From positions 1,468,001-1,532,000 of the forward strand of contig NZ_CP042593.1 of NCBI RefSeq assembly GCF_007995155.1: a stretch of DNA of 64,000 nucleotides. Direction: 5' to 3'. Source of the DNA: Cytobacillus dafuensis. Its GTDB lineage: Bacteria > Bacillota > Bacilli > Bacillales > Cytobacillaceae. The notes beneath the pieces were generated by a model. It saw only the letters and a program-made list of their open reading frames with translations. It made no database searches and had not been told where the DNA came from. Positions 1 to 64,000 of the stretch are shown piece after piece (position 1 is the stretch's first letter; each line of letters starts with the position of its first letter). The position numbers and the translations under genes were made by a program.

Positions 1-315
1 TTTACTCTATCCTCATTACCTATAGGAGAATCGATTAACCCTGAATCAGTTCGACCACATGATATTGAAATCCTTGGGAAAGTAGTAAATGGAGCATTAC
101 AGTTTCAGTTTGAATATAACAAATTACATTTTTCCAACAAGACAATGGAAAGATTGGCAAGGTTGTTCAAGTCACATCTGATTGATTTAATTCATCTATG
201 TACGATGAAGAAAGAAAGTGAATATACTCCTTCAGACTACGGTGATAATCATAATTTAACATTTGATGAACTAGAAAATTTACAAGACCTGATTGCAGCA
301 AAATTCAAATCCTAG
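1..315 (+). CDS. C-terminal end of an upstream NRPS (epimerization domain), 5' truncated by the window
   Basis: Frame 1 is open from the first base to a TAG at 313-315 and encodes the last 104 residues of a larger protein. The sequence matches the end of an NRPS epimerization domain: the segment NGALQFQFEYN, a helix around KTMERLARLFK, then EYTPSDYG and an acidic tail LTFDELENLQDLI. In Bacillus synthetases the TPSD region plus tail after an E domain acts as a donor communication (COM) region that docks onto the next protein. The upstream protein therefore delivers a chain ending in a D-residue. The stop lies 10 nt before the next start, so the genes are co-transcribed. The number and specificity of its modules lie outside the window. 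Confidence 0.9.
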   Translation, partial: FTLSSLPIGESINPESVRPHDIEILGKVVNGALQFQFEYNKLHFSNKTMERLARLFKSHLIDLIHLCTMKKESEYTPSDYGDNHNLTFDELENLQDLIAAKFKS

Positions 316-325
316 GAGGGTTATG

Positions 326-3300
326 ATGGCAGCGCCAGAAATCAAAAAGATCTACCCTTTGTCCCCGATGCAGGAGGGTATGCTATTTTACGCTTTGTAT
401 TCAAAGAAAAGCAAAGCTTACTTTGAGCAGGTTCGTCTAGAGATTAAGAAAAGTATTGATATTCGAGTGTTTGAGGAAAGCTTTAACCGCTTGATTGCCC
501 GCCATGATATTTTGCGTTCAATCTTTATTCACGAAGAGGTCCCCCGACCTCTTCAGGTTGTATTAAATCAAAGACAAGCCAACATTCACTATGAAAATAT
601 TCATCAACTAAATCCAGAAGAACAGGAGCAGGCTTTAACTAGTTATTTAGAGGAAGATAAAAAGCGATTATTTGAGCTGGATAAAGATTTACTAATGAGA
701 ATTGCAGTATTTGAAACAGGAACTTCTTCTTTTACTGTGATTTGGAGCTTTCATCATATCTTGCTGGATGGCTGGTCATTAGGACTTTTGTGGGAAGAAT
801 TCATGTCCATATATGAAGGAATGATGACTCGTGACCCGGCTAATTTACCACCCATACAGCCTTACAGTAATTATATTAACTGGTTGGAAAAACGTGATAG
901 GAAAGAATCTCTAAAATACTGGAAGAGCTATTTAAGCGGCTATGAGGTACAAGCCTCATTACCGAAGAAAACGGAGAGCCATGCTGATGATGATTACGAT
1001 TTAAAATGGATTGACATTCCCTTAGACGATAACCTGCTAGCCAAAATGGAGTCGCATGCAAGACAGCTAAAAGTTACACTTAATAGTTACATCCAAGTAG
1101 TATGGGGGATATTGTTAACAAAATACAACAAAACTAAGGATGTCGTTTTTGGTTCTGTATTATCAGGCAGACCATCAGAAATTCCGGGTGTTGAGCAAAT
1201 GATTGGTTTATTTATACAGACGGCACCTGTGAGAATTACAGTTTCCAAAGAATCTACCTTTGAAGAATTACTAGTAAAGGTACAAAAGGATGCTCTTGCT
1301 TCACAGGAGCACTCCTTTGTACCATTAGCAGATATTCAAGCTCAGAGTGACCTTGGAAAAGAGCTTCTCAATCATTTGGTGATGTTTGAAAATTATCCTC
1401 TTAATACTAACCTTCATGATGAAAGAGAGCATAAATTATCGGTAAGTAAGATGGACATCATTGAGCATACAAACTATGATTTTCAATTATTAGTCATTCC
1501 AGGAGAACATTATAATGTAAGACTCAGCTTTAATGCTACTGTTTATGAACAGGAATTGATGAAAAATATTTCAGTTCATTTCCATAATCTGTTGAAGCAA
1601 GTGACTGATTTCCCAGGGGTAGCAATCAATGATATTGAAATACTTACTAAGTCAGAAAAACAAAAAATCTTGGAATTTAGTACGGGCAACAATGTTAAAT
1701 TGAGAAAAGATATTATGATTCATGAAATTTTACAGGAGCAGGCTACACGTATTCCCGACAAGATCGCATTGAGGTTTGGAAATGAGTATCTTACATATAA
1801 GCAATTAAATGAAAAATCGAATCAATTGGCATCCGTACTGCAGGAAAACGGATTAAGAGCGGGAGAAACCGTAGGTATCAGACTTAATCGATCCCTTGAG
1901 ATGGTGATAGGGATATACGGAATTCTTAAAGCTGGTGGTGCCTATTTGCCGATAGATCCTTCCTTTCCAAACGAGCGGACTAGCTATTTGTTAGAAGATA
2001 CAAATACTCGCTATTTATTAACAAAGTCGGATATTAAGCCATTAAACTCGGGATTTGAAGGGACCACTCTACTTTTAGATAATCAAAACTTATATACGGG
2101 TGATGTTAAAAATATTGATTCCCGTAATTCGCCTGAGGATTTAATCTATGTTATTTACACTTCCGGGTCAACTGGAAAGCCAAAAGGAGTCATGGTCCAA
2201 CATAATTCAGTAATGAACCGTCTCTATTGGATGCAAAGAGAATATCCGATTACTGAGGATGACGTGATTTTACAAAAGACCCCTTTTACTTTTGATGTAT
2301 CTGTTTGGGAGTTATTTTGGTGGACAATTACCGGTTCGTCCCTATGTCTACTTGCTCCAGGGGGTGAAAAGGATCCTGAGGTTTTAGTGAATACCATATA
2401 TCAAAACGATGTGACAATCCTACATTTCGTTCCATCCATGCTTCAGGTATTTCTGAAGTATGTCGAGGACAAAAAAGAGACAGTTAAACAACTTTCCTTA
2501 GTGAAATATTTCTTTGCCAGCGGCGAAGCATTGTTATTGAATCAAGTTCACAAATTCAATGAGTTGCTTTTCACAGCAAACGATACAAAATTAATTAACT
2601 TATATGGACCGACTGAGGCAACCGTTGATGTTTCTTATTATGACTGTAGTACAAAGTGCATTGATGGTCGAGTTCCAATCGGTAAACCTATAGATAATGT
2701 TCAGCTTTATATTGTTGATGCATACAATCGACTAATGCCAGTAGGTGTTATTGGAGAGCTTTGTATTGCGGGTGATGGATTAGCAAGAGGGTATTTAAAT
2801 CGACATGATTTAACGAATGAAAAGTTTGTTAATAATCCATTTAACAAAGGTACAAAAATGTATCGTACAGGAGACTTGGCTCGATGGCTATCCAATGGCC
2901 AAATTGAGTATTTAGGCAGACTGGATCATCAAGTTAAGGTTAGGGGATACAGAATTGAGCTCCAAGAGATTGAAGCTTTTCTATTAGAACATGTAAAAGT
3001 AAGTGAAGCCGTTGTTACCCTTCGAAAAGATGTTTCAAATGAGGGTTATCTCTGTGCGTATGTTGTTCTAAAACGTGATTGGATAAAGGACTCTTCCGTC
3101 ATACAGAGTGAGCTTAAAGAGTTTCTTGGAACAAATGTACCAGGATACATGGTACCAGCACACATTGTAACTTTGTCTAAGATGCCTCTTACCCCTAATG
3201 GAAAATTAGATCGTAAATCACTTCCAGAACCAAAGGTATTATTAAACAATCGTTATGAAACTCCTCAAGCTGGTACAGAGCAACTGATAGCAGAGATTTG

Positions 3301-6300
3301 GAAAGAAATTTTAGGTATTAAAGATATAGGGGTACACGATGATTTCTTTGATTTAGGTGGGCATTCATTAAAAGCTACGATGTTAGTAGCAAGATTAAAA
3401 AAGATTATTGGGAAAACAATTCCGTTAAGTGAGTTCTTTGAGAATTCTACGATTCGCAAGCTGGCTGAGAAGCTAGAACTAGAGACGATCGAACAGAAAA
3501 AGGAAGATATCCAGCAGGCTGTTATCAGTTCTAGCTATCCGCTTTCTTCATCACAGCAACGATTATTCGTGCTTAATCAATTTGAGGAAATTGGAACGAG
3601 CTACAACATGCCGAATGCTCTCATAATTGATGGAGCAATTGATATCAAACAACTCAGGGCTTCGATTCATCAAGTTGTACGTCGTCATGAGACACTAAGG
3701 ACTGTTTTTGATATACATGATGGAAAGCCTGTTCAGATTATAAAAGATACGATTGAAGTTGAAGTTGAACAAGTCAATGCCATAGGAGAAGCGATATCTC
3801 AAATTGCTTCAAATTTTGTTCAACCATTCAATTTGAATGAGGGACCATTGTTCCGTGTATCATTAGTAACTCTCAACGAAAATCGTCATTTACTTCTCTT
3901 TGACATACATCATATTTTATCAGACGGGATTTCAATGAATATACTAGTGAAAGAAGTTTTATCAAGGTATAAAGGACAAGAGTTCGAACCGCTTTCTATT
4001 CAATATAAAGATTTTGCAGTATGGCAACAAAGTGAAAAAAATGCAGATTTATATTTAAAACAACAGAATTATTGGTTAAATCAATTCAAAAATGAACCAG
4101 TACCATTGGATTTACCTCTTAAAGGAAAGAGGCCAGCAATCCAAAGCTTTGAAGGGAACCGCCTATCAGGTAAATTCGATCCCGAACTGGTTAAAAAGTT
4201 AAAGAATTTGGTGCAAGAAACCGAAAGCAGCGTGTACATGATTTTAATGGCTGCATATAATATTTTACTTTCCAAATATAGTGGACAAGAAGATATTGTA
4301 ATTGGCTCACCAGTGTCAGGTAGATCACGTGAAGAAATTCAAGCTATTATTGGTGTCTTTGTGAACATGTTACCAATGAGGAATTATCCTTCTGGAGCAA
4401 AAAGTTTCCGTTCCTTTTTACAGGATGTGAAAAAGAAAACATTGGATGCATTGGAACATCAAGACTATCCATTTGAGGATTTAATTGAAAAACTTGAACT
4501 TCGTAGAGATACAAGCCATCACCCATTATTTGATGTAGTTTTGGTTCACCAAAACATGGAGCAGACACAATTCATTTTAGACAATACAATCGTTACATCT
4601 TTTGAATTGCCACAACAAACGTCAAAATTCGATTTAACATTAGAAACTGTAGAAGAAACTAAAGGCATTTCATTTAGTTGGGAGTATAAAACGTCTCTGT
4701 TCTCAGAGGAGATGATAAACCAAATTAGTACTCATTTTATAGAGATCCTTAAAAAGGTAGTTGAACAGCCCGATAGTCCCATCAGTCAATTTGATGTAGT
4801 GACTATTGAGGAACAAGAGCAAATCAAACAACAATTCAATAAAATGGATACCGATTATCCTAAGCATGAAACCATCCATACTATTTTTGAAAAACAAGTA
4901 GAGAATTTCCCTGAAAATAGAGCAATTTCGTTTGCTGGACACTTTATGACATATAGAGAATTAAACAATTGCGTCAATCAGTTAGGCAGCAAATTAAAAA
5001 AGACAGGAATTGGTCCTGAGAAGCTTGCCATCATTTTAATGGATCGTTCACCAAATATGATTATTAGTATATTGGCAGTTTTAAAGGCAGGAGGAGCGTA
5101 TGTTCCAATAGATCCCTCTTATCCGAAGGAACGTATTCAATTCATTATAGATGATTGCGAAGCACAGATCATCTTATCGGAAGCAGAACTTCCTAAGGGA
5201 TTAGCCTTTAAAGGAGAATTGGTTCGTGTAGATAAGGTGAATCTCGAAATGGATAGACCTACACCGAATTTGCCTATAGAGGCTAAAGCTGAGAACCTAG
5301 CTTATATCATTTATACGTCAGGTACTACAGGTAAACCAAAAGGAGTAATGATTGAGCATCGAAACGTAGTACGCCTTCTTAAGAATGATAGCTTTTTGTT
5401 TGATTTTGATGAAAATGACGTATGGACCGTATTCCATTCCTATAGCTTTGATTTTTCTGTTTGGGAGATATTTGGGGCGTTATTGTACGGAGGAACTAGT
5501 GTAATAGTTTCTAAAGAAACTGCTCAGAATCCTGAGTTATTTTTACATGTATTAGAAAAAGAAAAAGTTACAATTTTAAATCAAACTCCATCTGCATTTA
5601 GTTCACTTATAAAACAAGAACAGAGTTCATCTGTTAATTTGTCGTTAAGATACATTATTTTTGGAGGAGAAGCCTTAAGCCCATCGGTATTGAAGGGATG
5701 GTATAAAAAGTATCCTGATGTCCGTCTCATTAATATGTATGGAATAACAGAAACGACTGTCCATGTAACATATAAAGAAATCACCTGGCAAGATATTCAA
5801 GGGGAGACAAGTCCAATAGGTCAGCCGATTCCTACTTTGGCAATATATATCTTAGACAAGTGGGGGAATTTGACACCTTTTGGAGTACCTGGAGAGCTTT
5901 GCATAGCTGGAGATGGATTGGCACGAGGGTATTTAAACCAGCCTGAACTAACAGCGGAAAAGTTTATCGTACATCAGAATGAAGCAGGTTCTCGACTATA
6001 CCGATCAGGAGATCTAGCTCGTTGGCTGCCTGACGGCAGTATCGAATATTTAGGACGTATAGATGATCAGGTGAAAATTCGGGGACATCGGATTGAGCTT
6101 GGAGAAATCGAAGCCCAGCTTCTTCAGATGGAAGGAGTTGAAGATGCTGTCGTTCTAACAAGAAATGATGCGGATGGAACGGCGTATTTATGTGGTTATT
6201 TAGTGAGTCGAGAGGATGTAACGATCTCTGCGATTCGAAACCATTTGTCTCGTACTCTTCCAGATTATATGATTCCTGCCTCATATGTTCTATTAGATCA

Positions 6301-9300
6301 ACTACCTTTGACTCCTAATGGAAAGGTAGATAAAAGGGCATTGCCTGAACCAGAAGGTTTGATTCACTTGGGAGTCGAGTATGAAGCCCCTCAGGGAGAA
6401 GCTGAACAGCGGCTCGCACGTGTATGGAAGGAAGTGCTTAAAGCTGGAAAGGTTGGACGCCACGATCATTTCTTTGATCTTGGAGGAGATTCTATCAAGG
6501 GTATACAAGTGGCGGCTCGCCTTCACGAGAAAGGATGGAAGCTCCAATTAAAAGACCTTTTCCGATATCCGACTGTCGCCGAGCTAGCCCCTTATGTTCA
6601 ACAAGTGACAGGCGGGCAGATCAGTCAAGATGAGGTGACAGGAGAAGTCAGCTTATCGCCTATCCAGCGATGGTTTTTTGACCAGAGATTTGAAGAAGCC
6701 CATCATTGGAACCAAGCAGTTCTATTAGAAAGTCCGGAGGACTTAGATCCAGTGGCACTTCAATCCTCATTTGAGTCTCTCTTACACCATCATGATGCGT
6801 TGCGGATGACATATCGTGAAGAAGAAGGGCAAATTCTCCAATGGAACCGAATCACTACGGAAGAGAATCTGTATCATTGGGAAACCATCCAAATAAGTGA
6901 TATCGGTGATTCATTGGCTTCAAAGATAGAGAAAGAGTGTACACGTCTTCAGTCTAGGTTGAATCTCGCTGAAGGTCCACTTGTAGCTGGGGGATTATTT
7001 CAGACGAAAAAAAATGATTACTTTTTCGTTGCGATCCATCACCTTGCGGTCGACGGTGTATCTTGGCGCATCCTGTTAGAAGATCTTTGGGAAGGATATC
7101 AACAGGCTAAGAGGTCTGAACCGATCCAATTACCGATGAAAACGGACTCCTTCCAAAAGTGGTCAAGTGAGTTAACACAGTATGCACAAGGTCGAGCAAT
7201 TAAGAAGGAGCTAGCCTATTGGAAGGATGTCGTGAGTATTCCAGTCACTCCATTGCCAAAGGACGGAAATGCATCAGAAAATCGGATTGCGGATGAAGAT
7301 CAAGTGATCATTCAGTTCACAAGAGAGGATACAGCCAGATTAGTAAAAGAAGCAAACAGAGCATATCGGACGGAGATCAACGATCTCCTGTTAACTGCCC
7401 TTCATGGAGCCGTCCAAGAATGGACAGGTGATGAGAATCTAGTAGTGGATCTCGAAGGACATGGTCGAGAATTTATTGGTGAAGGCATCGATATTTCTCG
7501 TACAGTAGGGTGGTTTACGTCCATGTTCCCTGTCGCCCTAACATCTTCAGGTTCAATCGAGATAGGGGGAAAGCTACAGGCTATCAAAGAACAGCTGCGT
7601 CGGATTCCGAATAAAGGAATTGGCTATGGACTTTTAGCCTATCTAAGTTCTCTTGATGAGAAATTACAAACCTATCATCCAGAGATTGGGTTTAATTATC
7701 TAGGTGATTTTGGCGAAGGTTTACAAAATGACAAGCAAGCAATGACAATGTCGGACATATCAAGTGGTACTTCGCTTGGTATGGCTAATCATCGGGTTCA
7801 TACATTGGAAATCAATGGGATGACTCTAGAAGGAAGCCTTCAATTTAGGGTGAGCTTCAATCGTTTTGAATTCAAGAAGTCGACCATTGAAACGTTCGCA
7901 GAAGGGTTTAAAAGAAACCTCAATCAGCTTGTGGATTATTGTATCGCACAGGAACAGAGTGTGAAGACACCTTCAGACGTTGGGTTGTCCACTCTTCCAA
8001 TTGAGGTATGGAAGGATATTCAAAAGGTTCACTCAGCGGAATCGATTGAGGAAATTCGCCCTCTAAGCCCAATGCAGGAAGGGATATTATTTGAGAGTTT
8101 AATGAATCCGAATTCGCCTGCATACTTTGAACAATTGAGTTTTGTGGTTAATGGCAAACTCGAAAGGGAGTATTTATGGCAGAGTTTTCAGGACCTGGCG
8201 GTCCGACATGATATTCTCCGAACGGTATTCACAACTGAAGGGGAACATCCTCTACAGATTGTAGTAAAGGAACTACTGTTAGACGTGAAGGAGTTTTCAC
8301 TTTTAGATATCACACCGGATGAGAGGCAGGCAGCCATTGAGGCAAGGAAAGAAGCTGATAAAGAGAAAGGTTTTGATCTGAAAAAGGGTCCATTGATGCG
8401 TCTAACGGTACTTGAAACCGACAAAGAAGAATTTGTGTTGATTTGGAGCCATCACCATATCTTGATGGATGGATGGTGCTTAGGCATCCTTCTTCAAGAA
8501 TTCTTGACCCTCTATGCAGCGAGGAAAGAGGGGCGTCGAGCGGAGCTTGGCCCAGTGGAATCATATGGAAGATATATTGAATGGCTGACCAATCAGGACC
8601 GAGAAGAGGCAAAGGAATATTGGAGAGAGAAGGTAGCGGGGTATGTCGAGCAGGCTAGTCTTCCAAAAAAACAAATGACCTCTGCCTCGACTTACAAACA
8701 GGAAGAATTGAGTTATACCATGTCTACAACGTTATCAAAACAGGTTGAACAAGTAGCTCGGCATTTGAATAGTACGATAAGTACAGTTTTACAGGCTGCA
8801 TGGGGAGTGTTGTTATCGCGTTATTGTCAACAAGAGGATGTGATATTTGGAACAGTTGTTTCAGGAAGACCACCAGCAGTGAAGGGAATTGAAAAGACCG
8901 TAGGTCTATTTATTAACACAATCCCAGTTCGTTTCCAAGCTGCAAAAGATAAAACATTCGTGGACTTGGTGAAGGAAGGTCAGTCATGGGTAGTTTCTTC
9001 CCAAGAACATAGCTTTTTATCACTAGCTGAAATACAAGCAGAAAGTGAACTTGGACAAGGACTGATTGATCATATCTTTGTGGTAGAAAATTATCCTTTT
9101 GATGAAGAGGCGATGTCTGAAAAAGGAGCACGGGCGGACTTACGTATTAAAAATGAAGGCGTATTTGAACAAACAAGCTTTGATTTTAATGTTATTGTCG
9201 TTCCGGGAGAACAGATACATTACGCGTTTCGATATAATCCAGAAGTTTATGAGACAGCCTTAATAAATTATCTGAAGGGACATTTTGTGAGAGTAATAGA

Positions 9301-12300
9301 GCAAGTAATTGAATCTCCAGAAACCAATATTTCGGAGGTACAACTTACTTCAGCTTATGAACAGTCCTGCTTACAATCCTTTAACGACACTGAAAAGGAC
9401 TATAATTTGGAACAAACTTTCGTAAAGTTGTTCGAAGAACAAGTAGATAGGGCACCGTTTAATGTAGCAGTGGTGGCAAGTGAAATGAAATGGACTTATG
9501 AAAGGCTAAATCAAGAAGCCAATCAGCTTGCGCGTCATCTTCAGGCAAAAGGTCTTAGTTCCGAGCAGATAGTGGCTATTCTCGCGGAACCTTCTGTGGA
9601 GATGATTTTAGCTGTACTAGCAGTATTAAAGGCTGGTGGAGCATATGTGCCGATTGATCCAAATTATCCATCGGAAAGAATCCAATATATGATTAAGGAC
9701 AGTCAAGCGGAGATCGTCATCACTCATCATCATTTATCCGATAAGGTCAATGGGGAACGAGAGAAAGTAATTCTTGAGGAGCGAAGCTGGGTAAGGGAGT
9801 CTGTCGAAAACCTTCCAACCTCCTGCGAGCCAAATGGATTGGCCTATGTCATTTATACATCTGGGACAACTGGCCACCCCAAAGGGGTAATGATTGAGCA
9901 TCGCTCACTCTCCAATTTATGTCAGTGGCATAACGATCAGTTTGAATTGACGGAATTGGATCGAAGTACAAAAATTGCAGGATTTGGATTTGATGCATCT
10001 GTGTGGGAAATATTCCCTCCTTTACTAAAGGGAGCTGCACTCTATGTTGTGCCGGAGGAATTTCGTACAGACATACACGAACTTAACAAGTTCTTTGAAC
10101 AAAATCAAATTACTATCAGTTTCTTACCGACTCCACTGTGTGAACCGTTTCTAGCCTTGGACAACCAGTCTTTACGTATATTGTTGACAGGAGGGGACAG
10201 GCTAAAAACGTATCAACCTGTTCGATTCCAGCTCATTAATAATTATGGGCCTACAGAAAATACAGTAGTTGCGACAAGTGGTGCGATTGATCATCAATCT
10301 ACGAATCTACCGATTGGTAGACCGATTGCCAATACCCAAGTTTACATTCTAGGGAAGAATCATGAACTACAACCGATTGGAGTACCCGGAGAGCTTTGCA
10401 TAGCTGGAGATGGATTGGCACGAGGGTACTTAAACCAACCTGAGCTAACAGCGGAAAAGTTTATCGAACATCCGCATGAAGCAGGTTCTCGACTATACCG
10501 ATCTGGGGATCTAGCTCGTTGGCTGCCTGACGGCAGCATCGAATATTTAGGCCGTATAGACGATCAGGTGAAAATTCGGGGACATCGCATTGAGGTTGGA
10601 GAAATCGAGGCTCAGCTACTTAAACTAAAAGAAGTTGAAGACGCTGTTGTTCTTGCGCATAAAGATTCGGATGGAATGGCTTATCTATGTGCTTACTCGG
10701 TGAGCAGTGAAAAGATAAAGGAAAAGAAAGTCCGTGTTGAATTAGCTAAAAGACTACCAGAATATATGATCCCAGCATTTTTTATGCAGATTGATCAGCT
10801 TCCACTTACAAGAAACGGAAAAGTTGACCGCAATGCGTTAGTTGAGAAGAGTATTTCTATTGAATCAATAAAGAGTGAAAAGCCAAGAAATCAAACTGAA
10901 GAACGCTTGTTAAGAATCTGGAAAGAGGTATTAGATTCAAAAGTAATTGGAGTTGATCATAACTTCTTTTACAAGGGTGGTCATTCTTTAAAAGCGGCAA
11001 GTTTGGCTGCGAAGGTAAGTAAAGAATTTAATCTTGATTTTCCTATCAGAGCAGTTTTTGAAAACCCGACAATTGCTGAAATGGCCTCTTTTCTCAAGAC
11101 AATAGATAGTAAAAAACATAATAGGATAACACTTGCAGATGAGATGACTCATTATCCTGCCTCTTCAGCACAGGAACGTCTTTTTATTATTAACCAATTT
11201 GATAAATCGAACATCAGTTACAACATTCCGGCTATCTTTACAAGTAATGAAAGGATAGATGAGAAAAAACTGAAAGAAGTGCTAAAGTGTCTTGTTGAGA
11301 GACATGAATCATTAAGAACATCATTTGAACTGAAGGCTGGGGAACTTCTACAAATAATTGCAGATGAAGCTGATATAGAGGTCAAAATTTATTACATGAA
11401 AGCAGTGAATCTAAATGAAGAAATGCAAAAGTTTGTAAAGCCTTTTGACTTATATTCTTCACCTCTGATGAGAGTCAATCTATTACGCTTAGAAGAAGGA
11501 ACAGATATTTTAATGGTGGATATGCACCATATTATTAGTGATGGCGTGTCTATAGATATATTAATGAATGATTTCATAAAACTATACTATGGAGAGGGTC
11601 TCGCTTCACTCCCCATTCAATACAAAGACTATGCAGTTTGGCAAAAAAGAGAACTTGAGTCTGATAGATTGGCCATACAGGAGGCATACTGGCTGAACCA
11701 GTTCGATGATGAATTACCAACCCTTGAATTACCAACTGATTTTACAAGGCCAGCAATAAACGAATTTATCGGAGATAGATTTAGAGTTTCAATTGATGAA
11801 GCTTTATATAGCAGAGTAAAGGATTTAGCGTTAGCAACTAATACGTCTATATATATGTTGTTACTTTCAGCATACTCTGTTTTGTTATCAAAGTATTCAC
11901 AACAAGAGGATATTATTATTGGATCGCCGATTTCGGGAAGAATACAAGAGGAAGTTCAAGGATTAATTGGAATGTTTGCTAATACTCTTGCGTTAAGAGT
12001 TAATCCAAAAGGGACATATTCATTTTCAGAATTTCTTCAAGATGCAAAAGAGGTAATCTTAGATGCTTTTGAAAATCAAGAATATCCCTTTGAGAAGTTA
12101 GTAGAGAAGTTAAATATTAAACGAGATGTCAGCAGAAATGCGATTTTTGATACCGTATTTGTTCTAAGACATGCAGAAACAGCTGCTTCAGAAAATTCAC
12201 TGCTGAGCCCTATAACTGTAGCTAACCCTACTTCAAAATTTGATATTACGTTAGAGGTCATTGATGATGGAAAGAATTTAATGTTTGAGTGGGAATACAG

Positions 12301-14944
12301 TACCCAATTGTTTACATCTGGAACCATCCAAAAAATGGCTAAACATCTTATTGCTATTTTGAAGAGTGTCACTGAACATCCTAATTTCTTAATCCAAGAC
12401 ATTAAATATTTGTCGAAAGAAGAGGAAAAGGAAATATTAGTAGATTTCAATGCGACTGACATGACATTTCCAATCGAACGGACACTAGATCAAATGGTGG
12501 AGGAACAAGCTATTAAGAGTCCATTTGAAACAGCTCTTATATATGGAGAACGTTGTATTACTTATCGGGAACTGTCGAAACAGGCAAACGCAGTGGCTTC
12601 ATGCCTTGTACAGGTAGGTATACAGCCAGGTGACCATGTAGGCATTATAGCTGGGAGACATGCGGAAGCCGTGGCAGGATTGCTTGGAATATTAAAGACA
12701 GGAGCTGCCTATGTTCCAATGGAACCGGATTATCCTAAGGAGCGTATTCGTTATATCCAGGAACAGTCACATATTACCCATGTTGTACTGGATGGAGAAT
12801 CTAGACAACAAGAAGAATATCTGCTTCCCGGGACAAAGGTTATCAAATTGGAGGAAGCAATCAATAGCCATGTCACCAAACCAACTAATTCTAAGGATTC
12901 GTCAAATCTGGCGTATATCATCTACACTTCCGGATCGACTGGAAAGCCTAAAGGAGTCATGATTGAACATAAATCAGCTGTAAACTTGATTCATTGGGTG
13001 AACTCGACCTATCGGGTAGGACCTAAAGATCGACTTTTGTGGTTGACGTCGATGTGCTTCGACCTTTCTGTCTATGACTTGTTCGGAATACTAGCAGCTG
13101 GAGGGACAGTCGTAATCGCTCAAAAAGAGGATGTACAGAACCCGCTTCGTTTACAGGAAATGCTAAGGAAGGAGAGAATCACGTTTTGGGATTCTGTGCC
13201 TACCACTCTGAACCATGTTATTCGAAGTCTAGATGAAAGTGAGATCTCGTACTTACAGGAGGATTTACGTCTCATCTTCTTAAGTGGGGACTGGATTCCA
13301 GTAAATCTAAAGAAACGAGCTGAGGTATACTTGCCAAATGCTAAGATGATTGGACTAGGAGGGGCAACCGAAGGGACAGTTTGGTCTAATTATTACCCAA
13401 TTGAAACAGTGCATGATGGACAAAAAAGTATCCCATATGGAAAGCCAATTGGCAATAATACCTTTTATATCCTTGATGCCAATCAGTGCCCTGTACCAAA
13501 GGGTGTAACAGGAGAACTATACATTGGTGGAATAGGAGTGGCACGTGGCTATATTGGAGATGATGAAAAAACAAATGCATCCTTTATGAAAGATCCTTTC
13601 CAAAAGGAAGAAACGGCTCGGATGTATCGTACAGGAGATCTCGGTCGAATGATTTCAGATGGAAACATGGAGTTTCTTGGAAGAAAGGATTATCAAGTGA
13701 AGGTAAGAGGCTACCGAATTGAGCTTGGGGAAGTGGAAGCACAACTTACTACACATCATGGAGTAAAGGAAGCATTAGCTACTGTAATTAAGGATGGAGA
13801 AGAAAATAGTGGAATAGTAGCTTATCTACTTGGAGACAAGAGCATACAAGACAGTGAACTTCGGCAGCACTTATTAGCATCTTTGCCGATCTATATGCTT
13901 CCAGCGCATTACATTTGGTTAGAAAAATGGCCACTAAGTAGTAATGGGAAAATTGATCGAAAGTCATTGCCAAATCCCAAAGAGCTTTATTACCACAAGG
14001 AGTATGATGCTCCAAAAAGTAGTATGGAAAAAGTTTTGGCGGATATTTGGAAATCAATATTAGGAATTGAGAAAATTGGGCTTCAAGACGACTTTTTCGA
14101 ATTAGGAGGACAATCGCTTAAGGCGGCTTCGTTAGCTACACATATTCTTAAAACAATAGGAATAGAGGTACCTTTGCATTGGATATTCCAATATACAACT
14201 CTAGAGAGTTTGTCAAATCAGATAGAAAATTTACAATTAAAAGGGTTAGTGGGCGATAGTCCAGTGATCAAATTACAAGATGGGGAAGATCCAATTTTCT
14301 GTTTCCCTCCTGTCGCTGGATTTGGTTTTGAATATAAAGGCTTAGCTCAATATCTAAATGAACGGGCTGTATATGGTTTTGACTTCATTGAAGCAGATAA
14401 CCGAATTGCACAATACGTAACAATCATTAAAGAAATTCAACCGGAAGGGCCATATACGTTACTTGGATATTCTGCAGGAGGAAATCTTGCATTCGAAGTT
14501 GTCAAGGCTTTAGAAGTAAATGGAGATATGGTAGCTAAGCTAATTATCATGGATGCAGAACGAAATGAAGCCATTGGGTCAGTTACCAATGAACAGATTA
14601 TAAGAGAGACAGAAGAACAACTCATTGCTGTTCAAGAAAAGTACCGTGAATACTTAAGTGTACCAGCATTTCGTCAAGCGGTGAATAAAAGGATTAAGAA
14701 TTATCGAATCTATCTAAATGATACGGTAAACGAAGGATCTATTTATGCAGATATCTTTGCAGTCCGTTCTAGAGATACCACAAGCTTAGGGTGGGGAATT
14801 GCTACAAAAGGCGAATATAAAGAATTTCAAGGATATGGAAAGCATAGTGAGATGTTAGAGGATCCGAACATTCAAGAAAATGTAAAGCAGGTTAATGCGA
14901 TTTTATCAATGAATAAAAAGAAGTTTCCAGAATCTATTGGATAA
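326..14944 (+). CDS. NrpsA: four-module NRPS (Ser, Thr-E, Leu, Cys-like) with terminal thioesterase
   Basis: 4872 aa. The ATG at 326 is chosen because AGGAGG (314-319) sits 6 nt upstream; ATG 323 is too close. Module 1: C (HH at residues 143-144, DGWSLG type), A (A3 core at 611, pocket code DVWHFSLVDK = Ser), T (Ser1014). Module 2: C (HH1195, SDG type), A (A3 core 1663, DFWNIGMVHK = Thr), T (GGDS, Ser2056), E (HH2238, NYLGDF at 2457); expected product D-allo-Thr. Module 3: C (HH2710, DGWCLG type), A (3177, DAWFLGNVVK = Leu), T (Ser3554). Module 4: C (HH3734, SDG type), A (4200, DLYDFSLVWK, nearest to Cys codes), T (Ser4597), then TE with GYSAGG (Ser4716), IIMDAERN and a late His in GYGKHSEML. 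The codes were read by eye against the PheA pocket. Residue calls are good for Ser, Thr and Leu and weak for module 4. Oddity: a terminal TE sits here although another TE-ending NRPS follows 24 nt downstream. Confidence 0.95.
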   Translation: MAAPEIKKIYPLSPMQEGMLFYALYSKKSKAYFEQVRLEIKKSIDIRVFEESFNRLIARHDILRSIFIHEEVPRPLQVVLNQRQANIHYENIHQLNPEEQEQALTSYLEEDKKRLFELDKDLLMRIAVFETGTSSFTVIWSFHHILLDGWSLGLLWEEFMSIYEGMMTRDPANLPPIQPYSNYINWLEKRDRKESLKYWKSYLSGYEVQASLPKKTESHADDDYDLKWIDIPLDDNLLAKMESHARQLKVTLNSYIQVVWGILLTKYNKTKDVVFGSVLSGRPSEIPGVEQMIGLFIQTAPVRITVSKESTFEELLVKVQKDALASQEHSFVPLADIQAQSDLGKELLNHLVMFENYPLNTNLHDEREHKLSVSKMDIIEHTNYDFQLLVIPGEHYNVRLSFNATVYEQELMKNISVHFHNLLKQVTDFPGVAINDIEILTKSEKQKILEFSTGNNVKLRKDIMIHEILQEQATRIPDKIALRFGNEYLTYKQLNEKSNQLASVLQENGLRAGETVGIRLNRSLEMVIGIYGILKAGGAYLPIDPSFPNERTSYLLEDTNTRYLLTKSDIKPLNSGFEGTTLLLDNQNLYTGDVKNIDSRNSPEDLIYVIYTSGSTGKPKGVMVQHNSVMNRLYWMQREYPITEDDVILQKTPFTFDVSVWELFWWTITGSSLCLLAPGGEKDPEVLVNTIYQNDVTILHFVPSMLQVFLKYVEDKKETVKQLSLVKYFFASGEALLLNQVHKFNELLFTANDTKLINLYGPTEATVDVSYYDCSTKCIDGRVPIGKPIDNVQLYIVDAYNRLMPVGVIGELCIAGDGLARGYLNRHDLTNEKFVNNPFNKGTKMYRTGDLARWLSNGQIEYLGRLDHQVKVRGYRIELQEIEAFLLEHVKVSEAVVTLRKDVSNEGYLCAYVVLKRDWIKDSSVIQSELKEFLGTNVPGYMVPAHIVTLSKMPLTPNGKLDRKSLPEPKVLLNNRYETPQAGTEQLIAEIWKEILGIKDIGVHDDFFDLGGHSLKATMLVARLKKIIGKTIPLSEFFENSTIRKLAEKLELETIEQKKEDIQQAVISSSYPLSSSQQRLFVLNQFEEIGTSYNMPNALIIDGAIDIKQLRASIHQVVRRHETLRTVFDIHDGKPVQIIKDTIEVEVEQVNAIGEAISQIASNFVQPFNLNEGPLFRVSLVTLNENRHLLLFDIHHILSDGISMNILVKEVLSRYKGQEFEPLSIQYKDFAVWQQSEKNADLYLKQQNYWLNQFKNEPVPLDLPLKGKRPAIQSFEGNRLSGKFDPELVKKLKNLVQETESSVYMILMAAYNILLSKYSGQEDIVIGSPVSGRSREEIQAIIGVFVNMLPMRNYPSGAKSFRSFLQDVKKKTLDALEHQDYPFEDLIEKLELRRDTSHHPLFDVVLVHQNMEQTQFILDNTIVTSFELPQQTSKFDLTLETVEETKGISFSWEYKTSLFSEEMINQISTHFIEILKKVVEQPDSPISQFDVVTIEEQEQIKQQFNKMDTDYPKHETIHTIFEKQVENFPENRAISFAGHFMTYRELNNCVNQLGSKLKKTGIGPEKLAIILMDRSPNMIISILAVLKAGGAYVPIDPSYPKERIQFIIDDCEAQIILSEAELPKGLAFKGELVRVDKVNLEMDRPTPNLPIEAKAENLAYIIYTSGTTGKPKGVMIEHRNVVRLLKNDSFLFDFDENDVWTVFHSYSFDFSVWEIFGALLYGGTSVIVSKETAQNPELFLHVLEKEKVTILNQTPSAFSSLIKQEQSSSVNLSLRYIIFGGEALSPSVLKGWYKKYPDVRLINMYGITETTVHVTYKEITWQDIQGETSPIGQPIPTLAIYILDKWGNLTPFGVPGELCIAGDGLARGYLNQPELTAEKFIVHQNEAGSRLYRSGDLARWLPDGSIEYLGRIDDQVKIRGHRIELGEIEAQLLQMEGVEDAVVLTRNDADGTAYLCGYLVSREDVTISAIRNHLSRTLPDYMIPASYVLLDQLPLTPNGKVDKRALPEPEGLIHLGVEYEAPQGEAEQRLARVWKEVLKAGKVGRHDHFFDLGGDSIKGIQVAARLHEKGWKLQLKDLFRYPTVAELAPYVQQVTGGQISQDEVTGEVSLSPIQRWFFDQRFEEAHHWNQAVLLESPEDLDPVALQSSFESLLHHHDALRMTYREEEGQILQWNRITTEENLYHWETIQISDIGDSLASKIEKECTRLQSRLNLAEGPLVAGGLFQTKKNDYFFVAIHHLAVDGVSWRILLEDLWEGYQQAKRSEPIQLPMKTDSFQKWSSELTQYAQGRAIKKELAYWKDVVSIPVTPLPKDGNASENRIADEDQVIIQFTREDTARLVKEANRAYRTEINDLLLTALHGAVQEWTGDENLVVDLEGHGREFIGEGIDISRTVGWFTSMFPVALTSSGSIEIGGKLQAIKEQLRRIPNKGIGYGLLAYLSSLDEKLQTYHPEIGFNYLGDFGEGLQNDKQAMTMSDISSGTSLGMANHRVHTLEINGMTLEGSLQFRVSFNRFEFKKSTIETFAEGFKRNLNQLVDYCIAQEQSVKTPSDVGLSTLPIEVWKDIQKVHSAESIEEIRPLSPMQEGILFESLMNPNSPAYFEQLSFVVNGKLEREYLWQSFQDLAVRHDILRTVFTTEGEHPLQIVVKELLLDVKEFSLLDITPDERQAAIEARKEADKEKGFDLKKGPLMRLTVLETDKEEFVLIWSHHHILMDGWCLGILLQEFLTLYAARKEGRRAELGPVESYGRYIEWLTNQDREEAKEYWREKVAGYVEQASLPKKQMTSASTYKQEELSYTMSTTLSKQVEQVARHLNSTISTVLQAAWGVLLSRYCQQEDVIFGTVVSGRPPAVKGIEKTVGLFINTIPVRFQAAKDKTFVDLVKEGQSWVVSSQEHSFLSLAEIQAESELGQGLIDHIFVVENYPFDEEAMSEKGARADLRIKNEGVFEQTSFDFNVIVVPGEQIHYAFRYNPEVYETALINYLKGHFVRVIEQVIESPETNISEVQLTSAYEQSCLQSFNDTEKDYNLEQTFVKLFEEQVDRAPFNVAVVASEMKWTYERLNQEANQLARHLQAKGLSSEQIVAILAEPSVEMILAVLAVLKAGGAYVPIDPNYPSERIQYMIKDSQAEIVITHHHLSDKVNGEREKVILEERSWVRESVENLPTSCEPNGLAYVIYTSGTTGHPKGVMIEHRSLSNLCQWHNDQFELTELDRSTKIAGFGFDASVWEIFPPLLKGAALYVVPEEFRTDIHELNKFFEQNQITISFLPTPLCEPFLALDNQSLRILLTGGDRLKTYQPVRFQLINNYGPTENTVVATSGAIDHQSTNLPIGRPIANTQVYILGKNHELQPIGVPGELCIAGDGLARGYLNQPELTAEKFIEHPHEAGSRLYRSGDLARWLPDGSIEYLGRIDDQVKIRGHRIEVGEIEAQLLKLKEVEDAVVLAHKDSDGMAYLCAYSVSSEKIKEKKVRVELAKRLPEYMIPAFFMQIDQLPLTRNGKVDRNALVEKSISIESIKSEKPRNQTEERLLRIWKEVLDSKVIGVDHNFFYKGGHSLKAASLAAKVSKEFNLDFPIRAVFENPTIAEMASFLKTIDSKKHNRITLADEMTHYPASSAQERLFIINQFDKSNISYNIPAIFTSNERIDEKKLKEVLKCLVERHESLRTSFELKAGELLQIIADEADIEVKIYYMKAVNLNEEMQKFVKPFDLYSSPLMRVNLLRLEEGTDILMVDMHHIISDGVSIDILMNDFIKLYYGEGLASLPIQYKDYAVWQKRELESDRLAIQEAYWLNQFDDELPTLELPTDFTRPAINEFIGDRFRVSIDEALYSRVKDLALATNTSIYMLLLSAYSVLLSKYSQQEDIIIGSPISGRIQEEVQGLIGMFANTLALRVNPKGTYSFSEFLQDAKEVILDAFENQEYPFEKLVEKLNIKRDVSRNAIFDTVFVLRHAETAASENSLLSPITVANPTSKFDITLEVIDDGKNLMFEWEYSTQLFTSGTIQKMAKHLIAILKSVTEHPNFLIQDIKYLSKEEEKEILVDFNATDMTFPIERTLDQMVEEQAIKSPFETALIYGERCITYRELSKQANAVASCLVQVGIQPGDHVGIIAGRHAEAVAGLLGILKTGAAYVPMEPDYPKERIRYIQEQSHITHVVLDGESRQQEEYLLPGTKVIKLEEAINSHVTKPTNSKDSSNLAYIIYTSGSTGKPKGVMIEHKSAVNLIHWVNSTYRVGPKDRLLWLTSMCFDLSVYDLFGILAAGGTVVIAQKEDVQNPLRLQEMLRKERITFWDSVPTTLNHVIRSLDESEISYLQEDLRLIFLSGDWIPVNLKKRAEVYLPNAKMIGLGGATEGTVWSNYYPIETVHDGQKSIPYGKPIGNNTFYILDANQCPVPKGVTGELYIGGIGVARGYIGDDEKTNASFMKDPFQKEETARMYRTGDLGRMISDGNMEFLGRKDYQVKVRGYRIELGEVEAQLTTHHGVKEALATVIKDGEENSGIVAYLLGDKSIQDSELRQHLLASLPIYMLPAHYIWLEKWPLSSNGKIDRKSLPNPKELYYHKEYDAPKSSMEKVLADIWKSILGIEKIGLQDDFFELGGQSLKAASLATHILKTIGIEVPLHWIFQYTTLESLSNQIENLQLKGLVGDSPVIKLQDGEDPIFCFPPVAGFGFEYKGLAQYLNERAVYGFDFIEADNRIAQYVTIIKEIQPEGPYTLLGYSAGGNLAFEVVKALEVNGDMVAKLIIMDAERNEAIGSVTNEQIIRETEEQLIAVQEKYREYLSVPAFRQAVNKRIKNYRIYLNDTVNEGSIYADIFAVRSRDTTSLGWGIATKGEYKEFQGYGKHSEMLEDPNIQENVKQVNAILSMNKKKFPESIG
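5880..9060 (+). repeat. A-subdomain/T/E/C block in NrpsA nearly identical to blocks in NrpsB
   Basis: This block runs from the A-domain segment GVPGELCIAG through T2, the E domain and most of C3. It matches about 23547-26727 (offset 17667, from T serine 6491 to 24158) and about 31140-34320. In a 150-nt sample at the start of the E domain I see only about two differences. The upstream half of the same A domain is a different (Thr) type, so the homology begins inside the A domain. Confidence 0.85.
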
Positions 14945-14968
14945 TGTTATCAGTGGAAGGGGATCATA

Positions 14969-17900
14969 ATGAAGGAAAAAATTAATATTCAAAATGTATA
15001 TGAGTTAACTCCTCTTCAGGAAGGGATGGTATTTAACCATATCATTGATAATGAGTCAAAGGCTTACCTGGAACAAGTAGAATTTAAGCTAGAAGGTAAC
15101 CTGAATATACCTTACTTTGAAACTAGTTTTCAAAGACTAGTAAATAGACATGATGCTTTCAGGACTATTATTCGATATTCAAAATTGAAAAAACCTCTTC
15201 AAGTTGTTTTAAAAGAGAGAAAAGCTGCATTTCAATTTGAGGATCTATCTGCCTACGATGAAAAGAAGATAGATAGAATAATAGAAGAGTACAAGGAAAA
15301 AGATTTAGCAAGGGGATTTATACTCGATAAAGATTCTTTGATTCGAGTAAAAGTATTTAAACAAACGGAAACTAGTTATGCAGTTATAGTAAGTTTTCAT
15401 CACATTGTTCTGGATGGATGGGGTCTAGGTGTAGCGCTTAATGAGTGGTTAGAAATATATGCAGGGCTACTAAACAACAAGCCTATAGATTTGCCAAATA
15501 GCTTTTCATATAGTGATTATATTGTTTGGTTAAAAAAGCAAAATTTTGAGCAAGCTTCGCTTCATTGGGAACGTGCTTTAGAGGGCTATGATCAAAAGGC
15601 GGGTTTTATACCCGTCTTTAAAAGAAAAGCGGATGGAAAAAAATTCCTTCATTCTTCATTTATTGAAACATTTAATGAGTCCCTAACAGAATCTCTCAGT
15701 GCATTAGCAAAGTCTTATAATGTAACGTTTAATGCAGTTCTAAGGTCAATTTGGGGACTTTTGCTGCAAAAGTACAATAATACAGATGATGTGGTGTTCG
15801 GAACTGTAGTTTCCGGGCGCCCGCCTCAATTAAGTGGCATTGAACAAGCTATAGGTTTATTTATTAATACAGTCCCCGTCCGTATAAAGGGGGAAGCAGG
15901 CCAAACTTTTAAAGACTTATTACTCCAGGTTCATGAGGATATACAAGAAGAGAATAAGTTTCATTACTATCCTTTATATGAAGTGTTATCTAAAAGTGAA
16001 TTGAAAAATGATTTATTAGATCATGTCATTGCCTTTGAAAACTATCCATTAGATAAACAATTATTGTTGGCTGGACAATATACAGGTTTATCTATCAGTG
16101 AAATGAAGATATTTGAACAGACAAATTACGATTTTCATATGAATATTGTACCAGGTGAAAAAACAACCCTAAACATTATATATAATAGCGAAATATACAA
16201 TCGGCAATATATAGAACAGATTTTCCGACATTTTCAAAAACTTGCAATTGATATCGTTCAAAATCCGAATAAAGACCTATTCAAGTATGAAGTATTAACC
16301 GAGGATGAAAAGTCAGAACAGTTAAAAAATAATATTAATAGTAGCTATCCTACTGACAAAACAATTCATGAATTATTTGAACTACAGGTTAGTAAGAATC
16401 CAGATAAAAAAGCAGCTGTTTTTGGTAGTGAGTATTTAACATACGATGAGCTTAATTCAAGAGCGAGTACAATAGCTGAGTATTTAAGGAAAAAAGGTGT
16501 AAGACGGCAGGAATCAATTGTATTGATTGCCAATAAAAGCCTTGAAACACTAGTTGCGATGTTAGCTATTTTAAAATCTGGCTGTGCGTATGTTCCGGTA
16601 GATCCTGCTTCACCGGTTGAGAGGATTCAGTATATTCTACAGGATTGCTCTGCTAGATTCCTTATATCACCAAGTGATTGGGCATCGCCTAGTGATTTTA
16701 CTGGACAAGTAATCAAAATAGACAATGGAATTTATGAAAGTACAACATCGGTAAGTTCTGAAGTCTATTACAGGGGAGAAGCAAATAGTCTAGCTTATAT
16801 TATATATACTTCAGGAACAACTGGAAAACCAAAAGGAGTTATGGTTGAGCATAAAAATGTTACATCCTTAATCCTAAATGAAAAAATGCCATACCAATTT
16901 AGTGATAAGGATATATGGACTATTTTCCATTCCTTCAGCTTTGATTTTTCGGTTTGGGAAATGTATGGGGCGCTTTTATACGGAGGAACGTGTGTGATCG
17001 TACCAAAAGATATAGCCCAAAATCCGAAGAAATTTTTATCCCTGCTCCAATCAGAAAATGTGACAGTGCTAAACCAAACACCCTCAGCATTTTCTCATCT
17101 TATTGAGGAAGTCAGTTTCAATGGTGTAACCAACTTAAATTTAAGATATGTTATTTTTGGTGGAGAAGCACTTAAGCCAGCAATGTTATATCCATGGAAG
17201 TTGAAATTTCCAAATATTCATTTAATTAATATGTATGGAATTACCGAAACAACGGTCCATGTTACATATAAAGAAATTACTAAACATGAAATAGAGGAAA
17301 ATACAAGTAACATTGGTAAACCACTACCTTCATTAAATGCGTATATAATGAACGAACATCAACAGCTCGTTCCAACAGGCACAATTGGTGAATTATACAT
17401 AGGAGGAGAAGGTGTTACTAGAGGATATATTAATAAGGAAGCATTAACTAAAGAACGATTTATGCTAAATCCATATAATCATTCTGAAATCATTTATCGT
17501 TCTGGGGATATTGTTCGCAAACTTAATAATGGGGAAATGGAATACCTTGGTCGAATAGATCATCAAGTTAAAGTTCGCGGGCATAGAATTGAACTTGGAG
17601 AAATTGAAAATCAATTATTGGTCCATCCGAATATTAAAGAGGCAGTGGTTGTTAGCTTCAAGGATCATACAGATATGACTTACTTATGTGCATATGTGGT
17701 ATCTGATAGGGAACTTTCGTCCACTGTCTTAAGAACATATTTATCTAGCTTTCTACCGGATTATATGATTCCTGCTCACTTTGTCTTTCTGGCATCCCTT
17801 CCACTAACAGGAAATGGAAAAATTGACCGGAAGGCATTACCTAAGCCAGAGGTAAGCAGTAACTTCGCGTATGTAGAACCACAAACGAGCTTAGAGGGTG

Positions 17901-20900
17901 AATTGGCGAAAATATGGAAAGAGGTTCTCGGAGTTGAACGAGTTGGAATCCACGATCATTTTTTTGAATTAGGGGGACATTCTCTTCGTGCAACTCAATT
18001 GGTCAATATGATTCATAAGAACTTGGATATAGAACTTCCATTAAAAATGGTATTTGAGAAACCAACCATCCAACTTATGTGTCAAGAAATAGAAAAACTA
18101 AATCCATCGGAAAAAAGGGTGTTCCATGAGATTCAGAAAGTGGAAGAACAGGAATATTATCCTGCATCATCAGCACAAAAACGATTGTTGATTTTAAATC
18201 AGCTTGAAAACATAGGAAACAATTATAACATTACGGGTGCGGTTCAATTAGAGGGTCCTGTCGATCCAAAGAGGCTTGAACAGGCAATTCAACAGGTGAT
18301 CAATAGACATGAAGCGTTACGAACTTCTTTTGAAACTACTGAGGAAGGATTTATTCAGCGGGTTCATCCGCATGTCCCTTTTTCATTAGAGCAATGGGAA
18401 GAAAAGGAACCGAAGGCTTCTCAGAGCGTGAATCGCTTTTCGCGTCCTTTCAATCTATCTAATGCCCCTCTATTGCGGGCAGGTCTTGTCAAGACAGGGC
18501 CAGAATGTCATGTGTTGATTTTGGATATGCATCATAGTATTTCGGACGAGGCCTCATTGAAGACCATGTTGAAGGAAATTAGTTTGTTGTATAAAGGAGA
18601 AGTTCTACCGCCGCTACGCCTTCAATACAAAGATGTGGCAGCCTGGCAAACAGAGCGAATGAAGACAAAAGAATTCTTGGAAGCTGAAACGTTCTGGTTG
18701 AAGGAAATGTCAGGAGAGCTCCCAGTGTTAGATATTTCAAGAAGAGAACGACCAAAGTTTCAAAGCTTCGAAGGGGATCGGGTAGATTTTCATGTTCCAA
18801 CATCATTGGCACAACAGCTTTCTGAACTAGCAACCAAAACAGGGACAACCTTGTATATGGTATTGTTATCTGCTTATCAGCTTCTTCTTTCGAGGTATTC
18901 GGGACAAGAAGATATTATTGTGGGATCTCCAGTAGCTAGCCGACCACATGCAGACCTTCAGAATATGGTTGGAATGTTTGTAAATACGATTCCAATGAGA
19001 AACAGTCTAAGTGAGGAAGAAAGCATTCGCTCTTTATTACAAAAAGTAAGGGAGCGTGCGCTCCTAGCCTTTGAGCATCAATCATATCCGTTTGAGCAGT
19101 TGGTGGAGAAGGTGTCCATCACAAGAGACTTGAGTCGTAACCCGGTCTTCGACCACATGTTTATTATGCATGATGCAGGTACAGCGAAGCTAGAATTGGA
19201 GAACGTGGACATCACTTCTTATTCTTTAGAGGATCGCTCCGCAAAAGTAGACCTGACTTTAGAAGTTTCGGAGAATGAGATGGGACTCTCCGCTTGGTTT
19301 CAATATAGCACAGCGTTATTTTCAAAAGATGAAATGAAGATAATGTCTTCACACTTTGTCAATATTTTGGAAGAAATCGTAAAGGATACTGATCAGCCAT
19401 TGTCTTCTATTGAAATGATCTCAGAGGCTGAACGATATACCCTTCTTCATGATTTAAATCCAAAGACAGTAGCGGGAGTCGAACGTACCGTTCACCAACG
19501 ATTTGAAGAACAAGTTACACATACCCCTGCACAAATCGCGGTTATTTCAAGTGGGAGGGAATACACCTATCAAGAAATCAATGAACGTGCAAATCGAATG
19601 GCCCGTGCCCTTCAAAACATGAACGTAGAAAAAGGCGACCGAATCGGGGTTATGGTCAAACGTTCAGAGGATCTTATCATCGCTCTACTCGCTGTATTAA
19701 AAACGGGGGCTGCGTATGTACCAATCGATCCAGATTACCCTGAAGATCGTATTGCCTACATGGTTCACGACAGTAACACCAAATATATTATGACGGATGT
19801 TCGTGAAGGCCGTTTGTCATCATTTGACGAAAAGCTTTGCTTATTATCAGACTTAGCTGACCAAAGTGAAGATGGTTCCAATCTGGAAGTAGATGTGCTG
19901 GCTACGGAGTTAGCGTATATCATCTATACGTCTGGTTCCACTGGAAAGCCAAAGGGAGTTATGGTAGAGCACCGTTCGGTGCACAATTTTATCGAAGGAA
20001 TGTCAGAATGTGTGAAAATGGCTTCTGGAGATAAAGTGTTGGCATTAACAACGGTATCGTTTGATATTTTTGTCACAGAAACCTTTCTCCCATTGGCAAA
20101 AGGCGCATGTGTCATTATGGCAAGTGAGGAAGAACAACAGGACCCAGCCTTATTAAGCAGCCTAATAATGGACAACGAGGTTACAACCATTCAGGCTACA
20201 CCATCAAGAATAAAAGGGCTTTTGATGTATCCAGAGGGAGAAGAGTGCTTAGAGACAGTCAAGGTAATGATCGTGGGTGGAGAAGCTCTACCACCTACTC
20301 TATTACAAAGTCTACAAGCTTACACGAATCTAACAGTCTACAATGCATATGGACCAACAGAAACCACCGTATATTCCAGTATCAGGAATGTAACGTCCGA
20401 CCATGAGGTTACGATCGGTCAACCAATCCGTAATACACGTTGTTATATCGTAGGACCACATAATCGTTTTCAGCCAATTGGGGTTCTAGGAGAATTGTGT
20501 ATTGCCGGAAGTGGGGTATCACGAGGATACCTAAACCGTCCAGAGCTTACAGCAAGTAAGTTTGTGGAAGACCCATTTGTGTCAGGAGAAATCATGTATA
20601 AAACGGGTGACCTGGCACGCTGGTTACCGGATGGCCAGATTGAATATGCAGGACGTATCGACCAACAAGTGAAAATGCGAGGATATAGAATAGAGCTCCA
20701 GGAAGTCGAGGCATGTATCGAAGAGTTTGATACGATACGTGAAGCGGCAGTAACGCTTCATACAGATTCTTTAGGGGACGCGTATCTCTGTGCTTATGTA
20801 GTGTGGAACGATGTGAAAAAGGCCGCCTCTTTCAAAGAACTAAAAGTGGAGCTAGCAAGAAAATTACCCGGATATATGGTGCCAACTCACATGATAGAGC

Positions 20901-23900
20901 TTGAGCAGTTACCTTTAACAGCCAATGGGAAACTTGACCGAAAGGTTTTGCCAAAGCCTAAGAACCTTATAGATGTATATATATATCCAGAAACTGAAAC
21001 GGAAAAGCAAATGGAAACCATTTGGCGCGAGGTATTGGGAATAAAGAATATTGGGGTTGATGATAACTTTTTTGCCCTAGGAGGTCACTCTTTAAAAGCA
21101 ACAATGCTTATTGCGAAAGTGAAGAGAGTTCTAAAAAAGGAATTGTCACTTAGTACAATTTTTGAAAATCCAACTATTCGAGAATTCTCAAAACGGTTAG
21201 ACAATCAGACAAGTAATGTATACATGGAATTGGAACCAGTAGGTAGACGTGATACTTATCCACTTTCTTCATCACAAAGAAGATTATTTGTCCTTAGTCA
21301 ATTTCCGGAAATTGGGACAAGCTACAATATGCCAAGTGCTTGGACTATTCATGGTTATATCGATGTAATGAAATTACAGAAGGCACTTGAAAAAGTGACA
21401 GACCGACATGAAATCTTACGTACTACGTTTGGAATGGCAGATGGAAACCCAATTCAACTCATTCATGAATCTGTGAATGTAAGAGTAGAATGTGTGGATG
21501 CATCAAAAGATGTACTGTCAGATATCATTAAATCGTTTATACGTCCGTTTGATCTAACACAGGGTCCATTATTTCGAACAGCACTCATAACAATAAGTCA
21601 TGACCATCAGCTTCTATTATTTGATATGCATCATATTCTATCTGATGGAACATCAATCCAGATCCTAGCAGAAGAAATAATGGCCTTTTATAACGGGAAT
21701 GAGCTTTCTAACAACCGGATTCAATACAAAGATTATACAGTATGGCAACAAGAACAACTAAACTCTGACTTCTACCTAAAGCAACAAGAATTTTGGATGA
21801 ATGTATTTAAAGACAACATTCCCGTTTTAGAATTAGTACCAAATCAACAAAGAAAGGTCGTCCCAAATTATATAGGGTCACAACTATCATGCAAAATTCA
21901 ACCATCGCTTATGAGGAAAGTAAATGAAATAGCTAAAAAGACAGAGAGTAGTATATATATGATTTTTCTAGCTGTGTACAATATATTGCTTTCTAAATAT
22001 AGCGGACAAGAAGATATTGTAATCGGTTCTCCAGTAGCAGGGAGATCCCGTGAAGAAATTCAAAATACCATTGGTGTTTTCGTCAATATGTTGCCGATGC
22101 GTAATCAACCTGAAGGTACAAAGCGTTTTGATACTTTTTTACAGGAAGTGAAAAAACAGACGCTCTCAGCGCTCGAACATCAAGATTATCCGTTTGAGGA
22201 TCTCATAGATAAACTAGGAATTCTGAGGGACCCTAGCCGACATCCTTTGTTTGATACCGTTTTGGTACATCAAAATATAGATCAGTCTGTTCTATCATTT
22301 GGGAACATTAGTGCTAATTCTTATGAACTCCGACATGGTACAGCTAAATTTGATATAACTGTAGAAATTCTTGATGTACAAGAGGATACCTTAATGCGTT
22401 GGGAATACCGGTCATCTCATTTTGGAAGAGAGATGATTGAACGAATGGCAAGTCATTTCCTACATTTACTTGAGGAAGTGATAAATTGTCCTGAGAGACA
22501 TCTTGCAGACCTAACGCTTCCATCCCATGAAAGAACGATGCAGTTAAATTTTAATGATACGAATGCCGAATTTGAGCTTGATCGAACTGTTGTTGAAATG
22601 TTTGAGGAGCAATCGAAAAAAAAACCAGGGAACACCGCTGTGGTGTATCGAGAAACGAAATGGTCCTATGAAAGGCTGAATCAAGAAGCCAATCAGCTTG
22701 CACGTCATCTTCAGGCAAAAGGGCTTAGTTCCGAGCAGATAGTGGCTATTCTCGTGGAACCTTCTGTGGAGATGATTTTAGCTGTACTAGCAGTATTAAA
22801 GGCTGGTGGAGCATATGTGCCGATTGATCCAAATTATCCATCGGAAAGAATCCAATATATGATTGAGGACAGTCAAGCGGAGATCGTCATCACTCATCAT
22901 CATTTAACCGATAAGGTCAATGGGGAACGAGAAAAAGTAATTCTTGAGGAGCGAAGCTGGGAAAGAGAGTCTGTCGAAAACCTTCCAACCTCCTGCGAGC
23001 CAAATGGATTGGCCTATGTCATTTATACATCTGGGACAACTGGCCACCCCAAAGGGGTAATGATTGAGCATCGCTCACTCTCCAATTTATGTCAGTGGCA
23101 TAACGATCAGTTTGAATTGACGGAATGGGATCGAAGTACAAAAATTGCAGGATTTGGATTTGATGCATCTGTGTGGGAAATATTACCTCCTCTACTAAAG
23201 GGAGCTGCACTCTATATTGTGCCAGAGGAATTGCGTACAGACATACACGAACTCAACAAGTTCTTTGAACAAAATCAAATTACTATCAGTTTCTTACCGA
23301 CTCCACTGTGTGAACCGTTTTTAGCCTTGGACAACCAGTCTTTACGTGTATTGTTGACAGGTGGGGACAAGCTAAAAACGTATCAACCCGTTCGATTCCG
23401 GCTCATTAATAATTATGGGCCTACAGAAAATACGGTAGTTGCGACAAGTGGTGCGATTGATCATCAATCTACGAATCTACCGATTGGTAGACCGATTGCC
23501 AATACCCAAGTTTACATTCTAGGGAAGAATCATGAACTACAACCGATTGGAGTACCCGGAGAGCTTTGCATAGCTGGAGAGGGATTGGCACGAGGGTACT
23601 TAAACCAACCTGAGCTAACAGCGGAAAAGTTTATCGAACATCCGCATGAAGCAGGTTCTCGACTATACCGATCTGGGGATCTAGCTCGTTGGCTGCCTGA
23701 CGGCAGCATCGAATATTTAGGACGTATAGATGATCAGGTGAAAATTCGGGGACATCGGATTGAGCTTGGTGAAATCGAAGCTCAGCTTCTTCAGATGGAA
23801 GGAGTTGAAGATGCTGTTGTTCTTGCACATAAAGATTCGGATGGAATGGCGTATTTATGTGGTTATTTAGTGAGTCGAGAGGATGTAACGATCTCTGCGA

Positions 23901-26900
23901 TTCGGAACCATTTGTCTCGTACTCTTCCAGATTATATGATTCCCGCTTCTTATGTTCTGTTAGATCAACTACCTTTGACTCCTAATGGAAAGGTAGATAA
24001 AAGGGCACTGCCTGAACCAAAAGGTTTGATTCACTTGGGAGTCGGGTATGAAGCCCCTCAAGGAGAAGCTGAACAGCGGCTCGCACTTGTATGGAAAGAA
24101 GTTCTTAAAGCTGGAAAGGTTGGACGCCACGATCATTTCTTTGATCTTGGAGGAGATTCTATCAAGGGTATACAAGTGGCGGCTCGCCTTCATGAGAAAG
24201 GGTGGAAGCTGGAGTTAAAAGACCTTTTCCGATATCCGACGGTCGCCGAGCTAGCCCCTTATGTTCTACAAGTGACAGGCGGGCAGATCAGTCAAGAAGA
24301 AGTGACAGGAGAAGTCTGCTTATCGCCTATCCAGCGATGGTTTTTTGACCAGAGATTTGAAGAAGCCCATCATTGGAACCAAGCAGTTCTATTAGAAAGT
24401 CCGGAGGACTTAGATCCAGTGGCACTTCAATCCTCATTCGAGTCTCTTTTACACCATCATGATGCGTTGCGGATGACTTATCGTGAAGAAGATGGGCGAA
24501 TTCTCCAATGGAACCGTTCCACTACGGAAGGGAATTTGTATCATTGGGAAACCATCCAAATAAGTGATATCGGTGATTCATTAGCTTCAAGGATAGAGGA
24601 AGAGTGTACACGTCTTCAGACTAGGTTGAATCTCGCTGAAGGTCCACTTGTAATTGGGGGATTATTTCAGACGAAAAAAAGTGATTACTTTTTCGTTGCG
24701 ATCCATCACCTTGCGGTCGACGGTGTATCTTGGCGCATCCTGTTAGAAGATCTTTGGGAGGGATATCAACAGGCTAAGAGGTATGAACCCATCCAATTAC
24801 CGATGAAAACGGACTCCTTCCAAAAGTGGTCAAGTGAGTTAACACAGTATGTACAAAGTCGCGCAATAAAGAAGGAGCTAGCCTATTGGAAGGATGTCAT
24901 GAGTATTCCAGTCACTCCATTGCCAAAGGACGGAGATGCATCAGAAAATCGGATTGCGGATGAAGATCATGTGATCATTCAGTTCACAAGAGAGGAAACA
25001 GCCAGATTAGTAAAAGAAGCAAACAGAGCATTTCGGACGGAGATCAACGATCTCCTGTTAACTGCCCTTCATGGCGCCGTCCAAGAATGGACAGGTGTTG
25101 AGAATTTAGTTGTGGATCTCGAAGGACATGGTCGAGAATTTATTGGTGAAGGCATCGATATTTCTCGTACAGTAGGGTGGTTTACGTCCATGTTCCCTGT
25201 CGCCCTAACATCTTCAGGTTCAATTGAGGTGGGGGAAAAGCTGCAGGCTATCAAAGAACAGCTGCGTCGGATTCCGAATAAAGGAATTGGCTTTGGACTC
25301 TTAGCCTATCTAAGTTCACTCCATGAGAAATTACAAACCTATCATCCAGAGATTGGGTTTAATTATCTAGGTGATTTTGGCGAAGGTTTACAAAATGACA
25401 AGCAAGCAATCACAATGTCGGACATATCAAGTGGTACTTCGCTTGGTATGGCTAATCATCGGGTTCATACATTGGAAATGAATGGGATGACTCTAGAAGG
25501 AAGCCTTCAATTTAGGGTGAGCTTCAATCGTTTTGAATTCAAGAAGTCGACCATAGAAACGTTCGCAGAAGGGTTTAAAAGAAACCTCAATCAGCTTGTG
25601 GATTTTTGTATCGCACAGGAACAGAGTGTGAAGACACCTTCAGACGTTGGGTTGTCCACTCTTCCACTTGAGGTATGGAAGGATATTCAACAGGTTCACT
25701 CAGCGGAATCGATTGAGGAAATTCGCCCTCTAAGCCCAATGCAGGAAGGGATATTATTTGAAAGTCTAATGAATCCGAATTCGCCTGCATACTTTGAACA
25801 ATTGAGTTTTGTGGTTAATGGCAAGCTCGAAAGGGAGTATTTATGGCAGAGTTTTCAGGACCTGGCGGTCCGACATGATATTCTCCGAACGGTATTCACA
25901 ACTGAAGGGGAACATCCTCTACAGATTGTAGTAAAGGAACTACCGTTAGACGTGAAGGAGTTTTCACTTTTAGATATCACACCGGATGAGAGGCAGGCAG
26001 CCATTGAGGCAAGGAAAGAAGCCGATAAAGAGGCAGGCTTTGATTTGAAAAAGGGTCCATTGATGCGTCTAACGGTACTTGAAACCGACAAAGAAGAATT
26101 TGTGTTGATTTGGAGCCATCACCATATCTTGATGGATGGGTGGTGCTTAGGCATCCTTCTTCAAGAATTCTTGACCCTCTATGCAGCGAGGAAAGAGGGG
26201 CGTCGAGCGGAGCTTGGCCCAGTGGAATCATATGGAAGATACATCGAATGGCTGACCAATCAAGACCGAGAAGTGGCGAAGGAATATTGGAGAGAGAAGG
26301 TAGCAGGGTATGTCGAGCAGGCTAGTCTGCCAAAAAAACAAATGACCGTTGCCTCGACTTACAAACAGGAAGAAATGAGCTATACCCTGTCTACAACGTT
26401 AACAAAACAGGTTGAACAAGTAGCTCGGCATTTGAACAGTACGATAAGTACAGTTTTACAGGCTGCATGGGGAGTGTTGTTATCGCGTTATAGTCAACAA
26501 GAGGATGTGATATTTGGAACAGTTGTTTCAGGAAGACCACCAGCAGTGAAGGGAATTGAAAAGACCGTAGGTCTGTTTATTAACACAATCCCAGTTCGTT
26601 TCCAGGCTGCAAAAGATAAAACGTTTGTGGATTTGGTGAAGGAAGGTCAGTCATGGGCAGTTTCTTCCCAAGAGCATAGCTTTTTATCACTGGCTGAAAT
26701 TCAAGCAGAAAGTAAACTGGGACAAGGACTGATTGACCACCTTTTCATAGTAGAAAATTATCCTTTCGATGATGAAGCAATGTCTGAAATTGGAGAACAG
26801 GCGGGCTTACGCATTAAAAATGAAGGTGTATTTGAACAAACCAGCTATGATTTTAATGCCATTGTAGTTCCTGGAAAACAGATTCAGACCTTATTCCGCT

Positions 26901-29900
26901 ATAATGCGGAAATGTATAATGCGTTGGAAGTAAAAGGTATCAATCAACATTTTCAAGTATTACTGCAGAATTTAATAAAAAATTTAGAAAGAAAACTTTC
27001 TTCTATAGAAATGCTACCAACTTCGGAACGATCAACAATATTTGAATTTAACCCTATTCATCATTTTGGGAGGGAACGTACCGTTCATCAAGTGATTGAA
27101 GAACAGACAACTCTCACACCTATTGAAATTGCGGTTGTTTCAAAAGATAAGGAATTCACTTATCAAGAAATCAATGAACGGGCAAATCGAATGGCCCGTG
27201 CCCTTCGAAACATGAACGTAGAAAAAGGCGACCGAATCGGGGTTATGGTCAAACGTTCAGAGGATCTTATCATCTCTCTACTCGCAGTATTAAAAACGGG
27301 GGCTGCGTATGTACCCATTGATCCAGATTACCCTGAAGACCGTATTGCCTACATGGTTCACGACAGTAACACCAAATATATTATGACGGATGTTCTTGAA
27401 GGCCGTTTGTCATCATTTGACGAAAAGCTTTGCTTATTATCAGATTTAGCTGACCAAAATGAAGATGGTTCTAATCTGGAAGTAGATGTGCTGGCTACGG
27501 AGTTAGCGTATATCATCTATACGTCTGGTTCCACTGGAAAGCCAAAGGGAGTTATGGTAGAGCACCGTTCGGTGCACAATTTTATCGAAGGAATGTCAGA
27601 ATGTGTGAAAATGGCTTCTGGAGATAAAGTGTTGGCATTAACAACGGTATCGTTTGATATTTTTGTCACAGAAACCTTTCTCCCATTGGCAAAAGGCGCA
27701 TGTGTCATTATGGCAAGTGAAGAAGAACAACAGGACCCAGCCTTATTAAGCAGCTTAATAATGGACAACGAAGTTACAGCTATTCAGGCTACACCATCAA
27801 GAATAAAAGGTCTTTTGATGTATCCGGAGGGGGAAGAGTGCTTAGAGACAGTCAAGGTAATGATCGTGGGTGGAGAAGCCCTGCCATCTACTCTATTACA
27901 AAGTCTACAAGCTTACACAAATCTAACAGTCTACAATGCATATGGACCAACAGAAACCACCGTATATTCCAGTATCAGGAATGTAACGTCCGACCATGAG
28001 GTTACGATCGGTCAACCAATCCGTAATACACGTTGTTATATCGTAGGACCACATAATCGTCTTCAGCCAATTGGGGTTCTAGGAGAATTGTGTATTGCTG
28101 GAAGTGGGGTATCACGAGGATACCTAAACCGTCCAGAGCTTACAGCAAGTAAGTTTGTGGAAGACTCATTTGTGTCAGGAGAAATCATGTATAAAACGGG
28201 TGACCTGGCACGCTGGTTACCGGATGGCCAGATTGAATATGCAGGACGTATCGACCAACAAGTGAAAATGCGAGGATATAGGATAGAGCTCCAGGAAGTC
28301 GAGGCATGTATCGAAGAGTTTGATACGATACGTGAAGCGGCAGTAACGCTTCATACAGATTCTTTAGGGGACGCGTATCTCTGTGCTTATGTAGTGTGGA
28401 ACGATGTGAAAAAGGCCGCCTCTTTCAAAGAACTAAAAGTAGAGCTAGCAAGAAAATTACCCGGATATATGGTGCCAACTCACATGATAGAGCTTGAGCA
28501 GTTACCTTTAACAGCCAATGGGAAACTTGACCGAAAGGTTTTGCCAAAGCCTAAGAACCTTATAGATGTATATATATATCCAGAAACTGAAACGGAAAAG
28601 CAAATGGAAACCATTTGGCGCGAGGTATTGGGAATAAAGAATATTGGGGTTGATGATAACTTTTTTGCCCTAGGAGGTCACTCTTTAAAAGCGATTATGC
28701 TTGTTGGGAAGGTGAAGAAAACGCTAGGGAAGGAATTGTCTCTAAGTAAGATATTTGAGGTTCCAACCATTCGAGAATTATCGGAACATCTTGAAAAACA
28801 GACTAATAATGTATATCAAGAACTTAAGCTGGTGGCACCACGGAGTGCTTATCCACTATCATCGGCTCAGAGAAGATTGTTTGTGCTTAACCAGTTTCCT
28901 GAAATAGGAACAAGTTACAATATGCCAAGTGCTTGGACTATTCATGGTGGTATCGATGCAATGAAATTACAGAAGGCGCTTGAAAAAGTGACAGACAGGC
29001 ATGATACGTTACGAACTACGTTTGAAATGTTAGATGGTAAACCAGTTCAATTAATACATGAGTCGGTATGTATAAATATGGAATACTTTAATGCATCAAA
29101 AGAAGAACTGCCAAATGTAATAAATCGTTTTGTGCGTCCGTTTGATCTGGCACAAGGTCCATTGTTTCGAACAGCACTCATAACAATAAGTCATGACCAT
29201 CAGCTTTTACTATTTGATATGCATCATATTCTTTCTGATGGAACATCGGTCCAAATTCTAGCAAAAGAAGTAATGGCCTTTTATAACGGGGAAGGGCTTT
29301 CTAACAGCCGAATTCAATATAAAGACTATGCAGTCTGGCAGCAGGAACAAATAATTTCTAAGAATTATTTAACACATCAGGATTTTTGGATGGAAATATT
29401 TAAAGACAGTATGCCAAGTCTAGATATTATGACAGATTACCCAAGAACTGGTATTGCGAATTATGCTGGTTCTCAAATATCTTTCAAAATAAAACATTCG
29501 GTCATGGAGAAAATCAATGAATTAGCCAAAAAGACAGATAGCAGCTCGTATATGATTTTTTTAGCGGTGTATAATATTTTGCTTTCCAAATATAGCGGAC
29601 AGGAAGATATTGTAATCGGTTCTCCAGTTTCAGGGAGATCCCGTGAAGAAATTCAAAACATCATCGGTGTTTTTGTCAATATGTTGCCAATGCGAAATCA
29701 GCCTGAAGGTACAAAGCGTTTTCATACTTTTTTACAGGAAGTGAAAAAACAGACGCTCTTAGCGCTTGAACATCAAGACTATCCATTTGAAGATCTCGTA
29801 GATAAACTAGAAATTCCGAGGGATCCCAGCCGACACCCGTTGTTTGAGACCGTTTTGGCACATCAAAATGTAGATCAGTCAGGCTTGTCGTTCGATGATA

Positions 29901-32900
29901 CATTTGCTCATTCTTATGGCTTACCTCATATAACAGCAAAGTTTGATTTAACCGTAGAAATTATTGATGAACCAGAGGGTACCTTAATCCGCTGGGAATA
30001 CCGAACAACTCTTTTTAAAAGAGAGACGATTGAACGAATGGCAACTCATTTTCTTCATATACTTGAGGATGTTTTGGACAATCCTGATAAGCCACTGTCG
30101 GAAATTTCGCTATCAATAGATGAAAGAAAGAAGCAGAAGGCCTTTAATGATACGAAAGCTGAATATGATCTCTCTAAAACTATTATTGAAATTATTGAGA
30201 ATCAATCAGAACACAAACCTAATAATTTAGCAATTGTGTTTGGAGAAGAAAAATGGACGTATAAAAGGTTAAATCAAGAAGCCAATCAGCTTGCACGTCA
30301 TCTTCAGGCAAAAGGGCTTAGTTCCGAGCAGATAGTGGCTATTCTCGTGGAACCTTCTGTGGAGATGATTTTAGCTGTACTAGCAGTATTAAAGGCTGGT
30401 GGAGCATATGTGCCGATTGATCCAAATTATCCATTGGAAAGAATCCAATATATGATTGAGGACAGTCAAGCGGAGATCGTCATCACTCATCATCATTTAA
30501 CCGATAAGGTCAATGGGGAACGAGAAAAAGTAATTCTTGAGGAGCGAAGCTGGGAAAGGGAGTCTGTCGAAAAGCTTCCGATCCCCCGCGAGCCAAATGA
30601 ATTGGCCTATGTCATTTATACATCTGGAACAACTGGCCACCCCAAAGGGGTAATGATTGAGCATCGCTCACTCTCCAATTTATGTCAGTGGCATAACGAT
30701 CAGTTTGAATTGACGGAATTGGATCGAAGTACAAAAATTGCAGGATTTGGATTTGATGCATCTGTGTGGGAAATATTCCCTCCTCTACTAAAGGGAGCTG
30801 CACTCTATATTGTGCCAGAGGAATTGCGTACAGACATACACGAACTCAACAAGTTCTTTGAACAAAATCAAATTACTATCAGTTTCTTACCGACTCCACT
30901 GTGTGAACCGTTTTTAGCCTTGGACAACCAGTCTTTACGTGTATTGTTGACAGGTGGGGACAAGCTAAAAACGTATCAACCCGTTCGATTCCAGCTCATT
31001 AATAATTATGGGCCTACAGAAAATACGGTAGTTGCGACAAGTGGTGCGATTGATCATCAATCTACGAATCTACCGATTGGTAGACCGATTGCCAATACCC
31101 GAGTTTACATTCTAGGGCAGAATCATGAACTACAACCGATTGGAGTACCAGGAGAGCTTTGCATAGCTGGAGAGGGATTGGCACGAGGGTATTTAAACCA
31201 ACCTGAACTAACAGCGGAAAAGTTTATCGAACATCCGCATGAACCAGGTTCTCGACTATACCGATCAGGAGATCTAGCTCGTTGGCTGCCTGACGGCAGT
31301 ATCGAATATATAGGACGTATAGATGATCAGGTGAAAATTCGGGGACATCGGATTGAGCTTGGTGAAATCGAAGCCCAGCTTCTTCAGATGGAAGGAGTTG
31401 AAGATACTGTCGTTCTAGCAAGAAATGATGCGGATGGAACGGCGTATTTATGTGGCTATTTAGTGAGTCGAGAGGATGTAACGATCTCTGCGATTCGGAA
31501 CCATTTGTCTCGTACTCTTCCAGATTATATGATTCCTACTTCTTATGTTCTGTTAGATCAACTACCTTTGACTCCTAATGGAAAGGTAGATAAAAGGGCA
31601 TTGCCTGAACCAGAAGGTTTAATTCACTTGGGAGTCGAGTATGAAGCTCCTCAGAGAGAAGCTGAACTGCGGCTCGCACGTGTATGGAAGGAAGTGCTTA
31701 AAGCTGAAAAGGTTGGACGCCACGATCATTTCTTTGATCTTGGAGGAGATTCTATCAAGGGTATACAAGTGGCGGCTCGCCTTCATGAGAAAGGGTGGAA
31801 GCTGGAGTTAAAAGACCTTTTCCGATATCCGACGGTCGCCGAGCTAGCCCCTTATGTTTTACAAGTGACAGGCGGGAAGATTAGTCAAGAAGAAGTGACA
31901 GGAGAAGTCTGCTTATCACCTATCCAGCGATGGTTTTTTGACCAGAGATTTGAAGAAGCCCATCATTGGAACCAAGCAGTTCTATTAGAAAGTCCGGAGG
32001 ACTTGGATCCAGTGGCACTTCAATCCTCATTCGAGTCTCTTTTACACCATCATGATGCGTTACGGATGACTTATCGTGAAGAAGATGGGCGAATTCTCCA
32101 ATGGAATCGTTCCACTACGGAAGGGAATTTGTATCATTGGGAAACCATCCAAATAAGTGATATCGGTGATTCATTAGCTTCAAGGATAGAGGAAGAGTGT
32201 ACACGTCTTCAGACTAGGTTGAATCTCGCTGAAGGTCCACTTGTAATTGGGGGATTATTTCAGACGAAAAAAAGTGATTACTTTTTCGTTGCGATCCATC
32301 ACCTTGCGGTCGACGGTGTATCTTGGCGCATCCTGTTAGAAGATCTTTGGGAGGGATATCAACAGGCTAAGAGGTATGAACCCATCCAATTACCGATGAA
32401 AACGGACTCCTTCCAAAAGTGGTCAAGTGAGTTAACACAGTATGTACAAAGTCGCGCAATAAAGAAGGAGCTAGCCTATTGGAAGGATGTCATGAGTATT
32501 CCAGTCACTCCATTGCCAAAGGACGGAGATGCATCAGAAAATCGGATTGCGGATGAAGATCATGTGATCATTCAGTTCACAAGAGAGGAAACAGCCAGAT
32601 TAGTAAAAGAAGCAAACAGAGCATTTCGGACGGAGATCAACGATCTCCTGTTAACTGCCCTTCATGGCGCCGTCCAAGAATGGACAGGTGTTGAGAATTT
32701 AGTTGTGGATCTCGAAGGACATGGTCGAGAATTTATTGGTGAAGGCATCGATATTTCTCGTACAGTAGGGTGGTTTACGTCCATGTTCCCTGTCGCCCTA
32801 ACATCTTCAGGTTCAATTGAGGTGGGGGAAAAGCTGCAGGCTATCAAAGAACAGCTGCGTCGGATTCCGAATAAAGGAATTGGCTTTGGACTCTTAGCCT

Positions 32901-35900
32901 ATCTAAGTTCACTCCATGAGAAATTACAAACCTATCATCCAGAGATTGGGTTTAATTATCTAGGTGATTTTGGCGAAGGTTTACAAAATGACAAGCAAGC
33001 AATCACAATGTCGGACATATCAAGTGGTACTTCGCTTGGTATGGCTAATCATCGGGTTCATACATTGGAAATCAATGGGATGACTCTAGAAGGAAGTCTT
33101 CAATTTAGGGTGAGCTTCAATCGTTTTGAATTCAAGAAGTCGACCATTGAAACGTTCGCAGAAGGGTTTAAAAGAAACCTCAATCAGCTTGTGGATTACT
33201 GTATCGCACAGGAACAGAGTGTGAAGACACCTTCAGACGTTGGGTTGTCCACTCTTCCACTTGAGGTATGGAAGGATATTCAACAGGTTCACTCAGCGGA
33301 ATCGATTGAGGAAATTCGCCCGCTAAGCCCAATGCAGGAAGGGATATTATTTGAAAGTCTAATGAATCCGAATTTGCCTGCATACTTTGAACAATTGAGT
33401 TTTGTGGTTAATGGCAAGCTCGAAAAGGAGTATTTATGGCAGAGTTTTCAGGACCTGGCGGTCCGACATGATATTCTCCGAACGGTATTCACAACTGAAG
33501 GGGAACATCCTCTACAGATTGTAGTAAAGGAACTACTGTTAGACGTGAAGGAGTTTTCACTTTTAGATATCACACCGGATGAGAGGCAGGCAGCCATTGA
33601 GGCAAAGAAAGAAGCCGATAAAGAGAAAGGTTTTGATCTGAAAAAGGGTCCATTGATGCGTCTAACGGTACTTGAAACCGACAAAGAAGAATTTGTGTTG
33701 ATTTGGAGCCATCACCATATCTTGATGGATGGGTGGTGCTTAGGCATCCTTCTTCAAGAATTCTTGACCCTCTATGCAGCGAGGAAAGAGGGGCGTCGAG
33801 CGGAGCTTGGCCCAGTGGAATCATATGGAAGATACATCGAATGGCTGACCAATCAAGACCGAGAAGTGGCGAAGGAATATTGGAGAGAGAAGGTAGCAGG
33901 GTATGTCGAGCAGGCTAGTCTGCCAAAAAAACAAATGACCGTTGCCTCGACTTACAAACAGGAAGAAATGAGCTATACCATGTCTACAACGTTAACAAAA
34001 CGGGTTGAACAAGTAGCTCGGCATTTGAACAGTACGATAAGTACAGTTTTACAGGCTGCATGGGGAGTGTTGTTATCGCGTTATAGTCAACAAGAGGATG
34101 TGATATTTGGAACAGTTGTTTCAGGAAGACCACCAGCAGTGAAGGGAATTGAAAAGACCGTAGGTCTGTTTATTAACACAATCCCAGTTCGTTTCCAGGC
34201 TGCAAAAGATAAAACGTTTATGGACTTGGTGAAGGAAGGTCAGTCATGGGCAGTTTCATCCCAAGAGCATAGCTTTTTATCACTGGCTGAAATTCAAGCA
34301 GAAAGTAAACTGGGGTCAGGACTGCTTGATCACCTTTTTGTAGTAGAAAATTATCCATTTGACAAAGATATTATGGATAAAAATGAAAAAATAGTCGGAT
34401 TAGGTATTAAGGCCGAAGGAGTATTTGAACAAACAAACTATGACTTCAATGTCATAGTAAATCCTGGCGATCAGCTGAGCTTCACTTACCGCTTTAATTC
34501 GGAGATATACGATGAATTTTTGGTAAGACGAATAAGCAGAAGTATGGAAAAAGTCTTAGAAAGTATTTGTGTTGGACCTACACAATCTCTTTTTGAAATT
34601 GAGATTTTATCCGAAGAAGAAAAGATGGTGGTAAGAGAATTTAATAATACGAATATGAAATTCCCGCTGGACAAAACACTTGATCAATTGATACAAGATC
34701 AGGCGATGCGTAGTCCATTCGAAACTGCAATAGTATGTGGGGATAGACGTATCACTTATCAGGATCTTTCCGAACAAGCAAATGCAGTTGCAACCCGTCT
34801 CATCCAAGAAGGTGTCAAACCTGGTGATCATGTTGGTATTATAACCGGTAGGAAAGCGGAAACAGTGGCAGGATTACTTGGAATCTTAAAGGCTGGGGCT
34901 GCCTATGTCCCAATGGAGCCAGATTATCCAAAAGAGAGAGTTTACTATATTCAAAAACAATCTCATATCAAAAATATAATAATGGATGAAGAAGCACTCC
35001 ATCTAGAAAAAAAACTACTTCAAGGGACAAAAATTATTGGTTTGGAAGAAGCAATCAAAAACAAAGGTTCTCAAGTAAAGATTTCCAAAGATCCACAAAG
35101 TTTGGCTTACATCATCTACACATCTGGATCGACGGGAAGGCCGAAAGGGGTCATGATTGAACATAAATCAATTGTGAACTTGATTCATTGGGTGAACCAG
35201 ACGTACATGGTGGGAGCAAACGATCGATTATTGTGGATGACATCAATGTGTTTTGACCTTTCTGTATATGACATATTTGGAATACTTGCTTCGGGAGGAA
35301 CTGTAGTAATCGCCCAAAAAGAAGACGTTCAGGACCCAGTTCGTTTACGGAAAATGATTATAAAAGAAAAAATTACATTCTGGGATTCAGTTCCAACAAC
35401 GCTACATCACTTTTTACGAGGGTTGGAGGAAGGTCAAGAAGCATACTGGCAGGAAAATTTGCGACTCATTTTCTTAAGTGGAGATTGGATTCCGGTGAAT
35501 CTAAAGAAACGATCAGAGGTATACTTTCCAAATGCAAAGATGATTGGATTAGGAGGGGCAACAGAGGGAACAATTTGGTCCAACTATTACCCCGTTGAAA
35601 CAGTCTACGAAGGGCAAAAAAGTATTCCATACGGAAAACCAATTGGAAATAATACCTTTTATATCCTGGACGCTGATCAATGTCCTGTACCGCAGGGGGT
35701 AACAGGAGAACTTTACATTGGTGGAATTGGAGTAGCCCGAGGTTACATTGGGGATTTGGAAAAAACATCCGTTTCTTTTATGAAAGACCCATTCCGTAAT
35801 GAAGAAAATGCTACGATGTATCGCACAGGTGATCTTGGAAGACTGCTTCCTGATGGAAACATGGAGTTCCTTGGTCGAATGGATCATCAAGTGAAGGTAA

Positions 35901-37111
35901 GAGGTTATCGAATTGAGCTAGGAGAGGTGGAAGCGCTACTTACAGCACATCCTAGAGTAAAGGAATCCGTGGTAACAGTGATAAAGGACGGAGATATCAA
36001 TAGTGGAGTTGCCGCTTATTTAGTAGGCGATAAAACTATAACTGATAATGAGCTTCGCCAGTATTTATTTACTTATCTACCAAAATATATGCTTCCAGCC
36101 CACTATATATGGTTGGAAGAGATGCCGCTTAGTAGCAATGGGAAAATTGATAGAAAATCACTTCCGAACCCAAAAGAACATCTTTTTGAAAGAGTTTTCG
36201 AATCACCCGATACAGTAACCGCTAAAGCTTTAGCAGAAATTTGGACAAGCCTTCTTGGAATTGAAAATGTGAGCATGAATGATAGCTTTTTTGATGTAGG
36301 TGGTTATTCACTCAAGGCGACTGTTTTGGTTGCGAAAATATATAAAAAATGGGGGATAGAAGTTCCATTAGAGTGGGTATTTAGATACTCTACACTTCGA
36401 GAACTTTCAGAAAAAATTGATGTGCTTAAAACTAATATTTTGATGGAAGATAATCCTGTGACGAGCTTGAGTGAAGGGACCTTTCCTATTTTCTGTTTTC
36501 CACCGGTAGCTGGATTTGGATTTGAATTTAAAGGGCTTGCGGATAATCTCCCAGATCATACTGTATATGCCTTTGATTTTATTGAAGGAGAAGATCGGTT
36601 TGAACGGTATGTCTCTATCATAAAATCCATACAACCAGAAGGAGTGTATATGCTATTGGGTTATTCAGCAGGTGGAAACCTTGCATTTGAAGTAGCAAAG
36701 GCATTAGAAAAAAGCGGTGAGTTTGTATCAAAACTAATTATTTTGGATGCAAATCGCAAAACAAATATTGAGCATAGTACCGATAAACAATTAGATGCGG
36801 AAATAGAGGCACAATTACAAGCTGCTGATAGTAACTATCACGATTGGCTAGCAGTTCCAGCTCTAAGACAAAAGGTGCAGCGCCGTATTAAGAAGTATAG
36901 AAGATTCTTAGAGGAAACCGTGAACGATGGATTTATTAATGCCGATATTATCGTCATTTGCTCAGAAGATACGAATGGCATGTCGTGGGTTTCATCAACT
37001 AAAGGTAAACACAAAGTAATAAGAGGATACGGGAATCATACAGAAATGCTTTCCACACCTTTTGTTGGAAAACATGCGGAAATTTTACGAAGTATCTATA
37101 CATTGGCTTAA
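14969..37111 (+). CDS. NrpsB: six-module NRPS (Thr, ?, Leu-E, ?, Leu-E, Cys-like) with terminal thioesterase
   Basis: 7380 aa, ATG preceded by GGAAGGGG at 14955-14962. Module 1: C (HH144, DGWGLG type), A (A3 core 613, DFWNIGMVHK = Thr), T (Ser1005). Module 2: C (HH1188, motif ends DE instead of DG), A (1653, DITQIGAVYK, unassigned), T (Ser2041). Module 3: C (HH2221), A (2686, DAWFLGNVVK = Leu), T (GGDS, Ser3064), E (HH3246). Module 4: C (HH3718, DGWCLG), A (4184, DITQIGAVYK), T (Ser4572). Module 5: C (HH4752), A (5217, Leu code), T (Ser5595), E (HH5777). Module 6: C (HH6249, DGWCLG), A (6717, DLYDFSLIWK, Cys-like), T (GGYS, Ser7114), TE (GYSAGG, Ser7233; LILDANRK; GYGNHTEML). Modules 2-3 and 4-5 are a tandem duplication. 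The first C domain has the form that accepts a D-residue donor, but the preceding gene ends in T-TE, so its partner is probably the upstream E-terminated NRPS. Confidence 0.95.
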   Translation: MKEKINIQNVYELTPLQEGMVFNHIIDNESKAYLEQVEFKLEGNLNIPYFETSFQRLVNRHDAFRTIIRYSKLKKPLQVVLKERKAAFQFEDLSAYDEKKIDRIIEEYKEKDLARGFILDKDSLIRVKVFKQTETSYAVIVSFHHIVLDGWGLGVALNEWLEIYAGLLNNKPIDLPNSFSYSDYIVWLKKQNFEQASLHWERALEGYDQKAGFIPVFKRKADGKKFLHSSFIETFNESLTESLSALAKSYNVTFNAVLRSIWGLLLQKYNNTDDVVFGTVVSGRPPQLSGIEQAIGLFINTVPVRIKGEAGQTFKDLLLQVHEDIQEENKFHYYPLYEVLSKSELKNDLLDHVIAFENYPLDKQLLLAGQYTGLSISEMKIFEQTNYDFHMNIVPGEKTTLNIIYNSEIYNRQYIEQIFRHFQKLAIDIVQNPNKDLFKYEVLTEDEKSEQLKNNINSSYPTDKTIHELFELQVSKNPDKKAAVFGSEYLTYDELNSRASTIAEYLRKKGVRRQESIVLIANKSLETLVAMLAILKSGCAYVPVDPASPVERIQYILQDCSARFLISPSDWASPSDFTGQVIKIDNGIYESTTSVSSEVYYRGEANSLAYIIYTSGTTGKPKGVMVEHKNVTSLILNEKMPYQFSDKDIWTIFHSFSFDFSVWEMYGALLYGGTCVIVPKDIAQNPKKFLSLLQSENVTVLNQTPSAFSHLIEEVSFNGVTNLNLRYVIFGGEALKPAMLYPWKLKFPNIHLINMYGITETTVHVTYKEITKHEIEENTSNIGKPLPSLNAYIMNEHQQLVPTGTIGELYIGGEGVTRGYINKEALTKERFMLNPYNHSEIIYRSGDIVRKLNNGEMEYLGRIDHQVKVRGHRIELGEIENQLLVHPNIKEAVVVSFKDHTDMTYLCAYVVSDRELSSTVLRTYLSSFLPDYMIPAHFVFLASLPLTGNGKIDRKALPKPEVSSNFAYVEPQTSLEGELAKIWKEVLGVERVGIHDHFFELGGHSLRATQLVNMIHKNLDIELPLKMVFEKPTIQLMCQEIEKLNPSEKRVFHEIQKVEEQEYYPASSAQKRLLILNQLENIGNNYNITGAVQLEGPVDPKRLEQAIQQVINRHEALRTSFETTEEGFIQRVHPHVPFSLEQWEEKEPKASQSVNRFSRPFNLSNAPLLRAGLVKTGPECHVLILDMHHSISDEASLKTMLKEISLLYKGEVLPPLRLQYKDVAAWQTERMKTKEFLEAETFWLKEMSGELPVLDISRRERPKFQSFEGDRVDFHVPTSLAQQLSELATKTGTTLYMVLLSAYQLLLSRYSGQEDIIVGSPVASRPHADLQNMVGMFVNTIPMRNSLSEEESIRSLLQKVRERALLAFEHQSYPFEQLVEKVSITRDLSRNPVFDHMFIMHDAGTAKLELENVDITSYSLEDRSAKVDLTLEVSENEMGLSAWFQYSTALFSKDEMKIMSSHFVNILEEIVKDTDQPLSSIEMISEAERYTLLHDLNPKTVAGVERTVHQRFEEQVTHTPAQIAVISSGREYTYQEINERANRMARALQNMNVEKGDRIGVMVKRSEDLIIALLAVLKTGAAYVPIDPDYPEDRIAYMVHDSNTKYIMTDVREGRLSSFDEKLCLLSDLADQSEDGSNLEVDVLATELAYIIYTSGSTGKPKGVMVEHRSVHNFIEGMSECVKMASGDKVLALTTVSFDIFVTETFLPLAKGACVIMASEEEQQDPALLSSLIMDNEVTTIQATPSRIKGLLMYPEGEECLETVKVMIVGGEALPPTLLQSLQAYTNLTVYNAYGPTETTVYSSIRNVTSDHEVTIGQPIRNTRCYIVGPHNRFQPIGVLGELCIAGSGVSRGYLNRPELTASKFVEDPFVSGEIMYKTGDLARWLPDGQIEYAGRIDQQVKMRGYRIELQEVEACIEEFDTIREAAVTLHTDSLGDAYLCAYVVWNDVKKAASFKELKVELARKLPGYMVPTHMIELEQLPLTANGKLDRKVLPKPKNLIDVYIYPETETEKQMETIWREVLGIKNIGVDDNFFALGGHSLKATMLIAKVKRVLKKELSLSTIFENPTIREFSKRLDNQTSNVYMELEPVGRRDTYPLSSSQRRLFVLSQFPEIGTSYNMPSAWTIHGYIDVMKLQKALEKVTDRHEILRTTFGMADGNPIQLIHESVNVRVECVDASKDVLSDIIKSFIRPFDLTQGPLFRTALITISHDHQLLLFDMHHILSDGTSIQILAEEIMAFYNGNELSNNRIQYKDYTVWQQEQLNSDFYLKQQEFWMNVFKDNIPVLELVPNQQRKVVPNYIGSQLSCKIQPSLMRKVNEIAKKTESSIYMIFLAVYNILLSKYSGQEDIVIGSPVAGRSREEIQNTIGVFVNMLPMRNQPEGTKRFDTFLQEVKKQTLSALEHQDYPFEDLIDKLGILRDPSRHPLFDTVLVHQNIDQSVLSFGNISANSYELRHGTAKFDITVEILDVQEDTLMRWEYRSSHFGREMIERMASHFLHLLEEVINCPERHLADLTLPSHERTMQLNFNDTNAEFELDRTVVEMFEEQSKKKPGNTAVVYRETKWSYERLNQEANQLARHLQAKGLSSEQIVAILVEPSVEMILAVLAVLKAGGAYVPIDPNYPSERIQYMIEDSQAEIVITHHHLTDKVNGEREKVILEERSWERESVENLPTSCEPNGLAYVIYTSGTTGHPKGVMIEHRSLSNLCQWHNDQFELTEWDRSTKIAGFGFDASVWEILPPLLKGAALYIVPEELRTDIHELNKFFEQNQITISFLPTPLCEPFLALDNQSLRVLLTGGDKLKTYQPVRFRLINNYGPTENTVVATSGAIDHQSTNLPIGRPIANTQVYILGKNHELQPIGVPGELCIAGEGLARGYLNQPELTAEKFIEHPHEAGSRLYRSGDLARWLPDGSIEYLGRIDDQVKIRGHRIELGEIEAQLLQMEGVEDAVVLAHKDSDGMAYLCGYLVSREDVTISAIRNHLSRTLPDYMIPASYVLLDQLPLTPNGKVDKRALPEPKGLIHLGVGYEAPQGEAEQRLALVWKEVLKAGKVGRHDHFFDLGGDSIKGIQVAARLHEKGWKLELKDLFRYPTVAELAPYVLQVTGGQISQEEVTGEVCLSPIQRWFFDQRFEEAHHWNQAVLLESPEDLDPVALQSSFESLLHHHDALRMTYREEDGRILQWNRSTTEGNLYHWETIQISDIGDSLASRIEEECTRLQTRLNLAEGPLVIGGLFQTKKSDYFFVAIHHLAVDGVSWRILLEDLWEGYQQAKRYEPIQLPMKTDSFQKWSSELTQYVQSRAIKKELAYWKDVMSIPVTPLPKDGDASENRIADEDHVIIQFTREETARLVKEANRAFRTEINDLLLTALHGAVQEWTGVENLVVDLEGHGREFIGEGIDISRTVGWFTSMFPVALTSSGSIEVGEKLQAIKEQLRRIPNKGIGFGLLAYLSSLHEKLQTYHPEIGFNYLGDFGEGLQNDKQAITMSDISSGTSLGMANHRVHTLEMNGMTLEGSLQFRVSFNRFEFKKSTIETFAEGFKRNLNQLVDFCIAQEQSVKTPSDVGLSTLPLEVWKDIQQVHSAESIEEIRPLSPMQEGILFESLMNPNSPAYFEQLSFVVNGKLEREYLWQSFQDLAVRHDILRTVFTTEGEHPLQIVVKELPLDVKEFSLLDITPDERQAAIEARKEADKEAGFDLKKGPLMRLTVLETDKEEFVLIWSHHHILMDGWCLGILLQEFLTLYAARKEGRRAELGPVESYGRYIEWLTNQDREVAKEYWREKVAGYVEQASLPKKQMTVASTYKQEEMSYTLSTTLTKQVEQVARHLNSTISTVLQAAWGVLLSRYSQQEDVIFGTVVSGRPPAVKGIEKTVGLFINTIPVRFQAAKDKTFVDLVKEGQSWAVSSQEHSFLSLAEIQAESKLGQGLIDHLFIVENYPFDDEAMSEIGEQAGLRIKNEGVFEQTSYDFNAIVVPGKQIQTLFRYNAEMYNALEVKGINQHFQVLLQNLIKNLERKLSSIEMLPTSERSTIFEFNPIHHFGRERTVHQVIEEQTTLTPIEIAVVSKDKEFTYQEINERANRMARALRNMNVEKGDRIGVMVKRSEDLIISLLAVLKTGAAYVPIDPDYPEDRIAYMVHDSNTKYIMTDVLEGRLSSFDEKLCLLSDLADQNEDGSNLEVDVLATELAYIIYTSGSTGKPKGVMVEHRSVHNFIEGMSECVKMASGDKVLALTTVSFDIFVTETFLPLAKGACVIMASEEEQQDPALLSSLIMDNEVTAIQATPSRIKGLLMYPEGEECLETVKVMIVGGEALPSTLLQSLQAYTNLTVYNAYGPTETTVYSSIRNVTSDHEVTIGQPIRNTRCYIVGPHNRLQPIGVLGELCIAGSGVSRGYLNRPELTASKFVEDSFVSGEIMYKTGDLARWLPDGQIEYAGRIDQQVKMRGYRIELQEVEACIEEFDTIREAAVTLHTDSLGDAYLCAYVVWNDVKKAASFKELKVELARKLPGYMVPTHMIELEQLPLTANGKLDRKVLPKPKNLIDVYIYPETETEKQMETIWREVLGIKNIGVDDNFFALGGHSLKAIMLVGKVKKTLGKELSLSKIFEVPTIRELSEHLEKQTNNVYQELKLVAPRSAYPLSSAQRRLFVLNQFPEIGTSYNMPSAWTIHGGIDAMKLQKALEKVTDRHDTLRTTFEMLDGKPVQLIHESVCINMEYFNASKEELPNVINRFVRPFDLAQGPLFRTALITISHDHQLLLFDMHHILSDGTSVQILAKEVMAFYNGEGLSNSRIQYKDYAVWQQEQIISKNYLTHQDFWMEIFKDSMPSLDIMTDYPRTGIANYAGSQISFKIKHSVMEKINELAKKTDSSSYMIFLAVYNILLSKYSGQEDIVIGSPVSGRSREEIQNIIGVFVNMLPMRNQPEGTKRFHTFLQEVKKQTLLALEHQDYPFEDLVDKLEIPRDPSRHPLFETVLAHQNVDQSGLSFDDTFAHSYGLPHITAKFDLTVEIIDEPEGTLIRWEYRTTLFKRETIERMATHFLHILEDVLDNPDKPLSEISLSIDERKKQKAFNDTKAEYDLSKTIIEIIENQSEHKPNNLAIVFGEEKWTYKRLNQEANQLARHLQAKGLSSEQIVAILVEPSVEMILAVLAVLKAGGAYVPIDPNYPLERIQYMIEDSQAEIVITHHHLTDKVNGEREKVILEERSWERESVEKLPIPREPNELAYVIYTSGTTGHPKGVMIEHRSLSNLCQWHNDQFELTELDRSTKIAGFGFDASVWEIFPPLLKGAALYIVPEELRTDIHELNKFFEQNQITISFLPTPLCEPFLALDNQSLRVLLTGGDKLKTYQPVRFQLINNYGPTENTVVATSGAIDHQSTNLPIGRPIANTRVYILGQNHELQPIGVPGELCIAGEGLARGYLNQPELTAEKFIEHPHEPGSRLYRSGDLARWLPDGSIEYIGRIDDQVKIRGHRIELGEIEAQLLQMEGVEDTVVLARNDADGTAYLCGYLVSREDVTISAIRNHLSRTLPDYMIPTSYVLLDQLPLTPNGKVDKRALPEPEGLIHLGVEYEAPQREAELRLARVWKEVLKAEKVGRHDHFFDLGGDSIKGIQVAARLHEKGWKLELKDLFRYPTVAELAPYVLQVTGGKISQEEVTGEVCLSPIQRWFFDQRFEEAHHWNQAVLLESPEDLDPVALQSSFESLLHHHDALRMTYREEDGRILQWNRSTTEGNLYHWETIQISDIGDSLASRIEEECTRLQTRLNLAEGPLVIGGLFQTKKSDYFFVAIHHLAVDGVSWRILLEDLWEGYQQAKRYEPIQLPMKTDSFQKWSSELTQYVQSRAIKKELAYWKDVMSIPVTPLPKDGDASENRIADEDHVIIQFTREETARLVKEANRAFRTEINDLLLTALHGAVQEWTGVENLVVDLEGHGREFIGEGIDISRTVGWFTSMFPVALTSSGSIEVGEKLQAIKEQLRRIPNKGIGFGLLAYLSSLHEKLQTYHPEIGFNYLGDFGEGLQNDKQAITMSDISSGTSLGMANHRVHTLEINGMTLEGSLQFRVSFNRFEFKKSTIETFAEGFKRNLNQLVDYCIAQEQSVKTPSDVGLSTLPLEVWKDIQQVHSAESIEEIRPLSPMQEGILFESLMNPNLPAYFEQLSFVVNGKLEKEYLWQSFQDLAVRHDILRTVFTTEGEHPLQIVVKELLLDVKEFSLLDITPDERQAAIEAKKEADKEKGFDLKKGPLMRLTVLETDKEEFVLIWSHHHILMDGWCLGILLQEFLTLYAARKEGRRAELGPVESYGRYIEWLTNQDREVAKEYWREKVAGYVEQASLPKKQMTVASTYKQEEMSYTMSTTLTKRVEQVARHLNSTISTVLQAAWGVLLSRYSQQEDVIFGTVVSGRPPAVKGIEKTVGLFINTIPVRFQAAKDKTFMDLVKEGQSWAVSSQEHSFLSLAEIQAESKLGSGLLDHLFVVENYPFDKDIMDKNEKIVGLGIKAEGVFEQTNYDFNVIVNPGDQLSFTYRFNSEIYDEFLVRRISRSMEKVLESICVGPTQSLFEIEILSEEEKMVVREFNNTNMKFPLDKTLDQLIQDQAMRSPFETAIVCGDRRITYQDLSEQANAVATRLIQEGVKPGDHVGIITGRKAETVAGLLGILKAGAAYVPMEPDYPKERVYYIQKQSHIKNIIMDEEALHLEKKLLQGTKIIGLEEAIKNKGSQVKISKDPQSLAYIIYTSGSTGRPKGVMIEHKSIVNLIHWVNQTYMVGANDRLLWMTSMCFDLSVYDIFGILASGGTVVIAQKEDVQDPVRLRKMIIKEKITFWDSVPTTLHHFLRGLEEGQEAYWQENLRLIFLSGDWIPVNLKKRSEVYFPNAKMIGLGGATEGTIWSNYYPVETVYEGQKSIPYGKPIGNNTFYILDADQCPVPQGVTGELYIGGIGVARGYIGDLEKTSVSFMKDPFRNEENATMYRTGDLGRLLPDGNMEFLGRMDHQVKVRGYRIELGEVEALLTAHPRVKESVVTVIKDGDINSGVAAYLVGDKTITDNELRQYLFTYLPKYMLPAHYIWLEEMPLSSNGKIDRKSLPNPKEHLFERVFESPDTVTAKALAEIWTSLLGIENVSMNDSFFDVGGYSLKATVLVAKIYKKWGIEVPLEWVFRYSTLRELSEKIDVLKTNILMEDNPVTSLSEGTFPIFCFPPVAGFGFEFKGLADNLPDHTVYAFDFIEGEDRFERYVSIIKSIQPEGVYMLLGYSAGGNLAFEVAKALEKSGEFVSKLIILDANRKTNIEHSTDKQLDAEIEAQLQAADSNYHDWLAVPALRQKVQRRIKKYRRFLEETVNDGFINADIIVICSEDTNGMSWVSSTKGKHKVIRGYGNHTEMLSTPFVGKHAEILRSIYTLA
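19550..26750 (+). repeat. Copy 1 of two-module tandem duplication inside NrpsB (A2-T2-C3-A3-T3-E-C4)
   Basis: Seven equivalent landmarks are each exactly 7593 nt upstream of the same landmark in copy 2: A2 core 19925, T2 serine 21089, C3 histidine 21629, A3 core 23024, T3 serine 24158, E histidine 24704, C4 histidine 26117. Similarity is very high in the A2-T2 part and from A3 to C4, and clearly lower in C3. Borders are approximate and read by eye. Confidence 0.9.
27143..34343 (+). repeat. Copy 2 of two-module tandem duplication inside NrpsB (A4-T4-C5-A5-T5-E-C6)
   Basis: It is offset from copy 1 by exactly 7593 nt (2531 codons) at every landmark checked, with no net insertion or deletion: 27518, 28682, 29222, 30617, 31751, 32297, 33710. 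Similarity fades near 34310, where the two C domains diverge after the VENYPFD segment. Confidence 0.9.
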
Positions 37112-37117
37112 CTAAAT

Positions 37118-37153
37118 AGTTTACTGTGGCCTAGTATATGGCCACAGTAAACT
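37118..37153 (+). terminator. 14-bp perfect hairpin after nrpsB
   Basis: Left arm 37118-37131 and right arm 37140-37153 pair perfectly around the 8-nt loop TAGTATAT, starting 6 nt after the stop codon of nrpsB. No T-run follows the right arm, so this may be an mRNA 3' stabiliser or partial terminator rather than a canonical intrinsic terminator. Confidence 0.5.
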
Positions 37154-37186
37154 AAAGTCAGTTAACTATTAAGGAGGAGAATGTAA

Positions 37187-37591
37187 GTGAAATGGATTTG
37201 GTTATCAATATTAGTATATTTTATCGGATACGTATGGGATGTGGTCATGCATTTGACTACTGAGATAAAAATTGAGTATATCCCAGCTCCTCATGTAGCC
37301 ATGATGGTAGGAATTGTATTAGCTGCAATCACTACAATGAGATTTCGAATCGTCATAAAAGAACACAAGGTCTTGATGACATTAAATTTACTAGCCGTTG
37401 TTGTCATGACTATTGGAAGTCTATGGGATAACTTTGGATATCATATTCGGGGGATTGAACCTGCAGCAAACGCTTTGCCACATTTACTATTAAGAAACGG
37501 TGGTTATTTATTTTTATTGCTAACTGCTATTATTTCCATTAAAAATACCATTTTGAAAAAGCAAATAAATAAGAATGCGAGTGTAAGTTAG
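37187..37591 (+). CDS. Small four-helix membrane protein of unknown function
   Basis: 134 aa from a GTG start at 37187, supported by AAGGAGGAG at 37171-37179, one of the strongest ribosome binding sites in the region. Four hydrophobic segments are visible, near residues 3-22, 36-53, 62-82 and 98-117, with a short basic C-terminus. Repeated WD/H motifs stand out: WDVVMH at the end of helix 1, WDNFGYH after helix 3, and PHLLLRNGG before helix 4. Histidines and acids at membrane borders suggest metal, heme or quinone binding, but I do not recognise the family. It lies just behind the NRPS genes on the same strand, with hairpins on both sides. A role in self-protection or export is possible but unsupported beyond position. 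Confidence 0.8.
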   Translation: MKWIWLSILVYFIGYVWDVVMHLTTEIKIEYIPAPHVAMMVGIVLAAITTMRFRIVIKEHKVLMTLNLLAVVVMTIGSLWDNFGYHIRGIEPAANALPHLLLRNGGYLFLLLTAIISIKNTILKKQINKNASVS

Positions 37592-37596
37592 TAGAC

Positions 37597-37645
37597 AAAA
37601 AATAATCCATGTCCTCTGCATTGGAAGATGTGTATGAGGACATGG
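37597..37645 (-). terminator. Intrinsic terminator for the minus-strand type II thioesterase
   Basis: The arms CCATGTCCTC (37607-37616) and GAGGACATGG (37636-37645) are perfect complements. Read on the minus strand, the hairpin is followed by ATTATTTTTTG, a good T-tract. On the plus strand the T-tract is absent. Confidence 0.7.
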
Positions 37646-37666
37646 AGATTTCCGAGTAAAGGTAAT

Positions 37667-38431
37667 CTAATAGTCAAAAGTGTTCTGTGTTATTTTTTCA
37701 GAAATATTAGAAATAATAGTAGAAGCTTGATCATGGACAAAAAAATGGTCTCCCGTAATGGTTACCTTAGAAAAACTCGCATTTGTATAAGGTTTCCAAT
37801 GATCTAACTCGTTTAGAGACACTTCTCTATCATTGGTCCCGCCGAAAACGGTTAAAGGACAGTTCAGTGTAGGGTGCTCTTTATAGTCATACGTCTCACA
37901 CATGGTAAAATCGGCACGAATCATCGGAAGAAGCAATTGCATCAGATCTTGATTTTGTAGAACAGGTTCGGGCGTAAATGATAACTCTCGAAGTCTACTG
38001 ATTAGTTTTTCATCTGATAATAAATGATCATTGGTACCAAGCTTTCCTTTTTTCGGTGAGGAATGTGCAGAAACGAATAGGTGAGCTGGAATAATTCCAG
38101 CATGCTCTAATCTAATGGATAGTTCATAGGTAATTAATGAGCCCATGCTATGGCCAAATAAAGCTAGAGGTTTATCATATAACGGTTTAAGTGTTTCAAA
38201 TAAATAGTCAGTTAATTCAACTATGCTAGTATATGGCTTTTCAGATAAGCGATTCTCTCTTCCTGGCAATTGAATGGGGATGACTTCAATTTCTGAAGGG
38301 AAAAAATTGTGCCATGTTCGATAGATAGAAGCACCACCACAGGCATAGGGAAATAACAAAATACGCATTTTTGGATTCGATTTAAAGGTTTTATTTAAAC
38401 ACCATTTACGTAACGATGAATCTGGATTCAT
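37667..38431 (-). CDS. Type II thioesterase (SrfAD/GrsT-like alpha/beta hydrolase)
   Basis: 254 aa. The ATG at 38431 is preferred over the in-frame GTG at 38440, because AAGGAG lies about 10 nt before the ATG but only 1 nt before the GTG. Family features are LFPYACGGAS near the N-terminus, VIPIQLPGRENR, the nucleophile motif FGHSMGS, and a late catalytic His in TGDHFFVHDQ. Stand-alone type II thioesterases remove wrong or stalled acyl groups from carrier domains of NRPS lines. It is on the opposite strand to the whole cluster, with its own terminator, so it is transcribed separately. Confidence 0.92.
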   Translation of the reverse strand: MNPDSSLRKWCLNKTFKSNPKMRILLFPYACGGASIYRTWHNFFPSEIEVIPIQLPGRENRLSEKPYTSIVELTDYLFETLKPLYDKPLALFGHSMGSLITYELSIRLEHAGIIPAHLFVSAHSSPKKGKLGTNDHLLSDEKLISRLRELSFTPEPVLQNQDLMQLLLPMIRADFTMCETYDYKEHPTLNCPLTVFGGTNDREVSLNELDHWKPYTNASFSKVTITGDHFFVHDQASTIISNISEKITQNTFDY

Positions 38432-38538
38432 CAGCTTCACACTCCTTTTATAGAAAATTCACATAATACAACAATAACAAATAGTTACTTTAATGGAAAG
38501 AAATGAAACAGAAATCTTTTTTTTCAGGGGGATATTAG

Positions 38539-39204
38539 ATGTTTAAAGAGATTAAGTGTGATTTGAAGGCTGTCATTGAGAGAGACCCTGCTGCAAATAG
38601 TATCATGGAAGTTATTTTCTTTTATCCGGGGTTTCAAGCTTTAATGTTTCATAGGGTTACTCACTGGTTATATTCAAAAAAACTTGTCTTTTTATCTAAG
38701 GGTATTGCATATTTCAGTCGGTTCTTAACTGGTGTTGAAATACATCCTGCTGCGAAATTAGGTAAAGGTATATTTATCGATCATGGTATGGGAGTAGTAA
38801 TTGGTGAGACAGCAGAGGTAGGAGATAACGTCACAATTTATCATGGGGCTACTTTAGGAGGAACAGGTAAAGATGTGGGGAAACGACACCCAACTGTTGG
38901 AAGTAATGTCACTATATCCTCAGGAGCAAAAGTGCTTGGACCAATAAAAATAGGTGATAATTCTAAAATAGGTGCAAGTTCAGTCGTATTAAAGGATATT
39001 CCAGAAAATTCAACAGTAGTGGGCATACCTGGGGAAATAGTAAAAAGAGATAACGGGGAATATAATCGGATCACTACATATGAACAGGAAAAAGAGATGG
39101 CGTTACATTGGCAAATGAAGTTGGTAGAAATACAAAATACTAAACAATTTATTAACAGTGTTCAAGAGAGAGTGGGGAATAACCCTACAATAAAAAAAAA
39201 GTAA
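38539..39204 (+). CDS. cysE: Serine O-acetyltransferase (CysE family)
   Basis: 221 aa, ATG after AGGGGGA at about 38526. The N-terminal helical part contains ERDPAA. The rest is a left-handed beta-helix acyltransferase with hexapeptide repeats ([45 protein letters not shown]) and the end segment VVGIPGEIV. CysE makes O-acetyl-L-serine from serine and acetyl-CoA, the direct precursor of cysteine (and, in some siderophore and antibiotic pathways, of 2,3-diaminopropionate). Inside an NRPS cluster whose two last modules have Cys-like pockets, a dedicated copy would fit supply of that residue; this link is inference. It is the first gene of a run of tightly packed genes up to 44080. Confidence 0.9.
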
Positions 39205-39256
39205 GGAAGTCACTACTTTAAGTTGGAGTTAACCAAATGAATAGGGAGGAAGAAGT

Positions 39257-40729
39257 ATGTATGATGTCATTATTATTGGCTCGGGCCTTGGGAGCTTAAT
39301 AGCTGCTTGTAAACTAGCACTTGAAGGAAAAAAAATTATTGTACTAGAGAAGCATACGATAGCAGGTGGATTTGCAACATCGTTTAAAAGAAAGAGGAAA
39401 TGGGAATTTGATGTATCCCTTCATTGTATCAGTGGATTAAAGGAAGGGGGAAGAGTAAGGAAAATACTTGAGGAAATAGGCGTATATAATCGATTAGAAT
39501 TCCAACAAGCTTCTCAGTTATATACCGTCATCCACCCAGAAGGGAAAATGTCAATAGACGGGGATACAGAGCAATATAAAAGGAAATTAATAGAAACTTT
39601 CCCTGAGGAAGAAAAGGGAATATCAGAGATATTTACATTATTCGTAACCATTCGAAATGAAATGATTGATAATCAAAAAGGGGCTCCTACATTTCTGAAA
39701 TATCAAAATTACAGTTTGCAAGAGATGTTAGATGAGTATATTCAATCACCTCAATTAAAGTCTATTATATGCCAATTCTGGGGATATTTTGGATTGTCGC
39801 CTTCGAAGCTATCTGCAAATTATTTTGCATATGCCTGGACAGATTATCATCATTACGGTGGTTTTTACCCAAGGGGGCGATCCCAATCTATTTCAAACGA
39901 GCTCGTTTCATTGTTGGAGGAGCACGGAGGCAATGTAATTACGAGGCAAGAGGTAACAGAAATTATTGTGGAAAATGGAAAAGCATGTGGTGTACGAACT
40001 AAAAAGGGGAAAGAATTCCGAGGTGAACATATCATTTCTAATATGGATCCGAAGAAAATGCTATCTCTAATTTCTGGGGTTGAGGAAATACCTAAAAGGT
40101 TTGCGGAAAAGGTTACTAGTATTCAGCCAAGTTATTCCTGTATACAGGCATATATTATTATTGATGGTATTTTTTCTGAGTTGTTTGATGAGAATAATCA
40201 CGAAATTTTTGTTAATGACTATTTTGATCTTAATAGAGTTGAACAAGATATAAATGAAGGCAACTATGGGGAAATGCCGTATTGCGTAACAATCTATGAA
40301 AATATTGTTCCTGAATATCAAAATAACTTTGAAAGCACCTTAACGATGATGCAAATCTGTAGCCATAAGGATTGGGATAATTTAAATAAAGAGCAATACT
40401 TACAAAAGAAACAAAATATAGCAAACATATATTTAGATCGACTTGAAAAGGTTTATCCAGGTATTAAAGAAAAAGTAAAGCATATAGAACTTGCCACTCC
40501 ATTAACCGTAAAGCGTTATACTGGCCACACAGATGGAGCAATATACGGAGCTGCACAGACTGTCAATCAATCATTACATCGTAGTCTTCCGCAACTGACA
40601 CCAATTCCACATCTTTACCTTGTAGGAGCTTGGACACGACCAGGAGCTGGCTATAGCGGCGTTATCTCAAGTGGGTATAATCTTGCCAATACTATTTTAG
40701 CTAGAGAAAAAAGAGAGGTCCATTCATGA
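39257..40729 (+). CDS. FAD-dependent oxidoreductase, phytoene desaturase / RetSat-like
   Basis: 490 aa, ATG after AGGGAGGAAGA. The N-terminal dinucleotide fold has VIIIGSGLGSLIAA, then EKHTIAGGFATSF, as in the CrtI / all-trans-retinol saturase group. The C-terminal FAD motif is LYLVGAWTRPGAGYSGVISS. Known members insert or reduce C-C double bonds using FAD. No carotenoid genes are nearby, and the stop overlaps the next gene (ATGA, 40726-40729), so translation is coupled to the FtsE-like ATPase. A tailoring role, such as desaturation of an acyl chain or residue of the peptide, is possible, but no substrate can be read from the sequence. Confidence 0.85.
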   Translation: MYDVIIIGSGLGSLIAACKLALEGKKIIVLEKHTIAGGFATSFKRKRKWEFDVSLHCISGLKEGGRVRKILEEIGVYNRLEFQQASQLYTVIHPEGKMSIDGDTEQYKRKLIETFPEEEKGISEIFTLFVTIRNEMIDNQKGAPTFLKYQNYSLQEMLDEYIQSPQLKSIICQFWGYFGLSPSKLSANYFAYAWTDYHHYGGFYPRGRSQSISNELVSLLEEHGGNVITRQEVTEIIVENGKACGVRTKKGKEFRGEHIISNMDPKKMLSLISGVEEIPKRFAEKVTSIQPSYSCIQAYIIIDGIFSELFDENNHEIFVNDYFDLNRVEQDINEGNYGEMPYCVTIYENIVPEYQNNFESTLTMMQICSHKDWDNLNKEQYLQKKQNIANIYLDRLEKVYPGIKEKVKHIELATPLTVKRYTGHTDGAIYGAAQTVNQSLHRSLPQLTPIPHLYLVGAWTRPGAGYSGVISSGYNLANTILAREKREVHS

Positions 40730-41391
40730 TAACCATAGAGAATCTAAAGAAAGAATTCAATGGGGAAATTGTGATAGAAAATCTAGACTTACAAATTAAT
40801 AAGGGGGATTTCGTCTTTTTATTAGGTAAATCTGGTTCGGGAAAGAGTACGCTTCTTAAGATATTAACGAAGGAAATTAGGAAATGGACTGGTCAGGTAA
40901 GGATAGATAATCAGGATTTATGCAAAATACAGCCCTATAAAATTAGAAGAAAAATAGGAACTATTTATCAATCTTTTGAATTGCTTAAAGAAAAAACGGT
41001 CTATGAAAATATTGCTCTAGCTGGACTTGTCGTTGGTAGGGGAAGAAAAGAAGTACACGACAATAGTTTGTCTCTAATTAAACGTGTTGGATTACAGGGA
41101 AAGGAGAATGTTTATCCTAATAGGTTATCAGGAGGGGAACAGCAAAGAGTAGCAGTAGCGAGGGCCCTACTAAATAAACCGGATATCATATTGGCGGACG
41201 AGCCTACGGGTAATCTTGATTCTGAAAACGCCTTTCATATTATTGAACTACTCAAGGAGTTAAATGAAGAAGGAGTTACAGTGTTGATTGTTACCCATGA
41301 CCAAGAGCTAGCTAAGAGTTTCCCAGCGAAATTAATGGTTATGAGAAAAGGGGGAGTGGAAATACTTGAAAAACATTCTCTATCTGTTTAG
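40726..41391 (+). CDS. ABC transporter ATP-binding protein, FtsE/LolD-like
   Basis: 221 aa. Walker A is GKSGSGKST, the Q-loop is YQSFELL, the signature is [14 protein letters not shown], Walker B is [12 protein letters not shown], and the switch His is in VTHD. Length and motifs fit the FtsE/MacB/LolD branch, which energises FtsX- or MacB-type permeases by mechanotransmission rather than classical translocation. The start overlaps the oxidoreductase stop by 4 nt, and the C-terminus overlaps the permease gene by 26 nt, so the pair is translationally coupled. It is probably not the housekeeping cell-division FtsE, because it is embedded in NRPS accessory genes. Confidence 0.9.
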
Positions 41392-42235
41392 CGAAGCACG
41401 GTTAGGTTTGTTACGGAACGCAGCTCCTGTATTTGCTGCTATTTCGATCATTTTTATTTCTATATCCGTGCTTGGAGTATCCTTGTTGATCAAAGATAGT
41501 ATTGATCATACAATCAAGCATTTGAATGAGCAAGTAAAGATAAGGATTATGGTTGATCCAAAATGGGATACATCAGAAATGGCTGAAGTACTTGAGAAAA
41601 ATGTGGGTATTGATAGCGTAACTATTGAAACAAAGAAAGATATGGTCGAAAGCATGGGGAAGTTATTTGACGATAAGTCTGAACTTTTGCAAATGTTTAA
41701 TTTTAGTTTGATACCTGATGCTATCACAATTGGGATGAAGGATAACAGAATGGTGGAGCAAATGGCGGATACATTAAGGAGAACTAAAGGGGTAACAGAC
41801 GTCATCTATCCAGGAGAATATGCAGCATCAATAATCCATTGGTCAAAACAGCTTGAGAAATACAGCCTTATATCAATCATTGTTCTACTTACTGCATCTA
41901 TTTTAACAGTGATGATGACTATTAACCTAGCACTATTAAAAAGAAAGAAGGAAGTAAAAGTGAAATTGTTAATGGGAGCAAAACCAAACCATATAAGAAG
42001 TCAATTCTTAATTGAAGGCGGAATCATTGGTTTGTTGGGAGGGATACTAGCAAACTACGGAATCTATTTGGTTCACAAAAATTTATTTCAAATACTATAT
42101 TCTCAACTCCCATTTGTATTTGAAGAGAAAGAGTTAAACCTTCTTATCGTTTTTACCTCCTCACTTCTTATCGGGCTACTATTGGGAGTTGTTGGAAGTT
42201 TTCTGTCAACTAATAGGATGCTGAGATATGGGTAA
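41366..42235 (+). CDS. FtsX-like ABC permease
   Basis: 289 aa from a TTG at 41366, with AAGGGGGAG upstream, reading out of the end of the ATPase gene. Topology matches FtsX: a first membrane helix near residues 20-42, a roughly 120-residue extracellular domain, then three helices near 170-192, 218-238 and 258-280. The extracellular part contains IRIMVDPKWDTSEMAEVLEK and VTDVIYP, typical of the FtsX extracellular lobe; KLLMGAKPNHIRSQFLIEG resembles the FtsX coupling loop. In known systems FtsX activates an extracellular coiled-coil partner that controls wall hydrolases. The next gene encodes a secreted coiled-coil protein and overlaps by 8 nt, which supports that pairing. Confidence 0.88.
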   Translation: MKNILYLFSEARLGLLRNAAPVFAAISIIFISISVLGVSLLIKDSIDHTIKHLNEQVKIRIMVDPKWDTSEMAEVLEKNVGIDSVTIETKKDMVESMGKLFDDKSELLQMFNFSLIPDAITIGMKDNRMVEQMADTLRRTKGVTDVIYPGEYAASIIHWSKQLEKYSLISIIVLLTASILTVMMTINLALLKRKKEVKVKLLMGAKPNHIRSQFLIEGGIIGLLGGILANYGIYLVHKNLFQILYSQLPFVFEEKELNLLIVFTSSLLIGLLLGVVGSFLSTNRMLRYG

Positions 42236-43169
42236 AAAAGTCCTGTATATTACCCTTTGTTGCATGTTTATTTCCCTTCCAGTTTATGCACATCTCACAG
42301 GAGTATTTGTAGATATGCTTGAAGAAAATTCTATTGAAATACTAAAAGAACAAATAGATGAAACAAAAAAAGAAATTGAGGATTTGGAACCAAATGTTCA
42401 AACACTTGAAGATGATTTTCAGATGAAAATTAAGGAGTTTGAGCCTACGTTTATTTTTTACCAAACTCAAGGATTGGAAGCCTATTTTAAAACAATGGGT
42501 TTATCAACTAGTTTAATAGAATTTTTCACCTTCCAGAAACTGGCGCAGGATAAGATCAATGAGGATCTGGAACAGTTAGAAGCTATGTATACAGATTTTC
42601 TACCACTTAAAGTACGTCATGATTCCTTGGTAAGTTATCAAAGCTTATTAGAGGTATTAGGAGAAAACCTTGCAAGAAGAGAAGAAATCCTTAACGAGGT
42701 AGGAAATAATCCAAGCACTGAAGAGGTTAGTGAAAAAATCTCTGAAATATGGACACAAAACATAGGTTACTTACTGGAATTACCTGAGGATGGAGAAGTA
42801 ATCGTTGAAAATATACAGAGCCTTGTGAAGCGAACCACTAGTGATTCCGCCTATCGCATAGAGGAGAAGAGTGTAAATAAACTTACCAAATTGAACTATT
42901 ATATTAGGTCTGACCATGTCTATATCCATTTAGATCGAAAAGAAGCGCACTTAATTCTAATAGGTAGATTTCTAAAAGAGGATAAGGAAATAAGTCTAGA
43001 TATAGAAGCGGGCTTCATTAATGGATTTGTTATACCTGAAGAGCTTTTGGGAATATTGAAAGGATTTTCAATTGATTATTCATTAATCAATCAGGATTCT
43101 GATGACTTTTACTTTGAACAAACAAACGGTGCCCTTATCATTCAGCCAATAGAAGTTTTACAGGAATAA
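42228..43169 (+). CDS. Secreted coiled-coil protein, probable partner of the FtsX-like permease
   Basis: 313 aa. The N-terminal hydrophobic stretch LYITLCCMFISLPVYA ends in a plausible signal peptidase site after VYA. Residues 30-75 form a strong coiled coil (ILKEQIDETKKEIEDLE). A second amphipathic helical region is at about 100-165 (KINEDLEQLEAMYTDFLP). The C-terminal third looks globular, and no peptidase, NlpC/P60 or LytM motif is visible. It resembles in layout, not in detectable motif, the coiled-coil FtsX partners (EnvC, PcsB, CwlO N-terminal part). Overlap with the permease gene and a shared accessory locus support a joint complex at the cell surface. Confidence 0.8.
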   Translation: MGKKVLYITLCCMFISLPVYAHLTGVFVDMLEENSIEILKEQIDETKKEIEDLEPNVQTLEDDFQMKIKEFEPTFIFYQTQGLEAYFKTMGLSTSLIEFFTFQKLAQDKINEDLEQLEAMYTDFLPLKVRHDSLVSYQSLLEVLGENLARREEILNEVGNNPSTEEVSEKISEIWTQNIGYLLELPEDGEVIVENIQSLVKRTTSDSAYRIEEKSVNKLTKLNYYIRSDHVYIHLDRKEAHLILIGRFLKEDKEISLDIEAGFINGFVIPEELLGILKGFSIDYSLINQDSDDFYFEQTNGALIIQPIEVLQE

Positions 43170-43192
43170 GCTATTAAAAGGAGATAAAACAA

Positions 43193-44080
43193 ATGAAAAG
43201 ACTATTGATATTTTTAGCAATCCTATTATATTTCATTGTTCCATTTCAAGTAGATGCTCACGTTACCAATGAAAAAAATTTATATGAAGATATTGAACAA
43301 TCAGAAGCAGTCGAAGAAATCATGTTTCTCCGTTCAATGAATGCTATTTCTCCTGAAGAAGGAGTTAATTTGTTTCGCCCACAAGAAATGTTAACAAGGG
43401 AAACACTTGCTGTTTGGGCATTAAATTTTAGCATGAATACTAATTCTGGAGATAATCATAGTGATACGAAAAACCTATCTCCAGAAAAGGCGGTAGAAGA
43501 AGGTTTAATAGACAATCTTCAAGGTAATGCGACCTTAGAGGATGTCAATAAAGCGTACTTTAAGGGCACTTTGAATATTACAATGAATAAGGAAATCACG
43601 AGGGAAGAGTTTTCCATATTTATGGGAGAGCATTTTCTAACAAAGGTGGATGGTAGGAATATATTGGAGCGATCCGGATTATCAGTTGGGCCATCTGGAA
43701 CGATAGATCATGCAGATTCATCGTCTAAAAGTGAGGTAGGTGTGCTTTCAATAGATGGAAAAGAGTATATGCTTTCACATCATCCCAAAATTATTAATGG
43801 GCCTTCAGATGTAGAATCTATGGATAATTTTAACATCTCTGAATCTTATACGAGAAAAAATGACAAAGGAGAAGACGTCATTGAAGTTATAAAAATGGCA
43901 GAGGGGGAGGAAGAAAAAGAAAAAGTGAATAAAGTAGAGGTAGTATCAGCATCCGAAACTGTATCGAAGGAAGATACAGAGGAAAAAACCAATGAAAGCC
44001 TTTATCTACTCTTTCTCTCTGTCCCTTTAATTGTTATTTGCTTATGGCTTTTATTTAAACCGAATAGTAAAAAAATTTAA
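43193..44080 (+). CDS. SLH-like, membrane-anchored extracellular protein
   Basis: 295 aa, ATG after AAAGGAGAT. A signal peptide (LLIFLAILLYFIVPFQVDA) is followed by two segments resembling S-layer homology repeats: about 30-75, with EEIMFLRSMNAI and FRPQEMLTRETLAVWAL, and about 95-150, ending ITREEFSIFMGEHF. A polar, Glu-rich region about 225-268 precedes one transmembrane helix (YLLFLSVPLIVICLWLLF) and a lysine tail, so the protein would sit outside the cell, held by its C-terminus. It is the last gene of the FtsEX-like run and ends just before the sfp promoter. The function is not known; wall binding near the FtsX/coiled-coil complex is a reasonable inference. Confidence 0.75.
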   Translation: MKRLLIFLAILLYFIVPFQVDAHVTNEKNLYEDIEQSEAVEEIMFLRSMNAISPEEGVNLFRPQEMLTRETLAVWALNFSMNTNSGDNHSDTKNLSPEKAVEEGLIDNLQGNATLEDVNKAYFKGTLNITMNKEITREEFSIFMGEHFLTKVDGRNILERSGLSVGPSGTIDHADSSSKSEVGVLSIDGKEYMLSHHPKIINGPSDVESMDNFNISESYTRKNDKGEDVIEVIKMAEGEEEKEKVNKVEVVSASETVSKEDTEEKTNESLYLLFLSVPLIVICLWLLFKPNSKKI

Positions 44081-44088
44081 AAAATAGT

Positions 44089-44117
44089 TTGACATAGTAT
44101 TATAAACTCTATATATT
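44089..44117 (+). promoter_or_regulatory. Sigma-A promoter of the sfp gene
   Basis: TTGACA at 44089-44094, a 17-nt spacer and TATATT at 44112-44117. The -35 box is perfect. It separates sfp and swrC from the upstream operon as an independently driven unit. Confidence 0.75.
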
Positions 44118-44124
44118 TAAATTA

Positions 44125-44140
44125 TTAAGTAAATACTTAA
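44125..44140. promoter_or_regulatory. Inverted repeat overlapping the sfp transcription start, candidate operator
   Basis: TTAAGT (44125-44130), 4-nt spacer AAAT, ACTTAA (44135-44140). The site lies 8-23 nt after the -10 box, at or just after the expected start of transcription, where a repressor would block initiation. No regulator gene is adjacent. Confidence 0.4.
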
Positions 44141-44200
44141 ATGCTTAATTTTGCACGAAGAATAGTTTGAATCTTTTAAATAAACAAAAAGGGGAATTTA

Positions 44201-44899
44201 ATGAATGTTTTTGCGCTGAAAATGAAAAGTGAAATTCCGTTAGAAGAGTTTAGTACATTGCTTGACAAGGTTACTCTTGAAAGGAGAAAGAAGATACTAC
44301 GATTCAGCCATAGAGATGATGGATTAAGGTCTCTTTATTCAGAATTACTAATTCGGTTTATCATTTCGAATAGACATGAATTAATAGACACAAAAATAGA
44401 TTTTGCATGTAACGAATTTGGAAAACCATATTTGAGGCAGGCTGAAACTTCTCTTCATTTTAATATATCTCATTCGGGTGAATGGATTGTATGTGTATTA
44501 GATGAACATCAGGTTGGAATAGACGTGGAGGAAATACGTCCAATCGATCTTGGTCTAGCAAAAAGATTCTTTTCTGTAAAAGAAGTTTCTGAGTTAAAGG
44601 AGACACCTAAAGAAAAGAAATTAGCCAAATTTTATGATCTATGGACTTTGAAAGAGAGCTACATTAAAGCAGTCGGAAAAGGGTTATCCATTCCATTAGA
44701 TTCCTTTTCCATACTTACTGTGAAAAACGAAAATCCTACATTAATAGAAAAACGGGAATCTGGTCATTATTTTTTTAAACAGTTTGAATTAGCCCCTGGC
44801 TACAAACTATCTGTATGTTCAATACATAATAATTTTCCAGGAAATATAGAAAAAGTACATTTTACTCATATTCACGAATGGTTTATGGTTCGATCCTAA
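44201..44899 (+). CDS. sfp: 4'-phosphopantetheinyl transferase, Sfp type
   Basis: 232 aa, ATG at 44201 after AAAAGGGG. The three family motifs are present: FNISHSGEWIVC, VGIDVEEIRPID (metal-binding Asp and Glu) and WTLKESYIKAVGKGL. The length matches Sfp/GrsT-locus PPTases. It converts apo carrier (T) domains of the NRPSs to the holo form by moving phosphopantetheine from CoA to the conserved serines. It has its own promoter and is followed 40 nt later by the RND exporter, likely on one transcript. Confidence 0.95.
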   Translation: MNVFALKMKSEIPLEEFSTLLDKVTLERRKKILRFSHRDDGLRSLYSELLIRFIISNRHELIDTKIDFACNEFGKPYLRQAETSLHFNISHSGEWIVCVLDEHQVGIDVEEIRPIDLGLAKRFFSVKEVSELKETPKEKKLAKFYDLWTLKESYIKAVGKGLSIPLDSFSILTVKNENPTLIEKRESGHYFFKQFELAPGYKLSVCSIHNNFPGNIEKVHFTHIHEWFMVRS

Positions 44900-44939
44900 T
44901 TAATGAAAAAGTAAACTAAACAATAGAGGTGTAGTAAAT

Positions 44940-47900
44940 ATGAAATTTCTAGTGAAATTTTCGATGAAGAATACTGCAGCAATGATTATCTTATTGATTT
45001 TGTTAACTGGTACTGCAATTATGACGACGATGTCCTTGCAAAAAGAGAAGATGCCCAATATCAAGTATCCTTATGTACAAATTAATACATTCTATCCAGG
45101 ATCTCCTGAAAATGTACTAGAAAATGTGACAAAACCAATAGAGGAGACGCTTTCTGGTCTTCAAGGTGTCGAGACAATTGTGTCTACCTCGGATGAAAAT
45201 ATATCAATTGTTGGTTTACGCTTGATGCCAGATCAAGAACCAGAGGAAGTAAAGGATAGAGTGAATTCCTTACTTTTAAACACGAATTTACCTCCTCAGG
45301 CACAAAGACCTGTAGTATTAACTCAAGGTCTATCGAGTCAGCCTTTCTATTATTTATCAATGAGTATGAAGGAAGAATCCAATGTTGAAAAACTAAACAG
45401 TATTAAGGAGGAAATCCTACCAGAACTAAAGTCGGTACAAGGAGTAGAGAATGTCTTTACCTTAGGTAATAGGGAAAGGATCGTCTCAATTAAGCTAGAC
45501 TTATCAAAGCTTTCTACAAATGGAATTGCCCCTATAATGGTAGCCAATGCAATCGAATCATCTCTTGTTGAAGGTGCAGTTGGAAGGGTGGACCTTGATA
45601 ATAACTCTCAATTAGTACGATTCACAACTACGTTGAATGACTTAAATGAATTGAAAGAAATTGAAATTGTGAATAATAGTACTCAAAAGTTGACAATCGG
45701 AGATGTTTCTATCGTAGAAGAAGTTTTGGATACTAAGTACTTAAGCAACTTTAATGGTAAGTCTTCTATTATGTTTATGTTGTTTAAATCAGCGGATGGA
45801 AATGTTGTTGATATTGACAAGAAATTGTCTAATTTATTAAACAGTTGGAAAGACGAATTCCAGGAAGTCAATTTTCAAATAACAATCAATGACGCATTAG
45901 ATACGAATCATTCTATTAATGTAATGGTGCTTGAGGGGATCTGTGGAGCAATCTTAGCAGCGTTTATGATATTATTGTTCCTTCGTAATTTCCGACTTAC
46001 ATTTGTAGTCATTGTCTCTATACCTCTTTCAATCTTATTGGGTTTAATTGGTATGTCTCTTTTCGGAATATCATTGAACTTAATGACGTTAGGTGGTCTA
46101 GCCATTGCAGTTGGTCGAGTGGTGGATGATAGTATAGTTGTTGTTGAAAATATTTATAGCCAACTACTAATAAAGCAGGAGAGAAAGGAATCTGTTATAT
46201 TATTTGGAACACAGCAGGTAGCAAGCGCGATCGTTTCTTCTACATTGACAACAGCAGCAGTCTTTGTACCATTAGCATTTGTAAGTGGAGTTGTAGGTGA
46301 CGTGTTTAAACCTTTTGCTATCACAGTAATTTGTGCATTGATTGCATCTTTGATTGTTTCTGTAACATTTATTCCAATGCTAGTGAAGATAATGGTGTTA
46401 AGACAAATTAAATTCAAGGATAATGTTACATCTGTAAAAGAGAAAAATGTTGTAAGAAAATATAAATCTTTACTTAACACGTTTCTTAATCATAAGAAAA
46501 AAGTTCTATTGGCCGCATTTGTTGTATTTATCGGTTCTCTTATTATAACTATCCCAACACTTCCGATGGCATTCATGCCCTCTAGTGACTCAGAGCGCAT
46601 TGTTTTTTTTGACATTGACTTACCACAGGAAACGTCGATGGCAAGTAATGAAAATAATATGAAAGAAATCGAGAAGTTGCTTATAGATGCAAAGGATGCT
46701 AATGGTGAAGTGATTTTCACTAATATTCAGACACTTGTGGGTTTTAATTATGAAACTAACGTAAATGAAGTTTATCCATATAAAACTCTAATTATTACGG
46801 AGGTTTCTGAGGGGAATTCAGTTGATGATGTAATGGATCGTTATAGTGATCAAATTGAAATTAATCTGCCTGAAGGCTCTGCTGTGGACCAATGGGTATA
46901 TTCACTAAACCCGGCTGGTCAAGAAGCTCAATTTTATTATATCCTTAGTGGCGATAATATGGAAAAATTACAGGAAAGTGCAACCTTAATTAAAGAGGAA
47001 ATGGAAAGCTACGATGAATTGGTTCAAATAAATGATTCATTAAACCACTTTAAGAATGAAGTTTTAATTGAAATTAAAGAAAAAGAAGCAAAAGCAAATG
47101 GCCTTAAAGCATCGGATATTGTTTCTAAATTACAGCCTTATCTAAATACTTCAACATTAGGTTCACAAATAAAACTAAATGATGAAGAATATCAGATACA
47201 AGTGAAAGTCAATGAGGATGATATTAATTCAATAGATAAGCTGAATGATTTGCAAATTAGTACTTCCAGTAATAATGTAATAAGTTTATCTGAAGTAGCA
47301 ACTTTAAAGATCGTAGAAGCGCCAGTTCAGATTTACCGTGAAAATTCAACACAGGTTGTAACAATCAATGCTAAAATTAATGGGGAAGATGAGGCTGGTA
47401 TTAGTAACAGATTGTATAATGAACTTGCTAAGGTGGAACTTCCAGAAGGTGTGGAGAGAAACCTAGGCGGGGTAAGTGATAGTATCAATGAAAGTTTCAA
47501 GCAGATGTTCATTGCTATGTTCGTCTCAGTTCTTGCAGTATATTTTGTTTTAGTAATAACATTTAGGAATGCATCAGCACCGTTTGCTATTTTATTTTCA
47601 TTACCGTTAGCATTAATTGGCGGGCTTTATGGCCTTATGCTTACGGGCAACTCAATCAATGTCACTACTTTAATTGGATTTCTTATGTTGATAGGAATTG
47701 TTGTAACAAATGCAATTGTACTTATCGACAGAGTTGAACAATACAGGGCTCAAAATATGAATGTGAGGGAAGCGATTATAGAAGCATCCGTCACAAGAAT
47801 AAAACCAATCTTAATGACAGCCGGTGCTACTATGATTGCACTTATTCCTCTAGCAATAGGATTATCTGAAAGTACGGTAATGTCTCAGGGCCTTGCGGTG

Positions 47901-48047
47901 GTCGTGATTGGAGGGTTATTAACCTCAACGCTATTAACTCTAATAATAGTACCAGTTGTTTATGAACTAATAAACAGCATACGCCAAGCAAGATTCTCTA
48001 AAAGGAATAAAAAGTTAAAAGTGGATGATAATAAAGTAAGTGTATAG
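44940..48047 (+). CDS. swrC: RND-family efflux transporter, SwrC (YerP)-like
   Basis: 1035 aa, ATG after AGAGGTG. The protein has the two-fold RND layout: a first helix at about 10-30, a large extracellular loop, a helix cluster from about 330, a second large loop at about 560-850, and a final helix cluster. The transmembrane motif GRVVDDSIVVVENIY carries the paired Asp of the proton relay. The N-terminal sequence (QKEKMPNIKYPYVQI, YPGSPENVLENVTKPIEE) is of the HAE1/AcrB class. In Bacillus subtilis SwrC exports and protects against surfactin. Its place next to sfp in an NRPS locus makes product export and self-resistance the likely role. No membrane-fusion or outer-membrane partner is present, as expected in a Gram-positive. 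Confidence 0.9.
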   Translation: MKFLVKFSMKNTAAMIILLILLTGTAIMTTMSLQKEKMPNIKYPYVQINTFYPGSPENVLENVTKPIEETLSGLQGVETIVSTSDENISIVGLRLMPDQEPEEVKDRVNSLLLNTNLPPQAQRPVVLTQGLSSQPFYYLSMSMKEESNVEKLNSIKEEILPELKSVQGVENVFTLGNRERIVSIKLDLSKLSTNGIAPIMVANAIESSLVEGAVGRVDLDNNSQLVRFTTTLNDLNELKEIEIVNNSTQKLTIGDVSIVEEVLDTKYLSNFNGKSSIMFMLFKSADGNVVDIDKKLSNLLNSWKDEFQEVNFQITINDALDTNHSINVMVLEGICGAILAAFMILLFLRNFRLTFVVIVSIPLSILLGLIGMSLFGISLNLMTLGGLAIAVGRVVDDSIVVVENIYSQLLIKQERKESVILFGTQQVASAIVSSTLTTAAVFVPLAFVSGVVGDVFKPFAITVICALIASLIVSVTFIPMLVKIMVLRQIKFKDNVTSVKEKNVVRKYKSLLNTFLNHKKKVLLAAFVVFIGSLIITIPTLPMAFMPSSDSERIVFFDIDLPQETSMASNENNMKEIEKLLIDAKDANGEVIFTNIQTLVGFNYETNVNEVYPYKTLIITEVSEGNSVDDVMDRYSDQIEINLPEGSAVDQWVYSLNPAGQEAQFYYILSGDNMEKLQESATLIKEEMESYDELVQINDSLNHFKNEVLIEIKEKEAKANGLKASDIVSKLQPYLNTSTLGSQIKLNDEEYQIQVKVNEDDINSIDKLNDLQISTSSNNVISLSEVATLKIVEAPVQIYRENSTQVVTINAKINGEDEAGISNRLYNELAKVELPEGVERNLGGVSDSINESFKQMFIAMFVSVLAVYFVLVITFRNASAPFAILFSLPLALIGGLYGLMLTGNSINVTTLIGFLMLIGIVVTNAIVLIDRVEQYRAQNMNVREAIIEASVTRIKPILMTAGATMIALIPLAIGLSESTVMSQGLAVVVIGGLLTSTLLTLIIVPVVYELINSIRQARFSKRNKKLKVDDNKVSV

Positions 48048-48050
48048 AAA

Positions 48051-48086
48051 AAATAGCACCGCTCCTATTAAGGAGCGGTGCTATTT
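48051..48086. terminator. Bidirectional terminator between swrC and the DUF418 gene
   Basis: A perfect 16-bp stem (48051-48066 with 48071-48086) around the loop ATTA, starting with A-runs and ending in TATTT. The minus-strand reading is followed by a long T-run. The last base of the stem overlaps the stop codon of the convergent gene. Confidence 0.85.
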
Positions 48087-49288
48087 CAACTTGTTTCCTT
48101 CTTAAACTTTTGCATTTTACCGTAGGTCATTAGTCGCCATAGCCATTCAAAAGGTCCAAATTGGAAATTTTTCAACCAAAAATAGCTGTAAATAATTTGT
48201 ACACAGTAAAAGGCGATTGAATATAAGAATCCTTCAGTTAATGATACTTGACCATACAAGCCAAATCCATAAAATACAATGACACCAAAGAATGTTTGAG
48301 CCAAATAATTAGTAAGCGCCATTTGGCCGACATAGCGGAATGGATTTAGTACACGCTGCCAAGTTTGTTTTTCCAGCATGAGAGCGACCGTTACAATATA
48401 GAAGATTGATAGAGTAAATCCGCTAAAATGAAGGAAAAAATAGTTTCCTAGATTATACATGAATGTAACTTCCTCATGCTGTGAATAACCCCAAACAATC
48501 GCGATTAGCGGTGGGATGCTAATGAATAATGTAATAATCTGTGTAATACGAAGTTTTCGTTTTAACTCTTTTACTCTGCGGAATAGATTGATTTTACCTG
48601 CATATAAGCCAAGCAAGAACATCCCGAGAATGTCGGGTATCGAAAAAGGGATATTCCATATTAATTCTTTTAATTCGTTGGGAATACGCCATTCTAACAG
48701 TTCAGGATAGGATAAAGTTGTATAGGCTTCCGTTTTCTTTGCTCCCTCTGCTAATGTTTCGGCACGTATTGACTCAGAAACATTCAAGGATGGATCCAAT
48801 TGTTCACCTATGTACGTTAATAATGCTGAAGCCCCTGTTAGAAATTGGAACGATAGGATGAGTACTAAACCCCAAATGAGAACCGTTTTTGCTTTACGGC
48901 GGTAAAAAAATAATAAAAAGAATCCAATAATCGCATATGAATGGAGAATATCACCACGCCAAAGAAATACGAGATGCAGAATTCCGAATAGCAGTAAAAC
49001 AAGCAATCTTCTAGAAAATAAAAAGAAAACTTTTTCTCCTCTAGCCTCCGCTCGTGTCATGAAAATATAAAAACCAAGGCCAAATAGAAAAGAGAAAATG
49101 GTATAGAATTTTGTTTGGATAAACATATCAAATAGCATTCGAATTGTTTTATCAATTCCCTCATAAACCATATATTCGCTTCCAGTAAACGATGGCATAT
49201 TTACTAAGAAAATGCCAAGTATGGCCAATCCCCTAATAACATCTAAAGTAATAATTCGATTATTTCCTAAAACAGATTCACTAGACAT
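48086..49288 (-). CDS. DUF418 family multi-pass membrane protein (YeiB-like)
   Basis: 400 aa, ATG at 49288 after GAGGTGATAA. The N-terminus ITLDVIRGLAILGIFLVN and the C-terminal RYVGQMALTNYLAQTFFG are hallmarks of the DUF418/YeiB family. About eight or more hydrophobic helices are visible. The family is predicted to be transport- or acyl-transfer-related without a firm function. It converges on swrC with a shared terminator and is probably not part of the NRPS unit. Confidence 0.88.
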   Translation of the reverse strand: MSSESVLGNNRIITLDVIRGLAILGIFLVNMPSFTGSEYMVYEGIDKTIRMLFDMFIQTKFYTIFSFLFGLGFYIFMTRAEARGEKVFFLFSRRLLVLLLFGILHLVFLWRGDILHSYAIIGFFLLFFYRRKAKTVLIWGLVLILSFQFLTGASALLTYIGEQLDPSLNVSESIRAETLAEGAKKTEAYTTLSYPELLEWRIPNELKELIWNIPFSIPDILGMFLLGLYAGKINLFRRVKELKRKLRITQIITLFISIPPLIAIVWGYSQHEEVTFMYNLGNYFFLHFSGFTLSIFYIVTVALMLEKQTWQRVLNPFRYVGQMALTNYLAQTFFGVIVFYGFGLYGQVSLTEGFLYSIAFYCVQIIYSYFWLKNFQFGPFEWLWRLMTYGKMQKFKKETS

Positions 49289-49349
49289 GATTTATCACCT
49301 CAGCTTCATTTTTTCATTTAAAACATTGTTGATTTCAAAAAAATCTATA

Positions 49350-49388
49350 GGGTATAAATTGATCCATAAGTGGGATCAATTTATACCC
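49350..49388. repeat. Perfect 16-bp inverted repeat with 7-nt loop
   Basis: Left arm 49350-49365 (GGGTATAAATTGATCC) and right arm 49373-49388 are exact complements. Looser complementarity extends into the flanks (GATTTCA at about 49331 and TGATTTCAAC at about 49395). No T-run follows. It is 62 nt upstream of the DUF418 start codon and could be an operator, a structured leader or a small palindromic element. Confidence 0.6.
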
Positions 49389-49567
49389 CATAAGTGATTT
49401 CAACAATAAACTTTCAAAGATCCTGTCGATTAAATTAATAATATTATTGTAACAATAGGATATTACCATGCTTTTCCCATAAAACCAATACTAGCTAGAA
49501 GCCGTTTATTTTTTGGTACCAGAATTAACTGCTTCCGAATTGAATACTTCCTTTATATTGATCTTAA

Positions 49568-49708
49568 TTATTCATCTTTAATGTTAAAGTGCTTGATAAG
49601 CAGATTCACCTTGTGGTTTAGAAAAGAAAGTCGATAAATGATAAAAATAAAAATGAATAATAGAGAACCTATAGCAAGGACCCCAAAAAATATCGTAAAT
49701 TGATCCAG
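49568..49708 (-). CDS. Doubtful 46-aa membrane peptide without a clear start
   Basis: After an in-frame TAA, this frame reads a hydrophobic segment FGVLAIGSLLFIFIFIIY, then basic and polar residues NHKVNLLIKHFNIKDE and a stop at 49568-49570. The hydrophobic-then-charged layout is typical of small Bacillus membrane proteins. The only possible starts are CTG or ATT, and no good ribosome binding site is visible. It may be a decayed or frameshifted gene. Confidence 0.25.
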   Translation of the reverse strand: MDQFTIFFGVLAIGSLLFIFIFIIYRLSFLNHKVNLLIKHFNIKDE

Positions 49709-49933
49709 TTAAACACTTCTTAATATACATTTTACATCAAATATACCATATCTTATGATTTGATTGGATTTTACATATTGCTTAGGTCATGAAAAATTAA
49801 ATATAACTTAATCATCGTTAAGCTTAGTATTTATTAGAAAAATAACATTGAGGTTAATTGAATGATTTTAATAAAATATACACTTCCTTATTTTGGGGAA
49901 CAAAAAAATAAAAATAAATATTAAAAGTGAACT

Positions 49934-49951
49934 AAACGAACAAAACGAAAC
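49934..49951. promoter_or_regulatory. Candidate DeoR-type operator half-sites upstream of the catabolic operon
   Basis: Two direct copies of AAACGAA (in AAACGAAC and AAACGAAAC) lie about 9 nt apart, with the inverted copy GTTCGTTTC at 50123-50131 just before the ribosome binding site of the first gene. DeoR-family repressors often bind repeated TTCGTTT-like elements, and a DeoR gene is in this operon. The assignment is by eye. Confidence 0.35.
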
Positions 49952-50144
49952 ATATTTTGTTATAAATGAACATTAATTGAATATGATACTTTTAGAATCA
50001 ACTTATCTAGTACAATCGCACAGTGTGATTTAAGAAATTCAAATAATAAACCTAAAAGTCTATTGTTTATATTTAATGTTTGTATGAAGTGAAATCAAAA
50101 ATTGATGTTTGTAATCAAATTAGTTCGTTTCAAAGGAGTGAACA

Positions 50145-51179
50145 ATGTTGAACAAAAAAATTCAAAAGCCAATTATAGCCATTCCAATGGGTGATCCTGC
50201 AGGTATTGGACCAGAGATTACGATTAGTGCTTTAAATAGTTCAGAATTATATGAGATTTGCTCTCCGCTTGTAATAGGTAATAGTGCATTATTAAATAAT
50301 GCTTTAAGAGTGAAGGGGATTCATTTAGAGATAAATGAAATTAGTGATCCTGGAAAGGGAGAATATGAACATGGGACAATCGACGTAATATCTCTGGATA
50401 ATATTGATATCAATCAGTATAAAGTTGGCGTAGTTCAGTCTCAGTGTGGGCAGGCTGCATTTGAATATATTGAAAAGGCTATCAATCTTGCTCTTGAGGG
50501 TAAAGTAAATGCACTAGCAACAACTCCAATAAATAAAGAATCCTTAAGGGCAGCAAATATTCCTTATATTGGTCACACAGAAATTTTAGCAGCGCTTACA
50601 AATACAGAGGATCCTTTAACAATGTTTGAGGTAAACAATTTGCGGATTTTCTTTTTAACGCGACATTATTCTTTAAGTGAAGCGATTAGCAAAATAAGGC
50701 GGGAAAGGATATGTAAGAGTTTGATTAAATGTGATAAAGCTTTAGAAAGTATAGGAATTAATCGAAGGAAATTAGTAGTTGCAGCATTAAATCCCCATGG
50801 TGGGGAAGGCGGGTTGTTTGGAACAGAAGAATTGGAAGAGATCCAACCTGGTATAGAAATGGCATGTAAAGAAAATATTGATGTTGCTGGTCTTGTACCT
50901 GCAGATTCAGTTTTCTATCAAGCGTTAAATGGAAAATATGATGCGGTGTTATCACTTTATCATGATCAAGGTCATATTGCCGCTAAAATGACTGACTTTG
51001 AAAAAACAATATCTATTACACTTGGGCTTCCATTTATACGTACATCTGTTGATCATGGAACAGCATTTGATATAGCAGGCCAAGGGATAGCAAGTAGTGT
51101 TAGCATGGAGGAATGCATAAAACTTGCTGCAAAGTATGCTAAATATTATTCAAGTTCTATTTTTAATCATAAAGATTAG
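50145..51179 (+). CDS. pdxA: PdxA-family dehydrogenase (PdxA2-like, 4-phospho sugar-acid dehydrogenase)
   Basis: 344 aa, ATG after AAAGGAG. Family motifs are IPMGDPAGIGPEI at the N-terminus, the metal-binding His in YIGHTEI, LYHDQGHIAAKM and DHGTAFDIAGQG. PdxA oxidises and decarboxylates 4-phosphohydroxy-L-threonine in pyridoxal phosphate synthesis. The PdxA2 branch, found beside DUF1537 kinases, does the same to 4-phospho-D-threonate or D-erythronate-type acids, giving dihydroxyacetone phosphate and CO2. A DUF1537 kinase closes this operon, and Bacillus-type genomes usually make PLP by PdxS/PdxT, so the catabolic role is favoured. Confidence 0.88.
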   Translation: MLNKKIQKPIIAIPMGDPAGIGPEITISALNSSELYEICSPLVIGNSALLNNALRVKGIHLEINEISDPGKGEYEHGTIDVISLDNIDINQYKVGVVQSQCGQAAFEYIEKAINLALEGKVNALATTPINKESLRAANIPYIGHTEILAALTNTEDPLTMFEVNNLRIFFLTRHYSLSEAISKIRRERICKSLIKCDKALESIGINRRKLVVAALNPHGGEGGLFGTEELEEIQPGIEMACKENIDVAGLVPADSVFYQALNGKYDAVLSLYHDQGHIAAKMTDFEKTISITLGLPFIRTSVDHGTAFDIAGQGIASSVSMEECIKLAAKYAKYYSSSIFNHKD

Positions 51180-51273
51180 TTCCCTATTCATTCTTTTAAT
51201 AATGCAGTATTATTTTTTTAAAAAAATAATCTGAAAATTGAAATAATAATAGTGTGAACAGGGAGTGTTTAAT

Positions 51274-52095
51274 ATGCTTAATAGGTATGAAGGATATGCA
51301 TGGAATGATAGGTTTTTACCTAGGCTGACAACCAATCAAATTAAGGAATTACCAAAAGAAGATGCTTTAGTAATACTGCCGATTGGAGCGGTAGAACAAC
51401 ATGGAACACATTTGCCCGTTTATACTGACACTTTACTTGCTGAGACTGTATTAACTGAAACATTTCAATATTTACCCGAACATTTAAACATATGGCTTCT
51501 GCCTGCTCTTCCGTATAGTAAAAGTAATGAACATGCTATGTGGAGTGGAACTATATCATTGTCTTTTACAACATTACAGGGAATTATTATGGATATTGCC
51601 AAAAGTATAAAACAGAGCGGTTTTAAACGACTCATCATTTTTAATACACATGGAGGCAATAATGATCTATTAAAAATGATGATGAGAGAAATTCGACTTG
51701 AGACAGGAATGAGCGTCTTTTATATATTTATTGGTGCATTACCTATAGATACGGCTTTATTTAATGATGTGGAAATCAAATACGGAATCCATGGAGGGGC
51801 TTTGGAAACCTCGATGGTTATGGCGTCGCGACCAGATTGGGTTCGAACGGAATACGTATCAAAGGATATTTCTGAACAAATAGTACACTCCAAATACTTA
51901 AAGTATCAACAAGGTAATTTTGCTTGGACAATTGATGACATATCTACTAATGGAATATGTGGGGATGCAAGAGATGCTTCGGCTGAAAAGGGGAGAATCA
52001 TTTATCAGCAGCATTCCAAATTAATTGCTGAAATATTATTAGAGATGGCTGAGTTCGAGTTCTATCACATCAATAAGGAAGGAGTGCAGCCATGA
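51274..52095 (+). CDS. Creatininase-family amidohydrolase
   Basis: 273 aa. The ATG at 51274 is chosen because AGGGAG lies 8 nt upstream; the in-frame GTG at 51265 overlaps that site. Motifs are LPIGAVEQHGTHLPVYTDTL (metal-binding Glu, His, Asp), NTHGGNND and GIHGGALETSMVMASRPD. Members open cyclic amides (creatinine) or remove formyl or amide groups in metal-dependent reactions. The stop overlaps the next start (ATGA). In this operon it probably cleaves an amide or lactam of the imported compound; the exact substrate is not visible. Confidence 0.85.
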   Translation: MLNRYEGYAWNDRFLPRLTTNQIKELPKEDALVILPIGAVEQHGTHLPVYTDTLLAETVLTETFQYLPEHLNIWLLPALPYSKSNEHAMWSGTISLSFTTLQGIIMDIAKSIKQSGFKRLIIFNTHGGNNDLLKMMMREIRLETGMSVFYIFIGALPIDTALFNDVEIKYGIHGGALETSMVMASRPDWVRTEYVSKDISEQIVHSKYLKYQQGNFAWTIDDISTNGICGDARDASAEKGRIIYQQHSKLIAEILLEMAEFEFYHINKEGVQP

Positions 52096-52907
52096 CTGTT
52101 TCACACAAAGAAACTCTTTTAGGAAATAGTTCGAGCACCTTAGATTCTAAATCTCCTGCTGTTATATCAATTGAACAGGTAAATAAAAGGTATCAATCTT
52201 CTACCATAGCACTTGAAAATGTAAATTTACAAATCCATAATCGAGAGTTTATTTCATTTGTAGGGCCTTCTGGATGTGGGAAGTCAACCCTACTAAGAAT
52301 GATAGCTGGACTTGGAGAACCTACAAATGGAAATATAAGTGTTCTAGGAACAACTCCAGAAATTGCCCGGCAAAAAAATGGTGAGGTAGCGTTTGTATTT
52401 CAAGAATCTACACTGTTACCATGGCGCAGTGTTTATCAAAATGTCATATTGCCTCTGGAGTTAAGTGGAGTATCCAAAAAAGTACAAAAAGAAGAAGGAT
52501 ACCGAGTACTTGAGTTAGTCGGATTAAAGGATCATGTGAAGGCATTACCTAATCAGCTTTCTGGTGGGATGCGCATGAGAGTTTCAATAGCGAGAGCTTT
52601 AATTGCGAAACCGAAACTATTGCTGATGGATGAACCCTTTGGAGCATTAGATGAAATTACTCGTCAAAATTTACAAAATGAGCTTTTAAATATCTGGGAA
52701 AAAGAGGAACTTACGGTATTGTTTGTGACACATAATGTTTTTGAGTCGGTCTTCATATCAAATAGAATTGCCATTATGACACCAAGACCTGGAAAAATAT
52801 CTGCATTAATTGATGTTGATTTACCATATCCTCGCGAAGAAAATTTGAGAAGCACACACCGATTTAGTGAATTAGTAGCGACAGTTTCCGAAAAATTAAA
52901 GCATTAA
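52092..52907 (+). CDS. ABC transporter ATPase, SsuB/TauB/ThiZ type
   Basis: 271 aa. A 30-residue polar N-terminus is followed by Walker A GPSGCGKST, Q-loop FQES, signature LSGGMRMRVSIARA, Walker B LLLMDEPFGALDE and switch His in FVTHN. This branch serves importers for sulfonates, nitrate, taurine and thiamine-pyrimidine precursors. The matching permease and lipoprotein follow at 54419 and 55323, separated from it by the flavin oxidase gene. Start overlaps the creatininase stop by 4 nt. Confidence 0.92.
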   Translation: MTVSHKETLLGNSSSTLDSKSPAVISIEQVNKRYQSSTIALENVNLQIHNREFISFVGPSGCGKSTLLRMIAGLGEPTNGNISVLGTTPEIARQKNGEVAFVFQESTLLPWRSVYQNVILPLELSGVSKKVQKEEGYRVLELVGLKDHVKALPNQLSGGMRMRVSIARALIAKPKLLLMDEPFGALDEITRQNLQNELLNIWEKEELTVLFVTHNVFESVFISNRIAIMTPRPGKISALIDVDLPYPREENLRSTHRFSELVATVSEKLKH

Positions 52908-53020
52908 TTTTTTAAAAGAATCGAAAAAACGCGAAATATATAGATAAACATATGCACTTTATTTTAAAAAAAATCTTTCATCACAAGACAGATTTTTATT
53001 ACAAAGAAGGGGGACTAGAT

Positions 53021-54358
53021 ATGAATCAATCTATTTCAAGGAAACTATTACATTTCTTAAATGAAGATCAAGTAATAACAGATTCTTCTTCTCTTGAACG
53101 CTTATCAAAAGATTATTATTGGTACTCACCGGTGCTTAAAGAAATGCTCGACAATAAAATTGCTGATTGTATTGCAGTGCCAGAAAACGAAAATGATATG
53201 ATTAACATTCTCTTAATGGCTGTAAAAGAGAGAATTCCAGTAACAGTACGCGGTGCTGGAACAGGAAATTATGGTCAAATTATACCAATAAACGGCGGCA
53301 TTCTTATGGATATTTCAAGAATGAATAGAATTATTGAGATAAATGACGGATCAGTAAAAGTACAACCAGGGGTTAAATTAGGTTTACTTGAAAGAAAACT
53401 AAGAGATGAAAATCAAGAGTTGTGTATTTACCCTAGTACTTACATGAAGTCAACTGCTTCTGGCTTTGTATGCGGAGGGTCCGGTGGAATTGGTTCAATT
53501 ACTTGGGGAAATTTGTGGGATGGAAATGTCTTAGGCATAAGGATAATTACAATGGAGGATTCCCCACGTGTAATACAAATAGAAGGAGAAGAATTGATTA
53601 ATTATATTCATAGTTACGGAACAACAGGGATCATAAGCGAGATTGTTTTTCGAATAACAGAAAAGATTGAATGGCAGCAAATAATAGTTTCGTTTGAAGA
53701 TTTAGAGAAATCCTTGCGCTTTGCAAAAGCAGTATGCGAAACTCATCAATTTAAGAAAAGATCTGTATCAACCTGTGAATGGCCGATCCCATCTTTCTTT
53801 AAACCTTTAGAAAAAATGATTAAAGCAGAAAAGCATATTGTAATTTTAGAAATAGAAGAAAGTTATTTTGAGGAACTGAAGGAAATAATTAACCAATATG
53901 AGGGAGAAGTTACGTATACAATTCCCTCAGAACAATATCATAAAGGAATTTCTTTATCAGATTTTACATGGAACCATACAACTTTATGGGCGTTAAAGTC
54001 TAATGAAAAAATGACTTATTTACAATGCAGCTTTAACTTAAATCATTATCTTGATCAAATTAAGTTAATTAAAAATAGGTTTGGCGATGAATTTTACATC
54101 CACTTTGATTGGTTTAGAAGTAAGGGTGAATTAATACCCCAGGCAATTCCTTTGGTTCGTTTTTCTAGCAAAAAACGTTTGGATGAGATGATAGAATTTT
54201 GCGAGTCAATAGGGGTAAAAATATTTAATCCACATACACCTTTACTTGAAGAAGGCGGTTGGGAAGAACATATTGATTCGGTTTTAAAAATAAAGAGGGA
54301 AAACGATCCTTATAGCTTGTTAAACCCTGGGAAAATAGGTGTGTTACTCGATATCTGA
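53021..54358 (+). CDS. FAD-binding oxidase/dehydrogenase, GlcD-like (PCMH-type)
   Basis: 445 aa. The ATG at 53021 follows AAGGGGG; an upstream in-frame ATG at 52952 has no ribosome binding site and adds a non-conserved stretch. The PCMH-type FAD domain is seen in VTVRGAGTGNYGQ, GGILMDISRMNRI, VQPGVKLG and the SGGIGSITWGNLWDG segment. The C-terminus ends SLLNPGKIGVL, typical of glycolate / D-lactate oxidase relatives. These enzymes oxidise 2-hydroxy acids or related alcohols. Placed between transporter genes in a catabolic operon, it probably oxidises a hydroxy-acid intermediate. Confidence 0.85.
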   Translation: MNQSISRKLLHFLNEDQVITDSSSLERLSKDYYWYSPVLKEMLDNKIADCIAVPENENDMINILLMAVKERIPVTVRGAGTGNYGQIIPINGGILMDISRMNRIIEINDGSVKVQPGVKLGLLERKLRDENQELCIYPSTYMKSTASGFVCGGSGGIGSITWGNLWDGNVLGIRIITMEDSPRVIQIEGEELINYIHSYGTTGIISEIVFRITEKIEWQQIIVSFEDLEKSLRFAKAVCETHQFKKRSVSTCEWPIPSFFKPLEKMIKAEKHIVILEIEESYFEELKEIINQYEGEVTYTIPSEQYHKGISLSDFTWNHTTLWALKSNEKMTYLQCSFNLNHYLDQIKLIKNRFGDEFYIHFDWFRSKGELIPQAIPLVRFSSKKRLDEMIEFCESIGVKIFNPHTPLLEEGGWEEHIDSVLKIKRENDPYSLLNPGKIGVLLDI

Positions 54359-54418
54359 AATAGGGATATAACTATTCGTTCAGTGTATTAAGTTTTATAA
54401 AAGGGGTTGAGAAATAAA

Positions 54419-55288
54419 ATGGAAATGGAGATTAGAAATAAAAGAAATAAAATAGAAAAAAACGAACAACCTAGATTTAACTCTAAAAAAGGCTTAGTAA
54501 AAAATCCTCGTCTTTTTGAGGTCTATCTCATGCCCTTAGTTGCGTTTGTCCTTTTCATATTAATTTGGCAATTTGGCGTTCAAATCACCGGTGCTCCTCA
54601 TTATATATTACCTAAACCAACAGATATTTTTAATGCTGCAATTGAAAATTCCTCAAATATGTTTCTATCTGTCGTACGAACGATATCTGCAGCTTTAATA
54701 GGATTTATCATAAGCGTTGTTGTTGGGATTACAGGTGCCATTATTATGGCAAGCTCAAAAATTTTACAAAAAAGTTTATATCCTTATGCAATATTATTGC
54801 AAACAGTTCCAATTGTTGCGATAGCACCAATCATTGTTATTTGGTTTGGATCAGGAATAAATGCAATCGTTGTTATAGCTTTCATTATAGGATTCTTTCC
54901 GATGCTATCTAACACACTAGTAGGTTTAAATTCTACTGATCATAACATGATTAATCTATTTCAAATGTATAGTGCATCAAAGTGGCAAATAATGTTTAAA
55001 CTTCGTTTGCCAGCGGCATTGCCTTACATTATGGCTGGTTTAAAAATTTCTTGTACATTAGCGATTGTCGGTGCAATCGTCGGAGAATATGTAGCTGGCA
55101 TTGGGGGTGGGCAAGGAGGACTTGGTTATGCCATTACTGTTGCTGCTGCAAGACTTCAAACACCATACTTATTCGCACTAGGTCTCGCTTCATCAATATT
55201 AGGAATTTTGTTTTTCTTAGTGGTTAATGCCTTTTCAAAGTGGGTTCTAAGCTCATGGCATGAATCAGAAATGAAAATTGAAAATTAA
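54419..55288 (+). CDS. ABC transporter permease, SsuC/TauC/ThiX type
   Basis: 289 aa from ATG 54419 (AAGGGG lies upstream; a TTG at 54407 directly abuts it). A basic N-terminal tail of about 35 residues precedes about six membrane helices. The cytoplasmic coupling segment is MYSASKWQIMFKLRLPAALPYIMAGLKIS, recognisable in its first half as the EAA-like loop. Forms an importer with the ATPase at 52092 and the lipoprotein at 55323. Confidence 0.9.
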   Translation: MEMEIRNKRNKIEKNEQPRFNSKKGLVKNPRLFEVYLMPLVAFVLFILIWQFGVQITGAPHYILPKPTDIFNAAIENSSNMFLSVVRTISAALIGFIISVVVGITGAIIMASSKILQKSLYPYAILLQTVPIVAIAPIIVIWFGSGINAIVVIAFIIGFFPMLSNTLVGLNSTDHNMINLFQMYSASKWQIMFKLRLPAALPYIMAGLKISCTLAIVGAIVGEYVAGIGGGQGGLGYAITVAAARLQTPYLFALGLASSILGILFFLVVNAFSKWVLSSWHESEMKIEN

Positions 55289-55322
55289 ATAATAAATATT
55301 GATTAAAAGGGGATATATGAAA

Positions 55323-56318
55323 ATGCGAAAATATAGAATGATTAAATCAAAACTCGGTTTAACTATTAGTATTCTTTTCATTATCGCATTGGTAGCAGGA
55401 TGTAGTTCATCACAAGAAAATAAGGATGGTAATAAATCAATAAAGGCTGTATTAAATTGGTATGCTCAGCCAGCACATGGTGGTTTGTATGCAGCTGATA
55501 GTAAAGAATTTTATGATGAAGCCGGCTTGGATGTAAAAATTGAGCAAGGTGGACCACAAGTATCTCCTACACAAATAGTTGCCTCAGGAAAAGCACAATT
55601 TGGTATCTCACATGCAGATGAAATTTTAATTGCGGTAGATGAAGGTCTACCATTAGTAGCTGTTGCAGCCTCTTTTCAAACAACACAACAAGCATTTGCC
55701 TTTCATAAAGGGCAAGATATTAAGGATATTCCAGATTTTAATAATCGTACAGTATTTGTAACACCTGGAGCTGGATATTGGGAGTTTCTTAAGCAGAAGT
55801 ACGATTTAAGTAATGTAAAAGAAATGGCACACACGGGAACATTAATTAATTTTATTGCAGATGAACAAGCAGTTGCTCAAGTATTTGCTGCATCTGAGCC
55901 TTTTGTTTTGGAAAAAGAAGGCGTTGATATTGATATGTTATATCTAAAAGACACAGGTTATTCACCGTATTCAAATGTCATATTTACAACGGAAAAATTT
56001 CTAAAAGAGGATCCAGAGGCAGTTAAAGCATTTGTTGAATCCACAATTAAAGGCTGGAATTACTATAATGATCATCCAGCAGAGGTAAACAAATATTTAA
56101 AAGAAGTAAATAAGGACTTAGATGTTGAATTAATGGCAAAAGAAGCTGAGGCACAAAAGGAATTCATTTATGATGGGGATGGCAAAACTCACGGAGTAGG
56201 GTTTATGAAAAAAGAGTCTTGGGAGGAAATGAAAGAGATTTTGTTAAATTTAAATCTAATAAAAGATGATATTGATGTGAGCAAAGTATTTACGACAGAG
56301 TTTTTACCACATAATTAG
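55323..56318 (+). CDS. ABC transporter substrate-binding lipoprotein, NMT1/ThiY-like
   Basis: 331 aa. The ATG at 55323 is 9 nt after AAAAGGGGA; ATG 55317 is too close. The signal peptide ends in the lipobox LVAGC, so the protein is lipid-anchored. The mature part begins KAVLNWYAQPAHGGLYAA and EAGLDVKIEQGG, the hallmark of the NMT1/THI5-like group, which binds thiamine-pyrimidine precursors, riboflavin and similar nitrogen heterocycles, and of related sulfonate binders. This makes a ring nitrogen compound the best guess for the imported substrate. Confidence 0.9.
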   Translation: MRKYRMIKSKLGLTISILFIIALVAGCSSSQENKDGNKSIKAVLNWYAQPAHGGLYAADSKEFYDEAGLDVKIEQGGPQVSPTQIVASGKAQFGISHADEILIAVDEGLPLVAVAASFQTTQQAFAFHKGQDIKDIPDFNNRTVFVTPGAGYWEFLKQKYDLSNVKEMAHTGTLINFIADEQAVAQVFAASEPFVLEKEGVDIDMLYLKDTGYSPYSNVIFTTEKFLKEDPEAVKAFVESTIKGWNYYNDHPAEVNKYLKEVNKDLDVELMAKEAEAQKEFIYDGDGKTHGVGFMKKESWEEMKEILLNLNLIKDDIDVSKVFTTEFLPHN

Positions 56319-56351
56319 TTATTTGTAAGGGCATTAGGGAATTTTGCATTT

Positions 56352-56375
56352 AAGGAAATGTAAAGATTTCCTTTT
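56352..56375 (+). terminator. Short hairpin after the binding-protein gene
   Basis: AAGGAAAT (56352-56359) pairs with ATTTCCTT (56366-56373) around a 6-nt loop, followed by TT only. It is likely a weak terminator or 3' stabiliser that keeps the transporter part more abundant than the genes after it. Confidence 0.4.
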
Positions 56376-56417
56376 GCCTTATTCTAATAATTTTTGTCAA
56401 GTGAAGGAGAATTTGAG

Positions 56418-57773
56418 TTGATCCATCTAATAAATGTTCGGTTCCCTTTTATGTCGGATTCCCTTTTCTATAACATAAGTATACAAAATGGAAAGATAAA
56501 AAATATTAAGGCACAACAGTCCTATGATTTTGATGAAACAGCCACCTCAATTGAAAGCAAGCTGTTTATTAATGAAATAAATAGCTTAAATCGGAAAGGA
56601 CATAAGGTTGATGTATGTGGAAGAGTTGTATTACCAGCCTTTGTAGATTCACATATGCATTTAGACAAAGCATTTTCATTAGCCTTTGCTCCAAATCAAT
56701 CAGGGACATTAATAGAGGCAATCCAGAGTTACCATTCTGCGATGCCATTCCTATCATTTGAAAATATGAAACAGCGGATGTTCCGCACGGTTCTCCAAGC
56801 ATTGTCCTTTGGTACAACTACAATCAGGACTCATATTGACTTTGATACGAAAGCGGATAAGGAAGTTGTGTTTCGAGGTTTTCAAGCGGCATTAGAAGTA
56901 AAAGAAAAATTAAGAAACTTTATTGATATTCAGATTTTCCCGATGTGCCCTTTTTATGAGCTTGAAAATAGTGATCTTGAAATGCTAGATGAAGCGATGT
57001 TAATGGGTGCTGATGGTATCGGTGGTGCCCCTCACCTAGCATCAGAACCGCATAAAAATATCGAGAATATTTTTAAATTGGCAATGAAACATAATAAGGT
57101 TATTGATTTGCATACAGACGAAAGCGACAATCCAAATGTAAAAACGATAAAAACAATTATTGAGCAATTAGAAAAAAATGATTTTAATAATCGTGTCGTT
57201 GTGGATCATCTTTGTTCACTATCAGCAATGGAAGATCGTGAAGCACATGAAATTATAAATAATCTAGTTAAGTCTGAAATTTCTGTAATAACATTACCAG
57301 CTTCAAATATGTATTTACAGGGAAGAAGTGACCGAGGACTTGTACGAAGGGGAATAACAAGGATACGAGAATTATATAATTCCGGAGTGCCAATAGCTCT
57401 TGCATCAGATAATATAAATGACCCTTTTCACCCATTTGGCAGATGTGATTTAGTTTTGATGGGCCTTTTAACAAGTTATGCTGCTCATTTTGGAAGTCCA
57501 CAGGACTTAAAGAAATTGCTTAAAATGATGACCTCTATTCCAGCTTCTATTGTAGGATTAGATTCTTACGGGTTAGAGGAGGGAAAGGCAGCTAATTTAG
57601 TTATTATTGATGCTTATTCAATTGACGAAATCTTTTCCAAAATTCCAGATCGAAGATGGTTGTATAAGAATGACCACTGGACGGTTAGAACAGATGGAAA
57701 CCCTATTTTTCAGCAAAAATATCTCAATGAAATTTGGGATGAGAATGCAAATAGTATAAATAGGACGAGGTGA
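56418..57773 (+). CDS. Metal-dependent amidohydrolase, cytosine-deaminase-like (first of two)
   Basis: 451 aa from TTG 56418, placed 8 nt after GAAGGAGA. The amidohydrolase fold shows the first metal pair in SHMHLDKAF, a further ligand His in HTDESDN, His in VVDHLCSLSAM, and the late Asp in LASDNINDPFHPFG, so the active site looks complete. Cytosine-deaminase-like members remove amino groups from rings or open cyclic amidines. Its stop (57773) is 6 nt before the start of a second family member, and the two are only moderately alike, suggesting successive or cooperating steps. Confidence 0.85.
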   Translation: MIHLINVRFPFMSDSLFYNISIQNGKIKNIKAQQSYDFDETATSIESKLFINEINSLNRKGHKVDVCGRVVLPAFVDSHMHLDKAFSLAFAPNQSGTLIEAIQSYHSAMPFLSFENMKQRMFRTVLQALSFGTTTIRTHIDFDTKADKEVVFRGFQAALEVKEKLRNFIDIQIFPMCPFYELENSDLEMLDEAMLMGADGIGGAPHLASEPHKNIENIFKLAMKHNKVIDLHTDESDNPNVKTIKTIIEQLEKNDFNNRVVVDHLCSLSAMEDREAHEIINNLVKSEISVITLPASNMYLQGRSDRGLVRRGITRIRELYNSGVPIALASDNINDPFHPFGRCDLVLMGLLTSYAAHFGSPQDLKKLLKMMTSIPASIVGLDSYGLEEGKAANLVIIDAYSIDEIFSKIPDRRWLYKNDHWTVRTDGNPIFQQKYLNEIWDENANSINRTR

Positions 57774-57779
57774 ACATTT

Positions 57780-59024
57780 TTGTTTGATTTAGTAATAAAA
57801 AATGTAAAGCATTTTGAAACAAATCAAATAATAAATATTGCTGTAAAAAATGGAGAAATTTCTGCTATAAAAGAGGCTGATACAGACCTCGAGACACTAA
57901 AAGAAATAGATGGACAATTTGATTTAATATTACCTCCATTTGTTGAATCACATATTCATTTAGACACAGTTTTTACAGCTGGTGATCCATGGTGGAATGA
58001 AAGTGGAACAGTAATGGAAGGAATTAAAGTATGGAATGAGAGGAAAAAATCATTAACATATAATGACGTTAAACAGAGAGCATTAAAGGTTTTACGTTTA
58101 CTTATCGTTCAAGGAGTTTTACATGTACGTGCACATGTGGATATTTCTGACCAAAATTTAACTGCATTAAAAGCAATTTTAGAAATAAAAGAAGAAATGA
58201 AAGATTATATTCAATTACAAATTGTAGCATTCCCACAAGATGGAATTATATCGTGTAAAAGAAATGTAGAAAGACTAGAGGAAGCACTGAAATTAGGAGC
58301 ATATGCTATTGGGGCAATTCCCCATTACGAATATACGAGAGAATATGGTTTAAAGTCATTAGATATTTGCTTCTCTTTAGCTGAAAAATATAATTGTATG
58401 ATAAATGTATTTTGTGACGAAATTGATGATTCACAATCAAGGTTTCTTGATGCAGTAGCTGCAAAAACGATTGAATCAGGACTATATGAACGAGTAACAG
58501 CTAGTCATGCAAATGCTCTTTCTCTATATGATGAGGCTTACGTAGAAAAACTGCTACCGATTATACAAAAAGCTAAGTTAAATATTATAGCTTGCCCACT
58601 AATTAGCAGCTCTAGTCAAGGACGCTCGGGAGGCTTTCCAAAAAATAGAGGAATAACAAGAGTCAAGGATTTATGGAATGCGGGTATTAATGTTTCCATA
58701 GCACACGATGATATTATGACCCCATTTTATCCTCTTGGAAATGGAAATATGTTGCAAGCTGCTCATATGGCAGTCCATGTTTGTCATATGACTGGAAGAG
58801 AAGAAATGGAAGAAGTTTTTAATATGATTACAAAAAGAGCCGCTAAAACACTTCAAATCGAAGAAGGTTATGGTCTGCAAATAGGAAAGCCTGCAAATTT
58901 TATCACATTACCTGTTCATGATAAATTTGAAGCTATTCGTCTTCAACCAACCCCTAGATTAGTTGTAAGTAGAGGAAATATTATTTCATCAACACCTAAA
59001 AATGAAAGCAAACTTTATTTTTAA
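57780..59024 (+). CDS. CodA-like amidohydrolase lacking one metal-ligand histidine (second of two)
   Basis: 414 aa from TTG 57780, after GAGGTGA. It is close to Escherichia coli cytosine deaminase over its full length: PPFVESHIHLD, QLQIVAFPQDGI, AIPHYEYTREYG, CDEIDDSQSRF, VTASHANALS, RGITRVKDLWNAGI and AHDDIMTPFYPLGN. In CodA the segment before CDEIDD carries a metal-binding His (VHCDE); here it is VFCDE (Phe at residue 211). The HxH pair, the later His and the Asp are kept. The enzyme may use a different metal geometry, have changed chemistry, or be inactive. Confidence 0.85.
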   Translation: MFDLVIKNVKHFETNQIINIAVKNGEISAIKEADTDLETLKEIDGQFDLILPPFVESHIHLDTVFTAGDPWWNESGTVMEGIKVWNERKKSLTYNDVKQRALKVLRLLIVQGVLHVRAHVDISDQNLTALKAILEIKEEMKDYIQLQIVAFPQDGIISCKRNVERLEEALKLGAYAIGAIPHYEYTREYGLKSLDICFSLAEKYNCMINVFCDEIDDSQSRFLDAVAAKTIESGLYERVTASHANALSLYDEAYVEKLLPIIQKAKLNIIACPLISSSSQGRSGGFPKNRGITRVKDLWNAGINVSIAHDDIMTPFYPLGNGNMLQAAHMAVHVCHMTGREEMEEVFNMITKRAAKTLQIEEGYGLQIGKPANFITLPVHDKFEAIRLQPTPRLVVSRGNIISSTPKNESKLYF

Positions 59025-59104
59025 AATAAATAATGTGAAAATTCATAAATTACTTCATTAAGGATAACTACCAAAGGAATAAAGAGAGAGGAACTTTTAG
59101 AAAT

Positions 59105-59869
59105 ATGTTACCTATTGAACGTAAAATGAAATTATTAGAGCAAGTGAATACTACAGGAAAAATTGAAATTGACGAGCTTGCAGAGCAATTAAATGTTTCT
59201 TCAATGACGATTCGCCGTGATTTATCTAAGCTTGAAAAAGACGGAAAGCTTGTAAGAACTCATGGAGGTGCAGTTTCGCTACAATCCTTAACGACTGAAA
59301 CACCCTATGTAAATAAAATAACTCTTCGTGTAAAAGAGAAACGATTAATTGCACTTGAAGCACTAAAGCTAATCCCAGAAGGAGCAAGTGTTTTTCTTGA
59401 TTCTGGTACAACAACACTAGAAATTGCTAATATCATTAAAGAAAGAAATGATCTACACATTGTAACGAATGATTTAAACATTCTACAAATGCTACTACAC
59501 TCTCCATCAAATATTATTTGTACAGGTGGAAATTTACAAAATGGATTAGGTGTTTTCTATGGGCCTCATGCAGAGGACTTATTGCGATCTATAAATATTG
59601 ACATTCTTTTCTTAGGAGCCCATGCAATTGATATTGAAAGGGGAATAAGCGCTCCAACATTAGAAAAAGCCATGTTGAAAAAAATGATGATAAAAACGGC
59701 AAAACAAACATGGGCTGTATGTGATTCTAGTAAATTTGATAAACATTCATTTGCTCATGTTTGTAATTTAAGTGAAATAAACGGGATTATAACTGACAAT
59801 TTATGTATAAAAGAAAAAATGAAAAAATATGAAAATAGAATATCAATAATATATGCCCATGGAAACTAA
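59105..59869 (+). CDS. DeoR-family transcriptional regulator
   Basis: 254 aa, ATG after AGAGAGG. The N-terminal helix-turn-helix contains LNVSSMTIRRDLSKLEKDGK and RTHGGAV. The C-terminal DeoRC sensor domain has LDSGTTTLEIA and LGAHAIDIERG. Members usually repress sugar-catabolism operons and release DNA on binding a phosphorylated sugar. It sits 9 nt before the DUF1537 kinase, whose product would be a natural effector, and likely controls the group from 50145 on. Confidence 0.9.
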   Translation: MLPIERKMKLLEQVNTTGKIEIDELAEQLNVSSMTIRRDLSKLEKDGKLVRTHGGAVSLQSLTTETPYVNKITLRVKEKRLIALEALKLIPEGASVFLDSGTTTLEIANIIKERNDLHIVTNDLNILQMLLHSPSNIICTGGNLQNGLGVFYGPHAEDLLRSINIDILFLGAHAIDIERGISAPTLEKAMLKKMMIKTAKQTWAVCDSSKFDKHSFAHVCNLSEINGIITDNLCIKEKMKKYENRISIIYAHGN

Positions 59870-59878
59870 GGGGTGATC

Positions 59879-61183
59879 ATGTTGAAAATAGCAGTTATTT
59901 CCGATGATTTAACTGGAGCAAATGCAACAGGGGTTAGTCTATATAATCAAGGTTTTTCTACAGCAACAGTTTTAACAGAACCTGAAAATTTTCCAATGAC
60001 TAAATATGATGCGATTTGTTTTAATACTGACACTAGATATGTATCAAAAGAGATTGCTAGAGAACGTATTGAAATAGTTACAAAAGTATTATTAGATAAA
60101 GGTGCTGAAATCATCTGTAAACGAATAGACAGTACTGTTCGAGGAAATATTGGCGTTGAAATCGATGCGATTTTAAGTTGTATGGGTGAAGGTGCAATAG
60201 CAATCGTCGTCCCTTCATATCCACAATCCGGAAGAACTATGATAGGTGGTTATTTATTATTAAACGGTACGCCTGTTCAAGAAACTGAAGTTGCAAAGGA
60301 TCCAATTTCTCCATTAAAGCAATCTTTTGTACCGAAAATTATTGAAATGCAAAGCACTAGAAAAGCTGCCTTAATAGAAATAGAGACTGTACTGCAAAGT
60401 GAAGAAGAAGTGAAGTCTGCAATTTTGGTTCACATTAATGAGGGGTACCAAATTATAGTGATAGATGCTATAACTCAAGAACAAATTGATAGAATAGCTT
60501 TATCAATGGCGAGCTTGCCATTTTCGTTCGTCCCTGTAGACCCAGGACCGCTTTCAGTTTCGTATGTCAAAAGGAAATTAAGGAGTACAATGAAGGAACC
60601 CAAAATAGTATTAAGCATTGGTAGTTGTACTTCTCTTTCTGCTAATCAAATAAAAAATTGTATTAAAGCATTCAATATAAAGCCAGTTTATGTTTCTCCT
60701 TTTGAACTAGCAAATAATAATGAAAGTAGAGAGGATGAAATAAACCGGGCTATTAAACTAGGAATTGAAAGGTCAAAAGAAGAAAATATTATTTTAATAA
60801 CTACTCTTTTTCCAGGACAAGAAATGTTAGATCTGAAGGCGTTAATTTCCGATCAGCATCTTTCAGAAGAATCTGTAGCAAAACTGATAACGAATAGTCT
60901 TGCAGAAATTACCCTTCAAGTAATACAGAATAGTCATTCGGCCATAAATGGGTGTTTTTCAAGTGGTGGTGATGTAACTTCATCCCTTTGCGAATGTGCG
61001 CAGACTACATGTATAGAGCTCCATGATGAGGTTGTTCCACTTGCTGCTTATGGGAAATTAATAGGAGGCAATCTGGATGGTATGCATATCGTAACAAAAG
61101 GCGGAATGGTTGGAAATGAAAAAACTATTATAGAGTGTGTCAATTTTTTAAATAGAAAAATAGATCAAGGTTTATCGATTTAA
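59879..61183 (+). CDS. DUF1537 four-carbon acid sugar kinase
   Basis: 434 aa; ATG 59879 lies 5 nt after AAGGGG (an in-frame GTG at 59873 overlaps that site). The N-terminal half has ISDDLTGANATG and KRIDSTVRGNIGVEI, which bind the sugar acid. The C-terminal half has the nucleotide-binding SGGDVTSSL and GGNLDGMHIVTKGG. Known members phosphorylate D-threonate, L-threonate or D-erythronate at the 4-position, and the product goes to a PdxA2-type dehydrogenase, here the first gene of the group. Confidence 0.9.
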   Translation: MLKIAVISDDLTGANATGVSLYNQGFSTATVLTEPENFPMTKYDAICFNTDTRYVSKEIARERIEIVTKVLLDKGAEIICKRIDSTVRGNIGVEIDAILSCMGEGAIAIVVPSYPQSGRTMIGGYLLLNGTPVQETEVAKDPISPLKQSFVPKIIEMQSTRKAALIEIETVLQSEEEVKSAILVHINEGYQIIVIDAITQEQIDRIALSMASLPFSFVPVDPGPLSVSYVKRKLRSTMKEPKIVLSIGSCTSLSANQIKNCIKAFNIKPVYVSPFELANNNESREDEINRAIKLGIERSKEENIILITTLFPGQEMLDLKALISDQHLSEESVAKLITNSLAEITLQVIQNSHSAINGCFSSGGDVTSSLCECAQTTCIELHDEVVPLAAYGKLIGGNLDGMHIVTKGGMVGNEKTIIECVNFLNRKIDQGLSI

Positions 61184-61212
61184 ATTTTTGTATTAAGTTC
61201 AACTAACAATCG

Positions 61213-61235
61213 GTGGGGGCGAGGAAGCCCTCCAC
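61213..61235 (+). terminator. GC-rich hairpin after the DUF1537 kinase
   Basis: GTGGGGGC (61213-61220) pairs with GCCCTCCAC (61227-61235), with one bulged T and the loop GAGGAA. It stands out in AT-rich sequence 30 nt after the operon end. No T-run follows, so efficiency is uncertain. Confidence 0.4.
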
Positions 61236-61293
61236 TATCAAATCAAGAAATAAATTTATAAGAAGAAAATTCGACAAAATTCTCAAAATTCCC

Positions 61294-61322
61294 TTGACGA
61301 ATGAAGGGAAGGGGAGTATTAT
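61294..61322 (+). promoter_or_regulatory. Promoter of the tRNA-Gly gene
   Basis: TTGACG at 61294-61299, a 17-nt spacer, TATTAT at 61317-61322. Transcription would start near 61329, leaving a leader of about 70 nt that contains a small hairpin (AATTAGGT/ACCTAATT, about 61344-61366). Confidence 0.65.
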
Positions 61323-61397
61323 ATAGAGGTTGGTTCTTTGGGGAATTAGGTATTATGACCTAATTTAATAAATGTCAAATTTCGAGTTTATCATTAT

Positions 61398-61471
61398 GCG
61401 GGTGTAGTTTAGTGGTAAAACTACAGCCTTCCAAGCTGTTGTCGTGAGTTCGATTCTCATCACCCGCTCCA
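61398..61471 (+). tRNA. tRNA-Gly (anticodon TCC) with encoded CCA
   Basis: 74 nt. The acceptor stem GCGGGTG pairs with CACCCGC, the D-arm is GTTT/AAAC, the anticodon arm ACAGC-CTTCCAA-GCTGT gives anticodon TCC, the T-arm contains TTCGATT, and CCA is encoded at the end. A promoter and a terminator flank it. Confidence 0.95.
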
Positions 61472-61482
61472 TACATAGTAAC

Positions 61483-61528
61483 AACGCAGTGTTTCGTTTC
61501 AAAGAAGAACGAGGTATTGCGTTTTTTT
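61483..61528 (+). terminator. Intrinsic terminator of the tRNA-Gly gene
   Basis: The outer stem AACGCA (61483-61488) with TGCGTT (61518-61523) and the inner pairs CGTTTC/GAACG form a long hairpin followed by a run of T. Confidence 0.8.
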
Positions 61529-61555
61529 ATTTTTACACTGAAAAAGGTGCTATTT

Positions 61556-62224
61556 TTAGCACCCAATAATCTTATATTCAGCTTCTCCCCCGTGAATTTG
61601 AATAAACATATTCTTTAAGGAATCTACCATTTCATTTGCCTCATCTTTGTTCATAGATGGCCGTAAATAAACGATTTGTATAGCATTCTTTGTTTTTTCT
61701 GTGACGCATGTTCTTTCAGAATCGACAAAAGGACTGCCGAAAGGACCTATTTCATCACAAGAAACGATTAATCGATGAAGTGAATTAGGTCTGCCGTTTA
61801 GTCCAATATACTCTTCAGCTTCTTTGCCAAGAGTAACTGCCAGTCTCCCCATAAGCTTGTCCCTATCATAAACACCAATCGGAATTTGAAATTGCAAAGA
61901 GAAGAAGTTATTGAGATCAGTTGAACTGTTTACAGGCTGTAAATAATTTTGCTTTTTAACCCTTCTGTATAAGGCTTCTGCTGAGTGGCGATAACGGTTT
62001 GGATCTTTTCCGACAGTCTTAAAAATTTGTCTCCATTCTTTAATACCATCTAAATCTGTTACATTCTTTTTTTCTAAGTCAAAATAGATGGATTCCTGAA
62101 ACAGTTGCAATCGCCCTTTTACCATCTGGGGAGATTCCCCTACTTCAATATTCTGATATTGAATGACCCCTATTTTAAAATCAGGGATGAGTGTGCAAAT
62201 CTCTTCAGAAATACGAATTTCCAC
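61556..62224 (-). CDS. B3/B4 tRNA-binding domain-containing protein
   Basis: 222 aa from GTG 62224, preceded by GGAGGTG at 62237-62231 with 6-nt spacing; a TTG at 62245 lies before that site and is rejected. The sequence resembles stand-alone B3/B4 domains of the phenylalanyl-tRNA synthetase beta chain: KEWRQIFKTVGKDPNRYRHS, EALYRRV, and a later segment IGPFGSPFVDSERT. Such proteins are thought to act on misacylated or free tRNA, but the cellular role is not settled. Divergent from queG, with an 106-nt shared upstream region. Confidence 0.82.
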   Translation of the reverse strand: MEIRISEEICTLIPDFKIGVIQYQNIEVGESPQMVKGRLQLFQESIYFDLEKKNVTDLDGIKEWRQIFKTVGKDPNRYRHSAEALYRRVKKQNYLQPVNSSTDLNNFFSLQFQIPIGVYDRDKLMGRLAVTLGKEAEEYIGLNGRPNSLHRLIVSCDEIGPFGSPFVDSERTCVTEKTKNAIQIVYLRPSMNKDEANEMVDSLKNMFIQIHGGEAEYKIIGC

Positions 62225-62330
62225 CCTTTCCACCTCCAAAATCAATTAAAAATAGTTTATCATAATAAGCGGTGATTAAATAATATTATAGACCTTCATT
62301 ATAGATATAAGACAAGAGAGGAGGTACAAG

Positions 62331-63461
62331 ATGAACGTGATCCAATTAAAGCAAGAAATTATTGAATATAGTAAAAAAATCGGGATTGATAAAATCGGCT
62401 TCACGACAGCAAATCCTTTTGATGAAATGAAAAATCGCCTTATTCGTCAGCAGGAGCTTCAATATCAATCTGGATTTGAAGAAAAGGATATTGAAAAAAG
62501 GGTAAACCCTGCTTTGCTTCTGGACGAAGCCCGCTCAATCATCTCGATTGCTCTTGCCTACCCATCAAAAATGAGCCAAAGAGTTGAAAGTAAAAAAGGC
62601 GAAAGGCGAGGAATTTTCTGCCGAGCTTCTTGGGGAGTTGATTATCATATCATCTTACGAGAGCGGCTGCAAAAGCTTGAAGATTTTATAAAAGAAAAAG
62701 TTCCCGAAGCAAAATGTAAGTCAATGGTGGACACAGGTGAATTAGTGGACAGGGCTGTTGCAGAGCGTGCTGGAATTGGCTGGAGCGGGAAAAATTGCTC
62801 CATCATAACACCAGAGTTTGGATCTTATGTTTATTTAGGAGAAGTGATTACGACCATTTCCTTTGAACCAGATCAACCGATGGAAGATCGGTGTGGAACA
62901 TGCAATAAATGTGTGGAAGCTTGTCCAACAGGTGCATTAGTTCAAGGAGGACAATTGAATTCTCAAGCCTGCATTGCCTTTCTCACACAAACGAAAGGAG
63001 TTCTTCCAGTAGAATTCCGTGAGAAATTAGGAAATCGAATTTATGGCTGTGATTCTTGCCAAACGGCTTGTCCGGAAAATAAGGGAAAGGATTTTCATTT
63101 TCATGCTGAAATGGAGCCAGACCCAGAAATTGCAAAGCCTCTTCTTAAACCTCTTCTTCAAATTAGCAATCGGGACTTTAAAGAACATTTCGGGCCTATT
63201 TCAGGATCGTGGAGAGGTAAAAAACCAATCCAGCGAAACGCTATTATTGCTTTAGCTCATTTTAAAGATGAAACAGCTGTTGATGATCTTATTGAAGTGA
63301 TGATGGTGGATTCACGTCCAGTCATTAGGGGAACTGCAGCTTGGGCATTAAGCAAAATTGGAGGCAATTCCGCACATCTTGCATTGGAAAAAGCACTTCT
63401 AAAGGAAAAAGATGATGAAGTGCTGAAAGAAATTAATCAAGGATTAAGTTTTATTAAGTAA
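62331..63461 (+). CDS. queG: Epoxyqueuosine reductase
   Basis: 376 aa, ATG after AGGAGGT. It catalyses the last step of queuosine synthesis in tRNA, reducing epoxyqueuosine with a cobalamin and two 4Fe-4S clusters. The first cluster motif is CGTCNKCVEACP (C188, C191, C194, C198). The second uses the Cys in SQACIAF (near 214) and CDSCQTACP (C240, C243, C247). HEAT-like repeats end the protein (about 300-370), as in the Bacillus enzyme (YhbA). Confidence 0.95.
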   Translation: MNVIQLKQEIIEYSKKIGIDKIGFTTANPFDEMKNRLIRQQELQYQSGFEEKDIEKRVNPALLLDEARSIISIALAYPSKMSQRVESKKGERRGIFCRASWGVDYHIILRERLQKLEDFIKEKVPEAKCKSMVDTGELVDRAVAERAGIGWSGKNCSIITPEFGSYVYLGEVITTISFEPDQPMEDRCGTCNKCVEACPTGALVQGGQLNSQACIAFLTQTKGVLPVEFREKLGNRIYGCDSCQTACPENKGKDFHFHAEMEPDPEIAKPLLKPLLQISNRDFKEHFGPISGSWRGKKPIQRNAIIALAHFKDETAVDDLIEVMMVDSRPVIRGTAAWALSKIGGNSAHLALEKALLKEKDDEVLKEINQGLSFIK

Positions 63462-63497
63462 TGAGGCGTGTCCATAAGGGCTGCCTCATTTTTTTTC
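63460..63497 (+). terminator. Terminator of queG
   Basis: AATGAGGC (63460-63467, overlapping the stop codon) pairs with GCCTCATT (63483-63490), followed by a long T-run. Confidence 0.85.
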
Positions 63498-63547
63498 AAT
63501 TAGTAAAGTTAAAGTGTATAAGCGTAACGAAGCATTCACCAAAAAAG

Positions 63548-63570
63548 ACTTGGCGAAAACCAAGTTTTTG
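63548..63570. terminator. Second, bidirectional-looking terminator
   Basis: ACTTGG (63548-63553) and CCAAGT (63560-63565) form the stem, with AAAAAAG before and TTTTT after, so it could work on both strands. Confidence 0.6.
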
Positions 63571-63625
63571 TAATGTGAAATTCAAATTCCTTTCATATAT
63601 ATGATATGGAAAGGAGTGATTGCCC

Positions 63626-64000
63626 ATGAGAGAGCAGCTTCAAGAGCTTTTGGAAAAAAGGGTACAGCAATGTGTTTCTCATTCTAGGAGCTCGTCTCAC
63701 ACATGTCCAAAAATAGAGAAGAAAAAAGAGGGACTTACGAAGCGTTCAGGGGAAATTGTTAAAGCAAAAGCTATTGGAAAAATTATTACTATAGGAAAAA
63801 CAAAGGAAGAATTACATTCCGTTCAATACAATGTCCACCTGAAATATTTAGTTAAACACAAAGGCATGCTCTTTATGGAGGAAGAAATAGAACATCGTAA
63901 AGCGGAATTTTATAAAGGGATAGTAGTGGAAGATCAAGAAGTAAATCCTTATGAAGAATTATCTCGAGAATATGAACAGCAAGTCGAAGAAGAAGAGTTT
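63626..64000 (+). CDS. YhbB-like protein, N-terminal 125 aa (3' truncated by the window)
   Basis: ATG 63626 follows AAGGAG. The frame stays open to the window end. The visible part is charged (MREQLQELLEKRV..., EEEIEHRKAEFYKG) with a beta-rich middle. Its place directly after queG matches the yhbA-yhbB order of Bacillus subtilis, where YhbB carries a C-terminal amidase-like domain. That domain would lie beyond the window, so the assignment rests on position and general resemblance. Confidence 0.7.
   Translation, partial: MREQLQELLEKRVQQCVSHSRSSSHTCPKIEKKKEGLTKRSGEIVKAKAIGKIITIGKTKEELHSVQYNVHLKYLVKHKGMLFMEEEIEHRKAEFYKGIVVEDQEVNPYEELSREYEQQVEEEEF

Follow-up and report, generated by a model that had tools for sequence, protein, structure and literature searches.

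Two consecutive nonribosomal peptide synthetases (NRPSs) of Cytobacillus dafuensis, NrpsA and NrpsB, both open with a condensation (C) domain of the type that follows an epimerization (E) domain and both end with a thioesterase (TE) domain, raising the question of which donor protein feeds each of them. The window, that is, the whole stretch of DNA analysed, covers 64,000 nucleotides (G000:C1:1468001-1532000), and its features are collected in Table 1. The preliminary description, made from the window alone, had proposed a forked assembly line in which the protein ending at position 315, named N2 here, feeds both synthetases. The sequences lend good support to a fork with two acceptors that end in TE, but N2 is probably wrong as the donor of NrpsB. 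It is likely that the cluster encodes a bifurcated lipopeptide NRPS with the fork after the loading protein N1, in which N1-N2-NrpsA would make an 8-residue product and N1-NrpsB a 7-residue product.

Table 1. Features of the window (positions counted from its first nucleotide)
Feature	Position	Strand	Description
N2 C-terminal end	1..315	+	end of E domain and COM donor tail; G is the second residue after TPSD
NrpsA open reading frame	293..14944	+	C-A-T / C-A-T-E / C-A-T / C-A-T-TE; intact single frame
NrpsA first C, post-E class	344..1672	+	K-class COM acceptor hand (EIKKIYP-LSPMQEG; fingers FIHEEVPR)
NrpsA internal E domain	6641..7981	+	domain search, ML tree
NrpsA thioesterase	14291..14644	+	Pfam-matched part (Thioesterase)
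NrpsB	14969..37111	+	C-A-T / C-A-T / C-A-T-E / C-A-T / C-A-T-E / C-A-T-TE; intact single frame
NrpsB first C, post-E class	14990..16318	+	N2-type D/N-class COM acceptor hand (INIQNVYE-LTPLQEG; fingers RYSKLKKP)
NrpsB block shared with N2 by copying or conversion	16792..21112	+	BLASTN 90.6% over block; 98.8% nt over inner 2850 nt
NrpsB direct duplication, copy 1, two modules	19481..26916	+	92.8% nt over 7.4 kb
NrpsB first E domain	24308..25648	+	domain search, ML tree
NrpsB direct duplication, copy 2	27074..34509	+	92.8% nt over 7.4 kb vs copy 1
NrpsB second E domain	31901..33241	+	domain search, ML tree
NrpsB thioesterase	36485..37054	+	Pfam Thioesterase
Type II thioesterase	37667..38440	-	domain annotation
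Serine acetyltransferase (CysE-like)	38539..39204	+	fits Cys-like A domains
FAD oxidoreductase	39257..40729	+	Pfam Amino_oxidase; phytoene-desaturase-like by eye
4'-phosphopantetheinyl transferase	44201..44899	+	

Organization of the NRPS cluster

N2 (L021:7549-18315, 3588 aa) has the domain order CAT-CAT-CATE, starts at G000:C1:1457549, 10.45 kb left of the window, and closes with an E domain and a COM tail (TPSDYGDNHNLTFDELENLQDLIAAKFKS), in agreement with the preliminary description. Reading of the DNA left of the window revealed a separate E-terminated partner, which the preliminary description had itself named as a finding that would refute its reading. This protein, N1 (L021:973-7542, 2189 aa), ends with a COM tail 10.5 kb left of the window and was overlooked earlier because it lies outside the window, to its left. 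N1 has the order AMP-binding (FAAL-like)-ACP-C-A-T-E, the Pfam AMP-binding and PP-binding domains preceding its first C domain as in a FAAL-initiated lipopeptide synthetase, and from this position we infer that the ligase is a FAAL and not another acyl ligase. The C3 motif of the first C domain of N1 reads HHxxxDR, not HHxxxDG, in all three species that carry the cluster (the window strain, G032 and G021). The genes for N1, N2, NrpsA and NrpsB all run in one direction, no more than 24 bp apart, and the real start of NrpsA is probably an ATG at about 323/326. All 19 C and E domains found in the single-contig 4.9 Mb genome fall in these four proteins, and a donor outside the cluster was rejected because no further C or E domain was found in the genome. 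The genome yielded just two E-ended proteins, N1 and N2, against three post-E acceptors (N2, NrpsA and NrpsB), and N1 must be the start of the line.

NrpsA and NrpsB both end in T-TE with a GYSAGG site and a Pfam Thioesterase match, and so each arm has its own release domain. The two clean classes of C domains described earlier are recovered in a maximum-likelihood (ML) tree, in which the E domains (5; 100/100), the post-E C domains (6; 100/100) and the other C domains (8, namely seven post-T C domains and that of N1 behind the ACP; 93/89) form separate groups, and none of 200 shuffles separates them as cleanly. The first C domains of NrpsA and NrpsB fall in the post-E group, as had been claimed; that of NrpsB is 33-38% identical to other post-E C domains, 19-24% to post-T C domains and 26% to the C domain of N1. 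The DGWxLG motif is present in all five post-E C domains of NrpsA and NrpsB, and the first C domain of N2, also post-E, has DGWSVA rather than DGWxLG.

Docking classes of donors and acceptors

COM docking is marked by TPSD behind the donor E domain and L(T/S)P(M/L)QEG at the acceptor N-terminus (PMC11546977, in part), and both motifs are found on the donors and acceptors of the cluster. In Bacilli trans junctions, the second donor residue after TPSD is linked with the fourth acceptor residue before the L(T/S)P motif. In 70 junctions from other Bacilli, several of which look like those that we take to belong to surfactin, gramicidin and tyrocidine, non-G donors meet a D/N acceptor in 41 of 42 cases and G donors in 2 of 28. 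Among the first 50 pairs, left from 55 rows of 116 loci (L072-L187) after removal of the window's own two and three repeats, the 17 G donors meet K (11), R (2), S (1), L (1), D (1) and N (1), and the 33 non-G donors meet D (24) or N (9), that is, D/N in 33 of 33. Thinning to 36 pairs leaves D/N acceptors for 2 of 10 G donors and for 26 of 26 others (Fisher 1.5e-6). The junctions were collected with an E-tail alignment from loci picked by hand with likely gene ends preferred, and the hand columns and the junction rule were fixed after the alignments had been viewed; the only later test is a set of 20 pairs from 67 loci (L188-L254; search of the order of G811), which come from the same class of bacteria and include the N1-N2 junction of G1027 itself, and in which D/N follows 0 of 11 G donors and 8 of 9 non-G donors, the one exception being K. 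The TycC1 acceptor changes its choice of partner after a single point mutation (PMC5112269, in part), and therefore a one-residue switch has precedent. A literature search, with the original Hahn and Stachelhaus papers outside its coverage, found no paper stating the junction rule, which may be partly known already. If true, the two-class COM rule predicts partners in Bacilli from two residues and would offer an inexpensive and testable way of predicting subunit order in Bacilli clusters, which product-prediction tools need.

In all three species, the tail of N1 is non-G and that of N2 is G, and the acceptor residue is N in N2 and NrpsB and K in NrpsA. Consistently, the N-terminus of NrpsB (KINIQNVYELTPLQEG) resembles that of N2 (KIGIQNIYPLTPLQEG), not that of NrpsA (EIKKIYPLSPMQEG), and the orthologues are alike in all three species: N2 and NrpsB share K(I/F)x(I/V)(Q/K)N(I/V)Yx-LTPLQEG with basic finger residues, and NrpsA has PxIxKIYP-LSPMQEG with FIHE(E/G)V fingers. 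In the hand columns, which were mapped roughly from the helix-hand description in PMC12402864 (in part) after the alignment had been seen, the NrpsB-N2 identity exceeds the NrpsB-NrpsA identity by 0.222, compared with -0.003 in the rest of the domain, and only 1 of 452 circularly shifted masks reaches this difference. Over 200 aa, overall first-C identity (NrpsB-N2 40-43%, NrpsB-NrpsA 38-40%) is of no use as a docking signal and was dropped, and docking columns and trees were therefore used. A tree of first and cis post-E C domains separates 6 N2 and 5 NrpsB-like rows from 6 NrpsA and 2 cis rows (100/99), and with five rows added from G974 and G964, four of them NrpsB-like, the split becomes 15 versus 9 (99/99), one row being long-branched.

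Docking was also scored from similarity vectors (mean leave-one-out AUC 0.87, n 36; 0.50 after shuffling). One finger segment of the input was cut at the wrong place by its pattern, and the score helps for N1 and hardly for N2. N1 scores lowest on NrpsA in all three species, but when its scores on N2 and NrpsB are set among those on 36 foreign acceptors, they rank no higher than the 33rd-86th percentile. N2 scores highest on itself in two of the three species, and N2-NrpsA and N2-NrpsB are weakly apart (0.14/0.12, 0.10/-0.01 and 0.11/-0.06). This weak separation, together with the 2 exceptions among 28 G-donor junctions, would allow N1 to feed N2 and NrpsB and N2 also to feed NrpsB at a low rate, giving three products, but such crosstalk draws no positive sign from the junction rule or the phylogeny and is improbable. 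Slightly less probable still is the original reading, in which N2 alone donates to NrpsA and NrpsB alike, with 8- and 10-residue products on a common acyl-tetrapeptide. N2 does have the E domain and the COM tail of a donor, both first C domains are post-E, and COM domains are promiscuous in engineering (PMC9113145, in part); however, G donors like N2 rarely meet a D/N acceptor, the hand and first C domain of NrpsB are of the N2 type, and N1 is available as another donor, of the class that matches. At the level of sequence, the docking classes, the resemblance of the hands and the trees of first C domains all indicate that the one donor N1 is compatible with two acceptors; they pair N1 with N2 and NrpsB and pair N2 with NrpsA, so that the predicted products change.

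Predicted products

In the line forked at the loader, N1 would load a fatty acid and build an acyl-D-Cys-like intermediate on its carrier, and its COM tail would be read by N2 and NrpsB, two acceptors of one docking class. N2 would extend the chain and hand it over via the other docking class to NrpsA, which would release the 8-residue lipopeptide acyl-D-Cys-Thr-?-D-Val-Ser-D-Thr-Leu-Cys. NrpsB would take the same N1 intermediate and alone complete the 7-mer acyl-D-Cys-Thr-?-D-Leu-?-D-Leu-Cys, the two being predicted to be co-produced. After this re-pairing of donors, a shared acyl-D-Cys-like head replaces the shared four-residue part with two tails of the preliminary description.

The A-domain codes, partly read by eye (N2 module 1, NrpsA module 2 and rows with position 278 or the code blank), are DLYDFSLVW in N1 and in the last module of NrpsA and DLYDFSLIW in the last module of NrpsB, resembling what we take to be the Cys code DLYNLSLIWK. 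Those of N2 are DFWNIGMVH, presumably Thr, DITQIGAVW, and DAFWIGATF, presumably Val-like. NrpsA reads Ser-like, Thr (E), Leu-like and Cys-like, and NrpsB reads Thr, DITQIGAVY, Leu-like (E), DITQIGAVY, Leu-like (E) and Cys-like, the meanings of these codes being our assumption; these readings agree with those given earlier. The NrpsB-line product of G032 would be acyl-D-Cys-Thr-?-D-Leu-Cys.

Duplication and homogenization in NrpsB

NrpsB has six modules in the window and four in its G032 orthologue (4849 aa), the extra ones having come through the 7.4-kb direct duplication, a repeat that is absent from the orthologue. Over the 2850-nt stretch shared with N2, NrpsB and N2 of the same genome are 95.3% identical in G032, close to the value in the window, whereas N2-N2 and NrpsB-NrpsB identities between species are 69%. 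In the first 1300 nt, identity between NrpsB and the N2 or NrpsA of the same genome is 51-53%, compared with 70-74% between orthologues, and the TE domains are 45-54% identical between NrpsA and NrpsB and 59-64% within one kind. The middles are thus nearer within a genome than between orthologues and the ends the reverse, which shows that the ends for docking and release remain distinct and that the middle is homogenized independently within each species, probably by gene conversion. NrpsB would be a compact parallel copy of N2 plus NrpsA, its middle kept like both by gene conversion and its acceptor C and TE domains remaining distinct from theirs.

Between species, the regions of NrpsB's own differ at 15-21% of second and 49-52% of third codon positions, compared with 12-16% and 48-51% in N1, N2 and NrpsA, showing that these parts of NrpsB are under constraint. 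The sequence mosaic of N2 and NrpsA might also be expected of a decaying duplicate without a product, but the 7380-aa frame of NrpsB is open, its acceptor C and TE domains keep a purifying codon-position pattern (G000 vs G032), and an orthologue is found in all three congeneric genomes with the cluster (in G021 as the first 924 aa at a contig edge), leaving this explanation very improbable. A linear arrangement N1-N2-NrpsA-NrpsB that yields one long product is suggested by gene order and direction but is hardly conceivable. The linear reading with NrpsB last was rejected because NrpsA ends with an intact TE, has no donor tail and, as already pointed out in the preliminary description, lacks a terminal E domain, and NrpsB, opening with a post-E C domain, does not continue it.

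Related clusters

A loader domain of at least 67% identity to that of N1 is found in 3 of 36 genus genomes (two others at 35-37%), and matches at E 1e-100 are found in 4 of 193 family genomes, the fourth at 43%. All four proteins are present in the three congeneric species; G032 keeps the order N1-N2-NrpsA-NrpsB, and G021 shows it piecewise on three contigs. At 10 of 33 loci of named loader relatives, the loader is 2.1-2.2 kaa long and closes with a TPSD/SPSD tail (one orientation, 10-kb flanks). In another genus member, G034, four E-domain-end matches lie in NRPS-sized frames (G034:C1:1256844-1283725), and no loader match is found at E 1e-60.

In another family, that of G1027, the loader is matched at E 1e-140 in 20 of 104 genomes, three of which (G1027, G974 and G964) were examined. 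N1-N2-NrpsA(TE) with the same junction classes as in the window cluster is found in G1027, in G974 and on contig C34 of G964. In G1027, a draft genome with broken frames, NrpsA(TE) is followed by two lines that open with KIEIQNVYP-LTPLQEG; both lie behind a TE-ended gene and both are followed by a TE, the second line being split in two proteins. Upstream of N1, and in the same orientation, G974 and G964 C34 each carry a pair of extra genes starting with (S/N)xIEIQN(V/I)YG- or QLEIQNIYG-LTPLQEG, and these N1-type acceptor genes led to the rejection of G974 and G964 as unforked relatives; behind the NrpsA genes, 3.9 kb (G974) and 4.7 kb (G964) were covered. Of the six extra IQN(V/I)Y-LTPLQEG genes, four (both of those in G1027, a single one in G974 and a single one in G964) come after a gene with a TE-like end and the other two after a CysE-like end; none is directly preceded by an E-ended gene, and N1 of this family carries the tail class that matches all six. 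Since these acceptors have no fitting donor directly upstream, forking at the loader appears to recur in this family, although another donor for the extra G974 and G964 genes is possible among the incompletely read genes upstream of N1. The other loader line of G964 (contig C3) shows no extra N1-type acceptor in the 40 kb covered.

In the tree, NrpsB of the Cytobacillus group adjoins its own N2 (89/85) and the NrpsB-like rows of the G1027 family form a separate clade (100/99), suggesting that the fork may have arisen twice. With somewhat less confidence than in the fork itself, we favour a hub-and-spoke factory, in which one loader serves two (Cytobacillus group) or three (G1027 family) synthetases that share a COM class, the middles being homogenized by gene conversion and the docking and release ends kept apart, so that lines can be added or lengthened (NrpsB from four to six modules) with the parent product untouched. 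The two- and three-way relatives, the module insertion and the homogenization in each species would make assembly-line evolution visible in mid-course.

G1027 also encodes a 5767-aa E-ended NRPS (C19:135018-152321) with a G-class tail (TPSDLGYSKLGIAELDELLEEIAVGLDDIE), the helix end of which resembles that of N1, and no acceptor is found within 7.7 kb behind it.

Neighbouring genes

Upstream of N1 lie genes for a short-chain reductase, a FabA-like dehydratase and two ketosynthases, of which the second was called from its sequence and its match to Ketoacyl-synt_C; this set would fit a dedicated acyl chain. A protein with a C-terminal end like that of the window FAD oxidoreductase adjoins the G1027 ketosynthases. 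In the window, positions 40726-44080 hold an FtsE/FtsX-like pair and then two proteins without a Pfam match at E 0.001, in a gene order like that of G032, and positions 44940-48047 hold an AcrB-type RND transporter, a possible exporter, adjoining this Gram-positive NRPS cluster. A 136-aa precursor lies beside an HTH-TPR regulator (L020:12709-13119 and 13131-14474, minus strand; G000:C1:1444709-1446474) and has a signal-like start and tandem HEIFPD (8) and EIALN (3) units; the same place holds three HE(I/L)FP(E/D) units in G032 and two in G021. The precursor looks like a conserved multi-copy peptide pheromone, and it may control the cluster.

Comparison with known systems

No report of this NRPS cluster was found in a literature search of Cytobacillus lipopeptide NRPS papers at the level of titles. 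In the vatiamide pathway, one upstream PKS part reportedly feeds several NRPS branches, and that pathway is said to be a cyanobacterial PKS/NRPS hybrid, unlike the window cluster. Natural bifurcated NRPSs have already been described: in the wollamide/desotamide (wol) cluster of Streptomyces, one upstream part likewise feeds two alternative downstream NRPSs within one cluster, duplication and intragenomic recombination are involved as well, and gene conversion is named as a blurring force (PMC9205934, in part). In wol, however, it is the final gene, encoding two modules, that has been duplicated, and a PAX-type domain served as the model for docking (PMC9205934, in part), whereas here the proposed fork follows the loader, one arm consists of two proteins and the other of a single fused protein that differs in length, and the docking domains are of the COM type. 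In the universal COM system of surfactin (Chiocchini 2006), one donor class serves two acceptors to give a lipohepta- and a lipotetrapeptide, but that system is engineered and its short product comes from a skipped subunit (PMC5112269, in part), whereas the present parallel synthetase is a natural sequence. The clusters of G1027, G974 and G964 C34, also with a FAAL, differ from the present one in having two extra N1-type acceptor genes instead of one. The proposed loader-level fork would be a variant beyond the known bifurcated NRPSs and a natural case of what engineers aim at with COM swaps, in which docking alone divides one starter between parallel lines.
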